64,000 nt of DNA, from contig SEHB01000001.1 of the NCBI GenBank assembly GCA_004143945.1, positions 558,001-622,000 on the forward strand, written 5' to 3'. The notes under the pieces are model-generated. The model had not been told where the DNA came from. It searched no databases and saw nothing but the letters and a program-made list of their open reading frames with translations. The DNA comes from Lysobacteraceae bacterium (lineage in GTDB: Bacteria > Pseudomonadota > Gammaproteobacteria > Xanthomonadales > Rhodanobacteraceae). Shown in pieces: positions 1 through 64,000 of this stretch. Position numbers and translations under genes: made by a program. Positions within the stretch are counted from its first letter, which is position 1, and the number at the start of each line of letters is the position of its first letter.

Positions 1-4785
<4,785 letters not shown>

Positions 4786-4789
<4 letters not shown>

Positions 4790-6072
4790 GGCATGGCTCC
4801 TGCGTCGGATCGCGAGGCGCCGGCGAGCACGAACGGCTGGCCGGTCAGGCGCTGGATCTCGATCAGCGCGCGCTGCGCCTCGATGGCCGCGTCGAGCTGC
4901 TGCCTGCGCGCGGACGCATGTTCGGACAGCAGTTGCGCCCATTCGAGATGGCTGGTGGCACCTGCGCGATAGGCGCGTGCGGCGGCCGCTTCGGCTTCGG
5001 AGAGCCTCGGAAGCACGTCGTTCGCGAGACGCGCGACTTCGAGACGCGCGACGCGGTAACGGCCGTCGGCGTCGACGAGGGTCGAGTACAGCGACGCGCC
5101 TTTCGCTTCGCGTTCGATCTCGAGCGCGACCAGCTCGGCCTGTGCGGCGCGGATGCCGGGCTCGGCGCGCTGCGAGGCGCCGAGGGGAATCGATACGCTC
5201 GCGACGAGCCCGACGTCATCGCCCGCCTCGAACCTGCGCACGCCGAGCTGCCATTCGAGATCCGGCGTCGCGGCCGAGCGCGCAAGCTGCAGCCGCGCTT
5301 CGCGCACGCGCTGCTCGCCCGCGAAGCGCGCGATCTCGGGCGTGCGCTGCAGCCATTCGGCCAGTTGCGCGAACGCGGGCACCTCGGGAAGCAGGAGGGG
5401 ATCGCCGGCCACCTCCGCCGGCGCGGGATTCTCGTCGCCCCACAACGCCGCGAGGTGCCGATGCGCGGCGTCCGCCTGCTGCGCGGCACGCGCGACGTCG
5501 AGTTCGGCGCGTGCGAGCGCCGCCTCTGCCGCGAGCTTCACCGATGCAGGCGAAGCCCCGGCGTGCAGGCGGCGCGTCGCTGCCTCGACGGCGCGGCGGC
5601 GCTCCTCGACGTCGGCGCGCGCGATCGTATGCTGCTCGCGTGCGGCGACGATCGCGAGGTAACGTCGCGCGACTTCGGCGAGCAGGTCGAGCCGCTTGCC
5701 TTCCCGCTCGGGCGCGAGCGCGTCGATGCGGTCCTCGGCGAGCGTGCGCCGTGCATCGAGCTTGCCGCCGCGCTCGAGCACCGAAGCCAACGTGAGGCTG
5801 ATCTCGGCGCTGCGCAGGCCGCGCGCCTCTCCGCTGCCGAACGCATTCTCGATCGATGCACCGACCGCGAGTGCCGGCCGGAGCACGGCACTGTCGCGTT
5901 CCGCGCGCAGGACCTCGCCGCGTGCGCCGAGCAGGCGCAGTTCCGGATGGGCCTCGGCGACGCGCGCGAACGCATCATCGAGGGTGAACGGTTCGGGCGC
6001 CTGCGCATGCACGTTCGTGCACGACGCCGACGCCAGCGCGGCCAGGGCCGCCAGGCGCAATCTCATCGACAT
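4786..6072 (-). CDS. TolC-family outer-membrane channel of the metal efflux system (CzcC/CusC-like)
   Basis: The 428-residue protein starts with a signal peptide (cleavage likely after VHAQA). It then has the long alpha-helical repeats rich in Ala, Arg, Glu and Leu seen in TolC/CzcC outer-membrane factors, including a final helix ending in IEIQRLTGQPF. It would form the outer-membrane exit duct for the adjacent RND pump. It lies between the small Cys/His-rich gene (48 bp upstream) and the adaptor (ATGA overlap). Family membership is clear. The metal substrate is inferred only from the neighbouring CzcA-type pump. Confidence 0.9.
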
Positions 6073-6120
6073 TCTCCGTCACTGCAGGAATCCGGCCGGC
6101 ACGCGCCGGCCACGTGCGGA

Positions 6121-6450
6121 TCAGGCTGCGATCGGAGGGCGGAACACGCCGAACAGCGGCAGCGCCGGATGCGGCAATGCGGTCAGGACCGAAATCGACG
6201 CGCGTCCGGGGACGAGCGGCACCTCGCGTTCGGGCGCCACCACGCCGGTCGCGTGCGCGCAGCCGTCATGGCAGTCCTGGCCCGGGCAGCCGTCGTCGGC
6301 GTGCAGGGTCGCGGACGCGACAAAGGCGCCGTGGGGCGCATCCGTGCACAGGCAATCAAGCGCGAGCACGGGCTTCACGAGCACCGCTGCGAGCAGCAGG
6401 GCGACGAGCAGGCGATGCCAGCGGCGGAACGGGAGCGGGGACGTGCGCAC
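6121..6450 (-). CDS. Small secreted Cys/His-rich protein leading the metal efflux operon
   Basis: The 109-residue product starts at a GTG and has a hydrophobic signal segment (residues 14-30). A short Cys/His cluster follows (CLCTD, then CPGQDCHDGCAH), consistent with periplasmic binding of soft metal ions. It is the first gene of the efflux operon. Small Cys/His-rich proteins are common at the head of copper or czc operons in xanthomonads, but I cannot place this one in a named family. The function as a metal chaperone or sensor is inference from composition and position. Confidence 0.68.
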   Translation of the reverse strand: MRTSPLPFRRWHRLLVALLLAAVLVKPVLALDCLCTDAPHGAFVASATLHADDGCPGQDCHDGCAHATGVVAPEREVPLVPGRASISVLTALPHPALPLFGVFRPPIAA

Positions 6451-6635
6451 GCGCCAAGGTTAACGGCGGTGGGCAGTGCAACACTATTCCAGCGCGGTTC
6501 TCCCGCGACGCGCACGGTCGGGCGTGCCGTGTGCCTGCGGCCGTGGCGCTCACGCGGGAGCGCCACGACCGCGGATACGCGCCGCGAGTCGCGTCGCCCA
6601 GCGGCACTGCGACTTCGACCGCGCCCGTGGCGCCG

Positions 6636-8138
6636 CTACGGCGCGCGCGATCGCGGCGACGGCAGAGCGGCCGCGACGCCCGCGCCGGCCGGCTCGAGCG
6701 CAGGCCAACCGCCCGCGAGCGCGCGGTACAGCGCGACCGCGCCGGTGGCGCTGCGCGTGCGCGCAGCCGCATGCGCGTCCTGTGCCTGCAGGCGCGTGCG
6801 CTCCGCGTCGAGCACTTCGAACAACCCGGTCGCGCCGGCCTCGAAGCGCACGCGCGCGAGCGCTGCCGCGCGTTCGCTGTCGGCCGCCGCGCGCTCGAGA
6901 TGCGCGTCCTCGCTGCGCGCACGCGCATAGCGCACGAGCGCATTCTCGGTGTCCTCGAGCGCGAGCAGCACCGACTGCTCGTAGCGAGCGAGCGCCGCGG
7001 CCGCATCCGCCTCGCTCGCCGCGATGCGCGCACGCACGTGCCCGACATCGAGGAAGGACCAGTCGATGCCGAGCGCGACGAGGCGGGATTCGCTGTCGCG
7101 CGCGAACAGCGCCGAGGGGTCGACCGCCTGGGTCCCGAGCAGTCCGCCGAGCGTGAAGCGCGGGAACAGGTCGGCGGTCGCGACGCCGATGCGTGCGGTC
7201 GCCGAATGCAGGCGACGCTCCGCCGACGCGACGTCCGGCCGCTGGCGCAGCAGCTCACCGGGCGTTCCCGGATCGATCCGCGCGGGCAACGCAGGCAATG
7301 CGACGGGTTCCGACAACTGCGCGAGCAACGCGTCGGGCGCGCGTCCCGCGAGCACCGCAATGCGATGCATCGAGAACGCGGCCTGCGCCTCCAGCGCAGG
7401 GATCATCGCGAGCGTCGACTCGAGCTGCGCGCGTGCGCGCGCGGTATCGAAGTCGTTCGCGCCACCCGCCTCGAAGCGCGCGTCGACGAGGCGCAGCGTC
7501 CCGCGCTGGTTGTCGACGTTCGCGCGGGCCACGCGCAGGCGCTCCTGCAGCCCACGCAGTTCGAAATAGCTGCGCGCGAGGTCGCCCGCGATCGCGACCT
7601 GCGCCGCAGCGAGGTCGGCGGTAGCCGCGTCGGCATCCGCGTGCCCGGCTTCCAGCGTGCGCCGGATGCGGCCGAACAGGTCGAGCTCCCAGCTCGCCGC
7701 GAGCGTGACGCCGTAGCGCTCGGCATCGCGCGCATCGCGGTCGGCGCCGGGCAGCTGGTCGGCGCTCGCGCGTGCGTCGGCGGCTTCGGCGCCCGCGGTC
7801 ACCACCGGCAGCGCGTCGAAGCGGGCGCCACGCCATTCCGCCAGCACACGATCACGCGTCGCCAGCGCGATGCGCAGGTCGTGGTTGGCGGTCAGCGCCT
7901 CCTGCACGAGTCGATCGAGCAATGGATCGCCGAAGCTGCGCCAGAACGCGTCGTCGGCCGCGGGCGCAGCGGCCACCGCAGCCGCGTCGGCGGGTGCGTG
8001 GGCGAACTGCGCGGACGCGACGGACTCCGGGCGCACGTAGTCGGGGCCGACCATGCACGCGGCGAGCGTCGAGGCGAGCGCGGTCAGCGCGAACGCGCGC
8101 AGCGTGCGTTGGGCGGGCGATTTCGCAGGCGCCATCAT
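6636..8138 (-). CDS. NodT/OprM-family outer-membrane efflux lipoprotein
   Basis: This is the outer-membrane factor of a tripartite drug efflux pump. I prefer ATG 8138 (or 8135) over 8204 because it gives a normal lipoprotein signal with lipobox LAAC and mature N-terminus CMVGPDY, the hallmark of the NodT family (PDYVRP). The rest is two OEP repeats of long helices, with WELDLFGRIRRT near residue 150, a segment characteristic of the family. It is the last gene of the RND operon, 58 bp after the pump gene. It has about 500 residues, the usual length. Confidence 0.93.
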   Translation of the reverse strand: MMAPAKSPAQRTLRAFALTALASTLAACMVGPDYVRPESVASAQFAHAPADAAAVAAAPAADDAFWRSFGDPLLDRLVQEALTANHDLRIALATRDRVLAEWRGARFDALPVVTAGAEAADARASADQLPGADRDARDAERYGVTLAASWELDLFGRIRRTLEAGHADADAATADLAAAQVAIAGDLARSYFELRGLQERLRVARANVDNQRGTLRLVDARFEAGGANDFDTARARAQLESTLAMIPALEAQAAFSMHRIAVLAGRAPDALLAQLSEPVALPALPARIDPGTPGELLRQRPDVASAERRLHSATARIGVATADLFPRFTLGGLLGTQAVDPSALFARDSESRLVALGIDWSFLDVGHVRARIAASEADAAAALARYEQSVLLALEDTENALVRYARARSEDAHLERAAADSERAAALARVRFEAGATGLFEVLDAERTRLQAQDAHAAARTRSATGAVALYRALAGGWPALEPAGAGVAAALPSPRSRAP

Positions 8139-8196
8139 GCGGGGTCCGTTCGCGCGGGAATGCCGTGCAGCCGGAACGCGGGGTTCGCGATCGTGC

Positions 8197-11100
8197 TCAT
8201 GCATGGCCGGGCTCCAGCTGTGCGGTCGTGGACGGCGCGGCGGCGCCGCGCGAGACCAGCTTGCGCAGCGCGACGTAGAACACCGGCGTCAGGAACAGGC
8301 CGAACAGCGTCACGCCGAGCATGCCGCCGAACACGGTGATGCCGGTGGCCGATCGCACTTCCGCACCGGCGCCGTGCGAGAACACCAGCGGGATCGTGCC
8401 CGCGATGAACGCGATCGATGTCATCACGATCGGGCGCAGGCGCAGACGGCACGCCTCGAGCGCGGCCTCGACGATCCCGCGTCCCTGCAACTCGAGTTCG
8501 CGCGCGAACTCGACGATCAGGATCGCGTTCTTGCAGGCGAGGCCCATCAGCACCACCAGGCCGACTTGCACGAACACGTTGTTGTCGCCGGTCAGGTACA
8601 CGCCGACCAGCGCCGAGAGCATGCACATCGGCACGATCAGGATCACCGCGAGCGGCAGTGTCCAGCTCTCGTACAGCGCCGCGAGCACGAGGAACGCGAG
8701 CAGCACCGCGAGGGGGAACACCACCAGCGCGGCCCTGCCCTGCGTCGCCTGCTGGTAGCTGAGGTCGGTCCATTCGATCGCCATGCCGTTCGGGAGAACC
8801 GACGCGGCGAGTTCCTCGATCTTCTGCATCGCCTGCGCGGAAGAGAGGACGCGCGGATCCGCTTCGCCGAGGATGTCGGCCGCGGCATGCCCGTTGTACC
8901 GGATCACGGGATCGGGGCCGTAACTTTGGTGCACCTCGACCATGCTGCCGATCGGCACCATTTCGCCGTTCGCGTTGCGCGTGCGCAGGTTCGCGATGTC
9001 GTCGACGCTGTCGCGGAACGGACCGTCGGCCTGCGCGATCACCTGCCAGGTGCGCCCGAACATGTTGAAGTCGTTGACGTAGGCCGAACCCAGGTAGGTC
9101 TGCAGCGTGTCGAACAATTCCGTCAACGGCACGCCCTGCGCCTTCGCCTTGGTGCGATCGACCTCGGCATCGAGCTGCGGCACGTTGGCCTGGTAGCTGC
9201 TGTTGGCGAAGCCGAGCCCGGGCACCTGCGAGGCCGCGCCCTGGAACGCCTGCACCGCGCTCTGCAGCGCGCCGTAGCCGAGATTCGCGCGGTCTTCGAT
9301 GTAGAACGAATAGCCCGAGCCGTTGCCGAGACCCTGGATCGGTGGTGGCAGCAGCGAGAACGCGAACCCTTCCTGGATGCCGGAGATCTTCGCGGCGAGT
9401 TCGGCGTTGATCTCTCCCGCGCTGCGCGTGCGCTCGCCGAACGGCTTCAGGTTGAAGAACGTGACGCCGTAGTTCGGCGTGTTGATGAACTGCAGCGGAT
9501 TCAGGCCCGGGAACGCGACTTCGTTCTGGACGCCCTCGATGTCGGCCGCGATCGCGGCGATCTTCTTCAGCACCGCGTCGGTGCGTTCGATCGAGGCGCC
9601 CTCGGGCATCTTCACGCCCGCGATCAGGTAGGACTTGTCCTGCACCGGAATGAAACCGCGCGGCACCAGCTGGAACATGAGGCCGGTCGACAGCAACAGC
9701 ACCGCGTAGACCGCGAACACCGCACCGCGCCGCCCGAGCGCCTTCGCGACGCCGGCCTGGTAGCGATGCGCATTGGTCGCGAAGAAGCGGTTGAACGGGC
9801 GGAACACCCAGCCGAACAGGCGGTCGATCAGGCGCGTCGGCGCGTCCTTGGCCGCGCCATGCGGCTTCAGCAGGCGCGCGGCCAGCGCGGGCGACAACGT
9901 CAGCGAATTGATGGCCGATATCACCGTCGAGATCGCGATGGTGACCGCGAACTGCTTGTAGAACTGGCCGGTCACGCCGCTGAGGAACGCCATCGGCACG
10001 AACACCGCGCACAGAACCAGCGCGATCGCGATGATCGGGCCCGAGACTTCCTTCATCGCGAGGTGCGCGGCCTCGAGCGGGCTCGCGCCTTCCTCGATGT
10101 GGCGCTCCACGTTCTCGACCACCACGATCGCATCGTCGACGACGATGCCGATCGCGAGCACGAGGCCGAACAGCGTCAGCGTGTTGATCGAGAAGCCGAG
10201 CAGGTGCAGCGCCGCGAACGTGCCCACGACCGAGACCGGCACCGCGATCAGCGGGATCACCGAGGCGCGCCAGGTCTGCAGGAACAGGATGACCACGAGC
10301 ACCACCAGCAGCGTCGCCTCGAGCAGCGTCGTGATGACCGAGCGGATCGAGTCGCGCACGAAGATCGTGGTGTCGTAGATCGACTTGTACTCGACGCCGG
10401 GCGGGAACGATTGCGCGATCGTGTCCATCCGCCGGATCACCTCGTCGCGGATCTCGAGCGCGTTCGCGCCGGGCGCCTGGAAGATGCCGATCGCGGCCGC
10501 GTTCTTGCCGTCGAGGCGCGAGCGCATCGTGTAGTCGCCCGCGGCGAGCTCGATGCGCGCGACATCGGACAGCCGCACGATCTCGCCGTCGGCGCCGCTC
10601 TCGAGCACGATGCCGCCGAACTCCTCCGGCGTCGTGAGTCGTCCCTTCGCATTGATCAGGGTGAGGAAGTCGCTGCCCGACGGCATCGGTTCGGCGCCGA
10701 GCTGGCCTGCAGATACCTGCACGTTCTGTTCGCGCACCGCGCGCACGACGTCGCCGGCGGTGAGCCCGCGCGCGGCCACCTTGCCCGGGTCCAGCCACAG
10801 CCGCATCGCGTAGTCGCCGCCGCCGAACGGCTGCGCATCGCCGACGCCGGGGATGCCCGCCAGCTGGTCCTTGACGTGCAGGCGCAGGTAGTTGCGCAGG
10901 TAGAGCGTGTCGTACTTGCCGTCCGGCGACACCAGGTGCACGACCATCAGGAACACCGGTGACTGCTTCTGCGTCGTCACACCCTGCCGGCGCACGTCCT
11001 CGGGCAGGCGCGCGAGCGCCTGGCTCACGCGGTTCTGCACGCGCACCGTCGCTTCGTCGGCGTCGACATCGGGATTGAACGTGACGGTCGTCTGCAGCAC

Positions 11101-11364
11101 GCCGTCCGAGCTCGCGACCGATTTCATGTACATGAGGCCTTCGACGCCGCGGATCGATTCCTCCAGCGGCGTCGCGACGGTTTCGGCGATGACCTTCGGG
11201 TTCGCGCCGGGATACACGGTCCGCACGACCACCGAAGGCGGCACCACCTCCGGGTATTCGCCGATCGGAAGCAGCGGGATCGAGATCAGGCCCGCGGCGA
11301 AGATCACGATCGACAGCACGGCCGCGAAGATCGGACGGTCGATGAAGAATCTGGAGAAGTCCAT
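8197..11364 (-). CDS. AcrB/MexB-type multidrug efflux RND pump
   Basis: The 1055-residue HAE1-type inner-membrane pump begins MDFSRFFIDRPIFA, the standard N-terminus of AcrB homologues. The frame is open further upstream, but that part is only a shadow of the adaptor gene. The proton-relay pair Asp410-Asp411 is present in helix 4 (IGIVVDDAIVVVEN), and the periplasmic docking and porter loops are intact. It works as a trimer with the adaptor encoded 89 bp upstream and the outer-membrane factor downstream. Expected substrates are hydrophobic or amphiphilic drugs, but the specificity is unknown. Confidence 0.96.
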   Translation of the reverse strand: MDFSRFFIDRPIFAAVLSIVIFAAGLISIPLLPIGEYPEVVPPSVVVRTVYPGANPKVIAETVATPLEESIRGVEGLMYMKSVASSDGVLQTTVTFNPDVDADEATVRVQNRVSQALARLPEDVRRQGVTTQKQSPVFLMVVHLVSPDGKYDTLYLRNYLRLHVKDQLAGIPGVGDAQPFGGGDYAMRLWLDPGKVAARGLTAGDVVRAVREQNVQVSAGQLGAEPMPSGSDFLTLINAKGRLTTPEEFGGIVLESGADGEIVRLSDVARIELAAGDYTMRSRLDGKNAAAIGIFQAPGANALEIRDEVIRRMDTIAQSFPPGVEYKSIYDTTIFVRDSIRSVITTLLEATLLVVLVVILFLQTWRASVIPLIAVPVSVVGTFAALHLLGFSINTLTLFGLVLAIGIVVDDAIVVVENVERHIEEGASPLEAAHLAMKEVSGPIIAIALVLCAVFVPMAFLSGVTGQFYKQFAVTIAISTVISAINSLTLSPALAARLLKPHGAAKDAPTRLIDRLFGWVFRPFNRFFATNAHRYQAGVAKALGRRGAVFAVYAVLLLSTGLMFQLVPRGFIPVQDKSYLIAGVKMPEGASIERTDAVLKKIAAIAADIEGVQNEVAFPGLNPLQFINTPNYGVTFFNLKPFGERTRSAGEINAELAAKISGIQEGFAFSLLPPPIQGLGNGSGYSFYIEDRANLGYGALQSAVQAFQGAASQVPGLGFANSSYQANVPQLDAEVDRTKAKAQGVPLTELFDTLQTYLGSAYVNDFNMFGRTWQVIAQADGPFRDSVDDIANLRTRNANGEMVPIGSMVEVHQSYGPDPVIRYNGHAAADILGEADPRVLSSAQAMQKIEELAASVLPNGMAIEWTDLSYQQATQGRAALVVFPLAVLLAFLVLAALYESWTLPLAVILIVPMCMLSALVGVYLTGDNNVFVQVGLVVLMGLACKNAILIVEFARELELQGRGIVEAALEACRLRLRPIVMTSIAFIAGTIPLVFSHGAGAEVRSATGITVFGGMLGVTLFGLFLTPVFYVALRKLVSRGAAAPSTTAQLEPGHA

Positions 11365-11453
11365 GAAGGGTTTCCTTGGCGGCGCAACGGCCGCAGTGAT
11401 CCAGCGCCCCCGCGGTGCGGGGACGACCCGGTGGCGCGCGTGGTTCGTGCGGC

Positions 11454-12644
11454 CTACTTCATCGCGACCGGCGTGGCCGCCTCGCCGGCGAGCGGTGCAC
11501 CGCCCTCCATCGCGACGACCTTCGGTTGCACCGGCATGCCGGGGAAGAACACTTTCTGCAGCCCGCTCACGATCACCTTGTCGCCAGCTTCGAGCCCTGA
11601 GGCGACCACGCGCAGGCCGTCGACGATGCGGCCCGGCACGATGTCCTTGCGCAATGCCTTGTTCTCCGGCCCGAGCACGTACACGAACTTGCGGTCCTGG
11701 TCGGTCAGCACCGCCTTGTCGTCGACGAGCACCGCAGCGTCCTCCTCGCCCGCGCCGAGCTGCACGCGTGCGAACAGGCCCGGGGTCAGCGCGTGGTCCG
11801 GGTTGGGCAACACCGCACGCGCGTGGATCGTGCCGGTGGCGGGGTCGACCTGGTTGTCGATGAAGTCGACCGTGCCGAGGTGCGGATGGCCCTGCTCGTT
11901 CGCGAGCCCGACGCGCACAGGCCGACTGAGTTCGGAGCGATGGCCGTCCTTGCTGCCCGCGCCATACCGAAGATAGGCCTGCTCGTCGCCCTCGAAGTAG
12001 ACGTACATCGGATCGACCGACACCACGGTCGTCAGCAGCGTCGCGTCGGCGCGCGCGAGATTGCCGCGCGTGACCTGCGCGCGCCCGGTGCGTCCCGCGA
12101 TCGGCGAGCGCACCTCGGTGAACGCGAGATCGAGTTCGGCGGATTCGACCGCGGCCTGCGCGGCCCTCGCGGCAGCCTCGGCCTGCGCGACCGCCGCATG
12201 GCGCGTGTCCGATTCCTCGCGCGAGATCGCCCGCGCGGCAACCAGCGCCTGTGCGCGCTGGTCCTGTGAACGCGCGAGCTGCGCTTCGCTGCGAGCGCGC
12301 GCGAGCTCGGCCTTCGCCCGCGCCAGCGCGGCCTGGTACGGCCTCTTGTCGATCACGAACAACAGGTCGCCCTGGTCGACGTGCTCGCCTTCGGTGTAGG
12401 CGACGCGCTCGACGTAGCCGCTGACGCGCGGGCGAAGCTCGACCGACTCCACCGCGCTGACGCGACCGGTGAATTCGTCCCAGCGCTGCACGTCGCGCAC
12501 GATCACGTCGGCGACGCTGACTTCGGGCGCGGGCATCGCCTGCCCGGTCGAGGCCTGGCTGCTGCAGCCGGCCGCGATCGCGAGCGGCAACAGTGCCGCC
12601 AGCAGTCGCAGCGGCAAGACGCGACGGGCTCGTGGATGATTCAT
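11454..12644 (-). CDS. AcrA/MexA-type efflux adaptor lipoprotein
   Basis: The 396-residue periplasmic adaptor has a lipoprotein signal peptide with lipobox AAGC (Cys at residue 27). It then shows the MexA order: beta-barrel and lipoyl half (VSGYVERVAYTEGEHVDQGD), an alpha-helical hairpin rich in Ala/Arg/Glu, the second lipoyl half (RSPIAGRTGR), and the membrane-proximal domain. First gene of the three-gene drug-efflux operon, transcribed away from a LysR regulator. The shared upstream region (12645-12962) is the expected control site. Confidence 0.94.
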   Translation of the reverse strand: MNHPRARRVLPLRLLAALLPLAIAAGCSSQASTGQAMPAPEVSVADVIVRDVQRWDEFTGRVSAVESVELRPRVSGYVERVAYTEGEHVDQGDLLFVIDKRPYQAALARAKAELARARSEAQLARSQDQRAQALVAARAISREESDTRHAAVAQAEAAARAAQAAVESAELDLAFTEVRSPIAGRTGRAQVTRGNLARADATLLTTVVSVDPMYVYFEGDEQAYLRYGAGSKDGHRSELSRPVRVGLANEQGHPHLGTVDFIDNQVDPATGTIHARAVLPNPDHALTPGLFARVQLGAGEEDAAVLVDDKAVLTDQDRKFVYVLGPENKALRKDIVPGRIVDGLRVVASGLEAGDKVIVSGLQKVFFPGMPVQPKVVAMEGGAPLAGEAATPVAMK

Positions 12645-12962
12645 CGGGAACTCCAGGGGTTAGAATTGTGGAAAGCGGATGCGGGTACGCGATTCGGTAT
12701 GTCCGGTCGCCATGCAGCGCAATGTGCGGATGACGGGACGTTCCATCCCGGATCGCGGACAAACGCGCCTGGCGCGCGCGCAGCCGCCGGGAGTGCGCTC
12801 CCGTGCGTCCTGCGTGGCGGAACTGATGGACCGATCGGCATGGTCGATTCGCATTCGCGGGGTCGACGCACGAATTGGGGACAGGCTTCGAACCCATTAG
12901 CCCTTGATTGGGGGAAGCAGCGTCCCGATACCGGACCAATCGCGCGCGAACCGGAGTGGCCC
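12645..12962. promoter_or_regulatory. Divergent control region between the RND operon and its LysR regulator
   Basis: These 318 bp hold no convincing gene. The region separates the adaptor gene (minus) from the LysR gene (plus) and should hold both promoters. The heptamer ATTGGGG occurs twice in direct orientation, at 12874-12880 and 12907-12913. The 33 bp between the copies is about three helical turns. I see no clean sigma-70 box pair. Calling the repeats regulator sites is inference. Confidence 0.4.
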
Positions 12963-14024
12963 ATGGCGAGAGACTTGAACGACACCCTGATCTTCGTGAA
13001 GGTCGTCGAGCACGGCAGCTTCATCTCCGCGGCGCGCGTGCTGCGATTGCCGAAGACGACCGTGAGCCGCAAGGTGCAGGACCTCGAGGCGAGGCTCGGC
13101 GCGCAGCTGCTGCACCGGACCACGCGCAAGCTCGGCCTGACCGAGGCGGGCAACATCTATTTCGAGTTGTGCCAGCGCATCGCGCGCGAACTCGACGAGG
13201 CCGAGCACGCGGTCGGCCAGCTCCAGGACGGCCCGCGTGGCTGGCTCCGCTTCACCGCGCCGTATTCGGTCGGCATCACCTGGATCGCGCCCCTGCTCGG
13301 CGAGTTCCATGCGCGCCACCCGGAGGTCAAGGTCGAGATGCTGCTCTCGAACGACTCGCTCGACCTGATCGGCGAGGAGATCGACGTGGCCTTGAGGATC
13401 GGGCCGTTGCCCGACTCCAACCTCGTCGCGCGACGACTCGCGGTGTTCCGTACGCAGGTGTATGCAAGCCCGCACTACATCGAGCGCCATGGCGAGCCGC
13501 AACATCCCGACGACCTCGCCCACCACCGCGCGCTCGCGCTCATGAAGTTCCGGCGCAACGGCAGCTACTACTGGCCGCTCGGCGACGACGGCACCACGCG
13601 CGACTTCCGCGTCGAACCGATCCTCGCTGCGAACGACCCGGGCGCGCTGACCGGCGCGCTGCTCTGCGGCGAAGGGCTGCTGCTCGCGAGCGACCTGACC
13701 GTGCGCGCCTACGTCGAGAAGGGCTACGTGCAACGCGTGCTGGCCGGTTGGACCGGTCCCGAGCTCGACTGCAGCGCGGTGTTCCCGCGCGGTCGCATGC
13801 AGTCGCCGAAGGTGCGCGCGTTCGTCGATTTCCTCGTCGAGCGGCTCAACTTCGAAGCCGACTACATGCACGTGGTCTGTCCGGATCGGCGCAGCGCGCA
13901 GAAGTCGCGTGGAGGCAGCCCGGCGACCGTCGCGCAGCAACTCGCGCGTGCGGCCGAATGGAATGCCGCGGCCGGCGCGCTGCAGCACGAGCCCGCGCGC
14001 GGCGCGCCGGGCGAAGAGGACTGA
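12963..14024 (+). CDS. LysR-family transcriptional regulator of the RND efflux operon
   Basis: I chose ATG 12963 because the N-terminal winged helix-turn-helix of LysR proteins begins there: [17 protein letters not shown], then [20 protein letters not shown] and the wing [14 protein letters not shown]. The effector-binding domain follows. The C-terminus is about 40-50 residues longer than in most LysR proteins and is Ala/Arg/Gly-rich. The total is 353 residues, against a usual ~300. Its divergent position next to the AcrAB-type operon suggests it controls those genes and itself. The inducer is unknown. Confidence 0.93.
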
Positions 14025-14074
14025 GGGGGCCTGCGTCCGGACGCCGGATCGGAGAGAATACGCGCCCCCTTTCC

Positions 14075-14092
14075 GGCCGCGCCTGCGCGGCC
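14075..14092 (+). promoter_or_regulatory. Leader hairpin upstream of efpL
   Basis: A perfect 8-bp inverted repeat (GGCCGCGC, CT, GCGCGGCC) lies 23 bp before the efpL start and about 50 bp after the LysR stop. It has no downstream T-run, so it is either a weak terminator for the LysR gene or a structured efpL leader. Confidence 0.3.
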
Positions 14093-14115
14093 CCGCACGG
14101 CAGGCGATCCGATCC

Positions 14116-14679
14116 ATGAAGGCAGCAGACGTCAAGCGCGGCAACGTCGTCGAACACGAAGGCAAGGTCTGGCAGATCCGCGACATCGAACGCAGTTCGC
14201 CGCAGGGCCGCGGCGGCAACGTGAAGTTTCGCTTCATCATGTACAGCGTGCCGGGCGGACAGAAGCTCGACGCGACCTTCGGCGCCGAGGACGATCTCCG
14301 GGAAACCGAAGTGACGCGCCGCGCGGTCACGTTCTCTTACAAGGAAGGCGACGCGTTCGTGTTCATGGACAGCGAGGACTACACCCAGTACGCGCTCGAT
14401 GCGGACGTGGTCGGCGAAGCCGCCGGCTACATCGTCGACGGCATCGAGGGCTGCTACGTCCAGCTGATCGACGAAGCGCCGGTGGCGCTGCAGCTCCCGC
14501 AGTCGGTCGTGCTCGAGGTGGTCGAAACCGCACCCGAAATGAAGGGCGCGACGGCGACCAAGCGTCCCAAGCCCGCGCGCCTGTCGACCGGCATCGAGAT
14601 CCTCGTGCCCGAGTACATCACCAACGGCGAGCGCATCACGGTCAACACCACGAGCGGCGAGTTCGCGGGTCGCGCCTGA
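14116..14679 (+). CDS. efpL: Elongation factor P-like protein EfpL (YeiP)
   Basis: The 187-residue protein has the three-domain EF-P fold but carries the hallmarks of the EfpL/YeiP subfamily. The first-domain loop reads SSPQGRGG (residues 27-34) instead of the PGKG loop that is post-translationally modified in EF-P. The middle domain has [12 protein letters not shown], and the C-terminal domain has [14 protein letters not shown] followed by [12 protein letters not shown]. EfpL binds stalled ribosomes and relieves arrest at proline-containing and other difficult motifs without needing a lysine modification. The gene appears monocistronic. Confidence 0.95.
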
Positions 14680-14965
14680 GATCCGCCACCGCGACACGGC
14701 GCTGCGCCTTGCGCGCATGCGGCGATGCGTCGCCCGGATGCGGACCGCCTTGCCGACGCGTGGCAGGCGGCCAGCATCGTCCGCGCGCCAAAACGTGCTG
14801 CAGCGCGGCGCGGGGCCACGCCGAAGCAGGCGCGCGCGATGCGCGGGAGTCCCGCTGAATCCGCACTATTCAAGGTCCGGATCGATAGGGTAAGGTTCGG
14901 CGGCGTTGCGCCGGGCGTTTGCCCGGTCGTGCCTGACCTGTGCGAACCACCCGGGGGAGTCCTTG

Positions 14966-16561
14966 ATGCTATTCCAGCGCGTGAAGCCGCTCGACCAGAT
15001 CCTCGCGACGGCCCAGAAGAAATCGCTGGTCCGCCAGCTCGGCGCGTTCCAGCTCACGATGCTCGGCATCGGCGCGATCATCGGCACCGGCATCTTCGTG
15101 CTGACCGCCGCCGCGGCGCAGAAGGCCGGTCCCGGCATGATGTGGAGCTTCGTGATCGCCGGCGCGGTCTGCGCGGTGGCTGCGCTCTGCTACTCCGAGA
15201 TCGCCTCGATGGTCCCGGTGTCGGGATCCGCCTACACCTATACGTATGCCGTGATGGGCGAGCTGCTGGCCTGGGTCGTCGGCTGGGCCCTGATCCTCGA
15301 GTACGCGGTCGCCGCCTCGGCGGTCTCGGTCGGGTGGTCCGGCTACTTCATGGGGCTGGTCAAGAGCGCCACCGGATTCGAACTGCCCGCGGCGCTCGCC
15401 GCGGGTCCCGCCTGGTCGTTCGTGGGCGGAATGCCGTCGGTCGACTTCACGCACGGGGTGTTCAACCTGCCTGCGGTCGTGATCGCGCTGGCGGTGACCC
15501 TGCTGCTGATGATCGGCACCACCGAGAGCGCGCGCGTCAATGCGGTGCTCGTGCTGATCAAGATCCTCGCGCTGACCGTATTCATCGCGCTGACGCTGCC
15601 GATCCTCGACGGCGCGCATTTCGAGCCGTTCGCTCCCAACGGCTGGTTCGGCAACGGCGAAGGCTCCGGGCTCGGCATCGTCGGCGCAGCCGCCTCGATC
15701 TTCTTTGCCTACGTCGGGTTCGACGCAGTCTCGACCGCGGCCGAGGAAACGCGCGACCCGCAACGCAACGTGCCGATCGGGCTGATTGGAAGCCTCGCGG
15801 TGTGCACCGTGTTCTACCTGCTCGTCGCCGCGGGTGCGATCGGTGCGATGGGTGCGCAACCGGCCGGCCTGGGCGTGCAGCCGGGTTCGCCGGAGTTCGC
15901 GGCGCAGTGCCAGGCGCTGCTCGCGCAGGGCCAGCAACCCCTCGTATGCTCGAATGAAGCCCTCGCACACGTGCTGCGCGTGATCAACCACGAACGCGTC
16001 GGCGACATGGTCGGGCTTGCGGCCAATCTCGCGCTGCCGTCGGTGATCCTGATGATGCTGTTCGGCCAGACGCGCATCTTCTTCGTGATGGCGCGCGATG
16101 GCCTGCTGCCGGAACGACTCGCGGACGTGCACCCGAAGTGGAAGACGCCGCACAAGGTCACCCTGATCACGGGCATCTTCGTCGCGCTCGCCGCCGCGTT
16201 CTTCCCGGTCGGGCAGCTCGCCGACATCTCCAACTCGGGCACGCTGTTCGCGTTCTTCATGGTCGCGATCGCAGTGCTGCTGCTGCGCATCAAGGATCCG
16301 AAGCGGCATCGCCCGTTCCGCACGCCGTTCATCTGGGTCGTGGCCCCGCTCGCGATCGCAGGCACGATCTTCCTCTACGTGAACCTGCCGTTCGAAGCGA
16401 TGATCGTGCTTCCGGTCTGGGGCGCGATCGGACTTGCGATCTATTTCCTCTACGGTTACCGCAAGAGCCATCTCGGTCGCGGGATCGTCGAGGTGCACGA
16501 GGACGATCCGGATTCGCCGCCGCAGCCGGTGCCGCCGATCGACGACGTCCGCCGACGCTGA
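14966..16561 (+). CDS. APC-superfamily amino-acid permease (cationic amino-acid transporter type)
   Basis: This inner-membrane transporter of 531 residues has about 12-14 helices. I chose ATG 14966, preceded by a strong GGGGGAG ribosome site, over the upstream in-frame ATG. The first-helix signature GIGAIIGTGIFVL (substrate-binding unwound segment) and the FAYVGFDAVSTAAEETRDPQRN motif place it in the CAT/YfnA branch of the APC family. The C-terminal tail is Pro/Asp-rich and cytoplasmic. No catabolic genes are adjacent, so the substrate is not known. Confidence 0.93.
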   Translation: MLFQRVKPLDQILATAQKKSLVRQLGAFQLTMLGIGAIIGTGIFVLTAAAAQKAGPGMMWSFVIAGAVCAVAALCYSEIASMVPVSGSAYTYTYAVMGELLAWVVGWALILEYAVAASAVSVGWSGYFMGLVKSATGFELPAALAAGPAWSFVGGMPSVDFTHGVFNLPAVVIALAVTLLLMIGTTESARVNAVLVLIKILALTVFIALTLPILDGAHFEPFAPNGWFGNGEGSGLGIVGAAASIFFAYVGFDAVSTAAEETRDPQRNVPIGLIGSLAVCTVFYLLVAAGAIGAMGAQPAGLGVQPGSPEFAAQCQALLAQGQQPLVCSNEALAHVLRVINHERVGDMVGLAANLALPSVILMMLFGQTRIFFVMARDGLLPERLADVHPKWKTPHKVTLITGIFVALAAAFFPVGQLADISNSGTLFAFFMVAIAVLLLRIKDPKRHRPFRTPFIWVVAPLAIAGTIFLYVNLPFEAMIVLPVWGAIGLAIYFLYGYRKSHLGRGIVEVHEDDPDSPPQPVPPIDDVRRR

Positions 16562-16564
16562 CCG

Positions 16565-16582
16565 CGCGAGCCGACGCTCGCG
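16565..16582 (+). terminator. Possible hairpin terminator after the permease gene
   Basis: A 7-bp stem (CGCGAGC/GCTCGCG) with a 4-nt loop starts 3 bp after the permease stop codon. There is no T-run behind it, so intrinsic termination is uncertain. Confidence 0.3.
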
Positions 16583-16761
16583 GCCTGCCCGCCCTCGTCG
16601 CACCCGCCACGCGTTCCGCGCGGCGCGATCGAGGGCACCGGCAGGCCCGGAGCATCGAGGAGGGCCTGGTTCGCGGGTAGCACGCGGTTCACGCGCGTGG
16701 CGCTACAAGTGCACGGTCGATCGACGATCGACTCCGAGCGAGCCACCCTGCGGGGACAGCA

Positions 16762-19700
16762 GTGCCGAATCGAAATCGCTGGCACGCTTCGTGGCCGCGG
16801 CGAAAGGGCCGCGGCCACGTCGGCGGTGACGCGGCCGAGGACGGCGCCAGTCCGCTGCGCGCCGAGCTGCTAAGCGCAGGGCAGATGGAGCTGCGCGGAC
16901 GCGAGCTCGCCGCCGAACACGGCGCGGTCGCTGCCGGTCCGCGTACGAGCCTGCTGCGCCGCCTCGCCGACAACGAGCACGTCATCCGCGACAGCTGCGC
17001 GGCGCTCGCCTCCGCGATCAAGTCCGGCCACCGGATCACGCCCGCAGGGGAATGGCTGCTCGACAACCTGTATCTGGTCGACGAACAGGTCCGCACCGCG
17101 CGCAGGCACCTGCCGGAACGCTACGGCGCGCGACTGCCGCGCCTCGCGCGAGGTCCCTCGTCGGGCCTTCCACGGGTGTACGACATCGCGCTGAATGCGA
17201 TCTCGCATGGCGACGGGCGCGTCGACCAGGAGAGCCTGATCCGCTTCATCGGCGCGTACCAGCAGGTCACGCCGCTGACGCTCGGCGAGCTGTGGGCGGT
17301 TCCGATCATGCTGAGACTCGCCCTGATCGAGAACCTGCGGCGCGTCGCGTGGCGCGTGCGCAGCGATCGCCACGCGCGTGATCTCGCCGCCCACTGGGCG
17401 AGCGAGATGGTCGCGGTCGTCGAATCCGATCCGAAGAGCCTGATCCTCGTGGTATCGGACATGGCGCGATCGAACCCGCCGATGCACGGCGCATTCGTCG
17501 CCGAACTGCTGCGCGTGCTGCAGGCGCACAGCGCGATCCTCGCGCTGCCGCTCACGTGGATCGAGCAACGCCTGCAGGAAGCGGGCATGACGGTCGAACA
17601 GCGCGTGCACGCGAGCAACCAGGAGGAAGCCGCGGACCAGGTGTCGATCAGCAACAGCATCGGCAGCCTGCGCGTGCTCGACTCGATCGACTGGCGCGAT
17701 GTGGTCGAACGCGAAAGCCACCTCGAGAGGATCCTCCGCGGCGACCCGGCCGACGTCTACGCCGCGATGGATTTCCGCACGCGCGACAGCTACCGGCACG
17801 TCGTCGAGCGGATCGCGCGCGACGCCGACGTGCCGGAACTCGAGGTCGCGCACCGCGTCGTCGAACTTGCGAAAGCCGGCAGGCCGCCGGCGAGCGGTCC
17901 CGCGTTGCGGCGGCACGTGGGTTACTACCTCGTCGGCGATGGCGCGCCGGAGCTCGCGCGCGCGTGCGGGATCGCGCCTGCTCGCGTGCGCGCGGGCCGG
18001 GCATCGTTCGCAGCCTACTTCGCGGCGCTGCTCTGCGTGCTCGGACTGCTCGCGCTGCCCCCCGCGATCGAGCTGTTGCGGCCCGGTTACCCGCGCTGGC
18101 TGGTGGCGGTCGCGGGGCTGGCCACGCTGGTCGCGCTGGGCCAGCTCGCGGTGAGCCTGGTCAACCAGTTCGTGGCGATCGTGGTCCCGCCGCGGCCGCT
18201 GCCGCGAATGGCGCTGCGCGACGGGATCGGCGCGAGCGCGCAGACGCTGGTGGTGGTGCCGAGCATGCTCGGCAGCGAGCAGGAGGCCGACGACCTCGTG
18301 CATGACCTGGAACTGCGCTTCCTCGCGAACCGCGATCCGCACCTGCTGTTCGCGCTGCTGACGGATTTCAGCGATGCCGCGACGCCCGAAATGCCGACCG
18401 ACGACGCCCTGCTCGCGATCGCACGCGACGGCATCACGCGGCTGAACCAGCGCCATGCGGAAGCGGGGCGCGACGTGTTCTTCCTGCTGCATCGGCCGCG
18501 ACGCTGGAACGAGGGCGAACGAAGCTGGATCGGATTCGAGCGCAAGCGCGGCAAGCTCGGGGAGCTCAATGCGCTGCTGCGCGGGCACGGCCCCGGACGG
18601 TTCCACACGATCGTCGGCGACCTCGCGCGCTTGCAGGCGACTCGCTACGTGATCACGCTGGACGCCGATACCCAGCTCCCGCACGACAGCGCACGCGCGC
18701 TCGTGGCGACGATGGAGCATCCGCTCAATCGTCCCCGCATCGACCCCGCGCGTCGCTGCGTCGTCGCCGGCTACGGCATCCTGCAGCCGCGCGTGGGCAC
18801 CAGCTTTTCGCCGGACAGCAATTCTCGGTTCGCGATGCTGTTCGGCGGCGAACCCGGTATCGATCCGTACACGCGCGCGGTATCGGACACCTACCAGGAC
18901 CTGTTCGGCGAGGGCTCGTTCGTCGGCAAGGGCATCTACGACGTCGACACGTTCGAGGCGGTGCTGGCGGACCGGTTCCCGCTCAACCGCATCCTCAGCC
19001 ACGACCTCCTCGAGGGCTGCTACGCGCGTTCGGGCCTGGTCACCGACGTCGAGCTGTACGAACACTACCCGTCGAGCTACGTGCTCGACGCCAAGCGCCG
19101 TCGGCGCTGGATCCGCGGCGACTGGCAGATCGCCGAATGGCTGCTCCCGAGCATACCCGTGGCCGACGGCCGCCGCGAATCCAACCCGCTGTCGGCGCTG
19201 TCGCGCTGGAAGGTCTTCGACAACCTGCGCCGGAGCCTCGTCCCGGTCGCGCTGCTCGCGATGCTGCTGCTCGGCTGGAGCCTGCTCGATCGACCGCGCT
19301 ACTGGACGTTGCTCGCGCTCGAGGTGCTCGTGCTGCCGGCGCTGCTGGACATCGTGCTGCAGCTCGCGCGCAAGTCGCCGGACCTGCGGATCGGCCGGCA
19401 CCTGCTGTTGTCGGCGCGCGACGCCGGGCGGCGCGTCGCGCAGCTCACGTTCAACGCCGCCTCCCTTCCGTACGAGGCGTGGCAGAGCATCGATGCGATC
19501 GCGCGCACCACCTGGCGCGTGTACGTATCGCGCCGCCGCTCGCTGCGCTGGGTCACCTCGCGCGCCGCGCAGGGAGGCGGCATGGCCCCGTTCGCCCCGA
19601 TGCTCTGGCTCGCGCCGCTGGTCGCGACTGGATCCGCCGTCGTCGTCCTGCGTGGCGATGTCGCGATGCCGGTGGCGGCGACGTGGCTGCTGCTGTGGTT

Positions 19701-22700
19701 CGCGCATCCGGCGCTGGTTCGCTGGCTCGGCCGCGCGCCGGCCGACGAGTCGGAACGCCTCGATGCGCGGCAGGCCATGGACGTGCGCAGGGCGGCGCGC
19801 CGCACTTGGGCCTTCTTCGAGCGCTTCGTCGGGCCCGAGGACAACTGGCTGCCGCCGGACAACTACCAGGAGCAGCCGATCGCACGCGTGGCGCACCGGA
19901 CCTCGCCGACCAACATCGGACTGTGCCTGCTCGCGAACCTCAGCGCGCGCGACCTCGGCTACATCGGCCTTCCGACGCTGCTGGAGCGCACCGCACGCAC
20001 GTTCGCGGCGATGCGGCGGCTCGAGCGCTATCGCGGCCACTTCTACAACTGGTACGACACCCTCACGCTGCAGCCGCTGCTGCCGCAGTACGTTTCGACC
20101 GTCGACAGCGGCAACCTGATCGGCCATCTCTGGACCTTGCGCCAGGGGCTGCGTGAACTCGTCGATGCGCCGGTGGTCAGCGCGCGCGTGTTCGCGGGCC
20201 TCGCCGACTCGTTCCAAATGCTGCACGAGGGCAGCGCCGAGGGTGACTCGCCGGCCCTGCAGCCGCTGCGGTCGCGCATCGACGCGCTCGAACGAGCGCC
20301 GCCTTCGGGATCGAGGGCGATCGTGGCCGCCCTGCGAGACCTTGCCGATCTCTCCGCGGCGTCGGCCGCGTCCGATCGCACGGACGACCACGTCGAGTTC
20401 GCGCACATCTGCAGCGACACGCTCGCGGACGCCTCGGCGTGGCTGGCGCCGATCGCTGGCGCGCATGCGGAAGATCCCGGCAGCGACCTCCCCGTACCGA
20501 CGCTGGCCGAACTCGCGCGCGGCGAATCATGCACCCTTCCCCCCGGCCACCTCGATGCCGGGTCGCGCGCCCGCGCGTGCATCGCCGAAATCGATCGGCT
20601 CGCCGCCGACTGCGTGGAGTTTGTACGCGCGGACCATCGTTTCCTGTTCGACGCCAAGCTGCACCTGTTCGCGATCGGCTACAACGTGACCGACAGCCGG
20701 CGCGACCACGGGTACTACGACCTGCTCGCCTCGGAGGCGCGGCTCGCGGTATTCGCCGCGATCGCGCACGGCAGGGTGCCGCAGGACGCGTGGTTTGCGC
20801 TCGGCCGGCTGCTGACCGCGCACGACGGTCCGCCCGCGCTGCTGTCGTGGAGCGGTTCGATGTTCGAGTACCTGATGCCGTTGCTGGTCATGCCGGCGTT
20901 CCCCGGTTCGCTGCTCGCGCGCTCGTGCACGGCGGTGGTCAGGCGGCAGATCCGCCACGCGGCTGCATTCGGGGTGCCCTGGGGCATTTCCGAGTCGGGC
21001 TACAACCTGACCGACGCGGCGCAGAACTACCAATACCGTGCGTTCGGCGTACCCGGCCTCGGCCTGCAGCGGGGCCTCGCGCAGGAGCTGGTGATCGCGC
21101 CGTACGCGAGTGCACTCGCATTGACGGTGCTGCCGCGCGCCGCAGCCGACAACCTGGCCGTGATGGCCGGCAACGGTTGGCTGACCCGCCATGGCTACTA
21201 CGAGGCGATCGACTACACGCCGGCGCGCCAGCCCCCGGGGACGTCACACACCGTGGTGCGCTCGTTCATGGCGCACCACCAGGGCATGAGCCTCGTCGCA
21301 TTCGCGCATGCGTTGCTCGACCGGCCGATGCAGCGGCGTTTCCAGGCGCATGCGCCGTTCCAGGCCACGCTGCTGTTGTTGCAGGAACGCGTGCCGCGCA
21401 CCTCCGGCGAGTGGGCCAGCGACCCCGGCATCGTCGATGTGCTCACCGAACCCGAGCAGCCGCAGGCGCCGCTGCGCGTGGTACGACAGGTCGACACGCG
21501 GCGGCCCGCGCTGCAATTGCTCTCGAACGGCCGCTACCACGTGATGGTCACCGCGGCCGGCGGCGGCTACAGCCGCTGGCGCGGGCTTTCGGTCACTCGC
21601 TGGCGCGAAGACCCGACCTGCGACGACCGCGGCACGTTCGTCTACCTTCGCGATTGCGACAGCGGCGACGTGTGGTCGACGACGTATCAACCGACCCTCA
21701 CGGCGTGCGAAGGCATGGAAGCCGTGTTCACCGATTCGCGCGTCGAGTTCCGGCGCCGCCGCGGCGGGCTGGATACGCACACCGAGATCGTCGTCTCGCC
21801 GGAAGACGACATCGAGCTGCGGCGCACCCGCATCACCAACCGATCGCGCGATCCACGCACGATCGAGATCACCAGCTATGCGGAAGTGGTGATGGCTGCG
21901 GCTGAAAGCGACGAGGCGCACCCAGCCTTCAGCAACCTGTTCGTGCAGACCGAGTTCGTGCCGACGCGCGACGCGATCCTCTGCACGCGCAGGCCGCGCT
22001 CGGCCGGCGACGCCCAGCCGTGGATGATGCACCTGCTCGCGGTGCACGACGTCCAGAGCGAGGCGATCTCGCACGAAACCGACCGCATGCGGTTCATCGG
22101 CCGCGGGAACTCGACGTTCGCCCCGCGCGCGATGAAGGACCCCGGCGCGCTCTCCAATACCACCGGTTCGGTGCTCGACCCGGTGGTCGCGGTGCGTCAC
22201 CGATTCCGGATCGAACCCGACCAGACCGTGTGCATCGACCTCGTCACGGGCGCCGCCGACACGCGCGATGGCTGCCTGGCGCTCGCCGACAAGTACCACG
22301 ATCGCCACCTCGCGGACCGCGTCATCGACCTCGCATGGACCCACAGCCGCGTCGTCCTGGGCCAGATCAACGTCAGCAACACCGATGCGCAGACCTATGC
22401 GCGGCTCGCCGAGTGCATCGTCCACGTCGATCCCGCTCGCCGCGCGCCGGCGGACATCATCGCGAGCAACCGGCGAGGCCAGTCGGGCCTGTGGGCGCAC
22501 GCGATCTCGGGTGACCTGCCGATCGTGCTGCTCTCGATCGCCGATGCCAGGCACCTCGACATCGTGCGCCAGCTCGTGCATGCACACGCGTACTGCCGCC
22601 TGAAGGGCCTCGCCTTCGACCTCGTGATATGGAACATCGAGGCCAGCAGCTATCGCCAGACGCTGCACGACGAGATCCACGGCGTGATCGCCGGCAGCCC

Positions 22701-25326
22701 CGAGGTGCACCAGCTCGAGCAACGCGGCGGGATCTTCGTGCGCGCGCTGGAGCAGGTCAAGCACGAAGACCGCGTGCTGATGCAGTCGGTCGCGCGCGTG
22801 GCCCTGCGCGCCGACGCCGGCTCGCTGATCGAGCAGCTTCGCGCACGCGCGGTGATCGAGAGCGCGCCGCGCCACCTGCCCGTGCGCGCCCATCTGCCCG
22901 GCCCGGTGCAGAACATCGCATTGCCGCAGCGCATGCTCGTGAACGGCATCGGCGGATTCTCGCGCGATGCGCGCGAGTACGTGGTGGCGACCGATGCGGC
23001 GCTACGGACGCCCGCGCCGTGGATCAACGTCATCGCGAACCCGCACTTCGGTTGCCTGGTGTCGGAATCGGGGTCCGGTTACACCTGGTTCCGGAATGCC
23101 CACGAGTACCGGCTCACGCCGTGGAGCGACGACCCGGTCAGCGACCCGAACACCGAGGCGTTCTACATCCGCGACGAAGACAGCGGGCACTTCTGGTCAC
23201 CGACGCCGCTGCCGGCGCCCGGCGCGGCGCGCTACCTCGCGCGGCACGGCTTCGGCTACAGCGTGTTCGAGACCATCGAAGACGGGATCGTCAGCGAGTT
23301 GCGCATCCACGTCGATCCGGATGCGCCGGTCAAGTTCTTCAGCCTGCGGCTGCGCAACGATTCCGGCCGGCCGCGCCGACTGTCGGCAACCGGCTATGTC
23401 GAGTGGGTGCTCGGCGACCGCGCGAGCCGCACGGCGATGCACGTCGTCACCGAAATCGACCCGAGTGGCGCAATGCTCGCGCGCAATGCGTACAACGCGG
23501 AGTTCTCGGACGTGGTGGCGTTCTTCGACGTGGATGACGCGCAGCGAACCCTGGCCGGCGACCGCAGCGAGTTCATCGGCCGCAACGGCAGCCTGCGCGC
23601 GCCCGCCGCGATGGATCGCGCGTCGCTGAGCGGGCGGGTCGGAGCGGGATTCGATCCTTGCGGGGCGATCCAGGTGCCGTTCGAACTCTCGCCAGGCGAA
23701 TCGCGCAGCTTGCTGTTCCGCCTGGGTGCCGGCGCGGACCGCGACGACGCCGCCTCGCTCGTGCGCCGCTTTCGCCGCTCGGGTTCGGCGCGCGCCGCGT
23801 TCGAGGATGGCACCGCGCGCTGGAACCGGTTGCTCGGCGCGGTGGTCGTCGACACGCCGGATCACGCGCTCAACGCGCTGGCCAACGGCTGGCTGCTGTA
23901 CCAGGTGGTGTCCTGCCGCTTGTGGGGGCGCAGTGGCTTCTACCAGTCGGGCGGCGCGTTCGGCTTCCGCGACCAGTTGCAGGACACGCTCGCGCTCGTG
24001 CATGCCGCGCCCGCGCTGCTGCGCGACCAGCTGATGCTTTGCGCCTCGCGCCAGTTCCGCGAAGGCGACGTGCAGCACTGGTGGCATCCGCCCGGCGGAC
24101 GCGGAGTGCGGACCCGCTGCTCGGACGACTACCTGTGGCTTCCGCACGCCACTTGCCGTTACCTGCAGGCAACCGGCGACTGGGGCGTGCTCGACGAACG
24201 CGCGTCGTATCTCGACGGCCGCGCGCTCAACGACGGCGAAGACGCCTACTACGACCTGCCGATGCAGTCGCGCGAGGACGCCGACCTGTACGGCCACTGC
24301 GTGCGCGCGATCGAGCACGGATTGCGATTCGGCGCGCATGGCCTGCCACTGATCGGCGACGGCGACTGGAACGACGGCATGAACCGAGTCGGCGGCGACG
24401 GACGCGGCGAGAGCGTGTGGCTCGGGTTCTTCCTGTACGACGTGCTCGTGCGCTTCGCCGAGGTCGCCTCGCGGCGCGACGACGGCGCCTTCGCCGCGCG
24501 TTGTGCGCGAGAAGCAGAGCGCCTGCGCATCGCGCTGCATGATCACGGCTGGGACGGCGCCTGGTACAGGCGTGCGTACTTCGACGACGGCACGCCGCTC
24601 GGCACCGCCGCCGCGCGCGAGTGCAGGATCGACTCGATCGCGCAGAGCTGGGCGGTGCTGTCCGGTGCAGGTGATCGCGATCGCACGCGCCGCGCGCTGG
24701 ATGCGATCGACCGCCACCTGGTGAGGCCGGACGCGAACCTGATCGCGCTGCTCGCGCCGCCGTTCGACCATCCGGAGCGGGATCCCGGTTACATCCGCGG
24801 CTATGTGCCCGGCGTGCGCGAGAACGGCGGCCAGTACACGCATGCGGCCGTGTGGGCCGCGATGGCGTTCGCGCAAGCCGGGCGCAGCGAGCGCGCGTGG
24901 GCGTTGTTCGAGATGATCAACCCGGTGCGCCACGGCGACACGGCCGCCGCGATCGCCACCTACCGCGTCGAGCCCTATGTGATGGCCGCCGATGTACTGG
25001 CGGTCGCACCCCACGTCGGTCGTGGCGGCTGGACCTGGTACACGGGTTCGGCCGCGTGGACGTACCGGCTGGTGATCGAATCCCTGCTCGGCATCCGCCG
25101 CGAAGGCTCGCAGTTGCGCCTCGTGCCGTCGATGCCCGCCGCGTGGCCATCGTTCAGCGCGCGCTACCGGTTCGGTTCGAGCACCTACGAGATCGCGGTG
25201 CGCCGCGGCTCCGGATCGCAGGTATTCCTCGACGGCCTGGCGCAGCCCGACGACCGCGTCGCGCTCGTCGACGACGGCGGCACGCATCGGGTCGAGGTGG
25301 TGCTGGCGCCCGCAGCGGTCGACTGA
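16762..25326 (+). CDS. ndvB: Cyclic beta-1,2-glucan synthase (GT84-GH94, NdvB/Cgs-like)
   Basis: This giant 2854-residue membrane enzyme makes cyclic beta-1,2-glucan from UDP-glucose for the periplasm. A cytoplasmic N-terminal region (1-410) leads to helices near 410-435 and 445-475. The GT84 domain follows, with a DxD-type motif at residues 634-636 (LDADTQLP), then more helices around 830-880 and 960-990. A glycoamylase-like part follows, then paired GH94-type modules. The last has GDGDWNDGM with the phosphorylase catalytic Asp (about residue 2535), which trims the chain to set ring size. It starts at GTG 16762 after a GGGGAC site. The size matches Xanthomonas and Rhizobiales homologues. It is monocistronic, and no exporter (NdvA) is nearby. 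Confidence 0.94.
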   Translation: MPNRNRWHASWPRRKGRGHVGGDAAEDGASPLRAELLSAGQMELRGRELAAEHGAVAAGPRTSLLRRLADNEHVIRDSCAALASAIKSGHRITPAGEWLLDNLYLVDEQVRTARRHLPERYGARLPRLARGPSSGLPRVYDIALNAISHGDGRVDQESLIRFIGAYQQVTPLTLGELWAVPIMLRLALIENLRRVAWRVRSDRHARDLAAHWASEMVAVVESDPKSLILVVSDMARSNPPMHGAFVAELLRVLQAHSAILALPLTWIEQRLQEAGMTVEQRVHASNQEEAADQVSISNSIGSLRVLDSIDWRDVVERESHLERILRGDPADVYAAMDFRTRDSYRHVVERIARDADVPELEVAHRVVELAKAGRPPASGPALRRHVGYYLVGDGAPELARACGIAPARVRAGRASFAAYFAALLCVLGLLALPPAIELLRPGYPRWLVAVAGLATLVALGQLAVSLVNQFVAIVVPPRPLPRMALRDGIGASAQTLVVVPSMLGSEQEADDLVHDLELRFLANRDPHLLFALLTDFSDAATPEMPTDDALLAIARDGITRLNQRHAEAGRDVFFLLHRPRRWNEGERSWIGFERKRGKLGELNALLRGHGPGRFHTIVGDLARLQATRYVITLDADTQLPHDSARALVATMEHPLNRPRIDPARRCVVAGYGILQPRVGTSFSPDSNSRFAMLFGGEPGIDPYTRAVSDTYQDLFGEGSFVGKGIYDVDTFEAVLADRFPLNRILSHDLLEGCYARSGLVTDVELYEHYPSSYVLDAKRRRRWIRGDWQIAEWLLPSIPVADGRRESNPLSALSRWKVFDNLRRSLVPVALLAMLLLGWSLLDRPRYWTLLALEVLVLPALLDIVLQLARKSPDLRIGRHLLLSARDAGRRVAQLTFNAASLPYEAWQSIDAIARTTWRVYVSRRRSLRWVTSRAAQGGGMAPFAPMLWLAPLVATGSAVVVLRGDVAMPVAATWLLLWFAHPALVRWLGRAPADESERLDARQAMDVRRAARRTWAFFERFVGPEDNWLPPDNYQEQPIARVAHRTSPTNIGLCLLANLSARDLGYIGLPTLLERTARTFAAMRRLERYRGHFYNWYDTLTLQPLLPQYVSTVDSGNLIGHLWTLRQGLRELVDAPVVSARVFAGLADSFQMLHEGSAEGDSPALQPLRSRIDALERAPPSGSRAIVAALRDLADLSAASAASDRTDDHVEFAHICSDTLADASAWLAPIAGAHAEDPGSDLPVPTLAELARGESCTLPPGHLDAGSRARACIAEIDRLAADCVEFVRADHRFLFDAKLHLFAIGYNVTDSRRDHGYYDLLASEARLAVFAAIAHGRVPQDAWFALGRLLTAHDGPPALLSWSGSMFEYLMPLLVMPAFPGSLLARSCTAVVRRQIRHAAAFGVPWGISESGYNLTDAAQNYQYRAFGVPGLGLQRGLAQELVIAPYASALALTVLPRAAADNLAVMAGNGWLTRHGYYEAIDYTPARQPPGTSHTVVRSFMAHHQGMSLVAFAHALLDRPMQRRFQAHAPFQATLLLLQERVPRTSGEWASDPGIVDVLTEPEQPQAPLRVVRQVDTRRPALQLLSNGRYHVMVTAAGGGYSRWRGLSVTRWREDPTCDDRGTFVYLRDCDSGDVWSTTYQPTLTACEGMEAVFTDSRVEFRRRRGGLDTHTEIVVSPEDDIELRRTRITNRSRDPRTIEITSYAEVVMAAAESDEAHPAFSNLFVQTEFVPTRDAILCTRRPRSAGDAQPWMMHLLAVHDVQSEAISHETDRMRFIGRGNSTFAPRAMKDPGALSNTTGSVLDPVVAVRHRFRIEPDQTVCIDLVTGAADTRDGCLALADKYHDRHLADRVIDLAWTHSRVVLGQINVSNTDAQTYARLAECIVHVDPARRAPADIIASNRRGQSGLWAHAISGDLPIVLLSIADARHLDIVRQLVHAHAYCRLKGLAFDLVIWNIEASSYRQTLHDEIHGVIAGSPEVHQLEQRGGIFVRALEQVKHEDRVLMQSVARVALRADAGSLIEQLRARAVIESAPRHLPVRAHLPGPVQNIALPQRMLVNGIGGFSRDAREYVVATDAALRTPAPWINVIANPHFGCLVSESGSGYTWFRNAHEYRLTPWSDDPVSDPNTEAFYIRDEDSGHFWSPTPLPAPGAARYLARHGFGYSVFETIEDGIVSELRIHVDPDAPVKFFSLRLRNDSGRPRRLSATGYVEWVLGDRASRTAMHVVTEIDPSGAMLARNAYNAEFSDVVAFFDVDDAQRTLAGDRSEFIGRNGSLRAPAAMDRASLSGRVGAGFDPCGAIQVPFELSPGESRSLLFRLGAGADRDDAASLVRRFRRSGSARAAFEDGTARWNRLLGAVVVDTPDHALNALANGWLLYQVVSCRLWGRSGFYQSGGAFGFRDQLQDTLALVHAAPALLRDQLMLCASRQFREGDVQHWWHPPGGRGVRTRCSDDYLWLPHATCRYLQATGDWGVLDERASYLDGRALNDGEDAYYDLPMQSREDADLYGHCVRAIEHGLRFGAHGLPLIGDGDWNDGMNRVGGDGRGESVWLGFFLYDVLVRFAEVASRRDDGAFAARCAREAERLRIALHDHGWDGAWYRRAYFDDGTPLGTAAARECRIDSIAQSWAVLSGAGDRDRTRRALDAIDRHLVRPDANLIALLAPPFDHPERDPGYIRGYVPGVRENGGQYTHAAVWAAMAFAQAGRSERAWALFEMINPVRHGDTAAAIATYRVEPYVMAADVLAVAPHVGRGGWTWYTGSAAWTYRLVIESLLGIRREGSQLRLVPSMPAAWPSFSARYRFGSSTYEIAVRRGSGSQVFLDGLAQPDDRVALVDDGGTHRVEVVLAPAAVD

Positions 25327-25423
25327 CCCCTTCGCAAGAATCCACGCGACGGCCGCCACCTTCGCGCCGTTCGTTCGTGCGCTCCCCGGGCTTCGTCCAC
25401 CCGACCCATCAGGAGCGCGAACC

Positions 25424-28171
25424 GTGTCCCGACCCCCTGCCCCGCGGCTGGCCTGCCTGCTCGCCATCGCCATCACGACCGGCCCCGCGATGGCGGCCAC
25501 CTGTACCTGGAACGCCCCTTCCGGCGACTGGAGTGCGATCGCGAACTGGAACGGCTGCGCCGACGCGCCCGGGCCCTCGACGCGCACGCCCGGCCCCGCG
25601 GACATCGCGCTCGTCACGAGCGGCGCTGCCAGCTTCGACATGGATGCAACGGTGGCGGAACTGGAGATCGGCAGCGGCGCGTCGCTGACGCTGGTCGGCG
25701 GCGGCGTGCGCACGCTCACGGTCGCGACCGCCTTGCGCCTCGCCGGCGGCACCTTGTCCACGACCGGCAACTCGTCCTATCCGTTCCTGCGCGTGATCCT
25801 CGAAGACGGTGGCAGCGGCCAGGTGCTCGCGACGAGCACGCTGTCGAATACCGTCGAGCTCGAGAATCGGGGTGACCTGCAGCTGTCGTCGAATTCCGGC
25901 ACTGCGCTGAACATCCGCGATCTCAGCCGGCTCATCAACGTGGGCGGGTCGAGCTTCGCGATCGGCGGCGGTGATGCACGCGTGCATCTCGACGGCCCGG
26001 TGCCGCTCGGTGTCCACGCGGGAGCGATCCTGCACACGAGCGGAAACGTCTACATCGGCAAGGGCATCGTCGCCCCGGGTGCGCCGCGCATCGAGAGCGC
26101 GGGCGTGATCGAGCATGTCGGCCCGGGAACGCTGACCCTGAGCGGCCTCGCCAGCGGCGCGGGCAACGCCGCCACGCTGCAGGTCGAAGGCATCCTCTCG
26201 GTCGCTGCGGGCACGCTCGCCTGCGACCAGGCCGCCGATACCTGCCGACTGCAGAGCGGCAGCAGCGGACTCGAGCCCCTGCACGTGCAGCTCGCGAATG
26301 GCACGCTCGATTTCGGCGCGCCATCCGCGAGCGGACTCAGCATCAACGAGGGCGGCCAGCTGAGCGGCACCGGTACGATCAACGGCGGCATGAACCTGCG
26401 CGGGCGGCTCGTGCCCGGCGCCGATGCCGGTACCCCCTATGGCACGATCGCCATCAGTGGCGAGTTGATCGTGAATACCTCCGGTCGCGTCGAGATCGAT
26501 CTCGGTGGCGGCACGCCGGGCACCCACGACCAGGTCGACGTCGGCGGCGCGCTCGGCGTCGGCGGCGCCGGCGCGGTCGACGGCAGGGGTACGCTGCAGC
26601 TGCGATTCGCCGGCTTCCAGCCCGCATTCGGCGTGCCCGTCACGATCGCCACGTTCGGCAGCGTAGCGGCCGAAAGCGCGTGGTACCGCATCCACGACAA
26701 CAGTCCGCTGCACTTCGCGGCGCGCTTCGATGCGGGCGCCTTGCTGGTCTTCCCGGCCCCGCTGCTCACGATCGACGCGATCGGCGTGACCGAGGGCAAC
26801 AGCGGCACCACCACCGCGGCGATGACGCTGCGCCTGTCGCAACCATCCGCGCACACCGTGAGCGGCGAGCTGCGCATCCATGACGGCACCGCTTCGAGCG
26901 GGCCGCCGCCGACCGGCGACTTCCTGTTCACGGACGGCCTCCCGTTCGAATTCCCGCCGGGCACGACCGAGCTGCAGAAATCCGTCGTCGTGCATGGCGA
27001 TACGATCGTCGAAGGTGACGAAGCATTCAGTACCGAGATCCGGCGCAACAAGCTCGTCAACGCGGCGCTCGCGAATGACGTCCCGGGCAGCCCGCGCTCG
27101 GACGCGACGATCCTGACCGACGACCTGCCGGCGGACACGCGCTTCGTGCTCGCGGGCAAGGACGTGTCCGGCAACCAGGTCCACCGCTACACGAGTACCG
27201 GCACGTTCATCGACGCGTGGGGACCGAGCGTCGGGAATTTCCAGAACTACGTGACCACCGGCATGTGCTTTTCACCCGCAGGCAACCTCCTCGCGACGCG
27301 CTTCGGGAACCCGGACATGACCTACTACAGCGCCGGCGGCGCGATCCTCGACGACGGGTTCGCGCGCCCGCCGGGCACCGGCTCCTACAACCTGCCCGAG
27401 TCATGCGTATTCGACCGCAGCGGCAATGTCTACATCGGCCAGGCCGGCGCGTCGGGTTCGAGCGACGACGCGGTCGCCCTCATGAAATTCGACCGGCATG
27501 GCAATGCGCTCGACCGCTACGTGATCCCGACGGGTCCGCGTGGTACGGACTGGATCGAGCTGGCGGGCGACCAGTGCACGCTCTACTACACGTCGGAAGA
27601 CACGACCGTACGTCGCTACAACCTCTGCACGCGCACGGCGATGCCGGATTTCGCGATCGACCTGACGCCGCCGTACTGTTACGCGCTGCGCCTGCGCCCG
27701 AACAGCGAACTCATGGTCGCGTGCCAGGACGCCGTGCACCGGCTCAGCCCGCAGGGCGTGAACCTGCAGACCTACACGCGCCAGGCCATCGGCGAACTCG
27801 ATGCGGGGGGATTGTTCGCCCTGAACCTCGATCCCGACGACGCCTCGTTCTGGACTGCGGGCGTGCACAGCGGGCAGGTCTACCGCGTCGACATCGAGAG
27901 CGGCAGCGTGCTCGCGAGCTTCGATACCGGGAGCGGCGGCGTGTCGGGCCTGGCCGTCTACGACGAGCTCGGTGACGGGCGCCTCTTCGCCGACGGTTTC
28001 GACCCGTCTCCGACGCCGGCACCGGTGGTCGCAACGGGCCCGAGCAGCCACCTGTTCAAGGAACATTCGCGCTGCGAGCGACAGTTCGCGCCGCGCAAGG
28101 CGACGATGCCGCACTACGTGCCGCACGACGTCGCGTTGATCATCATGCTGGCGAGCGATTGCGAAGACTGA
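25424..28171 (+). CDS. Secreted repeat/Calx-beta/propeller protein with internal LFADGFD motif
   Basis: The 915-residue protein starts at a GTG behind AGGAGCG and has a signal peptide (cleavage after AMA, residue ~25). Residues 26-440 are Gly/Thr/Ser-rich short beta repeats, like a parallel beta-helix or passenger domain. Residues ~445-560 resemble a Calx-beta domain (IDAIGVTEGNSGTTTA). Residues ~565-850 look like NHL/SMP-30 propeller blades. The LFADGFD motif sits at residues 854-860. A 55-residue Pro/His/Arg tail follows and ends in SDCED, unlike the other motif proteins, where the motif is at the end. The substrate or role is not recognised. Confidence 0.85.
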   Translation: MSRPPAPRLACLLAIAITTGPAMAATCTWNAPSGDWSAIANWNGCADAPGPSTRTPGPADIALVTSGAASFDMDATVAELEIGSGASLTLVGGGVRTLTVATALRLAGGTLSTTGNSSYPFLRVILEDGGSGQVLATSTLSNTVELENRGDLQLSSNSGTALNIRDLSRLINVGGSSFAIGGGDARVHLDGPVPLGVHAGAILHTSGNVYIGKGIVAPGAPRIESAGVIEHVGPGTLTLSGLASGAGNAATLQVEGILSVAAGTLACDQAADTCRLQSGSSGLEPLHVQLANGTLDFGAPSASGLSINEGGQLSGTGTINGGMNLRGRLVPGADAGTPYGTIAISGELIVNTSGRVEIDLGGGTPGTHDQVDVGGALGVGGAGAVDGRGTLQLRFAGFQPAFGVPVTIATFGSVAAESAWYRIHDNSPLHFAARFDAGALLVFPAPLLTIDAIGVTEGNSGTTTAAMTLRLSQPSAHTVSGELRIHDGTASSGPPPTGDFLFTDGLPFEFPPGTTELQKSVVVHGDTIVEGDEAFSTEIRRNKLVNAALANDVPGSPRSDATILTDDLPADTRFVLAGKDVSGNQVHRYTSTGTFIDAWGPSVGNFQNYVTTGMCFSPAGNLLATRFGNPDMTYYSAGGAILDDGFARPPGTGSYNLPESCVFDRSGNVYIGQAGASGSSDDAVALMKFDRHGNALDRYVIPTGPRGTDWIELAGDQCTLYYTSEDTTVRRYNLCTRTAMPDFAIDLTPPYCYALRLRPNSELMVACQDAVHRLSPQGVNLQTYTRQAIGELDAGGLFALNLDPDDASFWTAGVHSGQVYRVDIESGSVLASFDTGSGGVSGLAVYDELGDGRLFADGFDPSPTPAPVVATGPSSHLFKEHSRCERQFAPRKATMPHYVPHDVALIIMLASDCED

Positions 28172-28202
28172 GGACACGCGCGAAGAAAGGCCGGAGGGTC
28201 GT

Positions 28203-29687
28203 TCAGTCCGGCGCGAGGTCCTCGCCGGCACCCGCACCGGCCAGCAGGTCCGGCGGCAGCTGCTTGCGCACGGGCGCGCCCATCTCGGCGAGGCTCTGCA
28301 CCTGCAGCAGCACGCTGCCCTTGCCGCCTTCGGTCAGTCTGCGCAGCGCAGCCGCCTGCGCGCGCTGCGCCTTGTCGAGCTGGCCGCCGATCGTGACGAG
28401 TTCGTCGACGAGCGACGCGAAGTTGTCGTGCAGCAGCGCCGCGCGACGCGCGATCTCCATCGCATTGACGTTGCGGCGCTCGATCCGCCACAGGTGCGCG
28501 ACCGTGCGCAGCGTCGCGAGCAGCGTGCTCGGACTCACCAGCGAGATGTTGCGTGCGAGCGCGTGCGCGTACAGGCGATCGTCCGCGCGCACCGCCTCGA
28601 CGAACGCCGCCTCGACCGGTATGAACAGCAGCACGAAGTCGAGCGTGCGCAGGCCCTCGATCTCGCGATAGTTCTTGCCCGACAGCTGGTCGACGTGCCG
28701 GCGCAGCGAGGCGACGTGCTCGGCCAGCGCGCCCGCGCGCGCGCCGTCGTCGACCGCCGCGCAATAGCGTTCGTAAGCGACCAGCGAGACCTTCGAATCG
28801 ACCACGATGTCCTTCTCGTCGGGCAGGTGCACGATCACGTCGGGACGCTGGCGACCACCTTCGGAATCACTGAAGCTCGCCTGCGTCGTGTACTCGCGCC
28901 CCGACTGCAAGCCGGAGGCTTCGAGCACGCGCTCGAGCACGAGCTCGCCCCAGGCGCCCTGCGAGCGCGTGTCGCCGCGCAGCGCGCGCGTGAGGTTGAT
29001 CGCATCTTCGCTGATGCGCTGGTTGAGCTGCTTGAGCGTCTGGATCTCCTGCGCGAGCATGCCGCGTTCACGCTGTTCGCTCGCATGCGTCTGGGTGACC
29101 GATTCGCGGAACTCCTTGAGCTGCAGCTTGAGCGGATCGAGCAGGCCGCCGAGTTGCTGCGAACTCTGTTCGCGGAAGCGCTCGGCCTTGTCTTCGAGGA
29201 TGCGGTTGGCGAGATTCTGGAATGCCTCGCGCAGGCGGTGCTCGGCCTGCTCGAGCAGCTGCAGCTTCTCGGCCGCCGCCTGCGCCTGTGCGGCCGCGCC
29301 GGCTTCGAGCGCGGCATGGCGACCGGTGACGTCGACCAGCCGCTGCTGCGCTTCGTCACGCACGCGGCGCGTGTCGGCCAGTTCCTGCGCAAGTCGCTGC
29401 GCTTCGGCGCCGTGCGCGGCGGCCTGTTCCGACCGGCGCCGCAACGCCTGTTCGAGCTCGGTCGACTCGCGTTCGGCGCGCGCATGCCGGTCCGCGAGTT
29501 CGTCCGCGCGCGCGTCGGCCGCGACCCGCTGCGCCGCGAGCGCCGCGATCTCGCCGTCGCGGCTCGCGCAGCCTGCCGCATGCGCGAGCGCGATCCATCG
29601 CTGCGCGAAAAGGTAGACGAGGATCGCACCGGCCAGCAGGCCGGCTGCGGACGCGAGGACGAGCAGGAGTTCCGGGGCGAGGTTCAT
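28203..29687 (-). CDS. rmuC: DNA recombination protein RmuC
   Basis: The 494-residue protein begins with a membrane anchor ([20 protein letters not shown]). A long Ala/Arg/Glu coiled coil (residues ~45-200) follows, then the RmuC nuclease-like core with [35 protein letters not shown] and FIPVEAAF. RmuC proteins are restriction-endonuclease-fold factors that limit DNA inversions. The open frame extends 84 codons upstream, but the ATG at 29687 gives the standard N-terminus. It converges with the upstream secreted-protein gene and is divergent from mtnB. Confidence 0.94.
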
Positions 29688-29822
29688 GCGGTTCCGATGC
29701 GGCAGTCGATTGCAGGCGGGTCGGTGCCGGGATTGTGGCAGCCGCGGGTCTCGATTGCCGCGACGGTGCGGGGATCGGAGACGCGGCCTCGCGCGTGGAC
29801 GCATCCGCGCAAAGCCACTCCG

Positions 29823-29861
29823 GTATAGTAATCGCCCAGGCGTCGCTCGATCCGACGGAGG
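29823..29861 (+). promoter_or_regulatory. mtnB: Putative mtn operon promoter (-10) and Shine-Dalgarno
   Basis: TATAGT at 29823-29828 differs at one position from the sigma-70 -10 box, and GGAGG at 29857-29861 is a strong ribosome site. No clear -35 is visible. Five bases after the GGAGG is an in-frame ATC (29867) and not an ATG, GTG or TTG. This determines the choice of mtnB start. Confidence 0.45.
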
Positions 29862-29866
29862 CTCCC

Positions 29867-30514
29867 ATCCACACCGAATTCGCCGACCGCGTGACGCTGG
29901 AATCGTGCGCGCGCCAGATCGCCGAGGCTGGTCGCGCACTCGGCGCGCTCGGCTGGACTCCGGCGACCAGCAGCAACTTCTCGATGCGCCTCGACGCCTC
30001 GCATGCAGCGGTCACGATCTCCGGCCGCGACAAGGGCCGGCTCGGCCCCGACGACATCATGGTGGTCGACCTCGAGGGGCGCGCAGTCGGCACCCGTGCG
30101 CAGCCTTCGGCCGAGACCGCGCTGCACGTCCAGGCCTATCGCCGGTTCCCGGGCGCGGGAGCGGTGCTGCACACGCATTCGCGCGCGCAGTCGGTCGCCT
30201 CGCGGCTGTTCGCGGCGCGCGGGGTCGTGCGCTTCGAAGGCTGGGAGCTGCAGAAGGCGATCGCGGGATACACCACGCACGAAAGCGTGCTGGAGTTGCC
30301 GGTGTTCCCGAATACCCAGCGCATGCAGGAACTGGTCGAACGCGTCGACGCATGGCTCGATGGCGGCAAGCCGCTGCACGGCTACTTGATCGACGGCCAT
30401 GGCATCTACACATGGGGCAAGGACATGCCGGAAACCCGCCGGCACCTAGAGGCATTCGAGTTCCTGCTCGATTGCGAACTCGACCTGCTGCGACTCAAGG
30501 GAGCCCTCGCATGA
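29867..30514 (+). CDS. mtnB: Methylthioribulose-1-phosphate dehydratase MtnB
   Basis: This class II aldolase-fold Zn enzyme dehydrates 5-methylthioribulose-1-phosphate in the methionine salvage pathway. It shows [11 protein letters not shown] near the N-terminus, SGRDKGRL, the Zn-ligand pair in [10 protein letters not shown] and the third His in [10 protein letters not shown]. The start is unusual. GGAGG (29857-29861) points to an ATC at 29867, which gives about the N-terminal length expected of xanthomonad homologues. The alternatives are GTG 29795 (upstream of the putative -10) and GTG 29891 (no ribosome site). First gene of the operon; it overlaps mtnD as ATGA. Confidence 0.92.
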
Positions 30515-31077
30515 GCCGACTGCGCATCTACGACGAATCCAATCCCGCTTCCGCGCTCGCGACCCTGAGCTCGCACGACGACATCGCGCGCGCGCTGCGC
30601 GACGCCGGCGTGCGCTTCGAGCGCTGGGAAGCGACCCAGCCGATCGTGCCGGGCGCGAGCCAGGAGGAAGTCATCGCGGCCTACCGCGAAGACATCGACC
30701 GGCTCATGCGCGAGGAAGGCTACCGCTCGGTCGACGTGATCAGCCTCCGACCCGACCACCCCGAGCGCGCGGCATTCCGCGGCAAGTTCCTCGAGGAACA
30801 CCGGCACTCCGAGGACGAAGTGCGCTTCTTCGTCGCCGGCGCCGGCCAGTTCACGCTGCACATCGGCGGCAAGGTCTACGAGGTGCTGTGCGAAGCCGGT
30901 GACCTGATCGGCGTGCCCGACCGCACGCCGCACTGGTTCGACATGAGCGAGTCGCCCTACTTCGTCGCGATCCGCCTGTTCACCAACACCGAAGGCTGGG
31001 TCGCCGACTTCACCGGCGAAGACATCGCGCAGCGGTTCCCGCGGATGGACCCGCACCCGAGCGCAAGGGACGCCTGA
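30511..31077 (+). CDS. mtnD: Acireductone dioxygenase MtnD
   Basis: This 188-residue cupin enzyme oxidises the acireductone intermediate of methionine salvage. With Fe it yields the 2-keto acid precursor of methionine plus formate. With Ni it yields an off-pathway product plus CO. All four expected metal ligands are present at canonical positions: His97, His99, Glu103 ([13 protein letters not shown]) and His141 (RTPHWFDM). Translationally coupled to mtnB (ATGA) and to the next gene (TGATG). Confidence 0.97.
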
Positions 31078-31517
31078 TGGGCTACCTCGAGGAATCTCTG
31101 GCTCCGGGCGAGGTGGTCGTCGCGCGCTTCCGGCTGCACTGGACCGCGAAGTGGCGGCTCTACGTGTTCCTGCTGCTCGCGATCCCGACGTTCGGCATCG
31201 CGCTGCTCGCGGCCGTGTACGAATGGCTGCGCCTGCGCGCGATCGAACAGGGCGTGACCAACCGCCGCGTCGTGCGCAAGACCGGCATCGTCAGCCGCGA
31301 GACCGAGGAGCTGCGGCTCGGTTCGATCGAGACGGTCGAGCTGCGCCAGAGCGCATCCGGCCGCATCCTCGGCCATGCCGACGTGGTGCTGACCGGGCGC
31401 GGCGAAAGCGCGATGGTGTTCACGCGCGTCGCGCACCCGCTCGACGTGAAGCGCGCGATCGAATCGGCGCACGATGCGCACGCGGACGCCTCGCGCGGCG
31501 CGCGCGACGAAAGTTGA
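31077..31517 (+). CDS. Bacterial PH-domain (DUF304-like) membrane protein in the mtn operon
   Basis: The 146-residue protein has one or two hydrophobic segments near residues 28-48 (LYVFLLLAIPTFGIALLAA). A bacterial PH-like domain follows, with VTNRRVVRKTGIVSRETEELRLGSIETVEL, the pattern of the bPH2/YdbS type. The last 25 residues are polar. It overlaps the mtnD stop by 1 nt, so it is transcribed with the methionine-salvage genes. No catalytic residues are seen. Its relation to the pathway is unexplained; a regulatory or membrane-homeostasis role is only a guess. Confidence 0.85.
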   Translation: MGYLEESLAPGEVVVARFRLHWTAKWRLYVFLLLAIPTFGIALLAAVYEWLRLRAIEQGVTNRRVVRKTGIVSRETEELRLGSIETVELRQSASGRILGHADVVLTGRGESAMVFTRVAHPLDVKRAIESAHDAHADASRGARDES

Positions 31518-31584
31518 TGCCCTCGCCGCGTATTGCGCTGCGACGCGCGCGCGACGAACTCCGCCCTGCCACAAGGACAGCTGC

Positions 31585-32268
31585 ATGATCACGACGATCC
31601 TCACCGACATCGAAGGCACCACGAGTTCGATCGACTTCGTCAAGGACGTGCTGTTCCCGTACGCGCGCGAGCGGCTTCCGGCGTTCGTCGAGACCCATGC
31701 CGACGACACCGAGGTGCAGCACTGGCTGCACGATGCGGCCAGGGAAGCCGGCCTCGTCTCCGCGACGCGGCAGGAACTGATCGCGCTGTTGCAGTCCTGG
31801 ATCGATGCCGACCGCAAGTCGACCGCCCTGAAGGCCCTGCAGGGCATGATCTGGAAGGACGGCTATGCCGCGGGCGAATACCGCGCGCACGTCTATCCCG
31901 AAGTCGCCGCGCGCCTGCGCGCGTGGCGCGCCGCCGGCAAGCGCCTGTACGTCTACTCGTCGGGCTCGGTCGCCGCGCAGGAACTGTTCTTCGCGCACAG
32001 CGAAGCCGGCGACCTGACCGCGCTGTTCGACGGATTCTTCGATACCACGAGCGGTGCGAAGCGCGAAGCCGCGTCCTACCGGCGCATCGCCGAGGCGATC
32101 GGCGCCGCGCCGGATTCGATCCTGTTCCTCTCCGACGTCGAAGCCGAACTCGATGCCGCCGCCGCGAGCGGCATGCGCACGATCCTGCTCGCGCGCGCGC
32201 CCGCGACCTGCCCGGCTGGCGGCAAGCACCGCTGCGTGACCGACTTCGACGCGATCGATCCCCACTGA
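31585..32268 (+). CDS. mtnC: Acireductone synthase MtnC (enolase-phosphatase E1)
   Basis: This HAD-family bifunctional enzyme of 227 residues enolises and dephosphorylates 2,3-diketo-5-methylthiopentyl-1-phosphate to the acireductone used by MtnD. The first HAD motif reads DIEGTTSS (nucleophile Asp8), and YVYSSGS is motif II. A Lys in SGAKREAASYRRI and FLSDVEAELDAA complete the active site. The ATG at 31585 was chosen; upstream codons in the same frame overlap the PH-domain gene. It lies 7 bp before the C13 peptidase gene. Confidence 0.96.
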   Translation: MITTILTDIEGTTSSIDFVKDVLFPYARERLPAFVETHADDTEVQHWLHDAAREAGLVSATRQELIALLQSWIDADRKSTALKALQGMIWKDGYAAGEYRAHVYPEVAARLRAWRAAGKRLYVYSSGSVAAQELFFAHSEAGDLTALFDGFFDTTSGAKREAASYRRIAEAIGAAPDSILFLSDVEAELDAAAASGMRTILLARAPATCPAGGKHRCVTDFDAIDPH

Positions 32269-32275
32269 GGACACG

Positions 32276-33709
32276 ATGGTCGTGACGGGCACCGTGCTCC
32301 CGCATCTCGTCGACGGCCTGCGCGCGATGCTGTTGCGTTCGCCGCGCGGCTCCGCGATCCGTTCCGGGCTCGGCGCGATCGTCGCGCTGGTGTTCATCTA
32401 CCTCGCGACCAGCTTCGCGATCGAACTCGCGACGACACCGCGGCCCGTGCGTTTCAGCAGCGCGGGCGTGCTCGCGGTGATGACCGACGCGATGCTGACG
32501 CTGATCGCCGCATGGGTGCTCGCGGTGCATGCGGCGCGGCGCGAGGTCGCGCCCGGCATCGCGGCCATCCTGCTTTCGGCGACGATCGCGCTCGCGCTGT
32601 TCGGGCACTGGCCGCTCGGCTACCTCGCGTCGCGGCTGCCGCAGGCGCATGCGTGGGCGGCCGCGCTGATCGAGCTCGTCGCGCGCGGGTGGTGGTTCCT
32701 GGTGCTGCTGGTCGTCGCGCACTGGCTCGCGCCCCGGGGCTTCGGCCGCACGCTGCTCGCGGCCGCGCTCGCCTACGCGGTGTCCGCGGCCGCATGGTGG
32801 TGGATGCCGGTGCCTTCCCTGCTCGTGACCGTGACGCCGCCCGCGGACACGGCCATCGCCGACGACGCGGAGGTGCAGGAGCCGGACGAGGCGGCCGCAC
32901 CGAGCTTCGACGCAGAACAGGTGATGTATCGCCAACCTGCCCTGCTCGACGCCGCGATCGCGCGAATCCTGCCGCAACGCCCGGGCGTCGTCGATCTCTA
33001 CGTCATCAGCTTCGGCGGAGACGCGCAGGAAGACGTGTTCGCGAACGAAGCCGGCTACGCCGCCCGCCTGTTCGCGCGCCGCTTCGATGCCGAGGGGCGC
33101 ACGCTCGCACTCTCGAACAACGCCGCGACGCTCGACGACAGGCCGCTCGCGACCTGGACATCCCTGCACCGCTCGATCGAGGGCGTCGCGCGCGTGCTGG
33201 ACCCGGCCGAGGACATCCTGCTCGTCTACCTCACCACGCACGGCGCCGAGCAGCACCAGTTGCTCGTCGACCTCGACCCGCTGCCGCTGAACCAGATCCT
33301 GCCCGAGGACCTCGCCGATGCGTTCGCGACCGATCCGGCCGTGCGCTGGAAGGTGGTGGTGGTGAATGCGTGCTACTCGGGCGGCTTCGTCGACGCGCTG
33401 CGCGACGATTCGACGATGGTGCTCACGTCCGCGCGCGCCGATCGCAGTTCGTTCGGCTGCGGGACCGAATCGGAGATCACCTACTTCGGAAAGGCGTTCC
33501 TCGCCGACGCCCTCAACCGCACGACCTCGCTGCGCGAGGCATTCGATCTCGCGAAGTCCGCGATCGGAGAATGGGAGCTCGCCGACGGCGTGGAGCATTC
33601 CGAGCCGCAGATCGCGACGTCGCCGAGCATCGAGGCGAAGCTCGAACAGTGGCGCGCGCGACTGCCGGCCCAGCCGCCGCTCCCATTCAACGCGGCCGAG
33701 CCCCTGTAG
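32276..33709 (+). CDS. Membrane-anchored C13 (legumain-like) cysteine peptidase
   Basis: The 477-residue protein has about five N-terminal membrane helices (residues ~30-180) followed by a caspase-fold peptidase domain. The catalytic His322 lies in LLVYLTTHGAE and Cys366 in VVVNACYSGGF, the family C13 arrangement, and a SARADRSSFGCG segment follows. Similar proteins are common in xanthomonads and burkholderias. The target is unknown. It is the last gene of the mtn operon (7 bp after mtnC). Its TAG stop is formed by the GTAG of a REP element. Confidence 0.88.
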   Translation: MVVTGTVLPHLVDGLRAMLLRSPRGSAIRSGLGAIVALVFIYLATSFAIELATTPRPVRFSSAGVLAVMTDAMLTLIAAWVLAVHAARREVAPGIAAILLSATIALALFGHWPLGYLASRLPQAHAWAAALIELVARGWWFLVLLVVAHWLAPRGFGRTLLAAALAYAVSAAAWWWMPVPSLLVTVTPPADTAIADDAEVQEPDEAAAPSFDAEQVMYRQPALLDAAIARILPQRPGVVDLYVISFGGDAQEDVFANEAGYAARLFARRFDAEGRTLALSNNAATLDDRPLATWTSLHRSIEGVARVLDPAEDILLVYLTTHGAEQHQLLVDLDPLPLNQILPEDLADAFATDPAVRWKVVVVNACYSGGFVDALRDDSTMVLTSARADRSSFGCGTESEITYFGKAFLADALNRTTSLREAFDLAKSAIGEWELADGVEHSEPQIATSPSIEAKLEQWRARLPAQPPLPFNAAEPL

Positions 33710-33796
33710 GAGCGGCGCAGCCGCGACCGGAGGACTGGCGAACCGAGTGGCGCGGCGAAACTGCGGCACCACGGTCGCGGCTGCGCCGCTCCTACG
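33705..33796. repeat. Inverted pair of GTAG-type REP elements between convergent genes
   Basis: A perfect 24-bp inverted repeat (arms 33706-33729 and 33772-33795) encloses a 42-bp spacer. Each arm begins GTAGGAGCGGC and can itself fold (GCGGC, GCA, GCCGC), as in the GTAG REP families of Pseudomonas, Stenotrophomonas and Xanthomonas. The whole unit can also form one long hairpin and probably acts as a bidirectional terminator. The TAG of each arm is the stop codon of the flanking gene. Confidence 0.85.
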
Positions 33797-35462
33797 GCAG
33801 CGCGAACACGGCGATCTGGTCGTCGCCATACACCGGCTCGCCGAGGCGCGCCTGGACCTTCGCGACGCAGGCCTGCATGTCCGGCCATTCGATCGGCCAC
33901 GGGAACGCGGGCGCCGGCGGCAGCGTCCACGGCTGCAGGCGCAGCACGAGGAAGTCGCCGCCCCAGCGCGCGCCCGCGAGCAGATCCGAGAGCTTTGCCA
34001 TGCGCCGGAAGCGATCGCCGCCGCCTGCGACCGGCACGTACTCGTCCCACTCCCCATGGCCGCACACGTCGCCCGACAGCGCGAACTTCACGTCCTGGCG
34101 ATGGATCGCCTGCATCCACGGCTGCGGCATGTAATTCGAGTGCGCGCGTTGCGGCGCCTCGATCAGCGTTACGCTGTGCGGCGGTCGCGTCGCGAGTTCG
34201 CGATAGAACGCAGGGACCGGACCCAGCTCGAGCATCGTGACGTAGGGATTCCGGGACGGATCGTAGGCGAACTGGAACACCGCATGCCCGAGGAACTGCG
34301 TCGGCACGCGATACCAGCCCGGCAGCGGACCTGCAGCGCAGATGCCCGCGAGTGCGGCCAGCGCGAACAGGGGAGCAAGTCCACGCGTGCGTTCGCACAG
34401 GCCGGCAAGTCCCTCGGCGAGATACAGAAGCAGGAACGGAAGCACCGGCGCGGCGTAACGGACGAGCACCGGCGCGTGCTGGATCCACGCCGGACGCGCG
34501 AGGGCGATCGCGACGAGTCCCGCGAGCGCGGCGCCGAACGGCATCCAGACGAGGTCGCCTTCGCGCCGCGCGAGGCGGTACGCGCCGTATGCGAGGAGTA
34601 CGGACATCGGCGCCACCAGCCATGCGATCACGAGGCCGAACTGCATCTGCACCGCATCGAATACGCTCGCGAGCACGAGGCTGTCGGTGCCCGCCTTGCC
34701 GGCCATCGCGGCCCAGTCGTTGCGCAGCGGAGCCGCCAGCGCGAGCGCGAGCATTGCAACCGTCGCCAACCCGAGCCCGACCAGCGCCGGCCAGCCGGGC
34801 CATTTCGCGCGCGAACGTGGATGGCGCGTTCCGAACAGCAGGCCGGCCGCGTGGTGGGCGAACGGCCACAGCGTGAACAGCAGCGAGAGCAGGTGCGCCC
34901 AGCCCGCGACGACCGTCGCGACCACGTACAGCACGGCCCATCGATGCCGCCCGTGCCGCGCATGACGCCAGTAGTGGAATGCGATGATCGCCACGGCGCC
35001 GAGCAACGCGACGAGCGCATAGGGACGCGCGGTGCGGCTGAAGTACACGAGCGTCGGCGAGATCGCGAGCAGGCCGATCCAGATCGCGCGCGTGCACGGC
35101 GCGAGGCTGCGACGCAACAGCCACGGCAGCACCACGAGCAGGGCGAGCCCCGCGAGCAGCAACGGCAGGTGCATCGACCATTCATCCAGCGCGGCGCGCT
35201 CGTACAACCAGCGGTAGTACAACGTGAGCGGGATCGAGTGATCGGCGAAGCCGAAGTGGGTCGCGATGCCGGCGTAGCCTTCGCGCACGAGCATGCGCAC
35301 TGCGTGCCACTCGTCGTCGACGAGCATCTGCATGCGCAACTGCGCGATGCGCAGCCACGCACCGATGCCGAGCAGGATCACCGCGATCGCGGCCCACGCG
35401 CCGCGCGCGCGGCGCGAATGCCGGTCGTCGCCACGCCAGTCACTGCGCGATCGCGCGATCAC
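33792..35462 (-). CDS. Polytopic GT39/ArnT-like membrane glycosyltransferase
   Basis: The 556-residue inner-membrane protein begins at GTG 35462, overlapping the stop of the upstream GT2 gene as GTGA. After the first helix it shows the acidic motif VDDEWHAV, typical of lipid-linked sugar transferases (GT39/GT83 fold, C-type). About ten helices follow, with [20 protein letters not shown], a conserved region. The final ~150 residues form a soluble domain. It likely transfers a sugar from an isoprenoid-phosphate carrier made by the upstream GT2. The acceptor is unknown. Its stop codon is inside the REP arm. Confidence 0.85.
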
Positions 35463-36262
35463 TCCGCTTCCCGCAACCGCCGCCCGGTCGCCGGCGGCGC
35501 GGCCCGCAGGCGCAAGGCGGCGTCGGCGGAGAACAACCGCGGCTCGAGCAGGCGCCATTTCCAGCCACGATACGCGAGCGCAGTCGCGAGCACGCCGAGC
35601 CCGTAGACGACCGAACGCCGGAAGTCGATCTCGCTGGCTTCGGGGAAGTACTTCGTCGGACAGGAGATCTCGCCGATGCGCGCGCCACTCGCGTGCGCCT
35701 GCACGAGCATCTGGTTGTCGAACACGAAATCGTCCGAATTCGCGGCGAGCGGCAAGCGCTCGAGCACTTCGCGCGAGAACGCGCGGTAGCCGGAGTGGAA
35801 TTCCGACAGCTTGGAGCCGATCAGCAGGTTCTCGACCGCGGTCAGCAGCCGGTTGGCGACATACTTGTAGCGCGGCATGCCCCCCGCGATCGCGGTATTG
35901 CCGAGGATACGCGAGCCGATCACGACGTCGTAGACGCCCGACGCGACCATCGCCGCCATCGCGGTGATCAGGCGCGGCTCGTACTGGTAGTCCGGGTGCA
36001 GCATCACGACGATGTCCGCGCCCTCGTCGAGCGCGAGCGCGTAACAGGTCTTCTGGTTGCCGCCGTAGCCGCGGTTGGCCGCGTGCCGATGCGTGCGGAT
36101 GCCGAGGCGATGCGCAACCTCCACGGTCGCGTCGCCGCTCGCGTCGTCGACCAGCAGCACGCGGTCGACGATGTCGTGCGGAATCGCGGCGTGACACGCC
36201 TCCAGCGTCCTCTCCGCATGGTAGGCCGGCATCACGACGACGATCTTCTTACCGTGGAGCAT
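35459..36262 (-). CDS. GT2 glycosyltransferase (polyprenyl-phosphate sugar synthase type)
   Basis: The 267-residue GT-A fold enzyme resembles dolichol/polyprenyl-phosphate mannosyltransferases. It shows [16 protein letters not shown] at the N-terminus, [11 protein letters not shown] for nucleotide binding, HPDYQY as the metal/acceptor site and the [15 protein letters not shown] segment. A hydrophobic segment near residues 232-245 could associate it with the membrane. It probably loads the lipid carrier used by the coupled membrane transferase downstream. The sugar is not determined. Confidence 0.92.
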
Positions 36263-36312
36263 CGGCGTCCCATGGCAATGCGCGCCCGGGCGACGCGCCC
36301 GGATGCGTGGAG

Positions 36313-36389
36313 TGGCGACCCCGACAGGAGTTGAACCTGTGACCTCGCCCTTAGGAGGGGCGCGCTCTATCCAGCTGAGCTACGGGGCC
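36313..36389 (-). tRNA. tRNA-Arg (anticodon CCT)
   Basis: The 77-nt minus-strand sequence folds as a complete cloverleaf. It has a 7-bp acceptor (GGCCCCG with CGGGGTC), a D arm TAGCTCAGCTGGATAGAGC and an anticodon stem CGCCC/GGGCG around the loop CTCCTAA (anticodon CCT). The T arm is ACAGG-TTCAACT-CCTGT, followed by an encoded CCA end. It reads AGG codons, which are rare in this GC-rich genome. Confidence 0.97.
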
Positions 36390-36529
36390 GTGGCGTGAAG
36401 CGTTTCGCGCCGGCGACGCGCAGGTTGCCGGGCCGCTGCGTCGATGCCTGCGCGCGGCGATTGTAGCCGCTGGCGCGCCACGGCCCAACGCCCGCGGCCG
36501 CCGCCGGGAGCGGGACCTTCCACCCCTGC

Positions 36530-36535
36530 TATAAT
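36530..36535 (+). promoter_or_regulatory. Consensus -10 box upstream of the ALDH7 gene
   Basis: TATAAT lies 74 bp before the dehydrogenase start in otherwise GC-rich DNA, the best -10 match in the window. No TTGACA-like -35 is present at 17 bp, so an extended or activator-dependent promoter is possible. Confidence 0.5.
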
Positions 36536-36608
36536 CGACCGTTTCTCGCTGCCGCGCCTGTTTCGCGCTGCCGCGCGCCTGCATCCCTTTCGCTTTCCTG
36601 GAGTTCCC

Positions 36609-38141
36609 ATGTCCGCCCAGATCCTCAAGGCGCTCGACCTCGGCCCGGTCAATTCCGGCACCTATCTCGGCAACGGCGAGTGGTCGAAGACCACCGATGC
36701 CGGACTGCTGCAGTCGATCAACCCGAGCACCAACGAAGTGATCGCCGAGGTGCATGCCTCCAGCGAAAGCGACTACGAGACCATCATCAAGCGCGCGCAG
36801 GCCGCGTTCGAGAGCTGGCGCACCGTGCCCGCGCCGCGTCGCGGAGAAGCCGTGCGCCTGTGCGGAGAGGCCTTGCGCAAGCACAAGGACGCGCTCGGCT
36901 CGCTGGTCGCGCTCGAGATGGGCAAGATCAAGCCCGAGGGCGACGGCGAAGTGCAGGAGATGATCGACATCGCCGACTTCGCGGTCGGCCAGTCGCGCAT
37001 GCTGTACGGCTACACGATGCATTCGGAGCGTCCGGGCCACCGCATGTACGAGCAGTACCATCCGCTCGGCCTCGTCGGCGTGATCAGCGCGTTCAACTTC
37101 CCGGTCGCGGTGTGGGCGTGGAACGCGATGCTGGCCGCGATCTGCGGCGACATCACGATCTGGAAGCCGTCGCCGAAGACCCCGCTGTCGGCGATCGCCG
37201 CGGTGCGCATCTGCAACGACGCGCTCGCGCAGGCCGGCTTCCCGGACATCTTCTTCCTGTTCAACGACGGCGGCACCGAACTCGCGCAGTCGTTCGTCGA
37301 CGACCGGCGCGTTCCCCTGATCAGCTTCACGGGCTCGACCAAGGTCGGGCGGCTGGTCGGCGAGCGCGTCGCGCAGCGCATGGGGCGATCGCTGCTCGAA
37401 CTCGGCGGCAACAACGCGATCATCGTCGACGAGAGCGCCGACCTGAAGCTCGCGATCCCCGCGATCGTGTTCGGCGCGGTCGGCACCTGCGGCCAGCGCT
37501 GCACCTCCACGCGCCGCGTGATCGTGCACGAGTCGATCCACGACGACGTCGTCGCGACGCTGGTCAAGGCGTACAAGCAGGTCGAGAAGAAGATCGGCGA
37601 CCCGACCCAGGCCACCACGCTGATGGGTCCGCTCAACAGCAAGGCTGCGGTCGACCAGTACCTCGCCGCGGTCGAGAAGGCGAAGGCCAGCGGCGGCAAG
37701 GTCGAAACCGGCGGCGCGGCGATCGAGGGCAAGGGCAACTTCGTGCTGCCGACGATCGTCACGGGCCTCAAGAACACCGACGAGGTGGTGCAGACCGAGA
37801 CCTTCGCGCCGATCCTCTACGTGATGCCGTTCAAGTCGCTCGACGAGGCGGTCGCGATGCAGAACGCGGTGCCGCAGGGCCTGTCTTCGGCGATCTTCAC
37901 GCAGGACCTCAAGGCGGCCGAGCAGTACCTGTCGGCGGCGGGTTCCGATTGCGGCATCGCGAACGTCAACATCGGCACGTCGGGCGCGGAGATCGGCGGT
38001 GCGTTCGGCGGCGAGAAGGAAACCGGCGGTGGACGCGAGTCCGGTTCGGACGCGTGGAAGGTCTACATGCGCCGCCAGACCAACACGATCAACTACTCCG
38101 ATGCGCTGCCGCTGGCGCAGGGGATCAAGTTCGAGATCTGA
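36609..38141 (+). CDS. amaB: ALDH7-family dehydrogenase (L-piperidine-6-carboxylate / aminoadipate semialdehyde type)
   Basis: The 510-residue NAD-dependent aldehyde dehydrogenase has the ALDH7 (antiquitin) character. It shows [11 protein letters not shown] near the start, the WKPSPKTPL cofactor motif, [10 protein letters not shown], the general-base Glu in LLELGGNNA and catalytic Cys298 in [16 protein letters not shown]7 enzymes oxidise alpha-aminoadipic semialdehyde (in equilibrium with piperideine-6-carboxylate) in lysine degradation. ATG 36609 follows a CTGGAG ribosome site. It stands alone behind a TATAAT promoter. The substrate is a family-level inference. Confidence 0.9.
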
Positions 38142-38175
38142 GCACGTCCCTCAGGCGCCTGCGGTCGCCGCGCCG

Positions 38176-38209
38176 GGCGCGAACGCGTTCCCTGAATTGC
38201 GTTCGCGCC
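38176..38209 (+). terminator. Perfect 11-bp hairpin after the ALDH7 gene
   Basis: The stem GGCGCGAACGC / GCGTTCGCGCC encloses a 12-nt loop 34 bp after the stop codon. It has no T-run. It may be a weak terminator or an mRNA-end stabiliser. The rest of the 270-bp gap up to the cytochrome gene shows no coding signal. Confidence 0.4.
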
Positions 38210-38369
38210 GGGCGCTGGCCGAAGGCCGAAGGCCGGCGTCGAAGGGCCCGGACGCTTCGCTGCCCCGACCCGGTTGCGCTTCGCGTCCGCGCTCCGGGGC
38301 TGGGCCATACCCGAACGGAATCCGATTCCGGCTGCGTGATAGGGTCGCGAACGCTTTGCCGTAATTGCT

Positions 38370-38407
38370 CACCGAAGGCCCGCACCCGGGCGGGCCACGC
38401 TTCGGTG
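38370..38407 (+). promoter_or_regulatory. Strong hairpin directly in front of the cytochrome c start codon
   Basis: CACCGAAG pairs with CTTCGGTG, and inside it GCCCGC pairs with GCGGGC, around a short loop. The structure ends 4 nt before the ATG at 38412, where a ribosome site should lie, and no purine-rich site is visible outside it. It could occlude translation initiation or be misread as a terminator. Confidence 0.4.
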
Positions 38408-38411
38408 CCCC

Positions 38412-38909
38412 ATGTCCAGATCGATGCTGCTCGCAGCGCTGCTGCTCGCGTCCGCTCCCGCCTTCGCCGCCGATCCAACCGGCAACGAGAAGGCCGACCT
38501 GCTCCGCCACGGCCGCTATGTCGTGATGATCGGCGGCTGCAACGACTGCCACACCGCAGGCTTCGCGCAAGCCGGCGGCAAGATGCCCGAATCGGAATGG
38601 CTGCTCGGCGACTCCCTCGGCTGGTCCGGCCCCTGGGGCACGACCTACGCTGCGAACCTGCGCCTGCGCATCGCGGGCATGGACGTCGATGCGTTCAAGG
38701 CCTATGCACGCGGCCTCGTGACGCGACCGCCGATGCCGTACTGGGCGGTCAATGCGATGAGCGATCGCGACCTCGAGGCATTGCACGCATTCGTGACGAC
38801 GCTCGGCCCGGCCGGCGAGCACGCGCCGGCCGCATTGCCGCCGGGCGTGGCCGCAAGCGGGCCGGTCGTGCAGTTCCCCTCACCGCCGCCCGCGCTGGCG
38901 ACGCGCTGA
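38412..38909 (+). CDS. Periplasmic mono-heme cytochrome c
   Basis: The 165-residue protein has a signal peptide (cleavage after AFA, residue ~19) and one heme-binding motif CNDCH (Cys43, Cys46, His47) in GRYVVMIGGCNDCHTAGF. A likely distal Met ligand is in the RPPMPYWAV region. The segment WLLGDSLGWSGPWGTTYAANL resembles cytochrome subunits of periplasmic dehydrogenases. No partner dehydrogenase is adjacent. The C-terminus is Pro/Ala-rich. The electron donor is unknown. Confidence 0.88.
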   Translation: MSRSMLLAALLLASAPAFAADPTGNEKADLLRHGRYVVMIGGCNDCHTAGFAQAGGKMPESEWLLGDSLGWSGPWGTTYAANLRLRIAGMDVDAFKAYARGLVTRPPMPYWAVNAMSDRDLEALHAFVTTLGPAGEHAPAALPPGVAASGPVVQFPSPPPALATR

Positions 38910-38919
38910 AGCACGCGAA

Positions 38920-41256
38920 TCAGTCGAAACCGTTGGTGAAGATCGCGTCTCCCGAGATCACGAAGTCCCAGATGCCGCGTCCGTAGGTCGCGAAGCGCGC
39001 GATGCCGGCGGCGCCTTCCTCGACGACATCGACGTCCCAGTACACCTGGTCGGGACCGCCGAGGCCGCTGATGTCGACCCAGGTGCCGGCGGCGCGGTCG
39101 TAGTGGAACGGTCCGACCTCGGTCGCCGCGAACAGGTGCTCGCCATCCGGGGAGATCGCGAGCCGGAACACCAGGGTATTCGGCAGTCCATCCGCCATCG
39201 CGGTGAATGCATCGCCGTCATCGGTCGAAACGAATACGGCCGGGTTCGAATAGCCCGCGCCGGCGACGTACACGGTTCCGGGCCGTGCCGGATCGGACAG
39301 GATCGTGTTGCCGTAGAAGTAGTGGTTTTCCGGCAGGCCCGACGCCGTGCCGATCCAGCCGCTGCCGCCGTCGCGGAAGAACTCGCGGTCCGAGGTGATC
39401 GCGTATCGGCGCGCGGCGTCGTGCGCGGAATATGCGAGCGCGGTGACCGCGCTGCCGAAGTCGAACCCCTCCTGGGTCGCGCCGATCACGCCACCCGACA
39501 GCGCGAGCCGGATCACGTGGTGGCCGCCCCCGGCCATGCTGCCGCCTGCGAGGATCGCACTCTGCGGGGCAAGCGGATCGGCGACGATCGGCGGCATCCA
39601 GAGCGTGCCGCCGAGGCCGTTGTTGCCGAAATCCCAGAAGCGCAGCCCGCCCTGCCCGCCGACCGAGGTCGCCGTATCGACCATCGCGAAGCCCGGATAG
39701 ACCATCCAGACGCTGCCGCCGCCATCGGTCGAGTCGAGATGCCCGTAGTCGCCGCTGATCGTCTGCACGAAGTCGTCGATGCCGCCGCCGGGCGCGAGCG
39801 CCTTCTGGTAGCCCTGATCCTGCGCGCCCGCAAGCACCACGCGCGCACCGCCAGCCTGCGTGTAGGTGGAGTAATACTGCGATACGTGCAGGCGATCGAG
39901 CGACAGGTTGCGCACGCTCGCGAGCGCATCGGTCGATTCGTACAGGCCGCCATCAGTGGAGACGAACACGCGTTCGACATCGGCGCCATCGACCCAGACG
40001 TCGACGTCGGGAATGTCCGCGTGCAGCTTGAATTCCGGATTGCCGTAGTACTCGGCCCAGTCGTTGACGGCGGTCCAGCTGGCCGCGCCGTCGATCGAGC
40101 GATACAGGTTCACGCCGCCGGCGTAGACCAGCGCCGGATCGCGCGTGGAGGACTCGGTCGAATCGGGGCCGAACAGCCCGGTCGGCACCGCGCTGCGCGC
40201 CTGCCAGTTCATGCCACCGTCGAGCGAGCGGAAGACATCGGTCTGCGAACCGTTCGCACGCGAGCGGAACGCGTACAGGAATACCTGCCCACCCTCGACG
40301 CCGCCGCTGAGCGCAATGCGGTCGCCCGCGCCGACCGCGGGCGCGAACGGCACCGTCGCGACCGGCACCAGCGCATCCGTGCCCGCGACGATGCGGTTCA
40401 GCGCGCCGTCGATGAGGACATAGAGTTCGCTGGACCCGTAGCGAGGCGAGAACAGCGCGACGCGGTCGCGTTCGCCGACGAAGCCGAGCGACGCGAAGCT
40501 CGCGCCGCGGTCGTGCGATGCGAACAGGTGGGTGCGCCACGCGGCCGGCGCGGTGAAGTCGTAGTGCACGCGCGCGAGGTAGACGTCGTCGGCGGCCGCA
40601 TCGCGCACGGCCATGCCCATCGTGTACCACGGGTTCGCGAATCCGTCGCCGGTCGCCGCGGTGAAGCTGGTTCCGCCGTTGTCGCTGCGATACACGCCCG
40701 TCGGCGAGTCGCTCGCGACCAGCAGGCGCTCGCTCGGGCCGTCGACGAGTCGCTCGAGGAATCCATCCGACACGAAACTCGCGCTGTCGTTGGGACTGTT
40801 CCAGGCCAGCGTCGCGCGGTCGGCACGCCACACGTTTCCACCTTGTGACAGTGCGGTGATGCGATCATTCGCGGCATCGTAGATCGCGCCGGTCATGCGG
40901 CCGGCCTGGTTGCTGCTGCCGCGCTCGCGCCAGAGCCCATCGACCGCCCGCGTGTCCACGCGATCAAGGGTCTTCGCACCCGCGGCGATCGCGGCTTCAC
41001 GGCGTGCCTGCACCGATTCGATGCGCTGCGCGCGCCACGCGGCATCCTGCGCGCGCCAGTCGAGGCCGGGCGCGTGGCGATGCAGCGATTCGATCCAGGC
41101 CTCGCGACGTTGCCTGAAATCGGCATCGCGTTCTCCGGGGCCGCCGTCGGTCGGCTGCGGGAGGACCGCGGACGGGCGCGGCCACGCCGTCCATGCGGTC
41201 GCGATCGCGAGCGCGACCACGACCGTCCCACCCAACCATGCAGGCTTGTACATCAT
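38920..41256 (-). CDS. Secreted BNR/sialidase-like beta-propeller protein ending in IFTNGFD
   Basis: The 778-residue protein has an N-terminal signal or anchor segment (residues ~5-25). A charged linker follows, then many BNR/Asp-box-like blades (for example YRSIDGAASWTAV, FRSLDGGMNWQAR, FVSTDGGLYESTD), as in VPS10/sialidase propellers. No sialidase active-site set is recognised. The last seven residues are IFTNGFD, the motif shared with other secreted proteins here. I chose ATG 41256 behind GGGGGGAG; the longer open frame is a shadow. Its role is probably binding or structural. Confidence 0.86.
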   Translation of the reverse strand: MMYKPAWLGGTVVVALAIATAWTAWPRPSAVLPQPTDGGPGERDADFRQRREAWIESLHRHAPGLDWRAQDAAWRAQRIESVQARREAAIAAGAKTLDRVDTRAVDGLWRERGSSNQAGRMTGAIYDAANDRITALSQGGNVWRADRATLAWNSPNDSASFVSDGFLERLVDGPSERLLVASDSPTGVYRSDNGGTSFTAATGDGFANPWYTMGMAVRDAAADDVYLARVHYDFTAPAAWRTHLFASHDRGASFASLGFVGERDRVALFSPRYGSSELYVLIDGALNRIVAGTDALVPVATVPFAPAVGAGDRIALSGGVEGGQVFLYAFRSRANGSQTDVFRSLDGGMNWQARSAVPTGLFGPDSTESSTRDPALVYAGGVNLYRSIDGAASWTAVNDWAEYYGNPEFKLHADIPDVDVWVDGADVERVFVSTDGGLYESTDALASVRNLSLDRLHVSQYYSTYTQAGGARVVLAGAQDQGYQKALAPGGGIDDFVQTISGDYGHLDSTDGGGSVWMVYPGFAMVDTATSVGGQGGLRFWDFGNNGLGGTLWMPPIVADPLAPQSAILAGGSMAGGGHHVIRLALSGGVIGATQEGFDFGSAVTALAYSAHDAARRYAITSDREFFRDGGSGWIGTASGLPENHYFYGNTILSDPARPGTVYVAGAGYSNPAVFVSTDDGDAFTAMADGLPNTLVFRLAISPDGEHLFAATEVGPFHYDRAAGTWVDISGLGGPDQVYWDVDVVEEGAAGIARFATYGRGIWDFVISGDAIFTNGFD

Positions 41257-41391
41257 GCGACTCCCCCCCACCGCTTCAGTCCCCGGATGGAGCCAAGGAT
41301 AGGGCACACGACGGGCCTGCGCATTGATGGGCCGGCCGCATCCGATTACGCTTCGGCCATCGGCTTTTTGCCTTCTCCTGGACGCCTGACC

Positions 41392-41679
41392 ATGAATGCC
41401 GTCCCCGCCCGCACCAGCGCCCTCGCGATCGTCAGTCTCGTCGCCGGCATCCTCGCGTGGACCGCGTTGCCCTTCATCGGCGCGATCGTCGCGGTGATCT
41501 GCGGCCATCTGGCGCGCGGCGAGATCCGTACCGCGATGCACGGCACGATCGAAGGCGACGGCATGGCAGTGGCCGGGCTCGTGCTCGGCTGGCTGCAACT
41601 GGTGCTGATCGTCGCGGGCTTTTTCGTGGTGTTCGCATTCCTCGGCGGGATCGCGTTCCTCGCGAACGTATTCGGCTGA
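41392..41679 (+). CDS. DUF4190-type small membrane protein
   Basis: This 95-residue protein has two transmembrane helices separated by the conserved loop [11 protein letters not shown]. The first helix is [20 protein letters not shown] and the second ends [14 protein letters not shown]. This is the layout of DUF4190 proteins of unknown function. The ATG at 41392 is preceded by TCCTGGAC. It stands alone between the divergent propeller gene and pyrD. The open frame upstream of the ATG has no support. Confidence 0.82.
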
Positions 41680-41765
41680 CCTTCGGATCGACGCGCGGCC
41701 AGGCAGCGTGCCGATCCGCGCGGTCGCAGCCGGCGCAGGCGCGCCCGGGCCGGGTAAAATGGGGC

Positions 41766-42788
41766 ATGTATCCGCTCGCCCGCCACCTGCTGTTCTGCCT
41801 CGACGCCGAGCGCGCGCACGACCTCACGCTCGCCTCGCTCGAGGCGGCGTGGCGCACCGGCCTCAATCCCCTGGTCGCGGCGAAACCCAAGCCGCTGCCA
41901 GTGGAGGTGTTCGGCCTGCGCTTCGAGAACCCGGTCGGCCTCGCCGCCGGACTCGACAAGAACGGCGCGCATGTCGACGCGCTCGCCGCCCTCGGCTTCG
42001 GCTTCATCGAGGTCGGCACCACCACGCCACGCCCGCAGGCCGGCAATCCGAAGCCGCGCATGTTCCGCCTGCCGCGGCACGAGGCGGTGATCAACCGCCT
42101 CGGTTTCAACAATGAAGGGGTCGACGCGCTCGTGCGCAACGTCGAACGCGCGCGCTACGGCGGCGTGCTCGGCATCAACATCGGGCGCAACAAGGACACG
42201 CCGAACGAGCGCGCGACCGATGACTACCTGACGTGCCTCGAGCGTGTGTATCCGCGCGCGAGCTACGTGACGGTCAACATCTCCTCGCCCAACACCCAGG
42301 GCCTGCGCGACCTGCAGGAAGAGGAGACCCTGCGGCGTTTCGTCGGCACGCTGCGCGAGGCGCAGGAGCGCCTCGCAGCGCGCCACGGCCAGCGCAAGCC
42401 GATGCTGCTGAAGATCGCGCCCGATCTTTCCGAGCTCGAGCTCGATGCGATCGCGGCCGTGCTCGCGCAAGCGCGCATCGACGGCGTGATCTGCACCAAT
42501 ACCACGATCGACCGCACCCTCGTCGCCGGCGATCGCGTCGCGGGCGAAGCGGGCGGCCTCTCGGGCGCGCCGCTCTATGCGCGCGCCACCGCCGTGCTGC
42601 GCGGCATGCAGGCGCGCCTCGGCGGCCGCGTGCCGCTGATCGGCGTCGGCGGCATCACGCGCGGCGCCGACGCGGTCGGCAAGTTCGACGCGGGTGCGTC
42701 GCTCGTGCAGTTCTATACGGGCATGGTCTACCGGGGACCCGCGCTCGTCGGCCAGTGCGTCGACGCGCTGCGCGAGCGCCTCGCATGA
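41766..42788 (+). CDS. pyrD: Quinone-dependent dihydroorotate dehydrogenase PyrD
   Basis: This class 2 DHODH of 340 residues catalyses the fourth step of pyrimidine synthesis and passes electrons to the membrane quinone pool. It shows an N-terminal amphipathic membrane-binding helix (residues 1-30) and the FMN barrel with [10 protein letters not shown] and NRLGFNN. The catalytic Ser segment is NISSPNT (residues 171-177), followed by LLKIAPDLS and LIGVGGI. ATG 41766 gives the standard N-terminus [10 protein letters not shown]. It overlaps murB as ATGA. Confidence 0.97.
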
Positions 42789-43828
42789 TCGCGACCGCGA
42801 CAGGCGACGGGTACACGATCGTCGAGAACGCCTCGCTGCAGGGTCGCAACACGTTCCGCGTGCCCGCGCGCGCGGCGATGCTCGTCGACGTCCGCAAGCC
42901 CGCCGCACTCGCGGAACTCTCCGGTTACGCGATGCTGAAGTCCGCGCCGCTGCTCGTGCTCGGCGAAGGCAGCAACATCCTGTTCACGCGCGACTGGCCG
43001 GGCGTGGTGCTGTCGATCGCCGCGCACGCGATCGACGTGCTCGAGGATGAAGGCCGGCATGTGCGAGTCCACGCCGAAGCAGGCGCGAACTGGAACGACT
43101 TCGTGCACTGGTCGCTCGCACGCGGATTCGCGGGGCTCGAGAACCTCGTGCTGATCCCCGGGACCGTCGGCGCGGCGCCGATCCAGAACATCGGTGCCTA
43201 CGGTGTCGAGGTCGGCGAGTTCATCGCCGGCGTCGAGGCCTGGGACCTCGTCGAGGCGCGGCGGGTCCGCATCGAGGGTCCCGACTGCGGCTTCGGCTAT
43301 CGCGACTCGCGCTTCAAGCGCGAAGCGGGCCGCCATGTCGTCACCGCGGTCGAGTTCGTGCTGCCGCGCGTGCGCGAACCGCGCACCGACTACGCGGGCG
43401 TGCGCGAGGAGCTGGCCGCGCTCGGTGTCGTCGACGTGCCGCGCCCGGCCGAAGTGGCCGAGGCGATCTCGCGGCTGCGCATGCGCAAGCTTCCCAATCC
43501 CGCACTGATAGGGAATGCAGGCAGCTTCTTCAAGAACCCGCTCGTCGCGTCGACGCTCGCGGACGCGTTGCAGCGCGAACATGCCGCGCTGCCCGCATGG
43601 CCCGCAGGCAACGGCCAGTCCAAGCTGTCCGCCGCATGGCTGATCGAAGCGTGCGGATTCAAGGGTCATCGCGAAGGGGATGCCGGCGTGTCGGACCGCC
43701 ATGCACTGGTCCTGGTCAACCACGGCGACGCGACGGGCGCGCAGCTGTGGGCGCTCGCGCAGCGCGTGCGCGATGGCGTGCATGCACGCTTCGGCGTCGA
43801 ACTCGAGCCCGAGCCGATCGTCCTCTGA
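42785..43828 (+). CDS. murB: UDP-N-acetylenolpyruvoylglucosamine reductase MurB
   Basis: This 347-residue FAD enzyme makes UDP-N-acetylmuramate for peptidoglycan. It shows the FAD-binding [13 protein letters not shown] and [24 protein letters not shown]. The catalytic Ser247 is in [10 protein letters not shown], and the final Glu is in the C-terminal [12 protein letters not shown]. The type I (E. coli-like) length and the GYRDSRFK segment are conserved. Cotranscribed with pyrD, with a 4-bp overlap. Confidence 0.97.
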
Positions 43829-43939
43829 CCCCGCGACGGCACGCCCGTTCGGCGCACGCGGTCACAGCACTGCCGCGGCTTCCATGAATAATCACGGGAT
43901 CGCCGCCTGGGGCGGCTCGAATCGACGGATGGGTCTTCG

Positions 43940-45757
43940 ATGTCCGCAGCCAATGCGCAAGCCGCCTTCATCGCCTCGCGACGACGCCTGTTCGGCGGCC
44001 TGCTCGCGAGCGCGGGACTCGCCGATCTCGACCCCCGCCTCGCGCGCCGACGCCCGGGTCGCACCGGCCTGCAGGACTTCGAACTGCCACAGAGCCCGTC
44101 GGCGCTGACGTATCCGCCGCCCGCAGTGCGCTGGCTCACGCGCGCGACGCACGGCTACACGCAGCCCGACCTCGCCGCGTTCAACGCGCTCGGCGCCTCC
44201 GACGACGCGCGCTGGACTGCCTGGGTCGACCAGCAGCTAAATCCGTCATCGATCGTCGATTCCGGTTGCGACGCGCGCATCGCCGCGGCGGGTTTCACCA
44301 CGCTCGCGAAAACACTGCCGCAGCTCTGGGCCGACCACCGTTCGGTCACGAACAACTATTTCCTGCGCATGCTGCCGGTGTCGGAAACCGAATGCGCGAC
44401 GCTGATCCGGCAGACCTACAGCAAGCGCCAGCTGTACGAGACCATGGTCGGCTTCTGGCACGACCATTTCAGCGTCTTCGGCTGGGACTACGACGCCGGG
44501 CCGGTGTTCCCGCACTACGACCGCGACGTGATCCGTCCCAACGCGCTCGGCAATTTCCGCGCGATGCTCGAAGCGGTCGCGAAGTCGACCACGATGATGT
44601 ACTACCTCGACCTCTACGCGTCGACGAACCAGGGGCCGAACGAAAACTACGCGCGCGAACTGCTCGAACTCCACACGCTCGGCGTGGAGAACTACGCGGG
44701 CGTGTTGTTGCCGGACGATCCCTCGCTGCCGATCGGGACCAGCGGCGATGGCCAGCCCGTGCGCCTGAAGTACGTCGACAACGACGTCTACGAAGCCGCG
44801 CGCGCGCTGACCGGCTGGACCGTGAAGAACGGGCACTGGGAATACCCGGCCGACAACGACGGCACCTACGTGTACCGGCTCGACTGGCACGACCGCTTCA
44901 ACAAGTATTTCCTCAACCGCTATTTCCCGCAGAGCCAGACCGACAACGGCGCCGACGGGCGCAAGGTGTTCGACATCCTCAGCGCGCATCCGGGCACGGC
45001 GCGCTTCGTCTCGCGCAAGCTGTGCCGGCGCTTCGTCGGCGACAGCCCGGATTCGGCGCTCGTCGACGAGGTGGCGCAGCGCTTCATCGACGCGCGCCTC
45101 GACGCGGACCAGATCGCGCAATGCATCGGCATCATCCTCGGGTCGGCGCAATTCAAGGAGAGCTGGGGCACGAAGATGAAGCGGCCTGCGCTGGCCGCGA
45201 CCAGCGCACTGCGCGGACTTTCGGCGGACTTCACGCCGAAGCCCGACAACACCGCGAGCTGGACCACCACGGAGGAGTTCCACTCTCGCGTGCAGGCCAC
45301 CGGCAGCCGCATGTTCTACTGGCCCACGCCGGACGGTTACCCGGACATCGAACGCGCGTGGTCGGGCAGCAGTGCGCTCGGCATGACGTTCCGCATGCTG
45401 GCGCGCATCCCCGAGATGCACGCGACCAACGGGGACAACGCGTCGCCGTTTCTCGCCGACGTGCAGGCGCAGACGCTGGCCGCGTTCCCGGATCCGGCGC
45501 AACGGACGGCCGCGAACATGGTCGGCTACTGGTGCGATCGACTCTACGGCTATCGTCCGGATCCCACGCGCGCGACCGTGGTCGACTTCCTGCGCCAGAA
45601 CGCCGCGGCGAGCGCACCGCTCGACATCGTGACCGACAACGGCAACGACCACACGGGCACGTGGAACATGAACGACCTGTCGCGCCACTACACGATCGCG
45701 CGGTTGCGCACGGCGGTCGCGCTGCTGCTGTGCAGCCCCGAATTCCTGCGCCGCTGA
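43940..45757 (+). CDS. DUF1800 domain protein with Tat-like N-terminus
   Basis: The 605-residue protein has a twin-arginine-like start (SRRRLFGGLLASAGLA) and the DUF1800 pattern of conserved blocks. These include WLTRATHGYTQPDL, MVGFWHDHFSV, NENYARELLELHTLGV, ALTGWT and SRKLCRRFVGD. DUF1800 genes are nearly always paired with a DUF1501 gene, as here (10 bp downstream), and both products are exported. The biochemical function of the pair is unknown. It does not carry the IF-x-DGFD tail. Confidence 0.92.
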   Translation: MSAANAQAAFIASRRRLFGGLLASAGLADLDPRLARRRPGRTGLQDFELPQSPSALTYPPPAVRWLTRATHGYTQPDLAAFNALGASDDARWTAWVDQQLNPSSIVDSGCDARIAAAGFTTLAKTLPQLWADHRSVTNNYFLRMLPVSETECATLIRQTYSKRQLYETMVGFWHDHFSVFGWDYDAGPVFPHYDRDVIRPNALGNFRAMLEAVAKSTTMMYYLDLYASTNQGPNENYARELLELHTLGVENYAGVLLPDDPSLPIGTSGDGQPVRLKYVDNDVYEAARALTGWTVKNGHWEYPADNDGTYVYRLDWHDRFNKYFLNRYFPQSQTDNGADGRKVFDILSAHPGTARFVSRKLCRRFVGDSPDSALVDEVAQRFIDARLDADQIAQCIGIILGSAQFKESWGTKMKRPALAATSALRGLSADFTPKPDNTASWTTTEEFHSRVQATGSRMFYWPTPDGYPDIERAWSGSSALGMTFRMLARIPEMHATNGDNASPFLADVQAQTLAAFPDPAQRTAANMVGYWCDRLYGYRPDPTRATVVDFLRQNAAASAPLDIVTDNGNDHTGTWNMNDLSRHYTIARLRTAVALLLCSPEFLRR

Positions 45758-45767
45758 GGACATCCCG

Positions 45768-47159
45768 ATGACGACGTTCGATCGACGCGTATTCCTCAAA
45801 GGTTGCGGCGCCGCCGCACTCACCGCAGGCGTCGGCAGCCGCGCGATGGCGTGGTTCCCGCCGGGCGACCTGCTACCCGCCGCCGCCACCGAAGACACCC
45901 TCGTGATCGTGTTCCTGCGCGGCGCGATGGACGGACTCAGCCTCGTGCCGCCCTCCGCGAACAGCCCGGATCGCCCGTTCTACGAGCAATATCGCAGCGC
46001 GACGCGCGTGCCGACATCCGGCACCGGCGCGGGCCTCGCACTCACCGGCAATCCCGACTGGCTGCTGCATCCGCGCGCGAGCGCGCTGCGCGACCTCTAT
46101 GCGAGCCAGCACCTCGGCATCGTCGTCGCCGCGGGCCAGGTCCAGCCGAATCCGGTGATCCGCAGCCACTTCGATGCACAGGCGAACCTCGAGTTCGGCG
46201 TCGGCGGCGGCACCGGCAACAGTATCGGCTGGTTCACGCGCCACCTGCTCAGCGGCGGCTTGCCCGGCACGGTGCCGTTGCCTGCGGTGTCGATGGGCGG
46301 CATCACCGCGGCGAGCCTGCTCGGCAGCTCGGATGCGATCACGATGGGCAGCGGCCAGGATTTCCGACTCAACACGTTCCATTGGTCGTGGGGCAACGAC
46401 AACCCGGACGAAGGCCTGGTCGGCGCGATCACGCGCATGGACACCTTGTGGAGCGGCAACACGCGGCTCGAAGTCGCCGGTGCCGAAACGCTGGACTCGC
46501 TCGCGTTGCTGCGCGGCGTCGACTTCGCGGGGTACGCGCCGAGCGGAGGCGCCAATTACGACCTCGCCTACAATGGCGGCTTCGGCGACCAACTGCGCGA
46601 CGTCGCCTGCCTGATCAAGCGCGGGATCGGCTTGCGCGCGGTGACGATCGATCTCGGCAACTGGGACACGCATGTCGGCCAGGGCAATCCGGCGCAGAGC
46701 TGGGACTGGTTCGGCAACCAGGTCGAAAGCCTGTCGGCGGGCCTCGACGCGTTCTATACCGACCTCTCGAGCGATCCCGGCGGCAACCTCATGAACCGCG
46801 TGAGCGTGCTCGTGGTCAGCGAGTTCGGTCGCCGCGCGATCGAGAACGAGGACGGCGGCACCGACCACGGTTATGGCAACGTGATCCTCGCGCTCGGTGG
46901 CAGCGTCAACGGCGGGCAGGTCTACGGCGACTTCCCCGGGCTCGGCGGCGAACAGCTGTACGAAGGCACCGACGTGCGCGTCACCACCGACTACCGCCGG
47001 GTCGTGTCCGAGGCGCTGATCCGTCGCATGGGCAATCCGAACATCTACTACGTATTCCCCGGCTACGGCGGCTACGCGCCACTCGGCATCTTCCAAGGTC
47101 CCGACGTGCCGCCTTCGAACTTCGACGCGATCTTCGCCAACGGATTCGATGCCGCCTGA
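45768..47159 (+). CDS. DUF1501 domain protein with Tat signal, ending in IFANGFDAA
   Basis: The 463-residue protein begins MTTFDRRVFLKGCGAAAL, a clear twin-arginine signal. The sulfatase/alkaline-phosphatase-like DUF1501 fold follows, with VIVFLRGAMDGLSLVPP, LGNWDTHVGQ, VLVVSEFGRRAIENEDGGTDHGYGN and GGQVYGDFPGL. The DH-containing segment resembles metal-binding sites of the alkaline-phosphatase superfamily. It is the partner of the DUF1800 gene in a two-gene operon. The C-terminus carries the IFANGFD motif (residues 455-461) plus two Ala, beyond the normal family end. Confidence 0.93.
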   Translation: MTTFDRRVFLKGCGAAALTAGVGSRAMAWFPPGDLLPAAATEDTLVIVFLRGAMDGLSLVPPSANSPDRPFYEQYRSATRVPTSGTGAGLALTGNPDWLLHPRASALRDLYASQHLGIVVAAGQVQPNPVIRSHFDAQANLEFGVGGGTGNSIGWFTRHLLSGGLPGTVPLPAVSMGGITAASLLGSSDAITMGSGQDFRLNTFHWSWGNDNPDEGLVGAITRMDTLWSGNTRLEVAGAETLDSLALLRGVDFAGYAPSGGANYDLAYNGGFGDQLRDVACLIKRGIGLRAVTIDLGNWDTHVGQGNPAQSWDWFGNQVESLSAGLDAFYTDLSSDPGGNLMNRVSVLVVSEFGRRAIENEDGGTDHGYGNVILALGGSVNGGQVYGDFPGLGGEQLYEGTDVRVTTDYRRVVSEALIRRMGNPNIYYVFPGYGGYAPLGIFQGPDVPPSNFDAIFANGFDAA

Positions 47160-47402
47160 TCCACCGCGAGGTTGTTGCGGTCACGCTGGCATCCGGCTCC
47201 TTCCGCCTGGTCGGCACCGTCGAGGCGTTCAACAGCGTGCGCGCCGGCATCGTCTCGGACTTTCCGCGGAGGTCGCATGCGTACCACGCACCGCGCGGCA
47301 TGCTCGTCGTCGGACGACCCGCCGGGAGCATCGTCAGCCTGTTCACGATGGACCAGGTCTTCGCGGGTGGATTCGAGTCGCCGACACCGACGCGTCGGCT
47401 AG
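47160..47402 (+). pseudogene. Relic of a secreted-protein C-terminus with VFAGGFE motif
   Basis: Frame 2 between the DUF1501 stop and the cyclase gene encodes a protein-like stretch (SGSFRLVGTVEAFNSVRAG, then RPAGSIVSLFTMDQVFAGGFES). It ends in the same motif as its neighbours, but has no start codon or N-terminal domain. Frame 2 then runs on without a stop, whereas the +1 frame stops at the TAG 47400-47402. It looks like the decayed C-terminal end of a gene, perhaps left by a deletion. No homologue is recognised. Confidence 0.4.
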
Positions 47403-48304
47403 CCCTCGCCGCACTGGAAATAGACCAGGTCGGTCGTGTCCGACGGGTGCGCCTGGCCCAGGCTGATCGTGCCGCTGCGGCGCAGGTGCGTTTCGTCGCG
47501 GTGCACGAGGATCTCGTCGTCGTCGCCGACCTTGAGCCAGGTGCCGTTGGTCGAACGGTCGGCGAGCATGAAGTAGCCGCGCTTCCACTCGATCAACGCG
47601 TGATTGCGCGAGACCCACTCGGTTTCGACGACCAGGCTGCTGGCCGGATCGCGCCCGATCGAAAACGGCGTGCCTTCGTCGATCTCGAACACCTGGCTCT
47701 TGAGGCGAACGAGCAGGCGCGGCCTGTCCGGGGGCGTGTCGATCGCCTGCATCACGCGTTGCACGGTGGTGACGTGCGCGACGTCCTCCTGCCACAGCAC
47801 GTCGACGATCTCGACCGGCGCCTGCTTGCCGAGCACCCACGCGCTGCCGAGCGGGCGCACGCGCAGTCCGGTGGTGTTGGTGATGCCGCGCACCGTGCTC
47901 GCCGTCGTGATGATCTGGTCGCGCCGCGCGAGCGTCTTGTCCGCCATGCGCGCGGCCGTGTTGACCGCATCGCCGAACACGTCGTCGTTCTCGACCAGCG
48001 TCTCGCCGTGGTGCAGCCCGATGCGGATCGCGAGGTTGTCGCGCTGGAACACCGGGTCGCCCTTGATGCGCCGATGCATGTCGGTCGCCGCGAGCAGTCC
48101 ATGCAACGGCCCCGGGAACGTGCACATGATCTCGTCGCCAATCGTCTTGATCACGCGACCACCGTGCCGCGCGGCCACTTCGGCCAGCGCGACCAGCACG
48201 CCGGCGACCATCTCGCGCGCGGCCACGTCGCCGTGCAACTCGAACAGTCGCGTGCTGCCCGAGACATCGGCGAACAGGATCGTGAGGGCGCGGCGCTCGG
48301 TCAT
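47399..48304 (-). CDS. Class III nucleotide cyclase with C-terminal FHA domain
   Basis: The 301-residue cytoplasmic protein starts directly with a cyclase homology domain. The metal ligands Asp13 (LFADVSGST) and Asp57 (KTIGDEIM), the purine-selecting Lys53, and Asn115/Arg119 (GDAVNTAARMA) are all present, so it should be active, most likely as an adenylate cyclase. A linker (170-205) leads to an FHA domain with IGRDPASSLVV, SRNHALIEW and RSTNGTWL, which binds phosphothreonine peptides. ATG 48304 was chosen as the family N-terminus. Monocistronic; no kinase is nearby. Confidence 0.93.
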   Translation of the reverse strand: MTERRALTILFADVSGSTRLFELHGDVAAREMVAGVLVALAEVAARHGGRVIKTIGDEIMCTFPGPLHGLLAATDMHRRIKGDPVFQRDNLAIRIGLHHGETLVENDDVFGDAVNTAARMADKTLARRDQIITTASTVRGITNTTGLRVRPLGSAWVLGKQAPVEIVDVLWQEDVAHVTTVQRVMQAIDTPPDRPRLLVRLKSQVFEIDEGTPFSIGRDPASSLVVETEWVSRNHALIEWKRGYFMLADRSTNGTWLKVGDDDEILVHRDETHLRRSGTISLGQAHPSDTTDLVYFQCGEG

Positions 48305-48526
48305 GCCGCCCGGATCATAGGTCAAACCCTCGCATCGGAGTAGGCCGGACGGCGGGCCCCGACCCACGGCGACGGCAGCCGCCGCGCTGCCGGCTGCTGG
48401 AGCGAACGGCAACGAAGACGGACGAGAACACGCAGCCCCGCCTGCAAGGCGAATCAAGACTGCCTGCTTCGTGTGCTTCGTGCTTCAATCTCTCGCCTTA
48501 CCGTACCGGCGCGGCGTAGCGCCGGG

Positions 48527-50800
48527 TCAGGCCGCTGCCAGCGCATCCGCGGCGGCGACGATGTCGGCGTCGCCCGGCAGCACGAGGAAGGCGGCCCCCG
48601 CAAGTGGCGTGTAGGTGTCGACGCCGACCACGCGGCGCAACGGCTTCGCACCCTGCCCTCCTTCGACGATCGCCGTGATCACGCCTTCGCCGACACCGGC
48701 GGAGTGCCTGCCTTCGTCGACGACGAGGATGCGCTTGGCCGACCTCGCGTGCGCGGCGATGAACGGCTCGTTGAGCGGAACGAGCCAGCGCAAGTCGACC
48801 GTGCGCACCTTCCAGCCGTGCCTGGCCTCGATTGCGCGCGCAGCGCGCAGGCTCATCGGCACGCCATTGCCGTAACTGAAGATCACGAGGTCGTCCGCCC
48901 CTTCCTCGTACACGCGGCCTTCGCCGAGCGGCATCGCTTCGTCCGTCGGCGGATACGCGGTCAGCCACTGGCCGTCGCCGGCCTCGTGCAGGTCCTTGGT
49001 CATGTACAGCGCGATCGGCTCGAGGAACACGCTGACGCGCCCGTCGACCTTCGCGAGCGCGGCCAGCGTGCGCAGCATGGTCGCGGCATCGTCACCGCGG
49101 CTCGCGCAGCCGACCACGATGCCCGGGATGTCGCGCAGCGCGGCGATCGAATTGTCGTTGTGGAAGTGCCCGCCGAAGCCGCGCTGGTACCCGAGCCCGG
49201 CGATGCGCACGACCATCGGGTTGCGGTACTGGTCGTTGGAGAAGAACTGCAGACTCGCCGCCTCGCCGCGGATCTGGTCGCAGGCGTTGTGGAAATAGGC
49301 GAGGTACTGGATCTCGGGGATCGGCAGCATGCCCATGTTCGCGTAACCCTGCGCGAGGCCGAGGATCATCGTCTCGTCGAGCAGCGTATTGAACACGCGC
49401 GCGTTGCGGAATGCCTTGTGCAGGCCCTTGGTGACCGTGTAGACGCCGCCCTTCTGCGCGACGTCCTCGCCGAACAGCAAGGCCTCCGGGTACTTGCAGA
49501 ACAGGTCATGCAGCGCATTGTTGATCTGGATCGCGAGGTGGCGTGGCGGCAGCTTCTCGGGCAGCTTGTCCGCCCCGCCGAACACCTCGAGGCGACGCTC
49601 GGCGAAGTCCACGCGGCGCGCTTCGGCCTCGACCTTCGCCGGCGTGTACGGCGCGAGCGGGGCGATCACGTCGTCGAGCCGGTCGAGCTTGGGCCTGCGA
49701 TCCGCCTCCTCGGCCGCCGCGAAGCAGCGCGCGCGGATCGCCTCGTACTTCGCGAGCAGCGACTCCTTCGTGTACAGGCCCGACTCCAGCGCGATCGCGG
49801 CCGAACGCAGCAGTGGATCGGTCGCCTCCAGCGCGACCAGCTCTTCCACGCTGCGCCACTCGATCTCGAAGTCGGTGCCCGCGTGGCCCATGATGCGCGT
49901 GGTGCGCAGGTGCAGGAACGTCGGCCGCCGCGTCGTGCGCACGTGGTGCACCGCGCGCGCGACCTGCTCGTACCCTTGCGCGAGGTCGAGTCCATCCGCA
50001 TGGAAGTAGTCGAGGCCGTCACGATGGCGGAACGCGTTCGCGACCCAGCCGCCCGGCGTCTTCACCGAAATGCCGATGCCGTTGTCCTCGCAGACGAACA
50101 GCACCGGCGCGGGCAACTTCTGGTACGCGGTCCATTGCGCCGCGTTGAACGCGGTCTGCGCGGTCGCATGGTTCGACGAGGCGTCGCCGAACGAACAGAT
50201 CGCGATCGAATCGTCCGGGATCGGCAGCGCGTGTCCGATGCGCCGGGCCTGCTCGACCGCAACCGCGGTTCCGAGCGCCTTCGGCAGGTGGGAGGCGATC
50301 GTCGAGGTCTGCGGCAGCACCCACAAGGGCTTGCTGCCCCAGACCTTGTGGCGGCCGCCCGAGGCCGGATCGTCCTTGCTCGCGGCGAAGCTCAGCGCCG
50401 AATCCATGACCGGATCCATGCCCGGCAGCTTGCGAAAGCGCTCGGCCATGAACGCGCCGCTGCGGTAATGCAGGAACGCCGGATCGGTATGGCGCGTCAG
50501 GCGCGCGACCATCGCATTGCCTTCGTGGCCGCTCGAGCCGATCGTGTAGAACACCTTGTTGCGAACGCGCAGAACGCGCGCCATCAAGTCGAGGTGGCGC
50601 GAGACGAGTTGCGACTCGAACAATTCGAGGAAGTCGATCGCGCTGCAGAGGCTGTCCGGCAGCACCGGTTCATCCGCCCGCGGCGCGCGCCGCGGCGTGC
50701 CTTCCCAGGCGTGCACGAACTCGGCGAAATTCTGGTCGCACACCTCGGCGCGGTTGACGTTGCGGTGTCGCGCGGGGATCGGGTTCGGGATCGCGTTCAT
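48527..50800 (-). CDS. Fused alpha-beta 2-oxoacid dehydrogenase E1 (branched-chain/acetoin type)
   Basis: The 757-residue TPP enzyme joins the E1-alpha and E1-beta subunits in one chain. The alpha part (to ~370) has the TPP/Mg motif starting ICSFGDASSN (residues 201-210). The beta part (from ~430) begins INNALHDLFCKYPEALLFGEDV and ends in the transketolase C-terminal domain (VGVDTYTPLAG). It would decarboxylate a branched 2-oxoacid and acylate a lipoyl E2, but no E2 or E3 gene is present in the window. Such fused E1 proteins are typical of xanthomonads. It lies 3 bp after the lipoprotein gene. Confidence 0.92.
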   Translation of the reverse strand: MNAIPNPIPARHRNVNRAEVCDQNFAEFVHAWEGTPRRAPRADEPVLPDSLCSAIDFLELFESQLVSRHLDLMARVLRVRNKVFYTIGSSGHEGNAMVARLTRHTDPAFLHYRSGAFMAERFRKLPGMDPVMDSALSFAASKDDPASGGRHKVWGSKPLWVLPQTSTIASHLPKALGTAVAVEQARRIGHALPIPDDSIAICSFGDASSNHATAQTAFNAAQWTAYQKLPAPVLFVCEDNGIGISVKTPGGWVANAFRHRDGLDYFHADGLDLAQGYEQVARAVHHVRTTRRPTFLHLRTTRIMGHAGTDFEIEWRSVEELVALEATDPLLRSAAIALESGLYTKESLLAKYEAIRARCFAAAEEADRRPKLDRLDDVIAPLAPYTPAKVEAEARRVDFAERRLEVFGGADKLPEKLPPRHLAIQINNALHDLFCKYPEALLFGEDVAQKGGVYTVTKGLHKAFRNARVFNTLLDETMILGLAQGYANMGMLPIPEIQYLAYFHNACDQIRGEAASLQFFSNDQYRNPMVVRIAGLGYQRGFGGHFHNDNSIAALRDIPGIVVGCASRGDDAATMLRTLAALAKVDGRVSVFLEPIALYMTKDLHEAGDGQWLTAYPPTDEAMPLGEGRVYEEGADDLVIFSYGNGVPMSLRAARAIEARHGWKVRTVDLRWLVPLNEPFIAAHARSAKRILVVDEGRHSAGVGEGVITAIVEGGQGAKPLRRVVGVDTYTPLAGAAFLVLPGDADIVAAADALAAA

Positions 50801-50803
50801 GGT

Positions 50804-51316
50804 TCAATCGCTCTTGGATGACTTGAACGAGCACGCCGCGTCATTGCCCGCGAGCCATGCCTTGACGTTCTCGGGAACAGCCTTGGGTATCCCGACGCTA
50901 CTTCCGTAGTAGACGTCGACTCGACTGCGCGCCCCATCCTCGCTGATGTCGATCTGGAACATCGGCAAGTAGATGTTGCCGTCGATGAATCCGCGCACGA
51001 ATCCCCGACGATTCGCTTCGTCGAACTTCGCTTCGATTTCCCTGCCTGGCCCCGAGATCGGCACGAACAGGCCTGGCCCCGCCGGCATGACTCCGGAGAC
51101 AGCACCTCCGACGTAGCAGGTGCGGGCATTGTGCGACATGCGCTCGAACAAGGCCCTGGCCGGCTGTTCGCTCGAAAGTGTCACGAATCCGGCATGGCGC
51201 GCGCGCAGATAGCCGGGGTCGCTCTTCGTTGCGCGCCCCAGATGGCAAGCCTGAAGCATCGCGATGCAGGCGATACCGAACGAGAGCCGGGCCTGCGTGC
51301 GAAATCGCTGCCTCAT
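50804..51316 (-). CDS. Hypothetical lipoprotein
   Basis: This 170-residue protein has a lipoprotein signal (lipobox LQAC, Cys24) and a soluble domain of mixed beta/alpha character (TCYVGGAVSGVMPAGPGLFVPI, then FDEANRRGFVRGFI). It overlaps the stop of the GST gene as ATGA and is followed after 3 bp by the E1 gene. Base composition is slightly lower in GC than in the neighbours, hinting at a more recent origin. I do not recognise a family. Confidence 0.75.
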   Translation of the reverse strand: MRQRFRTQARLSFGIACIAMLQACHLGRATKSDPGYLRARHAGFVTLSSEQPARALFERMSHNARTCYVGGAVSGVMPAGPGLFVPISGPGREIEAKFDEANRRGFVRGFIDGNIYLPMFQIDISEDGARSRVDVYYGSSVGIPKAVPENVKAWLAGNDAACSFKSSKSD

Positions 51317-51969
51317 GCCCTGTCCCCTTGCCTCGTCAACCGGATCAGCTCCAGGTTTTCCAGCGCGATCGGCGGCATCGCGGCGAAGCCGGGCTGCGCG
51401 CGCACGCGATCGAGCCAGTTGCAGATCGCCGGGTATCGCGCGAGATCGAAGCCGCCCTCGCCGGCGCAGTGGGTGTAGCCGAACAACGCGATGTCGGCGA
51501 TGCCGTAGCCGCGGCTGCTGAACCAGTCGTGCGTCGCGAGATGCCGATCCATGATCGCGAGTGCCTCGTGTCCGCGCTCGCGCAGCCGCGGCAGGTCGGC
51601 GCGACGCGGGCTGTCGATCGGCGTCCAGCCGCAGATGAAACGCGCGACCGCAACGTAGGGCTCGTGGCTGTACTGCTCGAAGAACATCCACGACAGCGTC
51701 TGCGCGCGCTCCCAGGCGTCGCCGGCGAAGAAAGGGGTGGCGTCCGCGAGCCAGCAGAGGATCGCGTTCGACTCGACCATGGTGCGGCCATCGTCGGTCT
51801 CGACCATCGGCACCTTGCCGTTCGGATTCTTCGCGAGGTACTCGGGCGTGCGCGTCGCGCCGTGCGCGCTGTCGGTTTCGATCCAGCGATAGGGGCGGTC
51901 GAGGTGGCCGAGCAGCATGCGCAGCTTGTGGCAGTTGCCCGAAGGTGAGTAGCCATGCACGGTGATCAT
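51313..51969 (-). CDS. Glutathione S-transferase family protein
   Basis: The 218-residue protein has the thioredoxin-fold N-terminal domain (ITVHGYSPSGNCHKLRMLL, with Ser as the likely catalytic residue) and the cis-Pro/glutathione site NGKVPMVETDDGRTMVESNAI. An all-helical C-terminal domain follows. The ATG at 51969 overlaps the upstream stop as ATGA. It probably conjugates or reduces small electrophiles with glutathione. The exact substrate is unknown. Confidence 0.93.
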   Translation of the reverse strand: MITVHGYSPSGNCHKLRMLLGHLDRPYRWIETDSAHGATRTPEYLAKNPNGKVPMVETDDGRTMVESNAILCWLADATPFFAGDAWERAQTLSWMFFEQYSHEPYVAVARFICGWTPIDSPRRADLPRLRERGHEALAIMDRHLATHDWFSSRGYGIADIALFGYTHCAGEGGFDLARYPAICNWLDRVRAQPGFAAMPPIALENLELIRLTRQGDRA

Positions 51970-52550
51970 GCGACCTGCCCTCGCGCGCGGCGCGCGAGCC
52001 ACTCGGCGCGCGTCTGGCCCCAGACTTCCGTCGGCGAGTCCTCGTACGGAGCCGGCAGCCGGCCCGGACCCCGGTTGCGCGAACCGAGGCGCTGCGCGAG
52101 CCGCTGCGAACCCCGGTTGTCGGGATGGATGCAGTGGATCACGTCGTCCCAGCCGAGCACGTCGATCGCATAATCCATCGCGGCCTCGCCGGCCTCGGTC
52201 GCATAGCCCTTGCCCCAGGCCGAACGCAGGAACGCCCAGCCGACTTCATTGCCGGGCCAGCCCTCGGGCTTCCAGGGACCGAGTTGTCCGATCCATTCGC
52301 CGCCGTCCCGGGTGAGGATCGAGAACATGCCGAATCCCTGCACGGCCCACGCGCCCGGCATCTGCAGGAACTTGCGCCATGCGGCCGCGCGCGAGACGTG
52401 GCCGCCGATGTAGCGCGCGGCTTCCTCGTCGCCGACCAGCGCGGCATAGGGTTCGAAGTCCTCGCGCAGCGGCGGACGCAGGACCAGGCGCGCGGTTTCG
52501 AGAACTGGAACGGAGCAGTTCATGAGCACGGGTGCCATCATGTAGGCCAT
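51966..52550 (-). CDS. GNAT acetyltransferase (RimJ/RimL type)
   Basis: This protein of about 194 residues has the GNAT fold. It starts the conserved part with VLETARLVLRPP, and motif A is VGWAFLRSAWGKGYATEAGEAAMDYA, the acetyl-CoA pyrophosphate loop. DVIHCIHPDNRGSQRLAQRLG follows, typical of the RimJ/RimL branch that modifies N-terminal amines of proteins or small molecules. The start is uncertain: ATGs at 52550, 52541, 52538 and 52523 are all in frame and none has a good ribosome site. First gene of a four-gene operon. Confidence 0.9.
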   Translation of the reverse strand: MAYMMAPVLMNCSVPVLETARLVLRPPLREDFEPYAALVGDEEAARYIGGHVSRAAAWRKFLQMPGAWAVQGFGMFSILTRDGGEWIGQLGPWKPEGWPGNEVGWAFLRSAWGKGYATEAGEAAMDYAIDVLGWDDVIHCIHPDNRGSQRLAQRLGSRNRGPGRLPAPYEDSPTEVWGQTRAEWLARRARGQVA

Positions 52551-52570
52551 CGACGAACGGGAATCCCGGC

Positions 52571-53140
52571 ATGCGTATCGCGGGACTGATTGGAGTTGCA
52601 TCCCTGCTGCTGTTCGCGGCGCCGGCGCGCGCCGCGTTCCTGGACTGCGTGTTCTTCGACGGCCTCGACGGCGAATCCGCCGACGCGCCCGCGGAATGGA
52701 AGGGCAACCTGCGCGTTCACAACTGTGCGCGCCGCACCGTGCTGCCCGCCGCCAATCCACGCATCCCGCCGCTGCGCTGGAGTCCTTCGCTCGCGCAGAC
52801 CGCGCAGGGCTGGGCGAACCAGTGCATCTGGCAGCACAGCGGCACGCCCGGGCTCGGCGAGAACCTCTATGCCGCCGCGCCGTGGAGCGCCGCGCAGTCC
52901 GCCGCGGCGAGCAGCTGGGCCAGCGAGTTCCCGTACTACAACTATGCCGCGAACACCTGCGCGGCGGGCGAACAGTGCGGCCACTACACGCAGATGGTCT
53001 GGCGCGGCACGACCCACGTCGGCTGCGCGATCCGCAACTGCAGCACCGGCACGCCGTTCGGTCCGAACTTCCCGAACTGGACCATCGTCGTCTGCAACTA
53101 CAGTCCTCCGGGCAATTACATCGGCCAGCGGCCGTACTGA
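52571..53140 (+). CDS. Secreted CAP/SCP-domain protein with N-terminal VFFDGLD motif
   Basis: The 189-residue protein has a signal peptide (cleavage after ARA, residue ~21). A CAP (CRISP/antigen 5/PR-1) domain follows, with LRWSPSLAQTAQGWANQC, GENLY, CGHYTQMVWRGTTHVGCA and IVVCNYSPPGNYIGQ. The His/Glu tetrad of the cleft is present. Six or more Cys suggest disulfides. Directly after the signal peptide it has VFFDGLD (residues 27-33) followed by an Asp/Pro/Trp stretch, matching the C-terminal motif of other secreted proteins here. Confidence 0.92.
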   Translation: MRIAGLIGVASLLLFAAPARAAFLDCVFFDGLDGESADAPAEWKGNLRVHNCARRTVLPAANPRIPPLRWSPSLAQTAQGWANQCIWQHSGTPGLGENLYAAAPWSAAQSAAASSWASEFPYYNYAANTCAAGEQCGHYTQMVWRGTTHVGCAIRNCSTGTPFGPNFPNWTIVVCNYSPPGNYIGQRPY

Positions 53141-53141
53141 A

Positions 53142-54314
53142 TCAGAATGCGTTGATCCCGGTGACCTCGCGGCCGACCACGAGCTGGTGCACGGTCTCGG
53201 TGCCCTCGTAGGTGATCACCGACTCGAGGTTCAGCGCATGCCGGATCGGGCTGTGCTCGGTCGTGATGCCGGCGCCGCCGAGGATGTCGCGGCATTCGCG
53301 CGCGATGTCGATCGCCATGCGGCAGTTGTTCCACTTCGCGAGCGAGACCTGGGTCGGCTGCATCGTGCCCGCGTCCTTCAGGCGGCCGAGCTGCAGCGAG
53401 AGCAGCTGCGCGAGCGTGATCCGCCGCGCCATGTCGGCGAGCTTGACCTGCACCGCCTGGTTCGCCGCGAGCGGGCGCTGGAACAGGATGCGCTCCTTCG
53501 CGTACGCGGTGGTTTCGGTGAAGCAGGCGATCGCGGCGCCGATCGGACCCCAGGTGATGCCGTAGCGCGCCTGGGTCAGGCAGCCGAGCGGACCCTTGAG
53601 GCCCTTCACGTTCGGAAGGCGGTTCGCTTCGGGCACGCGCACGTTGTCGAAGAACAGCGCACTCGTGACCGACGCGCGCAGGCTCATCTTCTTGTGGATT
53701 TCCTGCGCGGTGAACCCGGGCATGCCCTTCTCGACGATGAAGCCCTGGATGCCGTCGTCGGTCTGCGCCCAGACGATCGCGATGTGCGCGAGGTTGCCGT
53801 TGGTGATCCACATCTTGGCGCCGTTGAGGATCCAGTCGGCGCCTTCCTTCTTCGCGTTGGTCTTCATGTTGGCCGGATCCGAGCCGCCGTGCGGCTCGGT
53901 CAGGCCGAAGCAGCCGATCACCTTGCCGGCCGCCATCTCGGGCAGCCAGCGCCGGCGCTGCTCTTCGCTGCCGTACGCGTAGATCGGATACATGCACAGC
54001 GACGACTGCACCGAGGCGAAGCTGCGGATACCCGAATCCCCGCGCTCGAGTTCCTGGCAGACCAGGCCGTAGCTGACGCCGTTCATGCCCGCGCAGCCGT
54101 ATTCGGTCGGCAGCGAAGATCCGAGCAGCCCGAGGTCGGCCATTTCCGGGATCAGCTCGGTCGGGAAGCGTGCCTTGTCGAAGCAGTCGCCGATGATCGG
54201 CAGCACGCGCTCGTCGGTGAAGCGCGCGACCGTGTCCTGCACCATGCGCTCCTCGTCGGAGAGCAGTGCGCGCACGTCGTAGAGATCGATCGGGTTCAGC
54301 GGGGTGGCAGCCAT
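53142..54314 (-). CDS. gcdH: Glutaryl-CoA dehydrogenase
   Basis: This 390-residue flavoprotein is of the acyl-CoA dehydrogenase family. It shows the features of the glutaryl-CoA branch: GLLGSSLPTEYGCAGMN, RSFASVQSSLCMYPI, FGLTEPHGGSDP for FAD binding, and the catalytic Glu in ITYEGTETVHQLVVGREVTG. It oxidises and decarboxylates glutaryl-CoA to crotonyl-CoA in lysine and tryptophan degradation. ATG 54314 was chosen over 54344 because the downstream N-terminus is conserved. Monocistronic. Confidence 0.93.
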   Translation of the reverse strand: MAATPLNPIDLYDVRALLSDEERMVQDTVARFTDERVLPIIGDCFDKARFPTELIPEMADLGLLGSSLPTEYGCAGMNGVSYGLVCQELERGDSGIRSFASVQSSLCMYPIYAYGSEEQRRRWLPEMAAGKVIGCFGLTEPHGGSDPANMKTNAKKEGADWILNGAKMWITNGNLAHIAIVWAQTDDGIQGFIVEKGMPGFTAQEIHKKMSLRASVTSALFFDNVRVPEANRLPNVKGLKGPLGCLTQARYGITWGPIGAAIACFTETTAYAKERILFQRPLAANQAVQVKLADMARRITLAQLLSLQLGRLKDAGTMQPTQVSLAKWNNCRMAIDIARECRDILGGAGITTEHSPIRHALNLESVITYEGTETVHQLVVGREVTGINAF

Positions 54315-54426
54315 GGAATGCGGTTCCGTGTCCGGGGCGGGCAAAGCAGGCTATTGTAGCGGCACCGCGTCCGCCCGGCCACGCGGATCGCGCCGACGCC
54401 AGTGGCCGATCCTGTCAAGACCCCGC

Positions 54427-55239
54427 ATGCGCGTACCTGTCCTCACCTACCATTCCAACAACATCTCCGGCAACGACTACGCCCGCAACGACCACGTCGC
54501 GCTGGCCGAGGACTTGCGCCTGATCCACCGTGCCGGGCTGCGCATCGTGCCGCTCGCGCGCGTGGTCGAGGTCCTGCTCGGGGAAGCAGCCGGGTCGACG
54601 CTCGACGGCGCGGTCGCGCTGAGCTTCGACGACGGATCCTGGTTCGACTGGCACGACATCGAGCACCCGAGCTGCGGCCTGCAGCGAGGCTTCGCGGGCA
54701 TCCTGCGCGATTTCGCGGCCGAAACCGGCAGCGCGGTGCACGCGACGAGCTTCGTGATCGTGTCGCCGGAGGCCCGCACGGAGCTCGATCGCACCTGCCT
54801 CGTCGGGCGCGGCTGGTGGGGCGACGACTGGTGGGGCGCGGCGCAGCGCGAGGGCGTGCTCTCGATCGAGAGCCACAGCTGGGACCACAACCACCACACG
54901 CTGGCCGTCACCGCGCAGCGCGAGCAACGCAAGGGCACCTTCCGCAGCATCGACAATCATGTCGACGCGGACGCGCAGATCCGCCAGGCCGCGGACTGGC
55001 TCGACGCGCTGCTCGCGCCGCACCAGTCGAGCCTTTTCGCCTACCCCTACGGCGAAAGCAATGACTACCTCGTGCGCGAGTACCTGCCGCGCTTCATGCA
55101 CCAGCACCGGCTGCGCGCAGCCTTCGATACCGAGGCGGGTCCGGTACACGCATCGAGCGGACGCTGGCAGTTGCCGCGGTACGTGTGCGGGCAACATTGG
55201 ACCGCGCCCGAGGATCTCGCGCGACTGCTGGACGAATAG
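54427..55239 (+). CDS. Polysaccharide deacetylase-family protein (CE4 fold)
   Basis: The 270-residue protein without signal peptide has the NodB/CE4 motifs: PVLTYHS at the N-terminus, ALSFDDGS (catalytic and metal Asp), SHSWDHNHH as the metal His motif, and FAYPYGESND. It likely removes acetyl groups from a glycan or modifies a precursor in the cytoplasm, since no export signal is seen. ATG 54427 gives the conserved start. The substrate is unknown. Confidence 0.9.
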   Translation: MRVPVLTYHSNNISGNDYARNDHVALAEDLRLIHRAGLRIVPLARVVEVLLGEAAGSTLDGAVALSFDDGSWFDWHDIEHPSCGLQRGFAGILRDFAAETGSAVHATSFVIVSPEARTELDRTCLVGRGWWGDDWWGAAQREGVLSIESHSWDHNHHTLAVTAQREQRKGTFRSIDNHVDADAQIRQAADWLDALLAPHQSSLFAYPYGESNDYLVREYLPRFMHQHRLRAAFDTEAGPVHASSGRWQLPRYVCGQHWTAPEDLARLLDE

Positions 55240-55362
55240 CGCGACCGACCTCGATCTGCAGGCTGGAGGCGCGCAGCGCCGTTGGCATCGGGCACCCGCG
55301 CGAACAGCGCCGGCCGACCCTTGGTCGCCCGGCCTGCGCGCGCGATCAATGGATTCGCCGGC

Positions 55363-55869
55363 TCAGAACGCGCCGATCGAGTGCGCCTTCTCGACCAGCG
55401 CACGCCGACGCGCTGGATCCAGCGGCTTGTGCCAGCGCACGATCAACTGATCGTGGTGCGTCGGCTCGAACCCCGCCTGCATGTCGACCTCGTACGCACG
55501 CGCGTCGCCGCAGTGGCCGAAGTAGGCATCGCAGCGGTCGGCGTAGCGCTCGAACGCATAGCGCAAGGCATGAAGCAACAGGCCTCCGGCACTGCGGATC
55601 GCGTCGCGGTCCGCATCGGGCAGGCCGCGGATCGCATCCCCGTCGGTGCATCCGCCACCGACGAGCATGATGTCCGCGTGCGGAAGCAGGTGCAGGTAGG
55701 ACAGCGGCGTGAAGCGCGCATCCTCGCCGCGATGGAACACGCCGACGTGGTGCGGATAGTCCGGGATCGGATCGCCGAACTTGCGCCGGAACAGTTCGCC
55801 GAAGAACGGACGGGCGTCATCGACTTCGGTGATGACGATCAGCGGCTCGATGACCGATGGAAGTTCCAA
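55363..55869 (-). CDS. Conserved hypothetical protein with uncertain start
   Basis: The coding part is credible, with FGELFRRKFGDPIPDYPHH, YLHLLPHADIMLVGGGCTDG and DAYFGHCGDARAYEVDMQAGF, and a C-terminus with HDQLIVRWHK. It suggests an acyltransferase-like or nucleotide-binding small enzyme, but I cannot place it. The only ATG in frame (55977) would overlap the nucleotidase gene by 50 bp. The nearest alternative is a TTG at 55869. It is the third gene in a row after the subtilase and nucleotidase genes. Confidence 0.68.
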   Translation of the reverse strand: MELPSVIEPLIVITEVDDARPFFGELFRRKFGDPIPDYPHHVGVFHRGEDARFTPLSYLHLLPHADIMLVGGGCTDGDAIRGLPDADRDAIRSAGGLLLHALRYAFERYADRCDAYFGHCGDARAYEVDMQAGFEPTHHDQLIVRWHKPLDPARRRALVEKAHSIGAF

Positions 55870-55927
55870 GGCGCGGGGTTCCGCTGAGGGGAACGCGAGA
55901 GCATACAGCGTGTACCGCGCGGGGCCG

Positions 55928-56833
55928 TCATCCTCGGAGCCGGTCGATCCGGCGCGGCACGTGCCCGGTCGCGACATGCAGTCGAGCGGACTCGACGTTC
56001 GCCGCGGAATCGTCGAAGAAGATGTCGGCGCCGAATGCTTCGAGAAACGGCCCCTTGGAACGGCCGCCGAGGAACAGCGCCTCGTCGATGCGCACGCCCC
56101 ACTCGCGCAGGGTCAGGATCACGCGCTTGTGCGCGGGCGCCGAGCGCGCGGTCACGAGCGCGGTGCGGATCGGCGAATCCTCACTCGGGAAGGCGTCCTG
56201 CAGGCGATGCAGCGCATCGAGGAAGCCGCGGAACGGGCCGCCCGAAAGCGGCTCGAGCGCGCGTTCGGTCTCGTGGCGATGGAACGCGTCGATGCCGCCC
56301 TGCTCCGACACGCGCTCGGACTCGTCGCCGAACAGCACCGCGTCGCCGTCGAACGCGATGCGCAACTGGTCGGATTGCCGCTGCGGCGCCTTCGAAGGCA
56401 GGATCGTCGCGGCCGCGATGCCCGCCGCGAGCGCCTGCGCGACGCTGTCCGGATTGGCCGAGAGGAACAGGTCGGCGTCGAACGCGTGCACGTACGGAAA
56501 CGTCGGCGCACCGCGCGTGAACGCGGCGCGCGCGATGCCGAGGCCGTAGTGTTCGATCGAGTTGAAGATGCGCAGGCCGGTATCGGCCGAGTTGCGCGAG
56601 AGCAGGATCACCTCGACGCGCGGCGCTTCCGGCGGCGCCGCGTTGAGCTTGAGCAGCTTCTGCACGAGCGGGAATGCGATGCCCGGCGCGAGCAGCTCGT
56701 CCTCGCGCTCGATCTGGTAGCGCGCGAACGCATCCACGCCCTCGCGTTCGAACAGATCGTGGCTCTCGCCGAGGTCGAACAGCGCACGCGAGGAGATCGC
56801 GACGACGAGCGCGTCGCGCGCGCCCGTCGTCAT
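55928..56833 (-). CDS. Cytosolic-type 5'-nucleotidase
   Basis: This protein of about 301 residues matches the 5'-nucleotidase family related to the cN-I enzymes. It shows LVVAISSRALFDL at the start, EVILLSRNSADTGLRIFNSIEHYGL, FDADLFLSANPDSV, and the FDGDAVLFGDESER motif of a HAD-type active site. It ends with FGADIFFDDSAANVESA. It hydrolyses nucleoside monophosphates. I prefer ATG 56833 to 56893, which overlaps the subtilase gene. It lies 16 bp after that gene. Confidence 0.92.
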   Translation of the reverse strand: MTTGARDALVVAISSRALFDLGESHDLFEREGVDAFARYQIEREDELLAPGIAFPLVQKLLKLNAAPPEAPRVEVILLSRNSADTGLRIFNSIEHYGLGIARAAFTRGAPTFPYVHAFDADLFLSANPDSVAQALAAGIAAATILPSKAPQRQSDQLRIAFDGDAVLFGDESERVSEQGGIDAFHRHETERALEPLSGGPFRGFLDALHRLQDAFPSEDSPIRTALVTARSAPAHKRVILTLREWGVRIDEALFLGGRSKGPFLEAFGADIFFDDSAANVESARLHVATGHVPRRIDRLRG

Positions 56834-56849
56834 CGATGCCGGGCGCGCT

Positions 56850-58745
56850 TCAGCGTCCCGGGACTCCATCGAAACCGTCCTCGAAGATCGCATCGTCGAT
56901 CATCACCTCGAGGACCGCACTGGCACCGGCCTCGTTGTCGCCGAGGTCGGTCTGCAGGACACCGACATCGAGCATCTGCTCGTAGCTTCCCTCGGCCGGC
57001 GCACTCACGGCGACCGTCACGGTGCACCCGGTGCCGGCCGGGATCTCGGCCCCCGTCTCCAGCCTGAAGCCCTGGAAGTCCGGGGACACGACGACGACGC
57101 CGGATGGACAGGTCGTTGAGGCCTGCACCGGTTCGACCACGCGCAACAGGCCCGGCAGGCCGTTGGTCAGGCTGGAGGTCAGCACCGCGGGCGAGCCGCC
57201 GGCGTTGCCGAGCGTCAGCACCAGTTCGCTCGGTTCATTCACCATCACGCTCGACGGCACGAACGCGACCTCGAGCGACACCGGCGACCCCTGCGCCGCT
57301 TGCGCCGCTGCGTAGGCATCGATGCGGCCGTATCCCGCGACGTAGTTCGGCCACTCGCCGACCGGGATTCCGCCGCAGGACTGGGACACGGTGATCGGCA
57401 CGGCCGTGTCGCGCAGGATCTGCGCGACCTGCGCGGGATTGCCCTTGAGCGCCGGATTCACCGACATCAGCAAGGCCGCCGCGCCCGCGACGTGCGGTCC
57501 GGCCATGCTGGTGCCGCTCATCGAGCCGTATCCGCCGCCGGGAATGCTCGAGCGGATGCTCGAACCCGGAGCCGAAACGTCGGGGCGGATCAGGCCTGAA
57601 CCCGAAACCGGGCCGCGACTGGAGAAGCTCGACATCGCGTCGCTGGAGGTCGTCGAACCGATCACGAAGCTGGCGTCGTAGAGCGCGGGCGGCGTGAGGA
57701 TCGAACTGCAACCCGACCCGTCGTTGCCGGCGGACGCGACGAACAGGATGCCGGCATCGACGAGGTTGTCGACCGCGGTCTCGAGGATGTCGGCCGGCGT
57801 GCAGCCTTCGCTCGCGGGGCAACCCCAGGAATTGTTGATCACGTCTGGCGCGAGGTCGGGGTTCGGATTCTGGCCTGCGAGGTCGGTCGGCGCGAGGAAG
57901 AACTCCATGCACTCGATGTATCGCGCGGGTGTGCCATCGCCGGAATTCATGTTGCGGCATCCGATCCACTTCGCGCCGGGCGCCACGCCGATTTCGTTGG
58001 CGCCGCCGTCGCTGCCGGCGAACGTACCCGCAGTATGCGTGCCGTGGCCGTGGTCGTCGCACGGCACCGGAGAATCGTTTCCGCAAGGATTCCCGCTCGA
58101 ATCGTGGATCGAGTCACGCCAGTTGTAGTCGTGCGTCGCGGTCGTCCCGTCCCAGCCGCGATAATGGTTGATCAGCGCCGGGTGATCCCAGTCGTAGCCG
58201 GTGTCCTGGCCCGCGATCACCACACCCTGGCCCGTGAACCCTTCCGCCCAGACCTCGGGTGCGCGGATCTTGTTGACACCCCACTCGATCGCCTCGACTT
58301 CGCTCGGCAGCGGTCCGAGCTGCTGCGTCGGCAGTTGCAGCGAGTACTCGGGATTGGCCGCGACGCGCGAGACGTCGCCGCGGGCGGCGAGTTCGGTGAG
58401 GTCCTGCGGCGAAAGCCGCGCCCAGATCACGTTGCTGATCCAGAACGAGCGATACTCGATGCCGCGCGCTGCGAGCCAGGCGCGCACACCCGCCTGCTGC
58501 TCGTCCGCTCGCGCGCGCAGTGCATCGACGAGTGCGCGCCTGCGCGCGCGGTAGTCGGCTTCAGGGGCGAGCAGCGCAAGCGTCGGTCGCGCCTGGTCCG
58601 CCATCACGATCAGCGCTTCCGCATGCCCGCTCGCGCGCGCCTGCTCGAGCAAGCTGGCCTCGATGTCCGCGGCGAGCGCGCTGCTGCAGGCAAGGGTGAG
58701 CGCCGCGAGCGGCAACGCGCGCAGGACAGGATTGGAACGATGCAT
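56850..58745 (-). CDS. Secreted S8 subtilase ending in IFEDGFDGVPGR
   Basis: The 631-residue protease has a signal peptide (cleavage after ALA) and an I9-like propeptide (residues ~27-140). The subtilisin domain has the triad Asp181 (AGQDTGYDWDHP), His234 (DDHGHGTHTAGT) and Ser413 (SGTSMAGPHVAGA). The oxyanion Asn is in VINNSWG. Residues ~490-610 form an Ig-like/DUF11-type module (VEPVQASTTC). The C-terminus carries IFEDGFD at residues 620-626. It likely acts outside the cell on proteins. It is followed by the 5'-nucleotidase gene in the same direction. Confidence 0.95.
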   Translation of the reverse strand: MHRSNPVLRALPLAALTLACSSALAADIEASLLEQARASGHAEALIVMADQARPTLALLAPEADYRARRRALVDALRARADEQQAGVRAWLAARGIEYRSFWISNVIWARLSPQDLTELAARGDVSRVAANPEYSLQLPTQQLGPLPSEVEAIEWGVNKIRAPEVWAEGFTGQGVVIAGQDTGYDWDHPALINHYRGWDGTTATHDYNWRDSIHDSSGNPCGNDSPVPCDDHGHGTHTAGTFAGSDGGANEIGVAPGAKWIGCRNMNSGDGTPARYIECMEFFLAPTDLAGQNPNPDLAPDVINNSWGCPASEGCTPADILETAVDNLVDAGILFVASAGNDGSGCSSILTPPALYDASFVIGSTTSSDAMSSFSSRGPVSGSGLIRPDVSAPGSSIRSSIPGGGYGSMSGTSMAGPHVAGAAALLMSVNPALKGNPAQVAQILRDTAVPITVSQSCGGIPVGEWPNYVAGYGRIDAYAAAQAAQGSPVSLEVAFVPSSVMVNEPSELVLTLGNAGGSPAVLTSSLTNGLPGLLRVVEPVQASTTCPSGVVVVSPDFQGFRLETGAEIPAGTGCTVTVAVSAPAEGSYEQMLDVGVLQTDLGDNEAGASAVLEVMIDDAIFEDGFDGVPGR

Positions 58746-58885
58746 CGTCTACTCCCCGGATCGACAGTGGCAGGAGGGCGCTGGCCCATTCGCGATCATG
58801 CCATAGGCGCGGGGCGGTCGACGGGCGTCGCGCGTCCATGCGCAGACGCACGGTGGGCCGGGCGGCGCAGCGCGCCGACGGAGCC

Positions 58886-58899
58886 GCACCGGTCGGTGC
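58886..58899 (-). terminator. Possible hairpin terminator after the GFA-family gene
   Basis: A 6-bp palindromic stem (GCACCG/CGGTGC) lies 13-26 bp past the stop of the GFA gene. No T-run follows, so its role is uncertain. The rest of the 165-bp gap before the subtilase shows nothing. Confidence 0.25.
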
Positions 58900-58911
58900 G
58901 CCCGCAACGGG

Positions 58912-59271
58912 TCAGAAGCTGCGACCGTCGACCTTCTCGATCTCCAGCGCATCGGGATCGATGCCTTCGAGACAGCGCACGTTGATCGCGAACGTATCGC
59001 GCCCCTCGCGATCCTTGCCGCGCCCGAACGGTCCGACGCCGCACACCGCGCAGAACTGGTGGCGGATGCGTTCCTTGTTGAAGGTGTAGGTCGACAGCGC
59101 GTCCTCGGGTGTCAGCAGCTTGACGCTGGCGGCCGGGAAGAACGCGAGCAGGTGGCCGCGACGGCTGCAGATCGAGCAGTTGCACGACATCGCGCGCGTG
59201 ATCGCGGCGTCAGAATCGACCTCGAACGCGACGCGTCCGCAATGGCAGCTTCCGGTGTACTTCATCTGCAT
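58912..59271 (-). CDS. GFA/CENP-V family zinc protein
   Basis: The 119-residue protein belongs to the family of glutathione-dependent formaldehyde-activating enzyme homologues. Its Cys clusters are Cys9/Cys11 (GSCHCGRV), Cys30/Cys32/Cys35 (SCNCSICSRRGH) and FCAVCG, the usual zinc sites. ATG 59271 is preceded by GAGGAGA, the best ribosome site nearby. The longer frame upstream is unsupported. Most members have no proven activity, so the formaldehyde function should not be assumed. Confidence 0.93.
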   Translation of the reverse strand: MQMKYTGSCHCGRVAFEVDSDAAITRAMSCNCSICSRRGHLLAFFPAASVKLLTPEDALSTYTFNKERIRHQFCAVCGVGPFGRGKDREGRDTFAINVRCLEGIDPDALEIEKVDGRSF

Positions 59272-59312
59272 TCTCCTCGGGCGGGCGGCGCAGTATCGCG
59301 CGCGCTGCTGCT

Positions 59313-59924
59313 TCAGGACAGGAAGGACGGGTTCAGCAGCTGGCGCAGGAACACCGCGAGCACGCGTGGCTCCATCGCGAGCGTGAACAGCATCCCGTAG
59401 ACCGCGCCCCACAGGTGCGCGCTGTGGTTGATGTGGTCGCGGCGCTGGCGGTCGGCCCAGATCGTGTAACCGAGGTAGAGCACCGCGTAGATGATCGCGG
59501 GCACCGGCACGAAGAACACGAAGATCAGCGCCCACGGCTGCAGCAGGATGTACGCGAACAGCACCGCTGACACCGCGCCCGATGCACCGAGGCTGCGGTA
59601 ACCGCTGTCGTCGCGATGGCGCAGCCAGCTCGGCACGCACGACACGACCAGTCCGCCCACGTAGAACGCCGCATAGCCGAGTGCACCGATGTAGGGCGTG
59701 AAGAACTGCTCGATCAGGCGGCCGAAGAAGTAGAGCGTGATCATGTTGAACGCGAGATGCGGCACGTCCGCATGGATCAGGCCGCAGGTCGCGAGGCGCC
59801 AGTACTCCTTGCCGCGGTTGATCGCGGGCGGCCAGAGGATCAGCTGCTGCATCAGCCGCGGATTGTTGAACGCGAGGAACGAGACGACGCAGGTGATCGC
59901 GATGATGGCGACGGTGACGGGCAT
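59313..59924 (-). CDS. Rhomboid-family intramembrane serine protease
   Basis: The 203-residue protein has about six transmembrane helices. The GASGAVSA loop carries the catalytic Ser, and HINHSAHLWGAVYG carries the catalytic His, with the HADVPHLAFNMITLYFFG segment of the family. It cleaves transmembrane or membrane-proximal substrates within the membrane. ATG 59924 follows an AAGGAA site. It is not obviously coupled to the adjacent GFA gene. The substrate is unknown. Confidence 0.93.
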   Translation of the reverse strand: MPVTVAIIAITCVVSFLAFNNPRLMQQLILWPPAINRGKEYWRLATCGLIHADVPHLAFNMITLYFFGRLIEQFFTPYIGALGYAAFYVGGLVVSCVPSWLRHRDDSGYRSLGASGAVSAVLFAYILLQPWALIFVFFVPVPAIIYAVLYLGYTIWADRQRRDHINHSAHLWGAVYGMLFTLAMEPRVLAVFLRQLLNPSFLS

Positions 59925-60039
59925 GCCTGTTCCTTGGACCGGGGTCGAGGGAAGATAGGCGGCAACCGGCGGGAGCGGCAAGTGCGCCACCGTCGCGCGC
60001 TCGCGGCTATGATCGCCTCCCCTGCCCCGCACCCTCCGC

Positions 60040-60930
60040 ATGACGGCCCGATCTCGCTACCTGCAACTCGATGTCTTCCCCGCGAGCCCCGGCGGTGGCA
60101 ATCCACTCGGCGTGGTGTTCGACGCGGCGGACTGGAGCAGCGAACGCATGCAGCGCTGCGCGAACTGGACCGGACTCGTCGAAACCACGTTCGTGCTGCC
60201 GCCGACGCAGCCCGGCGCGAGCTACCGGCTGCGCATCTTCACGCCCGAGCGCGAGATCCCGTTCGCGGGACACCCGACGATCGGCAGCGCGCACGCGGTG
60301 CTCGAAACCGGTTTCGCGCAGGCGCGCGAGGGTCGCCTCGTGCAGGAATGCGGCGCGGGCCTGCTGCCGATCCGGATCGAAGGCGAAGGCGATGCACAAC
60401 GGTTGTACGTGCAGGCCCCGGCAGCGCGGGTGCTCGCGACCGACGCCGCGCACGCGCAACGGCTGCAGCAGGTGCTCGCAGGCACGCAGGCGGGCGCATT
60501 GCCGCCCGCCTTCGTCGAAGGGGGTCGCCGCTGGTGGGTGGCCGAATTCGCCGACGAAGCGGGACTTCGTTGCTGGCAGCCCGACCATCACGCGATTGCC
60601 GAACTCGCGCGCGCGAGCGACAGCCTCGGCCTGTGCGCATTCGCGCGCGCCGACGCCGACGCCGGCCATGACCTCGTCGTGCGCGCATTCCCGGCTGGCG
60701 TCGGCATCGTCGAGGATCCCGCGTCGGGCGCCGCCAACGGCCTGGTCGCGGCGTGGATCGCGCTCGGCGAACCCGACGGTCCGCTCGCGCGCGGCTACCG
60801 CGTGAGCCAGGGGCGCGAGATCGGGCGCGACGCGGAGATCCTGATCCGCATCGACCCGGGCGACCCGCCGATCGTGCACGTCGGCGGCCGCACGCGCACG
60901 ATCGTCGAAGGTTCGCTCGACTGGTCCTGA
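60040..60930 (+). CDS. PhzF-family isomerase-like protein
   Basis: The 296-residue protein has the two-domain fold of the PhzF/diaminopimelate-epimerase family. It shows LDVFPASPGGGNPLGVV at the start, the active Glu in GLVETTFVLPP, IFTPEREIPFAGHPTIGSAH, and the second-domain motif EDPASGAANGLVAAWIA. Phenazine genes are absent, so this is a family member of unknown substrate. The ATG at 60040 is the best start. It converges with the cold-shock gene at a bidirectional hairpin. Confidence 0.93.
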   Translation: MTARSRYLQLDVFPASPGGGNPLGVVFDAADWSSERMQRCANWTGLVETTFVLPPTQPGASYRLRIFTPEREIPFAGHPTIGSAHAVLETGFAQAREGRLVQECGAGLLPIRIEGEGDAQRLYVQAPAARVLATDAAHAQRLQQVLAGTQAGALPPAFVEGGRRWWVAEFADEAGLRCWQPDHHAIAELARASDSLGLCAFARADADAGHDLVVRAFPAGVGIVEDPASGAANGLVAAWIALGEPDGPLARGYRVSQGREIGRDAEILIRIDPGDPPIVHVGGRTRTIVEGSLDWS

Positions 60931-60989
60931 CATGCCGTCCGGACAGTCCCGCGGCTTCCGCCCATGGATCGCGACGGGATCGCAGGCAT

Positions 60990-61018
60990 AAAAAACCCCG
61001 GGTGTGGCCACCCGGGGT
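60990..61018 (-). terminator. Rho-independent terminator of the cold-shock gene
   Basis: A 9-bp GC-rich stem (CCCCGGGTG/CACCCGGGG) with a TGGC loop is followed on the minus strand by six T residues. This is a textbook intrinsic terminator, 25 bp after the csp stop. On the plus strand the same hairpin can end the PhzF transcript but lacks the T-run there. Confidence 0.92.
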
Positions 61019-61042
61019 CGAGTCCCGCAATGTCCGGGAGGA

Positions 61043-61252
61043 TCAGATCACCTGGACCTGATCGGCCTGCATGCCCTTCTGGCCCTGCACCGCGATGAAG
61101 CTCACGCGCTGGCCTTCCTGCAGGGTGCGGAAGCCGGTGCCCTGGATCGCGCGGAAATGCACGAACAGGTCGGGACCGCTTTCCGGGGTGATGAAACCGA
61201 AGCCCTTCGCGTCATTGAACCACTTGACGGTTCCGTTCTGACGATTCGACAT
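61043..61252 (-). CDS. CspA-family cold shock protein
   Basis: This 69-residue single cold-shock domain has the RNA-binding motifs KGFGFI (RNP1) and DLFVHF (RNP2), plus [10 protein letters not shown] at the start. It melts RNA secondary structure and acts as an RNA chaperone. ATG 61252 is preceded by AGGAG at 8 nt spacing. It has its own promoter with a long leader and an intrinsic terminator, so it is monocistronic and probably regulated post-transcriptionally. Confidence 0.97.
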
Positions 61253-61445
61253 CTATGCAACTCCTGGTCACGCTGTTGGCATCGCGAACACGGAAACATT
61301 CCGCGTCGAGACTGATTTGCAGGGAGCTCGCGAGGCGAATCGATGAAGCGGATCATGGAGTGATCAACCGCATCGGGCCACGATTGACAGTGACCCTTGC
61401 AAACACAGTCGCGCGACTATACGCAAAACACGCGACGGATGCTAA
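61253..61445 (-). promoter_or_regulatory. Promoter and ~157-nt leader of the cold-shock gene
   Basis: On the minus strand a TTAGCA -35 (61440-61445) and TATAGT -10 (61416-61421) are separated by 18 bp and predict transcription from about 61409. That leaves a leader of roughly 157 nt before the start codon. Long 5' leaders of this kind control cspA translation and RNA stability in other bacteria. The rest of the gap up to the bTHX gene shows no coding potential. Confidence 0.55.
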
Positions 61446-61553
61446 CGCTTTTCTAATCTTGGCCGGAGCCTTCCAGGAGCCCGTGCGCTTTGCCCCAAAC
61501 GCCGCTCCGCAAGGCCTTCCGGCGATGCAGCGAGCGACGTCCGGCGCCGTGTA

Positions 61554-61745
61554 TCAGGCAGACTTCTTCGGCGCAGCCTTGCGCACCGGCGCGGCCTTCT
61601 TCGCGGCCGGCTTGGCAGCCGTACGGGCGGCAGGCTTGGCCGTTCCGGTCGACGTGGCTGCCGACTTCGCGGCGTGCGGGCGCGAGTTGCCGTAACTGCG
61701 GATCGCGATCTTGCCCTTGCGGGTCTTGCGGTCGCCCTTGCCCAT
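61554..61745 (-). CDS. bTHX-family small ribosomal protein with basic Ala/Lys tail
   Basis: The 63-residue protein begins MGKGDRKTRKGKIAIRSYGNSRP, the bTHX core, which in Thermus is a 26-residue peptide at the top of the 30S head. The rest (residues 24-63) is a low-complexity tail of Ala, Lys and Pro (TAAKPAAKKAAPVRKAAPKK), which could bind RNA. ATG 61745 was chosen; a longer start at 61766 adds 7 residues without support. Confidence 0.88.
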   Translation of the reverse strand: MGKGDRKTRKGKIAIRSYGNSRPHAAKSAATSTGTAKPAARTAAKPAAKKAAPVRKAAPKKSA

Positions 61746-61844
61746 GATGGCTCCTGTGGAATGCATGATTTCGGGCCGCGCAGGATAGCAGCACCCCGCT
61801 GTTGCGCAAGCAATTTCCCGCGACGATCGACACCGGCCCGCGCG

Positions 61845-62777
61845 TCAGCGGCCGGTCGCGCAGCCTCCGACGCAGTCCCCGTTTTCCACCTGCACCGTCG
61901 CGTGGACCACGCCGAAGCGCTCCTGCAGCAGTGTCTGGATCGAGCGGATCGCGACATCCGGAACGATGCCCGGGCCAAGCCGCGCATGCAGCGTCGCCAC
62001 CGCGCGGCCTCCCGCCAGTTGCCAGACGTGCACATGATGGACTTCTTCGACGCCGATCTGCGCCGCGACGAGCGTCGATTCGACGACCCCGTCCTCGATG
62101 CCGGCCGGCGTGCCCTCGAGCAGGATGTGCGCGCTCCGGCGCAGTAGATGCCACGCGCTGCGCAGGATCAGCACCGACACGAGGACCGACACGACCGGAT
62201 CGATCCAGTTCCACTCGGCCCAGCGGATCAGCAGCGCGGCGATCACCGCACCGACCGACCCGAGCAGGTCGCCGAGCACGTGCAGCCTCGCGCCCGCGGT
62301 GTTGAGGTCGTGTTCGTCGTGCGTGTGCAGCACGCGCAACACGAGCAGGTTCACCAGCAGCCCGGTGCCGGCGATCGCGAGCATCATTCCCGACAGGATC
62401 TCGCCCGGGTGGAACAGGCGCGTGGCCGCCTCGAACACGATCCAGGCGACCAGCACGAACTGCAGCAGGGCATTCGAATAGCCGACCAGCACCTCGAGCC
62501 GGGCATACCCGAATGTGCGCAATGCATCGGCGGGCCGCTGCGCGAAGCGCGCGCCGAGCCACGCGAACAGCAGCGCGAGCGCGTCGACGAGCATGTGGCC
62601 GGCGTCGGCGAGCAGCGCAAGCGAACCCGAGAGCACGCCGCCGACGGCCTCGACGACGAGCATGCACGACGTCAGCGCGAACGCGAACAGCAGCCGGCGC
62701 ACGCGCTGCGAAGCGTCGCGCTGACCCGTCGCGTGTGCGTGGCCATCATGGTGGTGGTCGTGGTGGTGCGGATGCAC
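61845..62777 (-). CDS. Cation diffusion facilitator zinc exporter (ZitB/CzcD type)
   Basis: The 310-residue inner-membrane protein has an N-terminal His-rich tail (HPHHHDHHHDGHAH) and six helices. The zinc-site HxxxD motifs are at His61-Asp65 (DAGHMLVDALALL) and His166-Asp170 (RLHVLGDLLG). A cytoplasmic ferredoxin-like domain follows (VEEVHHVHVWQLAGG), with a C-terminal Cys. It exports Zn (and perhaps Cd/Co) in exchange for protons. It lies next to a MerC-domain protein and the TonB receptor with a Zur box, suggesting a zinc homeostasis group. Confidence 0.94.
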   Translation of the reverse strand: MHPHHHDHHHDGHAHATGQRDASQRVRRLLFAFALTSCMLVVEAVGGVLSGSLALLADAGHMLVDALALLFAWLGARFAQRPADALRTFGYARLEVLVGYSNALLQFVLVAWIVFEAATRLFHPGEILSGMMLAIAGTGLLVNLLVLRVLHTHDEHDLNTAGARLHVLGDLLGSVGAVIAALLIRWAEWNWIDPVVSVLVSVLILRSAWHLLRRSAHILLEGTPAGIEDGVVESTLVAAQIGVEEVHHVHVWQLAGGRAVATLHARLGPGIVPDVAIRSIQTLLQERFGVVHATVQVENGDCVGGCATGR

Positions 62778-62836
62778 GAGTGCGCCGGGAGGGGTGTCGA
62801 ACCGCGATGCTAGGCAGGGGTGGCGCGGTTACACAA

Positions 62837-63268
62837 TCACGGGGAGGCGTGATGCGCGCAGTTCGCATCGTGCACGTGGCGCCGCGCGAGGCGCAGGTTG
62901 GCGAGGTGCGAGAGCGCGACGAGGGTGCCACCGATGCTCACGAGCGCGGCGTGCAGCACCGGACGCGCATCGACATCGATCGCGATGCCCGCGAGCAGGC
63001 ATGCGATGCCCGGCGCGAGCAAGCCGAACGCGCGCAGACGCCGGTGGCGGCGGAAGCCCGTCAGCAACGAGGTGGCCGCGAGGATGGCGGCCACCGTGAT
63101 GAATCCGCGTTCGAACGCATGGTTCGCGAACACGCCGAGGCCGATCGCGGGCAGCAGCGAGACCACGACCGGCAACGCCGCGCAATGCACTGCGCAGACG
63201 AACGACGCACCTGCGCCGACGCGATCGACCGTGCTCAGCAGCGAGTTCGAGGGAGGCGAATCGGACAT
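62837..63268 (-). CDS. MerC-domain membrane protein
   Basis: The 143-residue protein has about four helices and the MerC signature SFVCAVHCAALPVV (two Cys in the first helix), with a His/Cys-rich C-terminus (HVHDANCAHHASP). MerC proteins transport mercury, but family members also occur in zinc-regulated loci. ATG 63268 is preceded by a purine-rich stretch and is preferred to 63280. It is divergent from the TonB receptor gene, with the Zur box between them. Confidence 0.88.
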   Translation of the reverse strand: MSDSPPSNSLLSTVDRVGAGASFVCAVHCAALPVVVSLLPAIGLGVFANHAFERGFITVAAILAATSLLTGFRRHRRLRAFGLLAPGIACLLAGIAIDVDARPVLHAALVSIGGTLVALSHLANLRLARRHVHDANCAHHASP

Positions 63269-63358
63269 GCAGGCCGGCATCCTGGAGATCGGAACCTTGT
63301 AACAGTGTGGCCCGCGATGCGTGAACGGAACCGTGACTTCCGGACCAGCCCCGGGCAG

Positions 63359-63381
63359 GTGTGGTTATAGTATAACATACC
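63359..63381 (+). promoter_or_regulatory. Putative Zur box between merC-like gene and TonB receptor
   Basis: The core GTTATAGTATAAC (63364-63376) is a perfect palindrome around one G and matches the known gammaproteobacterial Zur operator (GTTATAnTATAAC). The -10-like TATAGT at 63366-63371 is inside it, so a bound repressor would block the TonB receptor promoter. The distance to the receptor ATG is 24 bp. Confidence 0.8.
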
Positions 63382-63399
63382 GAAACCTCGGAGACTTGC

Positions 63400-64000
63400 A
63401 TGCGTTCCCAACTGATCGCGAGCCTCGTCGGCGGCGTGGTCGCCGCGCTTGCCGCAACCCAGGCCCGCGCCGCCGACGCCGGGCCATCCGCCCCTCCTGC
63501 GACGCTCCCTGCGGACATCCATCGGCACGAGGCCGATCAGAGCCATGCGAGGCCCGCGGTGGACCGCGCGGACCCGGAGCTTCCGGCCGTGGTGGTCAGC
63601 GCGGTCCCGGGTGACCTGCCGGCCGACCGCATCGTGCGTCCCGTGGGCGTGCTCGCGGGAGCCGAACTCGACGATGCGCGCGCCGCGACGCTGGGCCAGA
63701 CCGTCGCGGGGATGCCCGGCGTGCAGACCACCGCGTTCGGCCAGGGCGTCGGGCGCCCGGTGATCCGCGGTCTCGATGGCGCACGCGTCGCCGTGCTCGG
63801 CGACGGACTCGGCGCCGGCGACGTGTCGAGCGTGAGCCAGGACCACGCGGTCACGATCGAGCCGTTCCTCGCCGATCGCATCGAGATCCTCAAGGGTCCT
63901 TCGACCCTGCTCTACGGGTCCGGCGCGATCGGTGGAATTGTCAACGTGATCGATGGTCGCATCCCCGAACGCATGCCCGACAACGGCATCGGCGGACGCG
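63400..64000 (+). CDS. TonB-dependent receptor, probable zinc/metallophore uptake (5' part)
   Basis: About 200 residues are visible before the window edge. After a signal peptide (cleavage after ARA) comes the TonB box region (PELPAVVVSA), then the plug domain with TLGQTVAGMPGVQTTAFGQGVGRPVIRGLDG and EILKGPSTLLYGSGAIGGIVNVIDG. The order is that of ZnuD-like receptors. The Zur box directly upstream and the neighbouring zinc genes support zinc uptake across the outer membrane. The barrel is outside the window. ATG 63400 follows a CGGAG ribosome site. Confidence 0.9.
   Translation, partial: MRSQLIASLVGGVVAALAATQARAADAGPSAPPATLPADIHRHEADQSHARPAVDRADPELPAVVVSAVPGDLPADRIVRPVGVLAGAELDDARAATLGQTVAGMPGVQTTAFGQGVGRPVIRGLDGARVAVLGDGLGAGDVSSVSQDHAVTIEPFLADRIEILKGPSTLLYGSGAIGGIVNVIDGRIPERMPDNGIGGR

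Follow-up and report, generated by a model that had tools for sequence, protein, structure and literature searches.

The 64-kb window analysed here (64,000 nucleotides; window coordinates below are positions within it) encodes four proteins with export signals that carry nearly the same seven residues, in most cases at or close to the end of the chain. This raises the question of what this short sequence does and what reads it. A sequence-only reading of the DNA had reported the four sites, and all of them were recovered in frame: LFADGFD (27983-28003, plus strand), IFTNGFD (38923-38943, minus strand), IFANGFD (47130-47150, plus strand) and IFEDGFD (56868-56888, minus strand). Their carriers are an exported protein of 915 amino acids with a weak Calx-beta match below the Pfam cut-off (25424-28171, plus strand), an exported protein that weakly matches Sortilin-Vps10 (BNR-type), likewise below the cut-off (38920-41256, minus strand), a DUF1501 protein (45768-47159, plus strand), and an exported subtilase with Peptidase_S8 and DUF7933 domains (56850-58745, minus strand). 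The start of the Sortilin-Vps10-type protein was taken at 41256, where a signal-peptide-like start is found, and not at 41598. The Pfam results agree with the earlier view that the four proteins have no domain in common. Three of them have a signal-peptide-like start according to a crude predictor, and the DUF1501 protein has a Tat-type start (DRRVFLKG) recognized by eye, so that export signals were seen on all four. As had also been described, three of the motifs are terminal or have no more than five residues after them: IFTNGFD forms the final seven residues of its protein, IFANGFD is followed by two residues (AA) and IFEDGFD by five, whereas LFADGFD is located 55 residues before the stop of its open reading frame. 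The latter is the weakest of the four because it is preceded by G rather than D at position -2. The upstream neighbour of the DUF1501 gene encodes a DUF1800 protein by Pfam (43940-45757, plus strand), and inspection of both of its ends revealed no tag. The window contains one further near-match, VFAGGFE at 47357, after which the reading frame runs on for 321 codons; this one is probably due to chance.

The motif is abundant in the source genome. A DNA pattern for [IVL]Fx[DN]GF[DE] matched 125 times in 3.67 Mb, whereas the reversed-pattern control matched once; amino acid composition predicts approximately 0.35 matches for a proteome of an assumed 1.1 million residues, and approximately 0.007 near C-termini, again with assumed sizes. 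We read 102 distinct sites in context (103 records were listed, with one site, L013 = L014, appearing twice), and 86 of these are located at most 35 residues from a stop. Among these 86 C-terminal tags, 74 are followed by 0 to 6 residues, with A, P or G being the commonest, and 22 form the last residues of the protein. Position -2, which lies outside the search pattern, is D in 77 of the 86, and the residue after the first F is A in 44. The motif is thus D-x-[IVL]-F-x-[DN]-G-F-[DE], a nine-residue tag found on roughly a hundred exported proteins that are not related to one another, usually right at the C-terminus. No variant tags were found in the source-genome stretches examined, most of which had been picked by the strict motif. 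The remaining 16 sites are more than 35 residues away from any stop, and 13 of them have D or E at position -2. Several of these copies sit between apparent domains. Two more, in the DUF1800 protein of L062 and in L029, directly follow the signal peptide, at distances of 37 and 41 residues from the start that was chosen, and another two (L063 and L080) look like chance matches. The proposal that the tag stands at the protein end therefore holds for most sites (86/102), but this location is not obligatory, since internal and post-signal-peptide copies exist.

The same sites bear on a further suggestion of the sequence-only reading, namely, that the motif is the start of a truncated domain, and on the related idea that it is a dispersed DNA repeat read in frame. 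The motif is indeed short, and longer DGFESG...W stretches, of which it could be a remnant or first strand, occur in other bacteria. However, SG follows the tag in 0 of the 103 records, and the tag profile shows little conservation besides the D at -2 and little after GF[DE]. No Pfam model covered the tag in six tails searched alone, and neither did an NCBIfam model in nine of ten tails, the match of the tenth lying outside the tag. At the DNA level, 81 different 21-base sequences encode the 86 C-terminal tags, whose flanks are 33 and 31 percent alike, as compared to 32 percent in control stretches of the same genes. Judged from these comparisons, the motif is a protein-level tag and not a DNA repeat, and its instances did not arise by recent copying of DNA; the remnant or repeat explanation is consequently highly improbable.

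To compare the carriers with other genes, we used a home-made gene and signal-peptide caller on long stretches only, dropping genes with a non-C-terminal tag. A signal-peptide-like ATG start was predicted by the same crude predictor for 42 of 45 tagged genes but for only 51 of 218 untagged genes; when any start codon was allowed, the values were 44/45 and 98/218, respectively. Equal use of the motif in cytoplasmic proteins, which had been named as an observation that would speak against a sorting role, was hence not seen. Tat-type starts were noted on two DUF1501 carriers, the window protein and L057, and a few carriers have a lipobox-like signal. Tagged genes thus look as if they were exported mostly by Sec-type and in a few cases by Tat-type signals, a mixture that fits a machine taking folded periplasmic proteins. 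Neither a membrane helix nor a basic tail forms part of the tag in the profile or in the sites read, as anticipated from the window and in line with the few residues that follow most C-terminal copies, and the profile contains no conserved cysteine. Among the 25 commonest families of each listing, the carriers include beta-helix, FG-GAP, subtilase, Kelch, GSDH and DUF1800 proteins as well as M14 and M64 peptidases.

The number of pattern matches differed largely among the 298 genomes of the order, with a bimodal distribution that reached 189 matches per genome. At least 30 matches were present in 55 genomes, whereas 128 had none. We defined as tag-rich the 65 genomes with at least 12 matches, leaving 233 others. 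A search of 84,980 species with a stricter pattern that included the stop codon resulted in 29 stretches, of which 21 are named within Lysobacterales (including Dokdonella, Tahibacter, Pseudofulvimonas, Pseudolysobacter and Marinicella), two are from Wenzhouxiangella, filed by NCBI under Chromatiales, and six are from bins whose names go no further than Gammaproteobacteria or Proteobacteria. The cultured species Dokdonella immobilis, Dokdonella fugitiva, Tahibacter soli and Pseudofulvimonas gallinarii are among those in which the tag was found. To the extent that the records carry names, the tag therefore occurs almost only in one order. In the literature, the four exact motif strings were unmatched and looser strings gave no relevant paper among the matches listed; likewise, searches on sorting signals, type II secretion systems (T2SSs) and Xanthomonas returned no such tag among the matches listed.

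The T2SS secretin hits of the source genome seemed to be of two kinds, A and B. GspD-A is encoded on contig C3 (C3:86221-88284) together with gspC, gspE and gspF, followed by ftsEX, and the gspG...N cluster of the same system, T2SS-A, is at a separate place on C28. T2SS-B forms a cluster on C13, with a gene order that we take to be Xps-like. In T2SS-A, Pfam identified C with a PDZ domain, D, F, J, K, M and N, so that a GspN is included; G was identified by TIGR01710 and E was read in frame, with H, I and L being without separate confirmation. By these matches, T2SS-A appears to have the core T2SS parts of the GspC to GspN set. The C-terminal part of GspC-A matches PDZ models, below the Pfam cut-off, as well as models of PDZ-bearing proteases, and this PDZ-like part is kept in the tag-bearing lineages that were aligned. 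In 20 fetched regions, tblastn detected the E gene of T2SS-A in 19 and the F gene in 13. Adjacent ftsEX proved unsuitable as a mark of the system, as it was found in 9 of these 20 regions but not in 7 of the 12 from tag-rich genomes, and these 7 likewise gave no gspF.

The sequence-only reading had proposed a search for a gene that is present only where the motif is abundant, and T2SS-A came close to this pattern. The GspD-A search of the 298 genomes gave matches with E values of at most 1.5e-142 in 83 genomes and of about 1e-14 to 1e-35 in most others; between them was a middling group of 27 genomes (25 from family f2 and two from family f1), each with 0 or 1 tag match, and six genomes contained GspD-A fragments. 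Counting fragmentary hits as present and the 27 middling genomes as absent, T2SS-A was found in 62 of 65 tag-rich genomes (57 full, 5 fragments) and in 27 of the 233 others; without fragments, the values were 57/65 and 26/233. After having seen the first count, we made adjustments that changed it to 64/65 and 24/233. Genomes G047 and G114, two of the three tag-rich genomes without GspD-A, were added, since they have a strong GspG and belong to lineages having T2SS-A, which suggests that their GspD-A is missing because of assembly gaps. Three tag-free genomes, G178, G205 and G285, were removed because their gspD and gspG lie within 8 kb of each other. Among 13 T2SS-A-positive genomes with both genes on one contig, the distance exceeded 290 kb in nine, was 23 kb in G069 and was below 8 kb in these three, as assessed by eye, which suggests a different T2SS arrangement; in G178, this arrangement is next to a true rhombosortase. 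Counter to this removal, GspD and GspE of the three genomes fall inside the T2SS-A tree. A strong GspG is no proof of T2SS-A, as it was also seen among the 27 middling genomes and in some further genomes poor in tags.

At the genus level, tag and T2SS-A were concordant in 84 of 89 genera after adjustment and in 81 before. A within-family permutation gave a p value of about 5e-6, which is the floor of the test and does not fully correct for descent. In family f1, T2SS-A was present in 4/4 tag-rich genera and in 0/19 others (1/19 before adjustment), and in family f2 the corresponding values were 2/2 and 0/27. The GspD-A and GspE-A trees group mostly by family, which suggests that T2SS-A probably goes back far in the order and has been lost repeatedly, with the tag being lost along. 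These losses were few, perhaps four to six independent events as estimated from family labels without a species tree.

Other candidate partners were surveyed, along with DUF1501, in 71 genomes hand-picked from the 298 (35 tag-rich, 36 tag-poor). Some GspD scored over the family cut-off in 67 of the 71, tag-rich or not, so that the tag is not linked to merely having a T2SS. Exosortase (PF09721) was found in 17/35 tag-rich and 7/36 tag-poor genomes (six of the seven over the cut-off), and in none of the source genome's sequence. Rhombosortase (TIGR03902) was over the cut-off in three of the 71 genomes (G178, G048 and G012), none of which belonged to the 35 tag-rich ones.

There are exceptions to the co-occurrence in both directions. 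Tags without a detected T2SS-A were observed in at least four genomes, all of family f8: G058 (15 matches; all five sites read are C-terminal, one of them in a very short ORF), G133 (8 matches; 4/5 sites read C-terminal), G088 (8 matches; 3/5 C-terminal) and G041 (3 matches, two of them real tags). Conversely, T2SS-A is accompanied by fewer than five matches in 18 genomes, namely, 15 of genus g32 of family f10 together with G059, G073 and G130. One or two C-terminal tags were present in three of the five g32 genomes read; G059 and G073 each have one match that appears to be due to chance, and the only match in G130 is doubtful. Some of these low counts may reflect variant spelling, as the DUF1501 protein of G059 ends in IYAAGFE.

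The DUF1501 carrier of the window, whose orthologs in several families of the order have tag-like ends, was followed in 30 fetched loci, of which 27 are from T2SS-A genomes. Tag-like ends were found in 23 of the 27 (8 strict and 15 variant, the latter by eye), with variants such as IFKNGFQ, IFASGFD and IYAAGFE and a varying linker before the tag; the other four had no tag. Among A-negative genomes, G031 and G117 supplied the two closest orthologs, neither of which has a tag, and G058 has a tag-like end, IFNGGFE.

Based on the co-occurrence, we consider it probable (roughly 0.6) that the tag serves the second type II secretion system, T2SS-A, as a linear address. This agrees with the suspicion, raised from the window, of a portable tag used by a lineage-specific secretion or attachment system: the tag is genome-wide, its carriers mostly look exported, it is confined largely to one order, and it follows one secretion machine. 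We infer that the natural reader is a machine that takes Sec- or Tat-exported periplasmic proteins, co-occurs with the tag and stands beside another T2SS. The carriers would reach the periplasm mostly by Sec-type and in a few cases by Tat-type signals, from where D-x-[IVL]-F-x-[DN]-G-F-[DE] would route them to T2SS-A; a short tag would let T2SS-A tell its own cargo apart while T2SS-B shares the cell. The wider proposition, that the tag is a general portable linear T2SS signal within one order that sorts cargo between two coexisting T2SSs, seems to us slightly better than an even bet. A periplasmic part of T2SS-A, either the PDZ/HR region of GspC or the N-domains of GspD, might bind the tag in the form of an extended peptide. 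The tag itself, its placement, its exported carriers and its co-occurrence with T2SS-A are observed; transport of the carriers by T2SS-A, its reading of the tag and the component that binds are inferred. A free carboxyl end seems unneeded because the tag often has residues after it and can be internal or located behind the signal peptide, and since further residues follow 64 of the 86 tags, recognition of a free C-terminus by a PDZ domain cannot by itself explain the tag.

The main rival to this address reading is that the carriers leave by T2SS-A and the tag acts only afterwards, in surface attachment via a surface receptor or another protein, much as GlyGly-CTERM or MYXO-CTERM functions in other bacteria; we regard this as unlikely although clearly the strongest of the alternatives. 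Several carriers belong to families that NCBI terms 'choice-of-anchor': at E values up to 0.1, choice_anch_Q was matched by 15 of 101 scanned carriers (11/50 and 4/51) and choice_anch_B by three (3/51), the 101 including the likely chance matches L063 and L080. Furthermore, L006 is similar to the MXAN_5453 family, whose members are described as MYXO-CTERM-anchored (E value of 3.4e-55, below the cut-off of that model); the match stops at position 407 of the 544 profile positions, and the protein then ends in the tag. An anchor is, however, difficult to reconcile with a tag that has neither helix nor basic tail, with the scarcity of lipobox-like carriers, and with the copies behind signal peptides or between domains. 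Attachment would also not account for the scarcity of tags in genomes that retain another T2SS, except if every anchored protein leaves by T2SS-A.

Still less likely is that a sorting or processing enzyme that was lost together with T2SS-A reads the tag, with T2SS-A being a fellow traveller. With losses as few as estimated, the tag may in fact be read by the product of a different gene that disappeared from the same lineages, and the four f8 genomes with tags and no detected T2SS-A point the same way. Yet the known candidates, exosortase and rhombosortase, do not follow the tag, and a position that varies from 0 to 35 residues before the stop to internal and N-terminal is hard to square with a signal for cleavage or transfer.

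In PMC7949064, T2SS substrates are described as being without a common linear sequence, so that a tag serving as a T2SS address would be new. The same source describes loop 3 of PelI/Pel3, a nine-residue exposed stretch that contacts GspC and GspD and decides recruitment by the Out T2SS. The tag resembles it in length and, if the address reading holds, in its tie to T2SS recruitment, but the PelI/Pel3 signal belongs to one enzyme family, requires other loops and has no shared sequence (PMC7949064). Similarly, PMC12369372 reports that the PDZ domain of EpsC, a GspC, is required for secretion of the T2SS cargo VesB, and the GspC of T2SS-A is also PDZ-like, whereas the VesB information resides in an Ig fold and concerns one cargo. 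According to PMC12802150, a short motif is needed for the T2SS-dependent surface localization of lipoproteins in a system that, like T2SS-A, has a GspN. However, that motif is located beside the lipobox and is not sufficient, whereas the tag is mostly C-terminal and few of its carriers are lipobox-like.

The tag also invites comparison with C-terminal sorting signals. Type IX secretion employs a folded C-terminal domain of about 80 residues, in another phylum and with another machine; it is likewise a common C-terminal address for one secretion machine, but no domain model matched the tag tails (six with Pfam and nine of ten with NCBIfam, the match in the tenth lying outside the tag). GlyGly-CTERM, PEP-CTERM and MYXO-CTERM include a membrane helix and a basic tail and are served by a membrane protease. 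The new tag differs from all three in having neither helix nor basic tail and in its variable position. In addition, it is devoid of the invariant cysteine of the MYXO-CTERM signature, and PEP-CTERM needs an exosortase, which the source genome lacks despite its 125 matches. GlyGly-CTERM (PMC3237569), PEP-CTERM (PMC1569441) and MYXO-CTERM (PMC11980579) are, like the new tag, many-to-one C-terminal signals on unrelated exported proteins; some carrier families are common to these systems and the tag, and PEP-CTERM was found by phylogenetic profile. The type IX domain is itself named as a contrast in PMC12802150.

If the address reading is true, the tag would be the common sequence address that T2SSs have been thought to lack, the likely secretome of many uncultured Lysobacterales could be listed from sequence, and a small handle for exporting proteins would be at hand. 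The question is directly testable, as there are two phenylalanines to mutate or nine residues to graft.

The surroundings of the T2SS-A genes were inspected as well. No canonical tag was present within 1.5 kb of gspD-A in 30 loci or in 20 wider regions. The idea of a founder tagged gene beside its machine was pursued in 12 low-count genomes, where the isolated hits in family f8 mostly proved to be antisense or due to chance, with the exception of the two real tags in G041. In the source genome, the divergent neighbour of gspC-A is a tagged gene.

In the bacterium's own genome, the gspC-D-E-F genes of the second type II secretion system (T2SS-A), which co-occurs with the tag, directly adjoin ftsEX (contig C3, 81026-91024; L136 and L137). 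The same direct adjacency was observed in 9 of the 20 regions fetched from other genomes. Furthermore, the divergent neighbor of gspC in the own genome is a tagged gene.

GspD and GspE of three tag-free genomes fall inside the T2SS-A trees. In one of these, G178, the T2SS genes (region 15001-27000 of contig C47; L171) adjoin a rhombosortase that scored 131.6 bits, above the model cut-off, and this arrangement suggests that its T2SS serves GlyGly-CTERM proteins. The profile search also matched a rhomboid-family protease gene on the minus strand of the window (59382-59846; contig C17, 617382-617846) to the rhombosortase model, at 43 bits against a cut-off of 84. The T2SS genes of the other two, G205 and G285 (L169 and L170), come from two different families and are paired in the trees, and tags are absent; this looks like horizontal transfer of a related T2SS.

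An exosortase was absent from the own genome in a search with PF09721, despite the presence on contig C25 of an XrtA/PEP-CTERM-type glycosyltransferase (TIGR03013; L063), within which the motif match looks like a chance occurrence. Tag placement varied among the proteins of this genome. Three of them (L050, L051, and L052) share the same 193-residue C-terminal stretch after the tag. In the window, the tag is borne by a DUF1501 protein whose gene neighbors a DUF1800 gene (the pair spans 43940-47159), whereas on contig C25 a DUF1800 protein itself (L062) carries the tag, directly behind the signal peptide.
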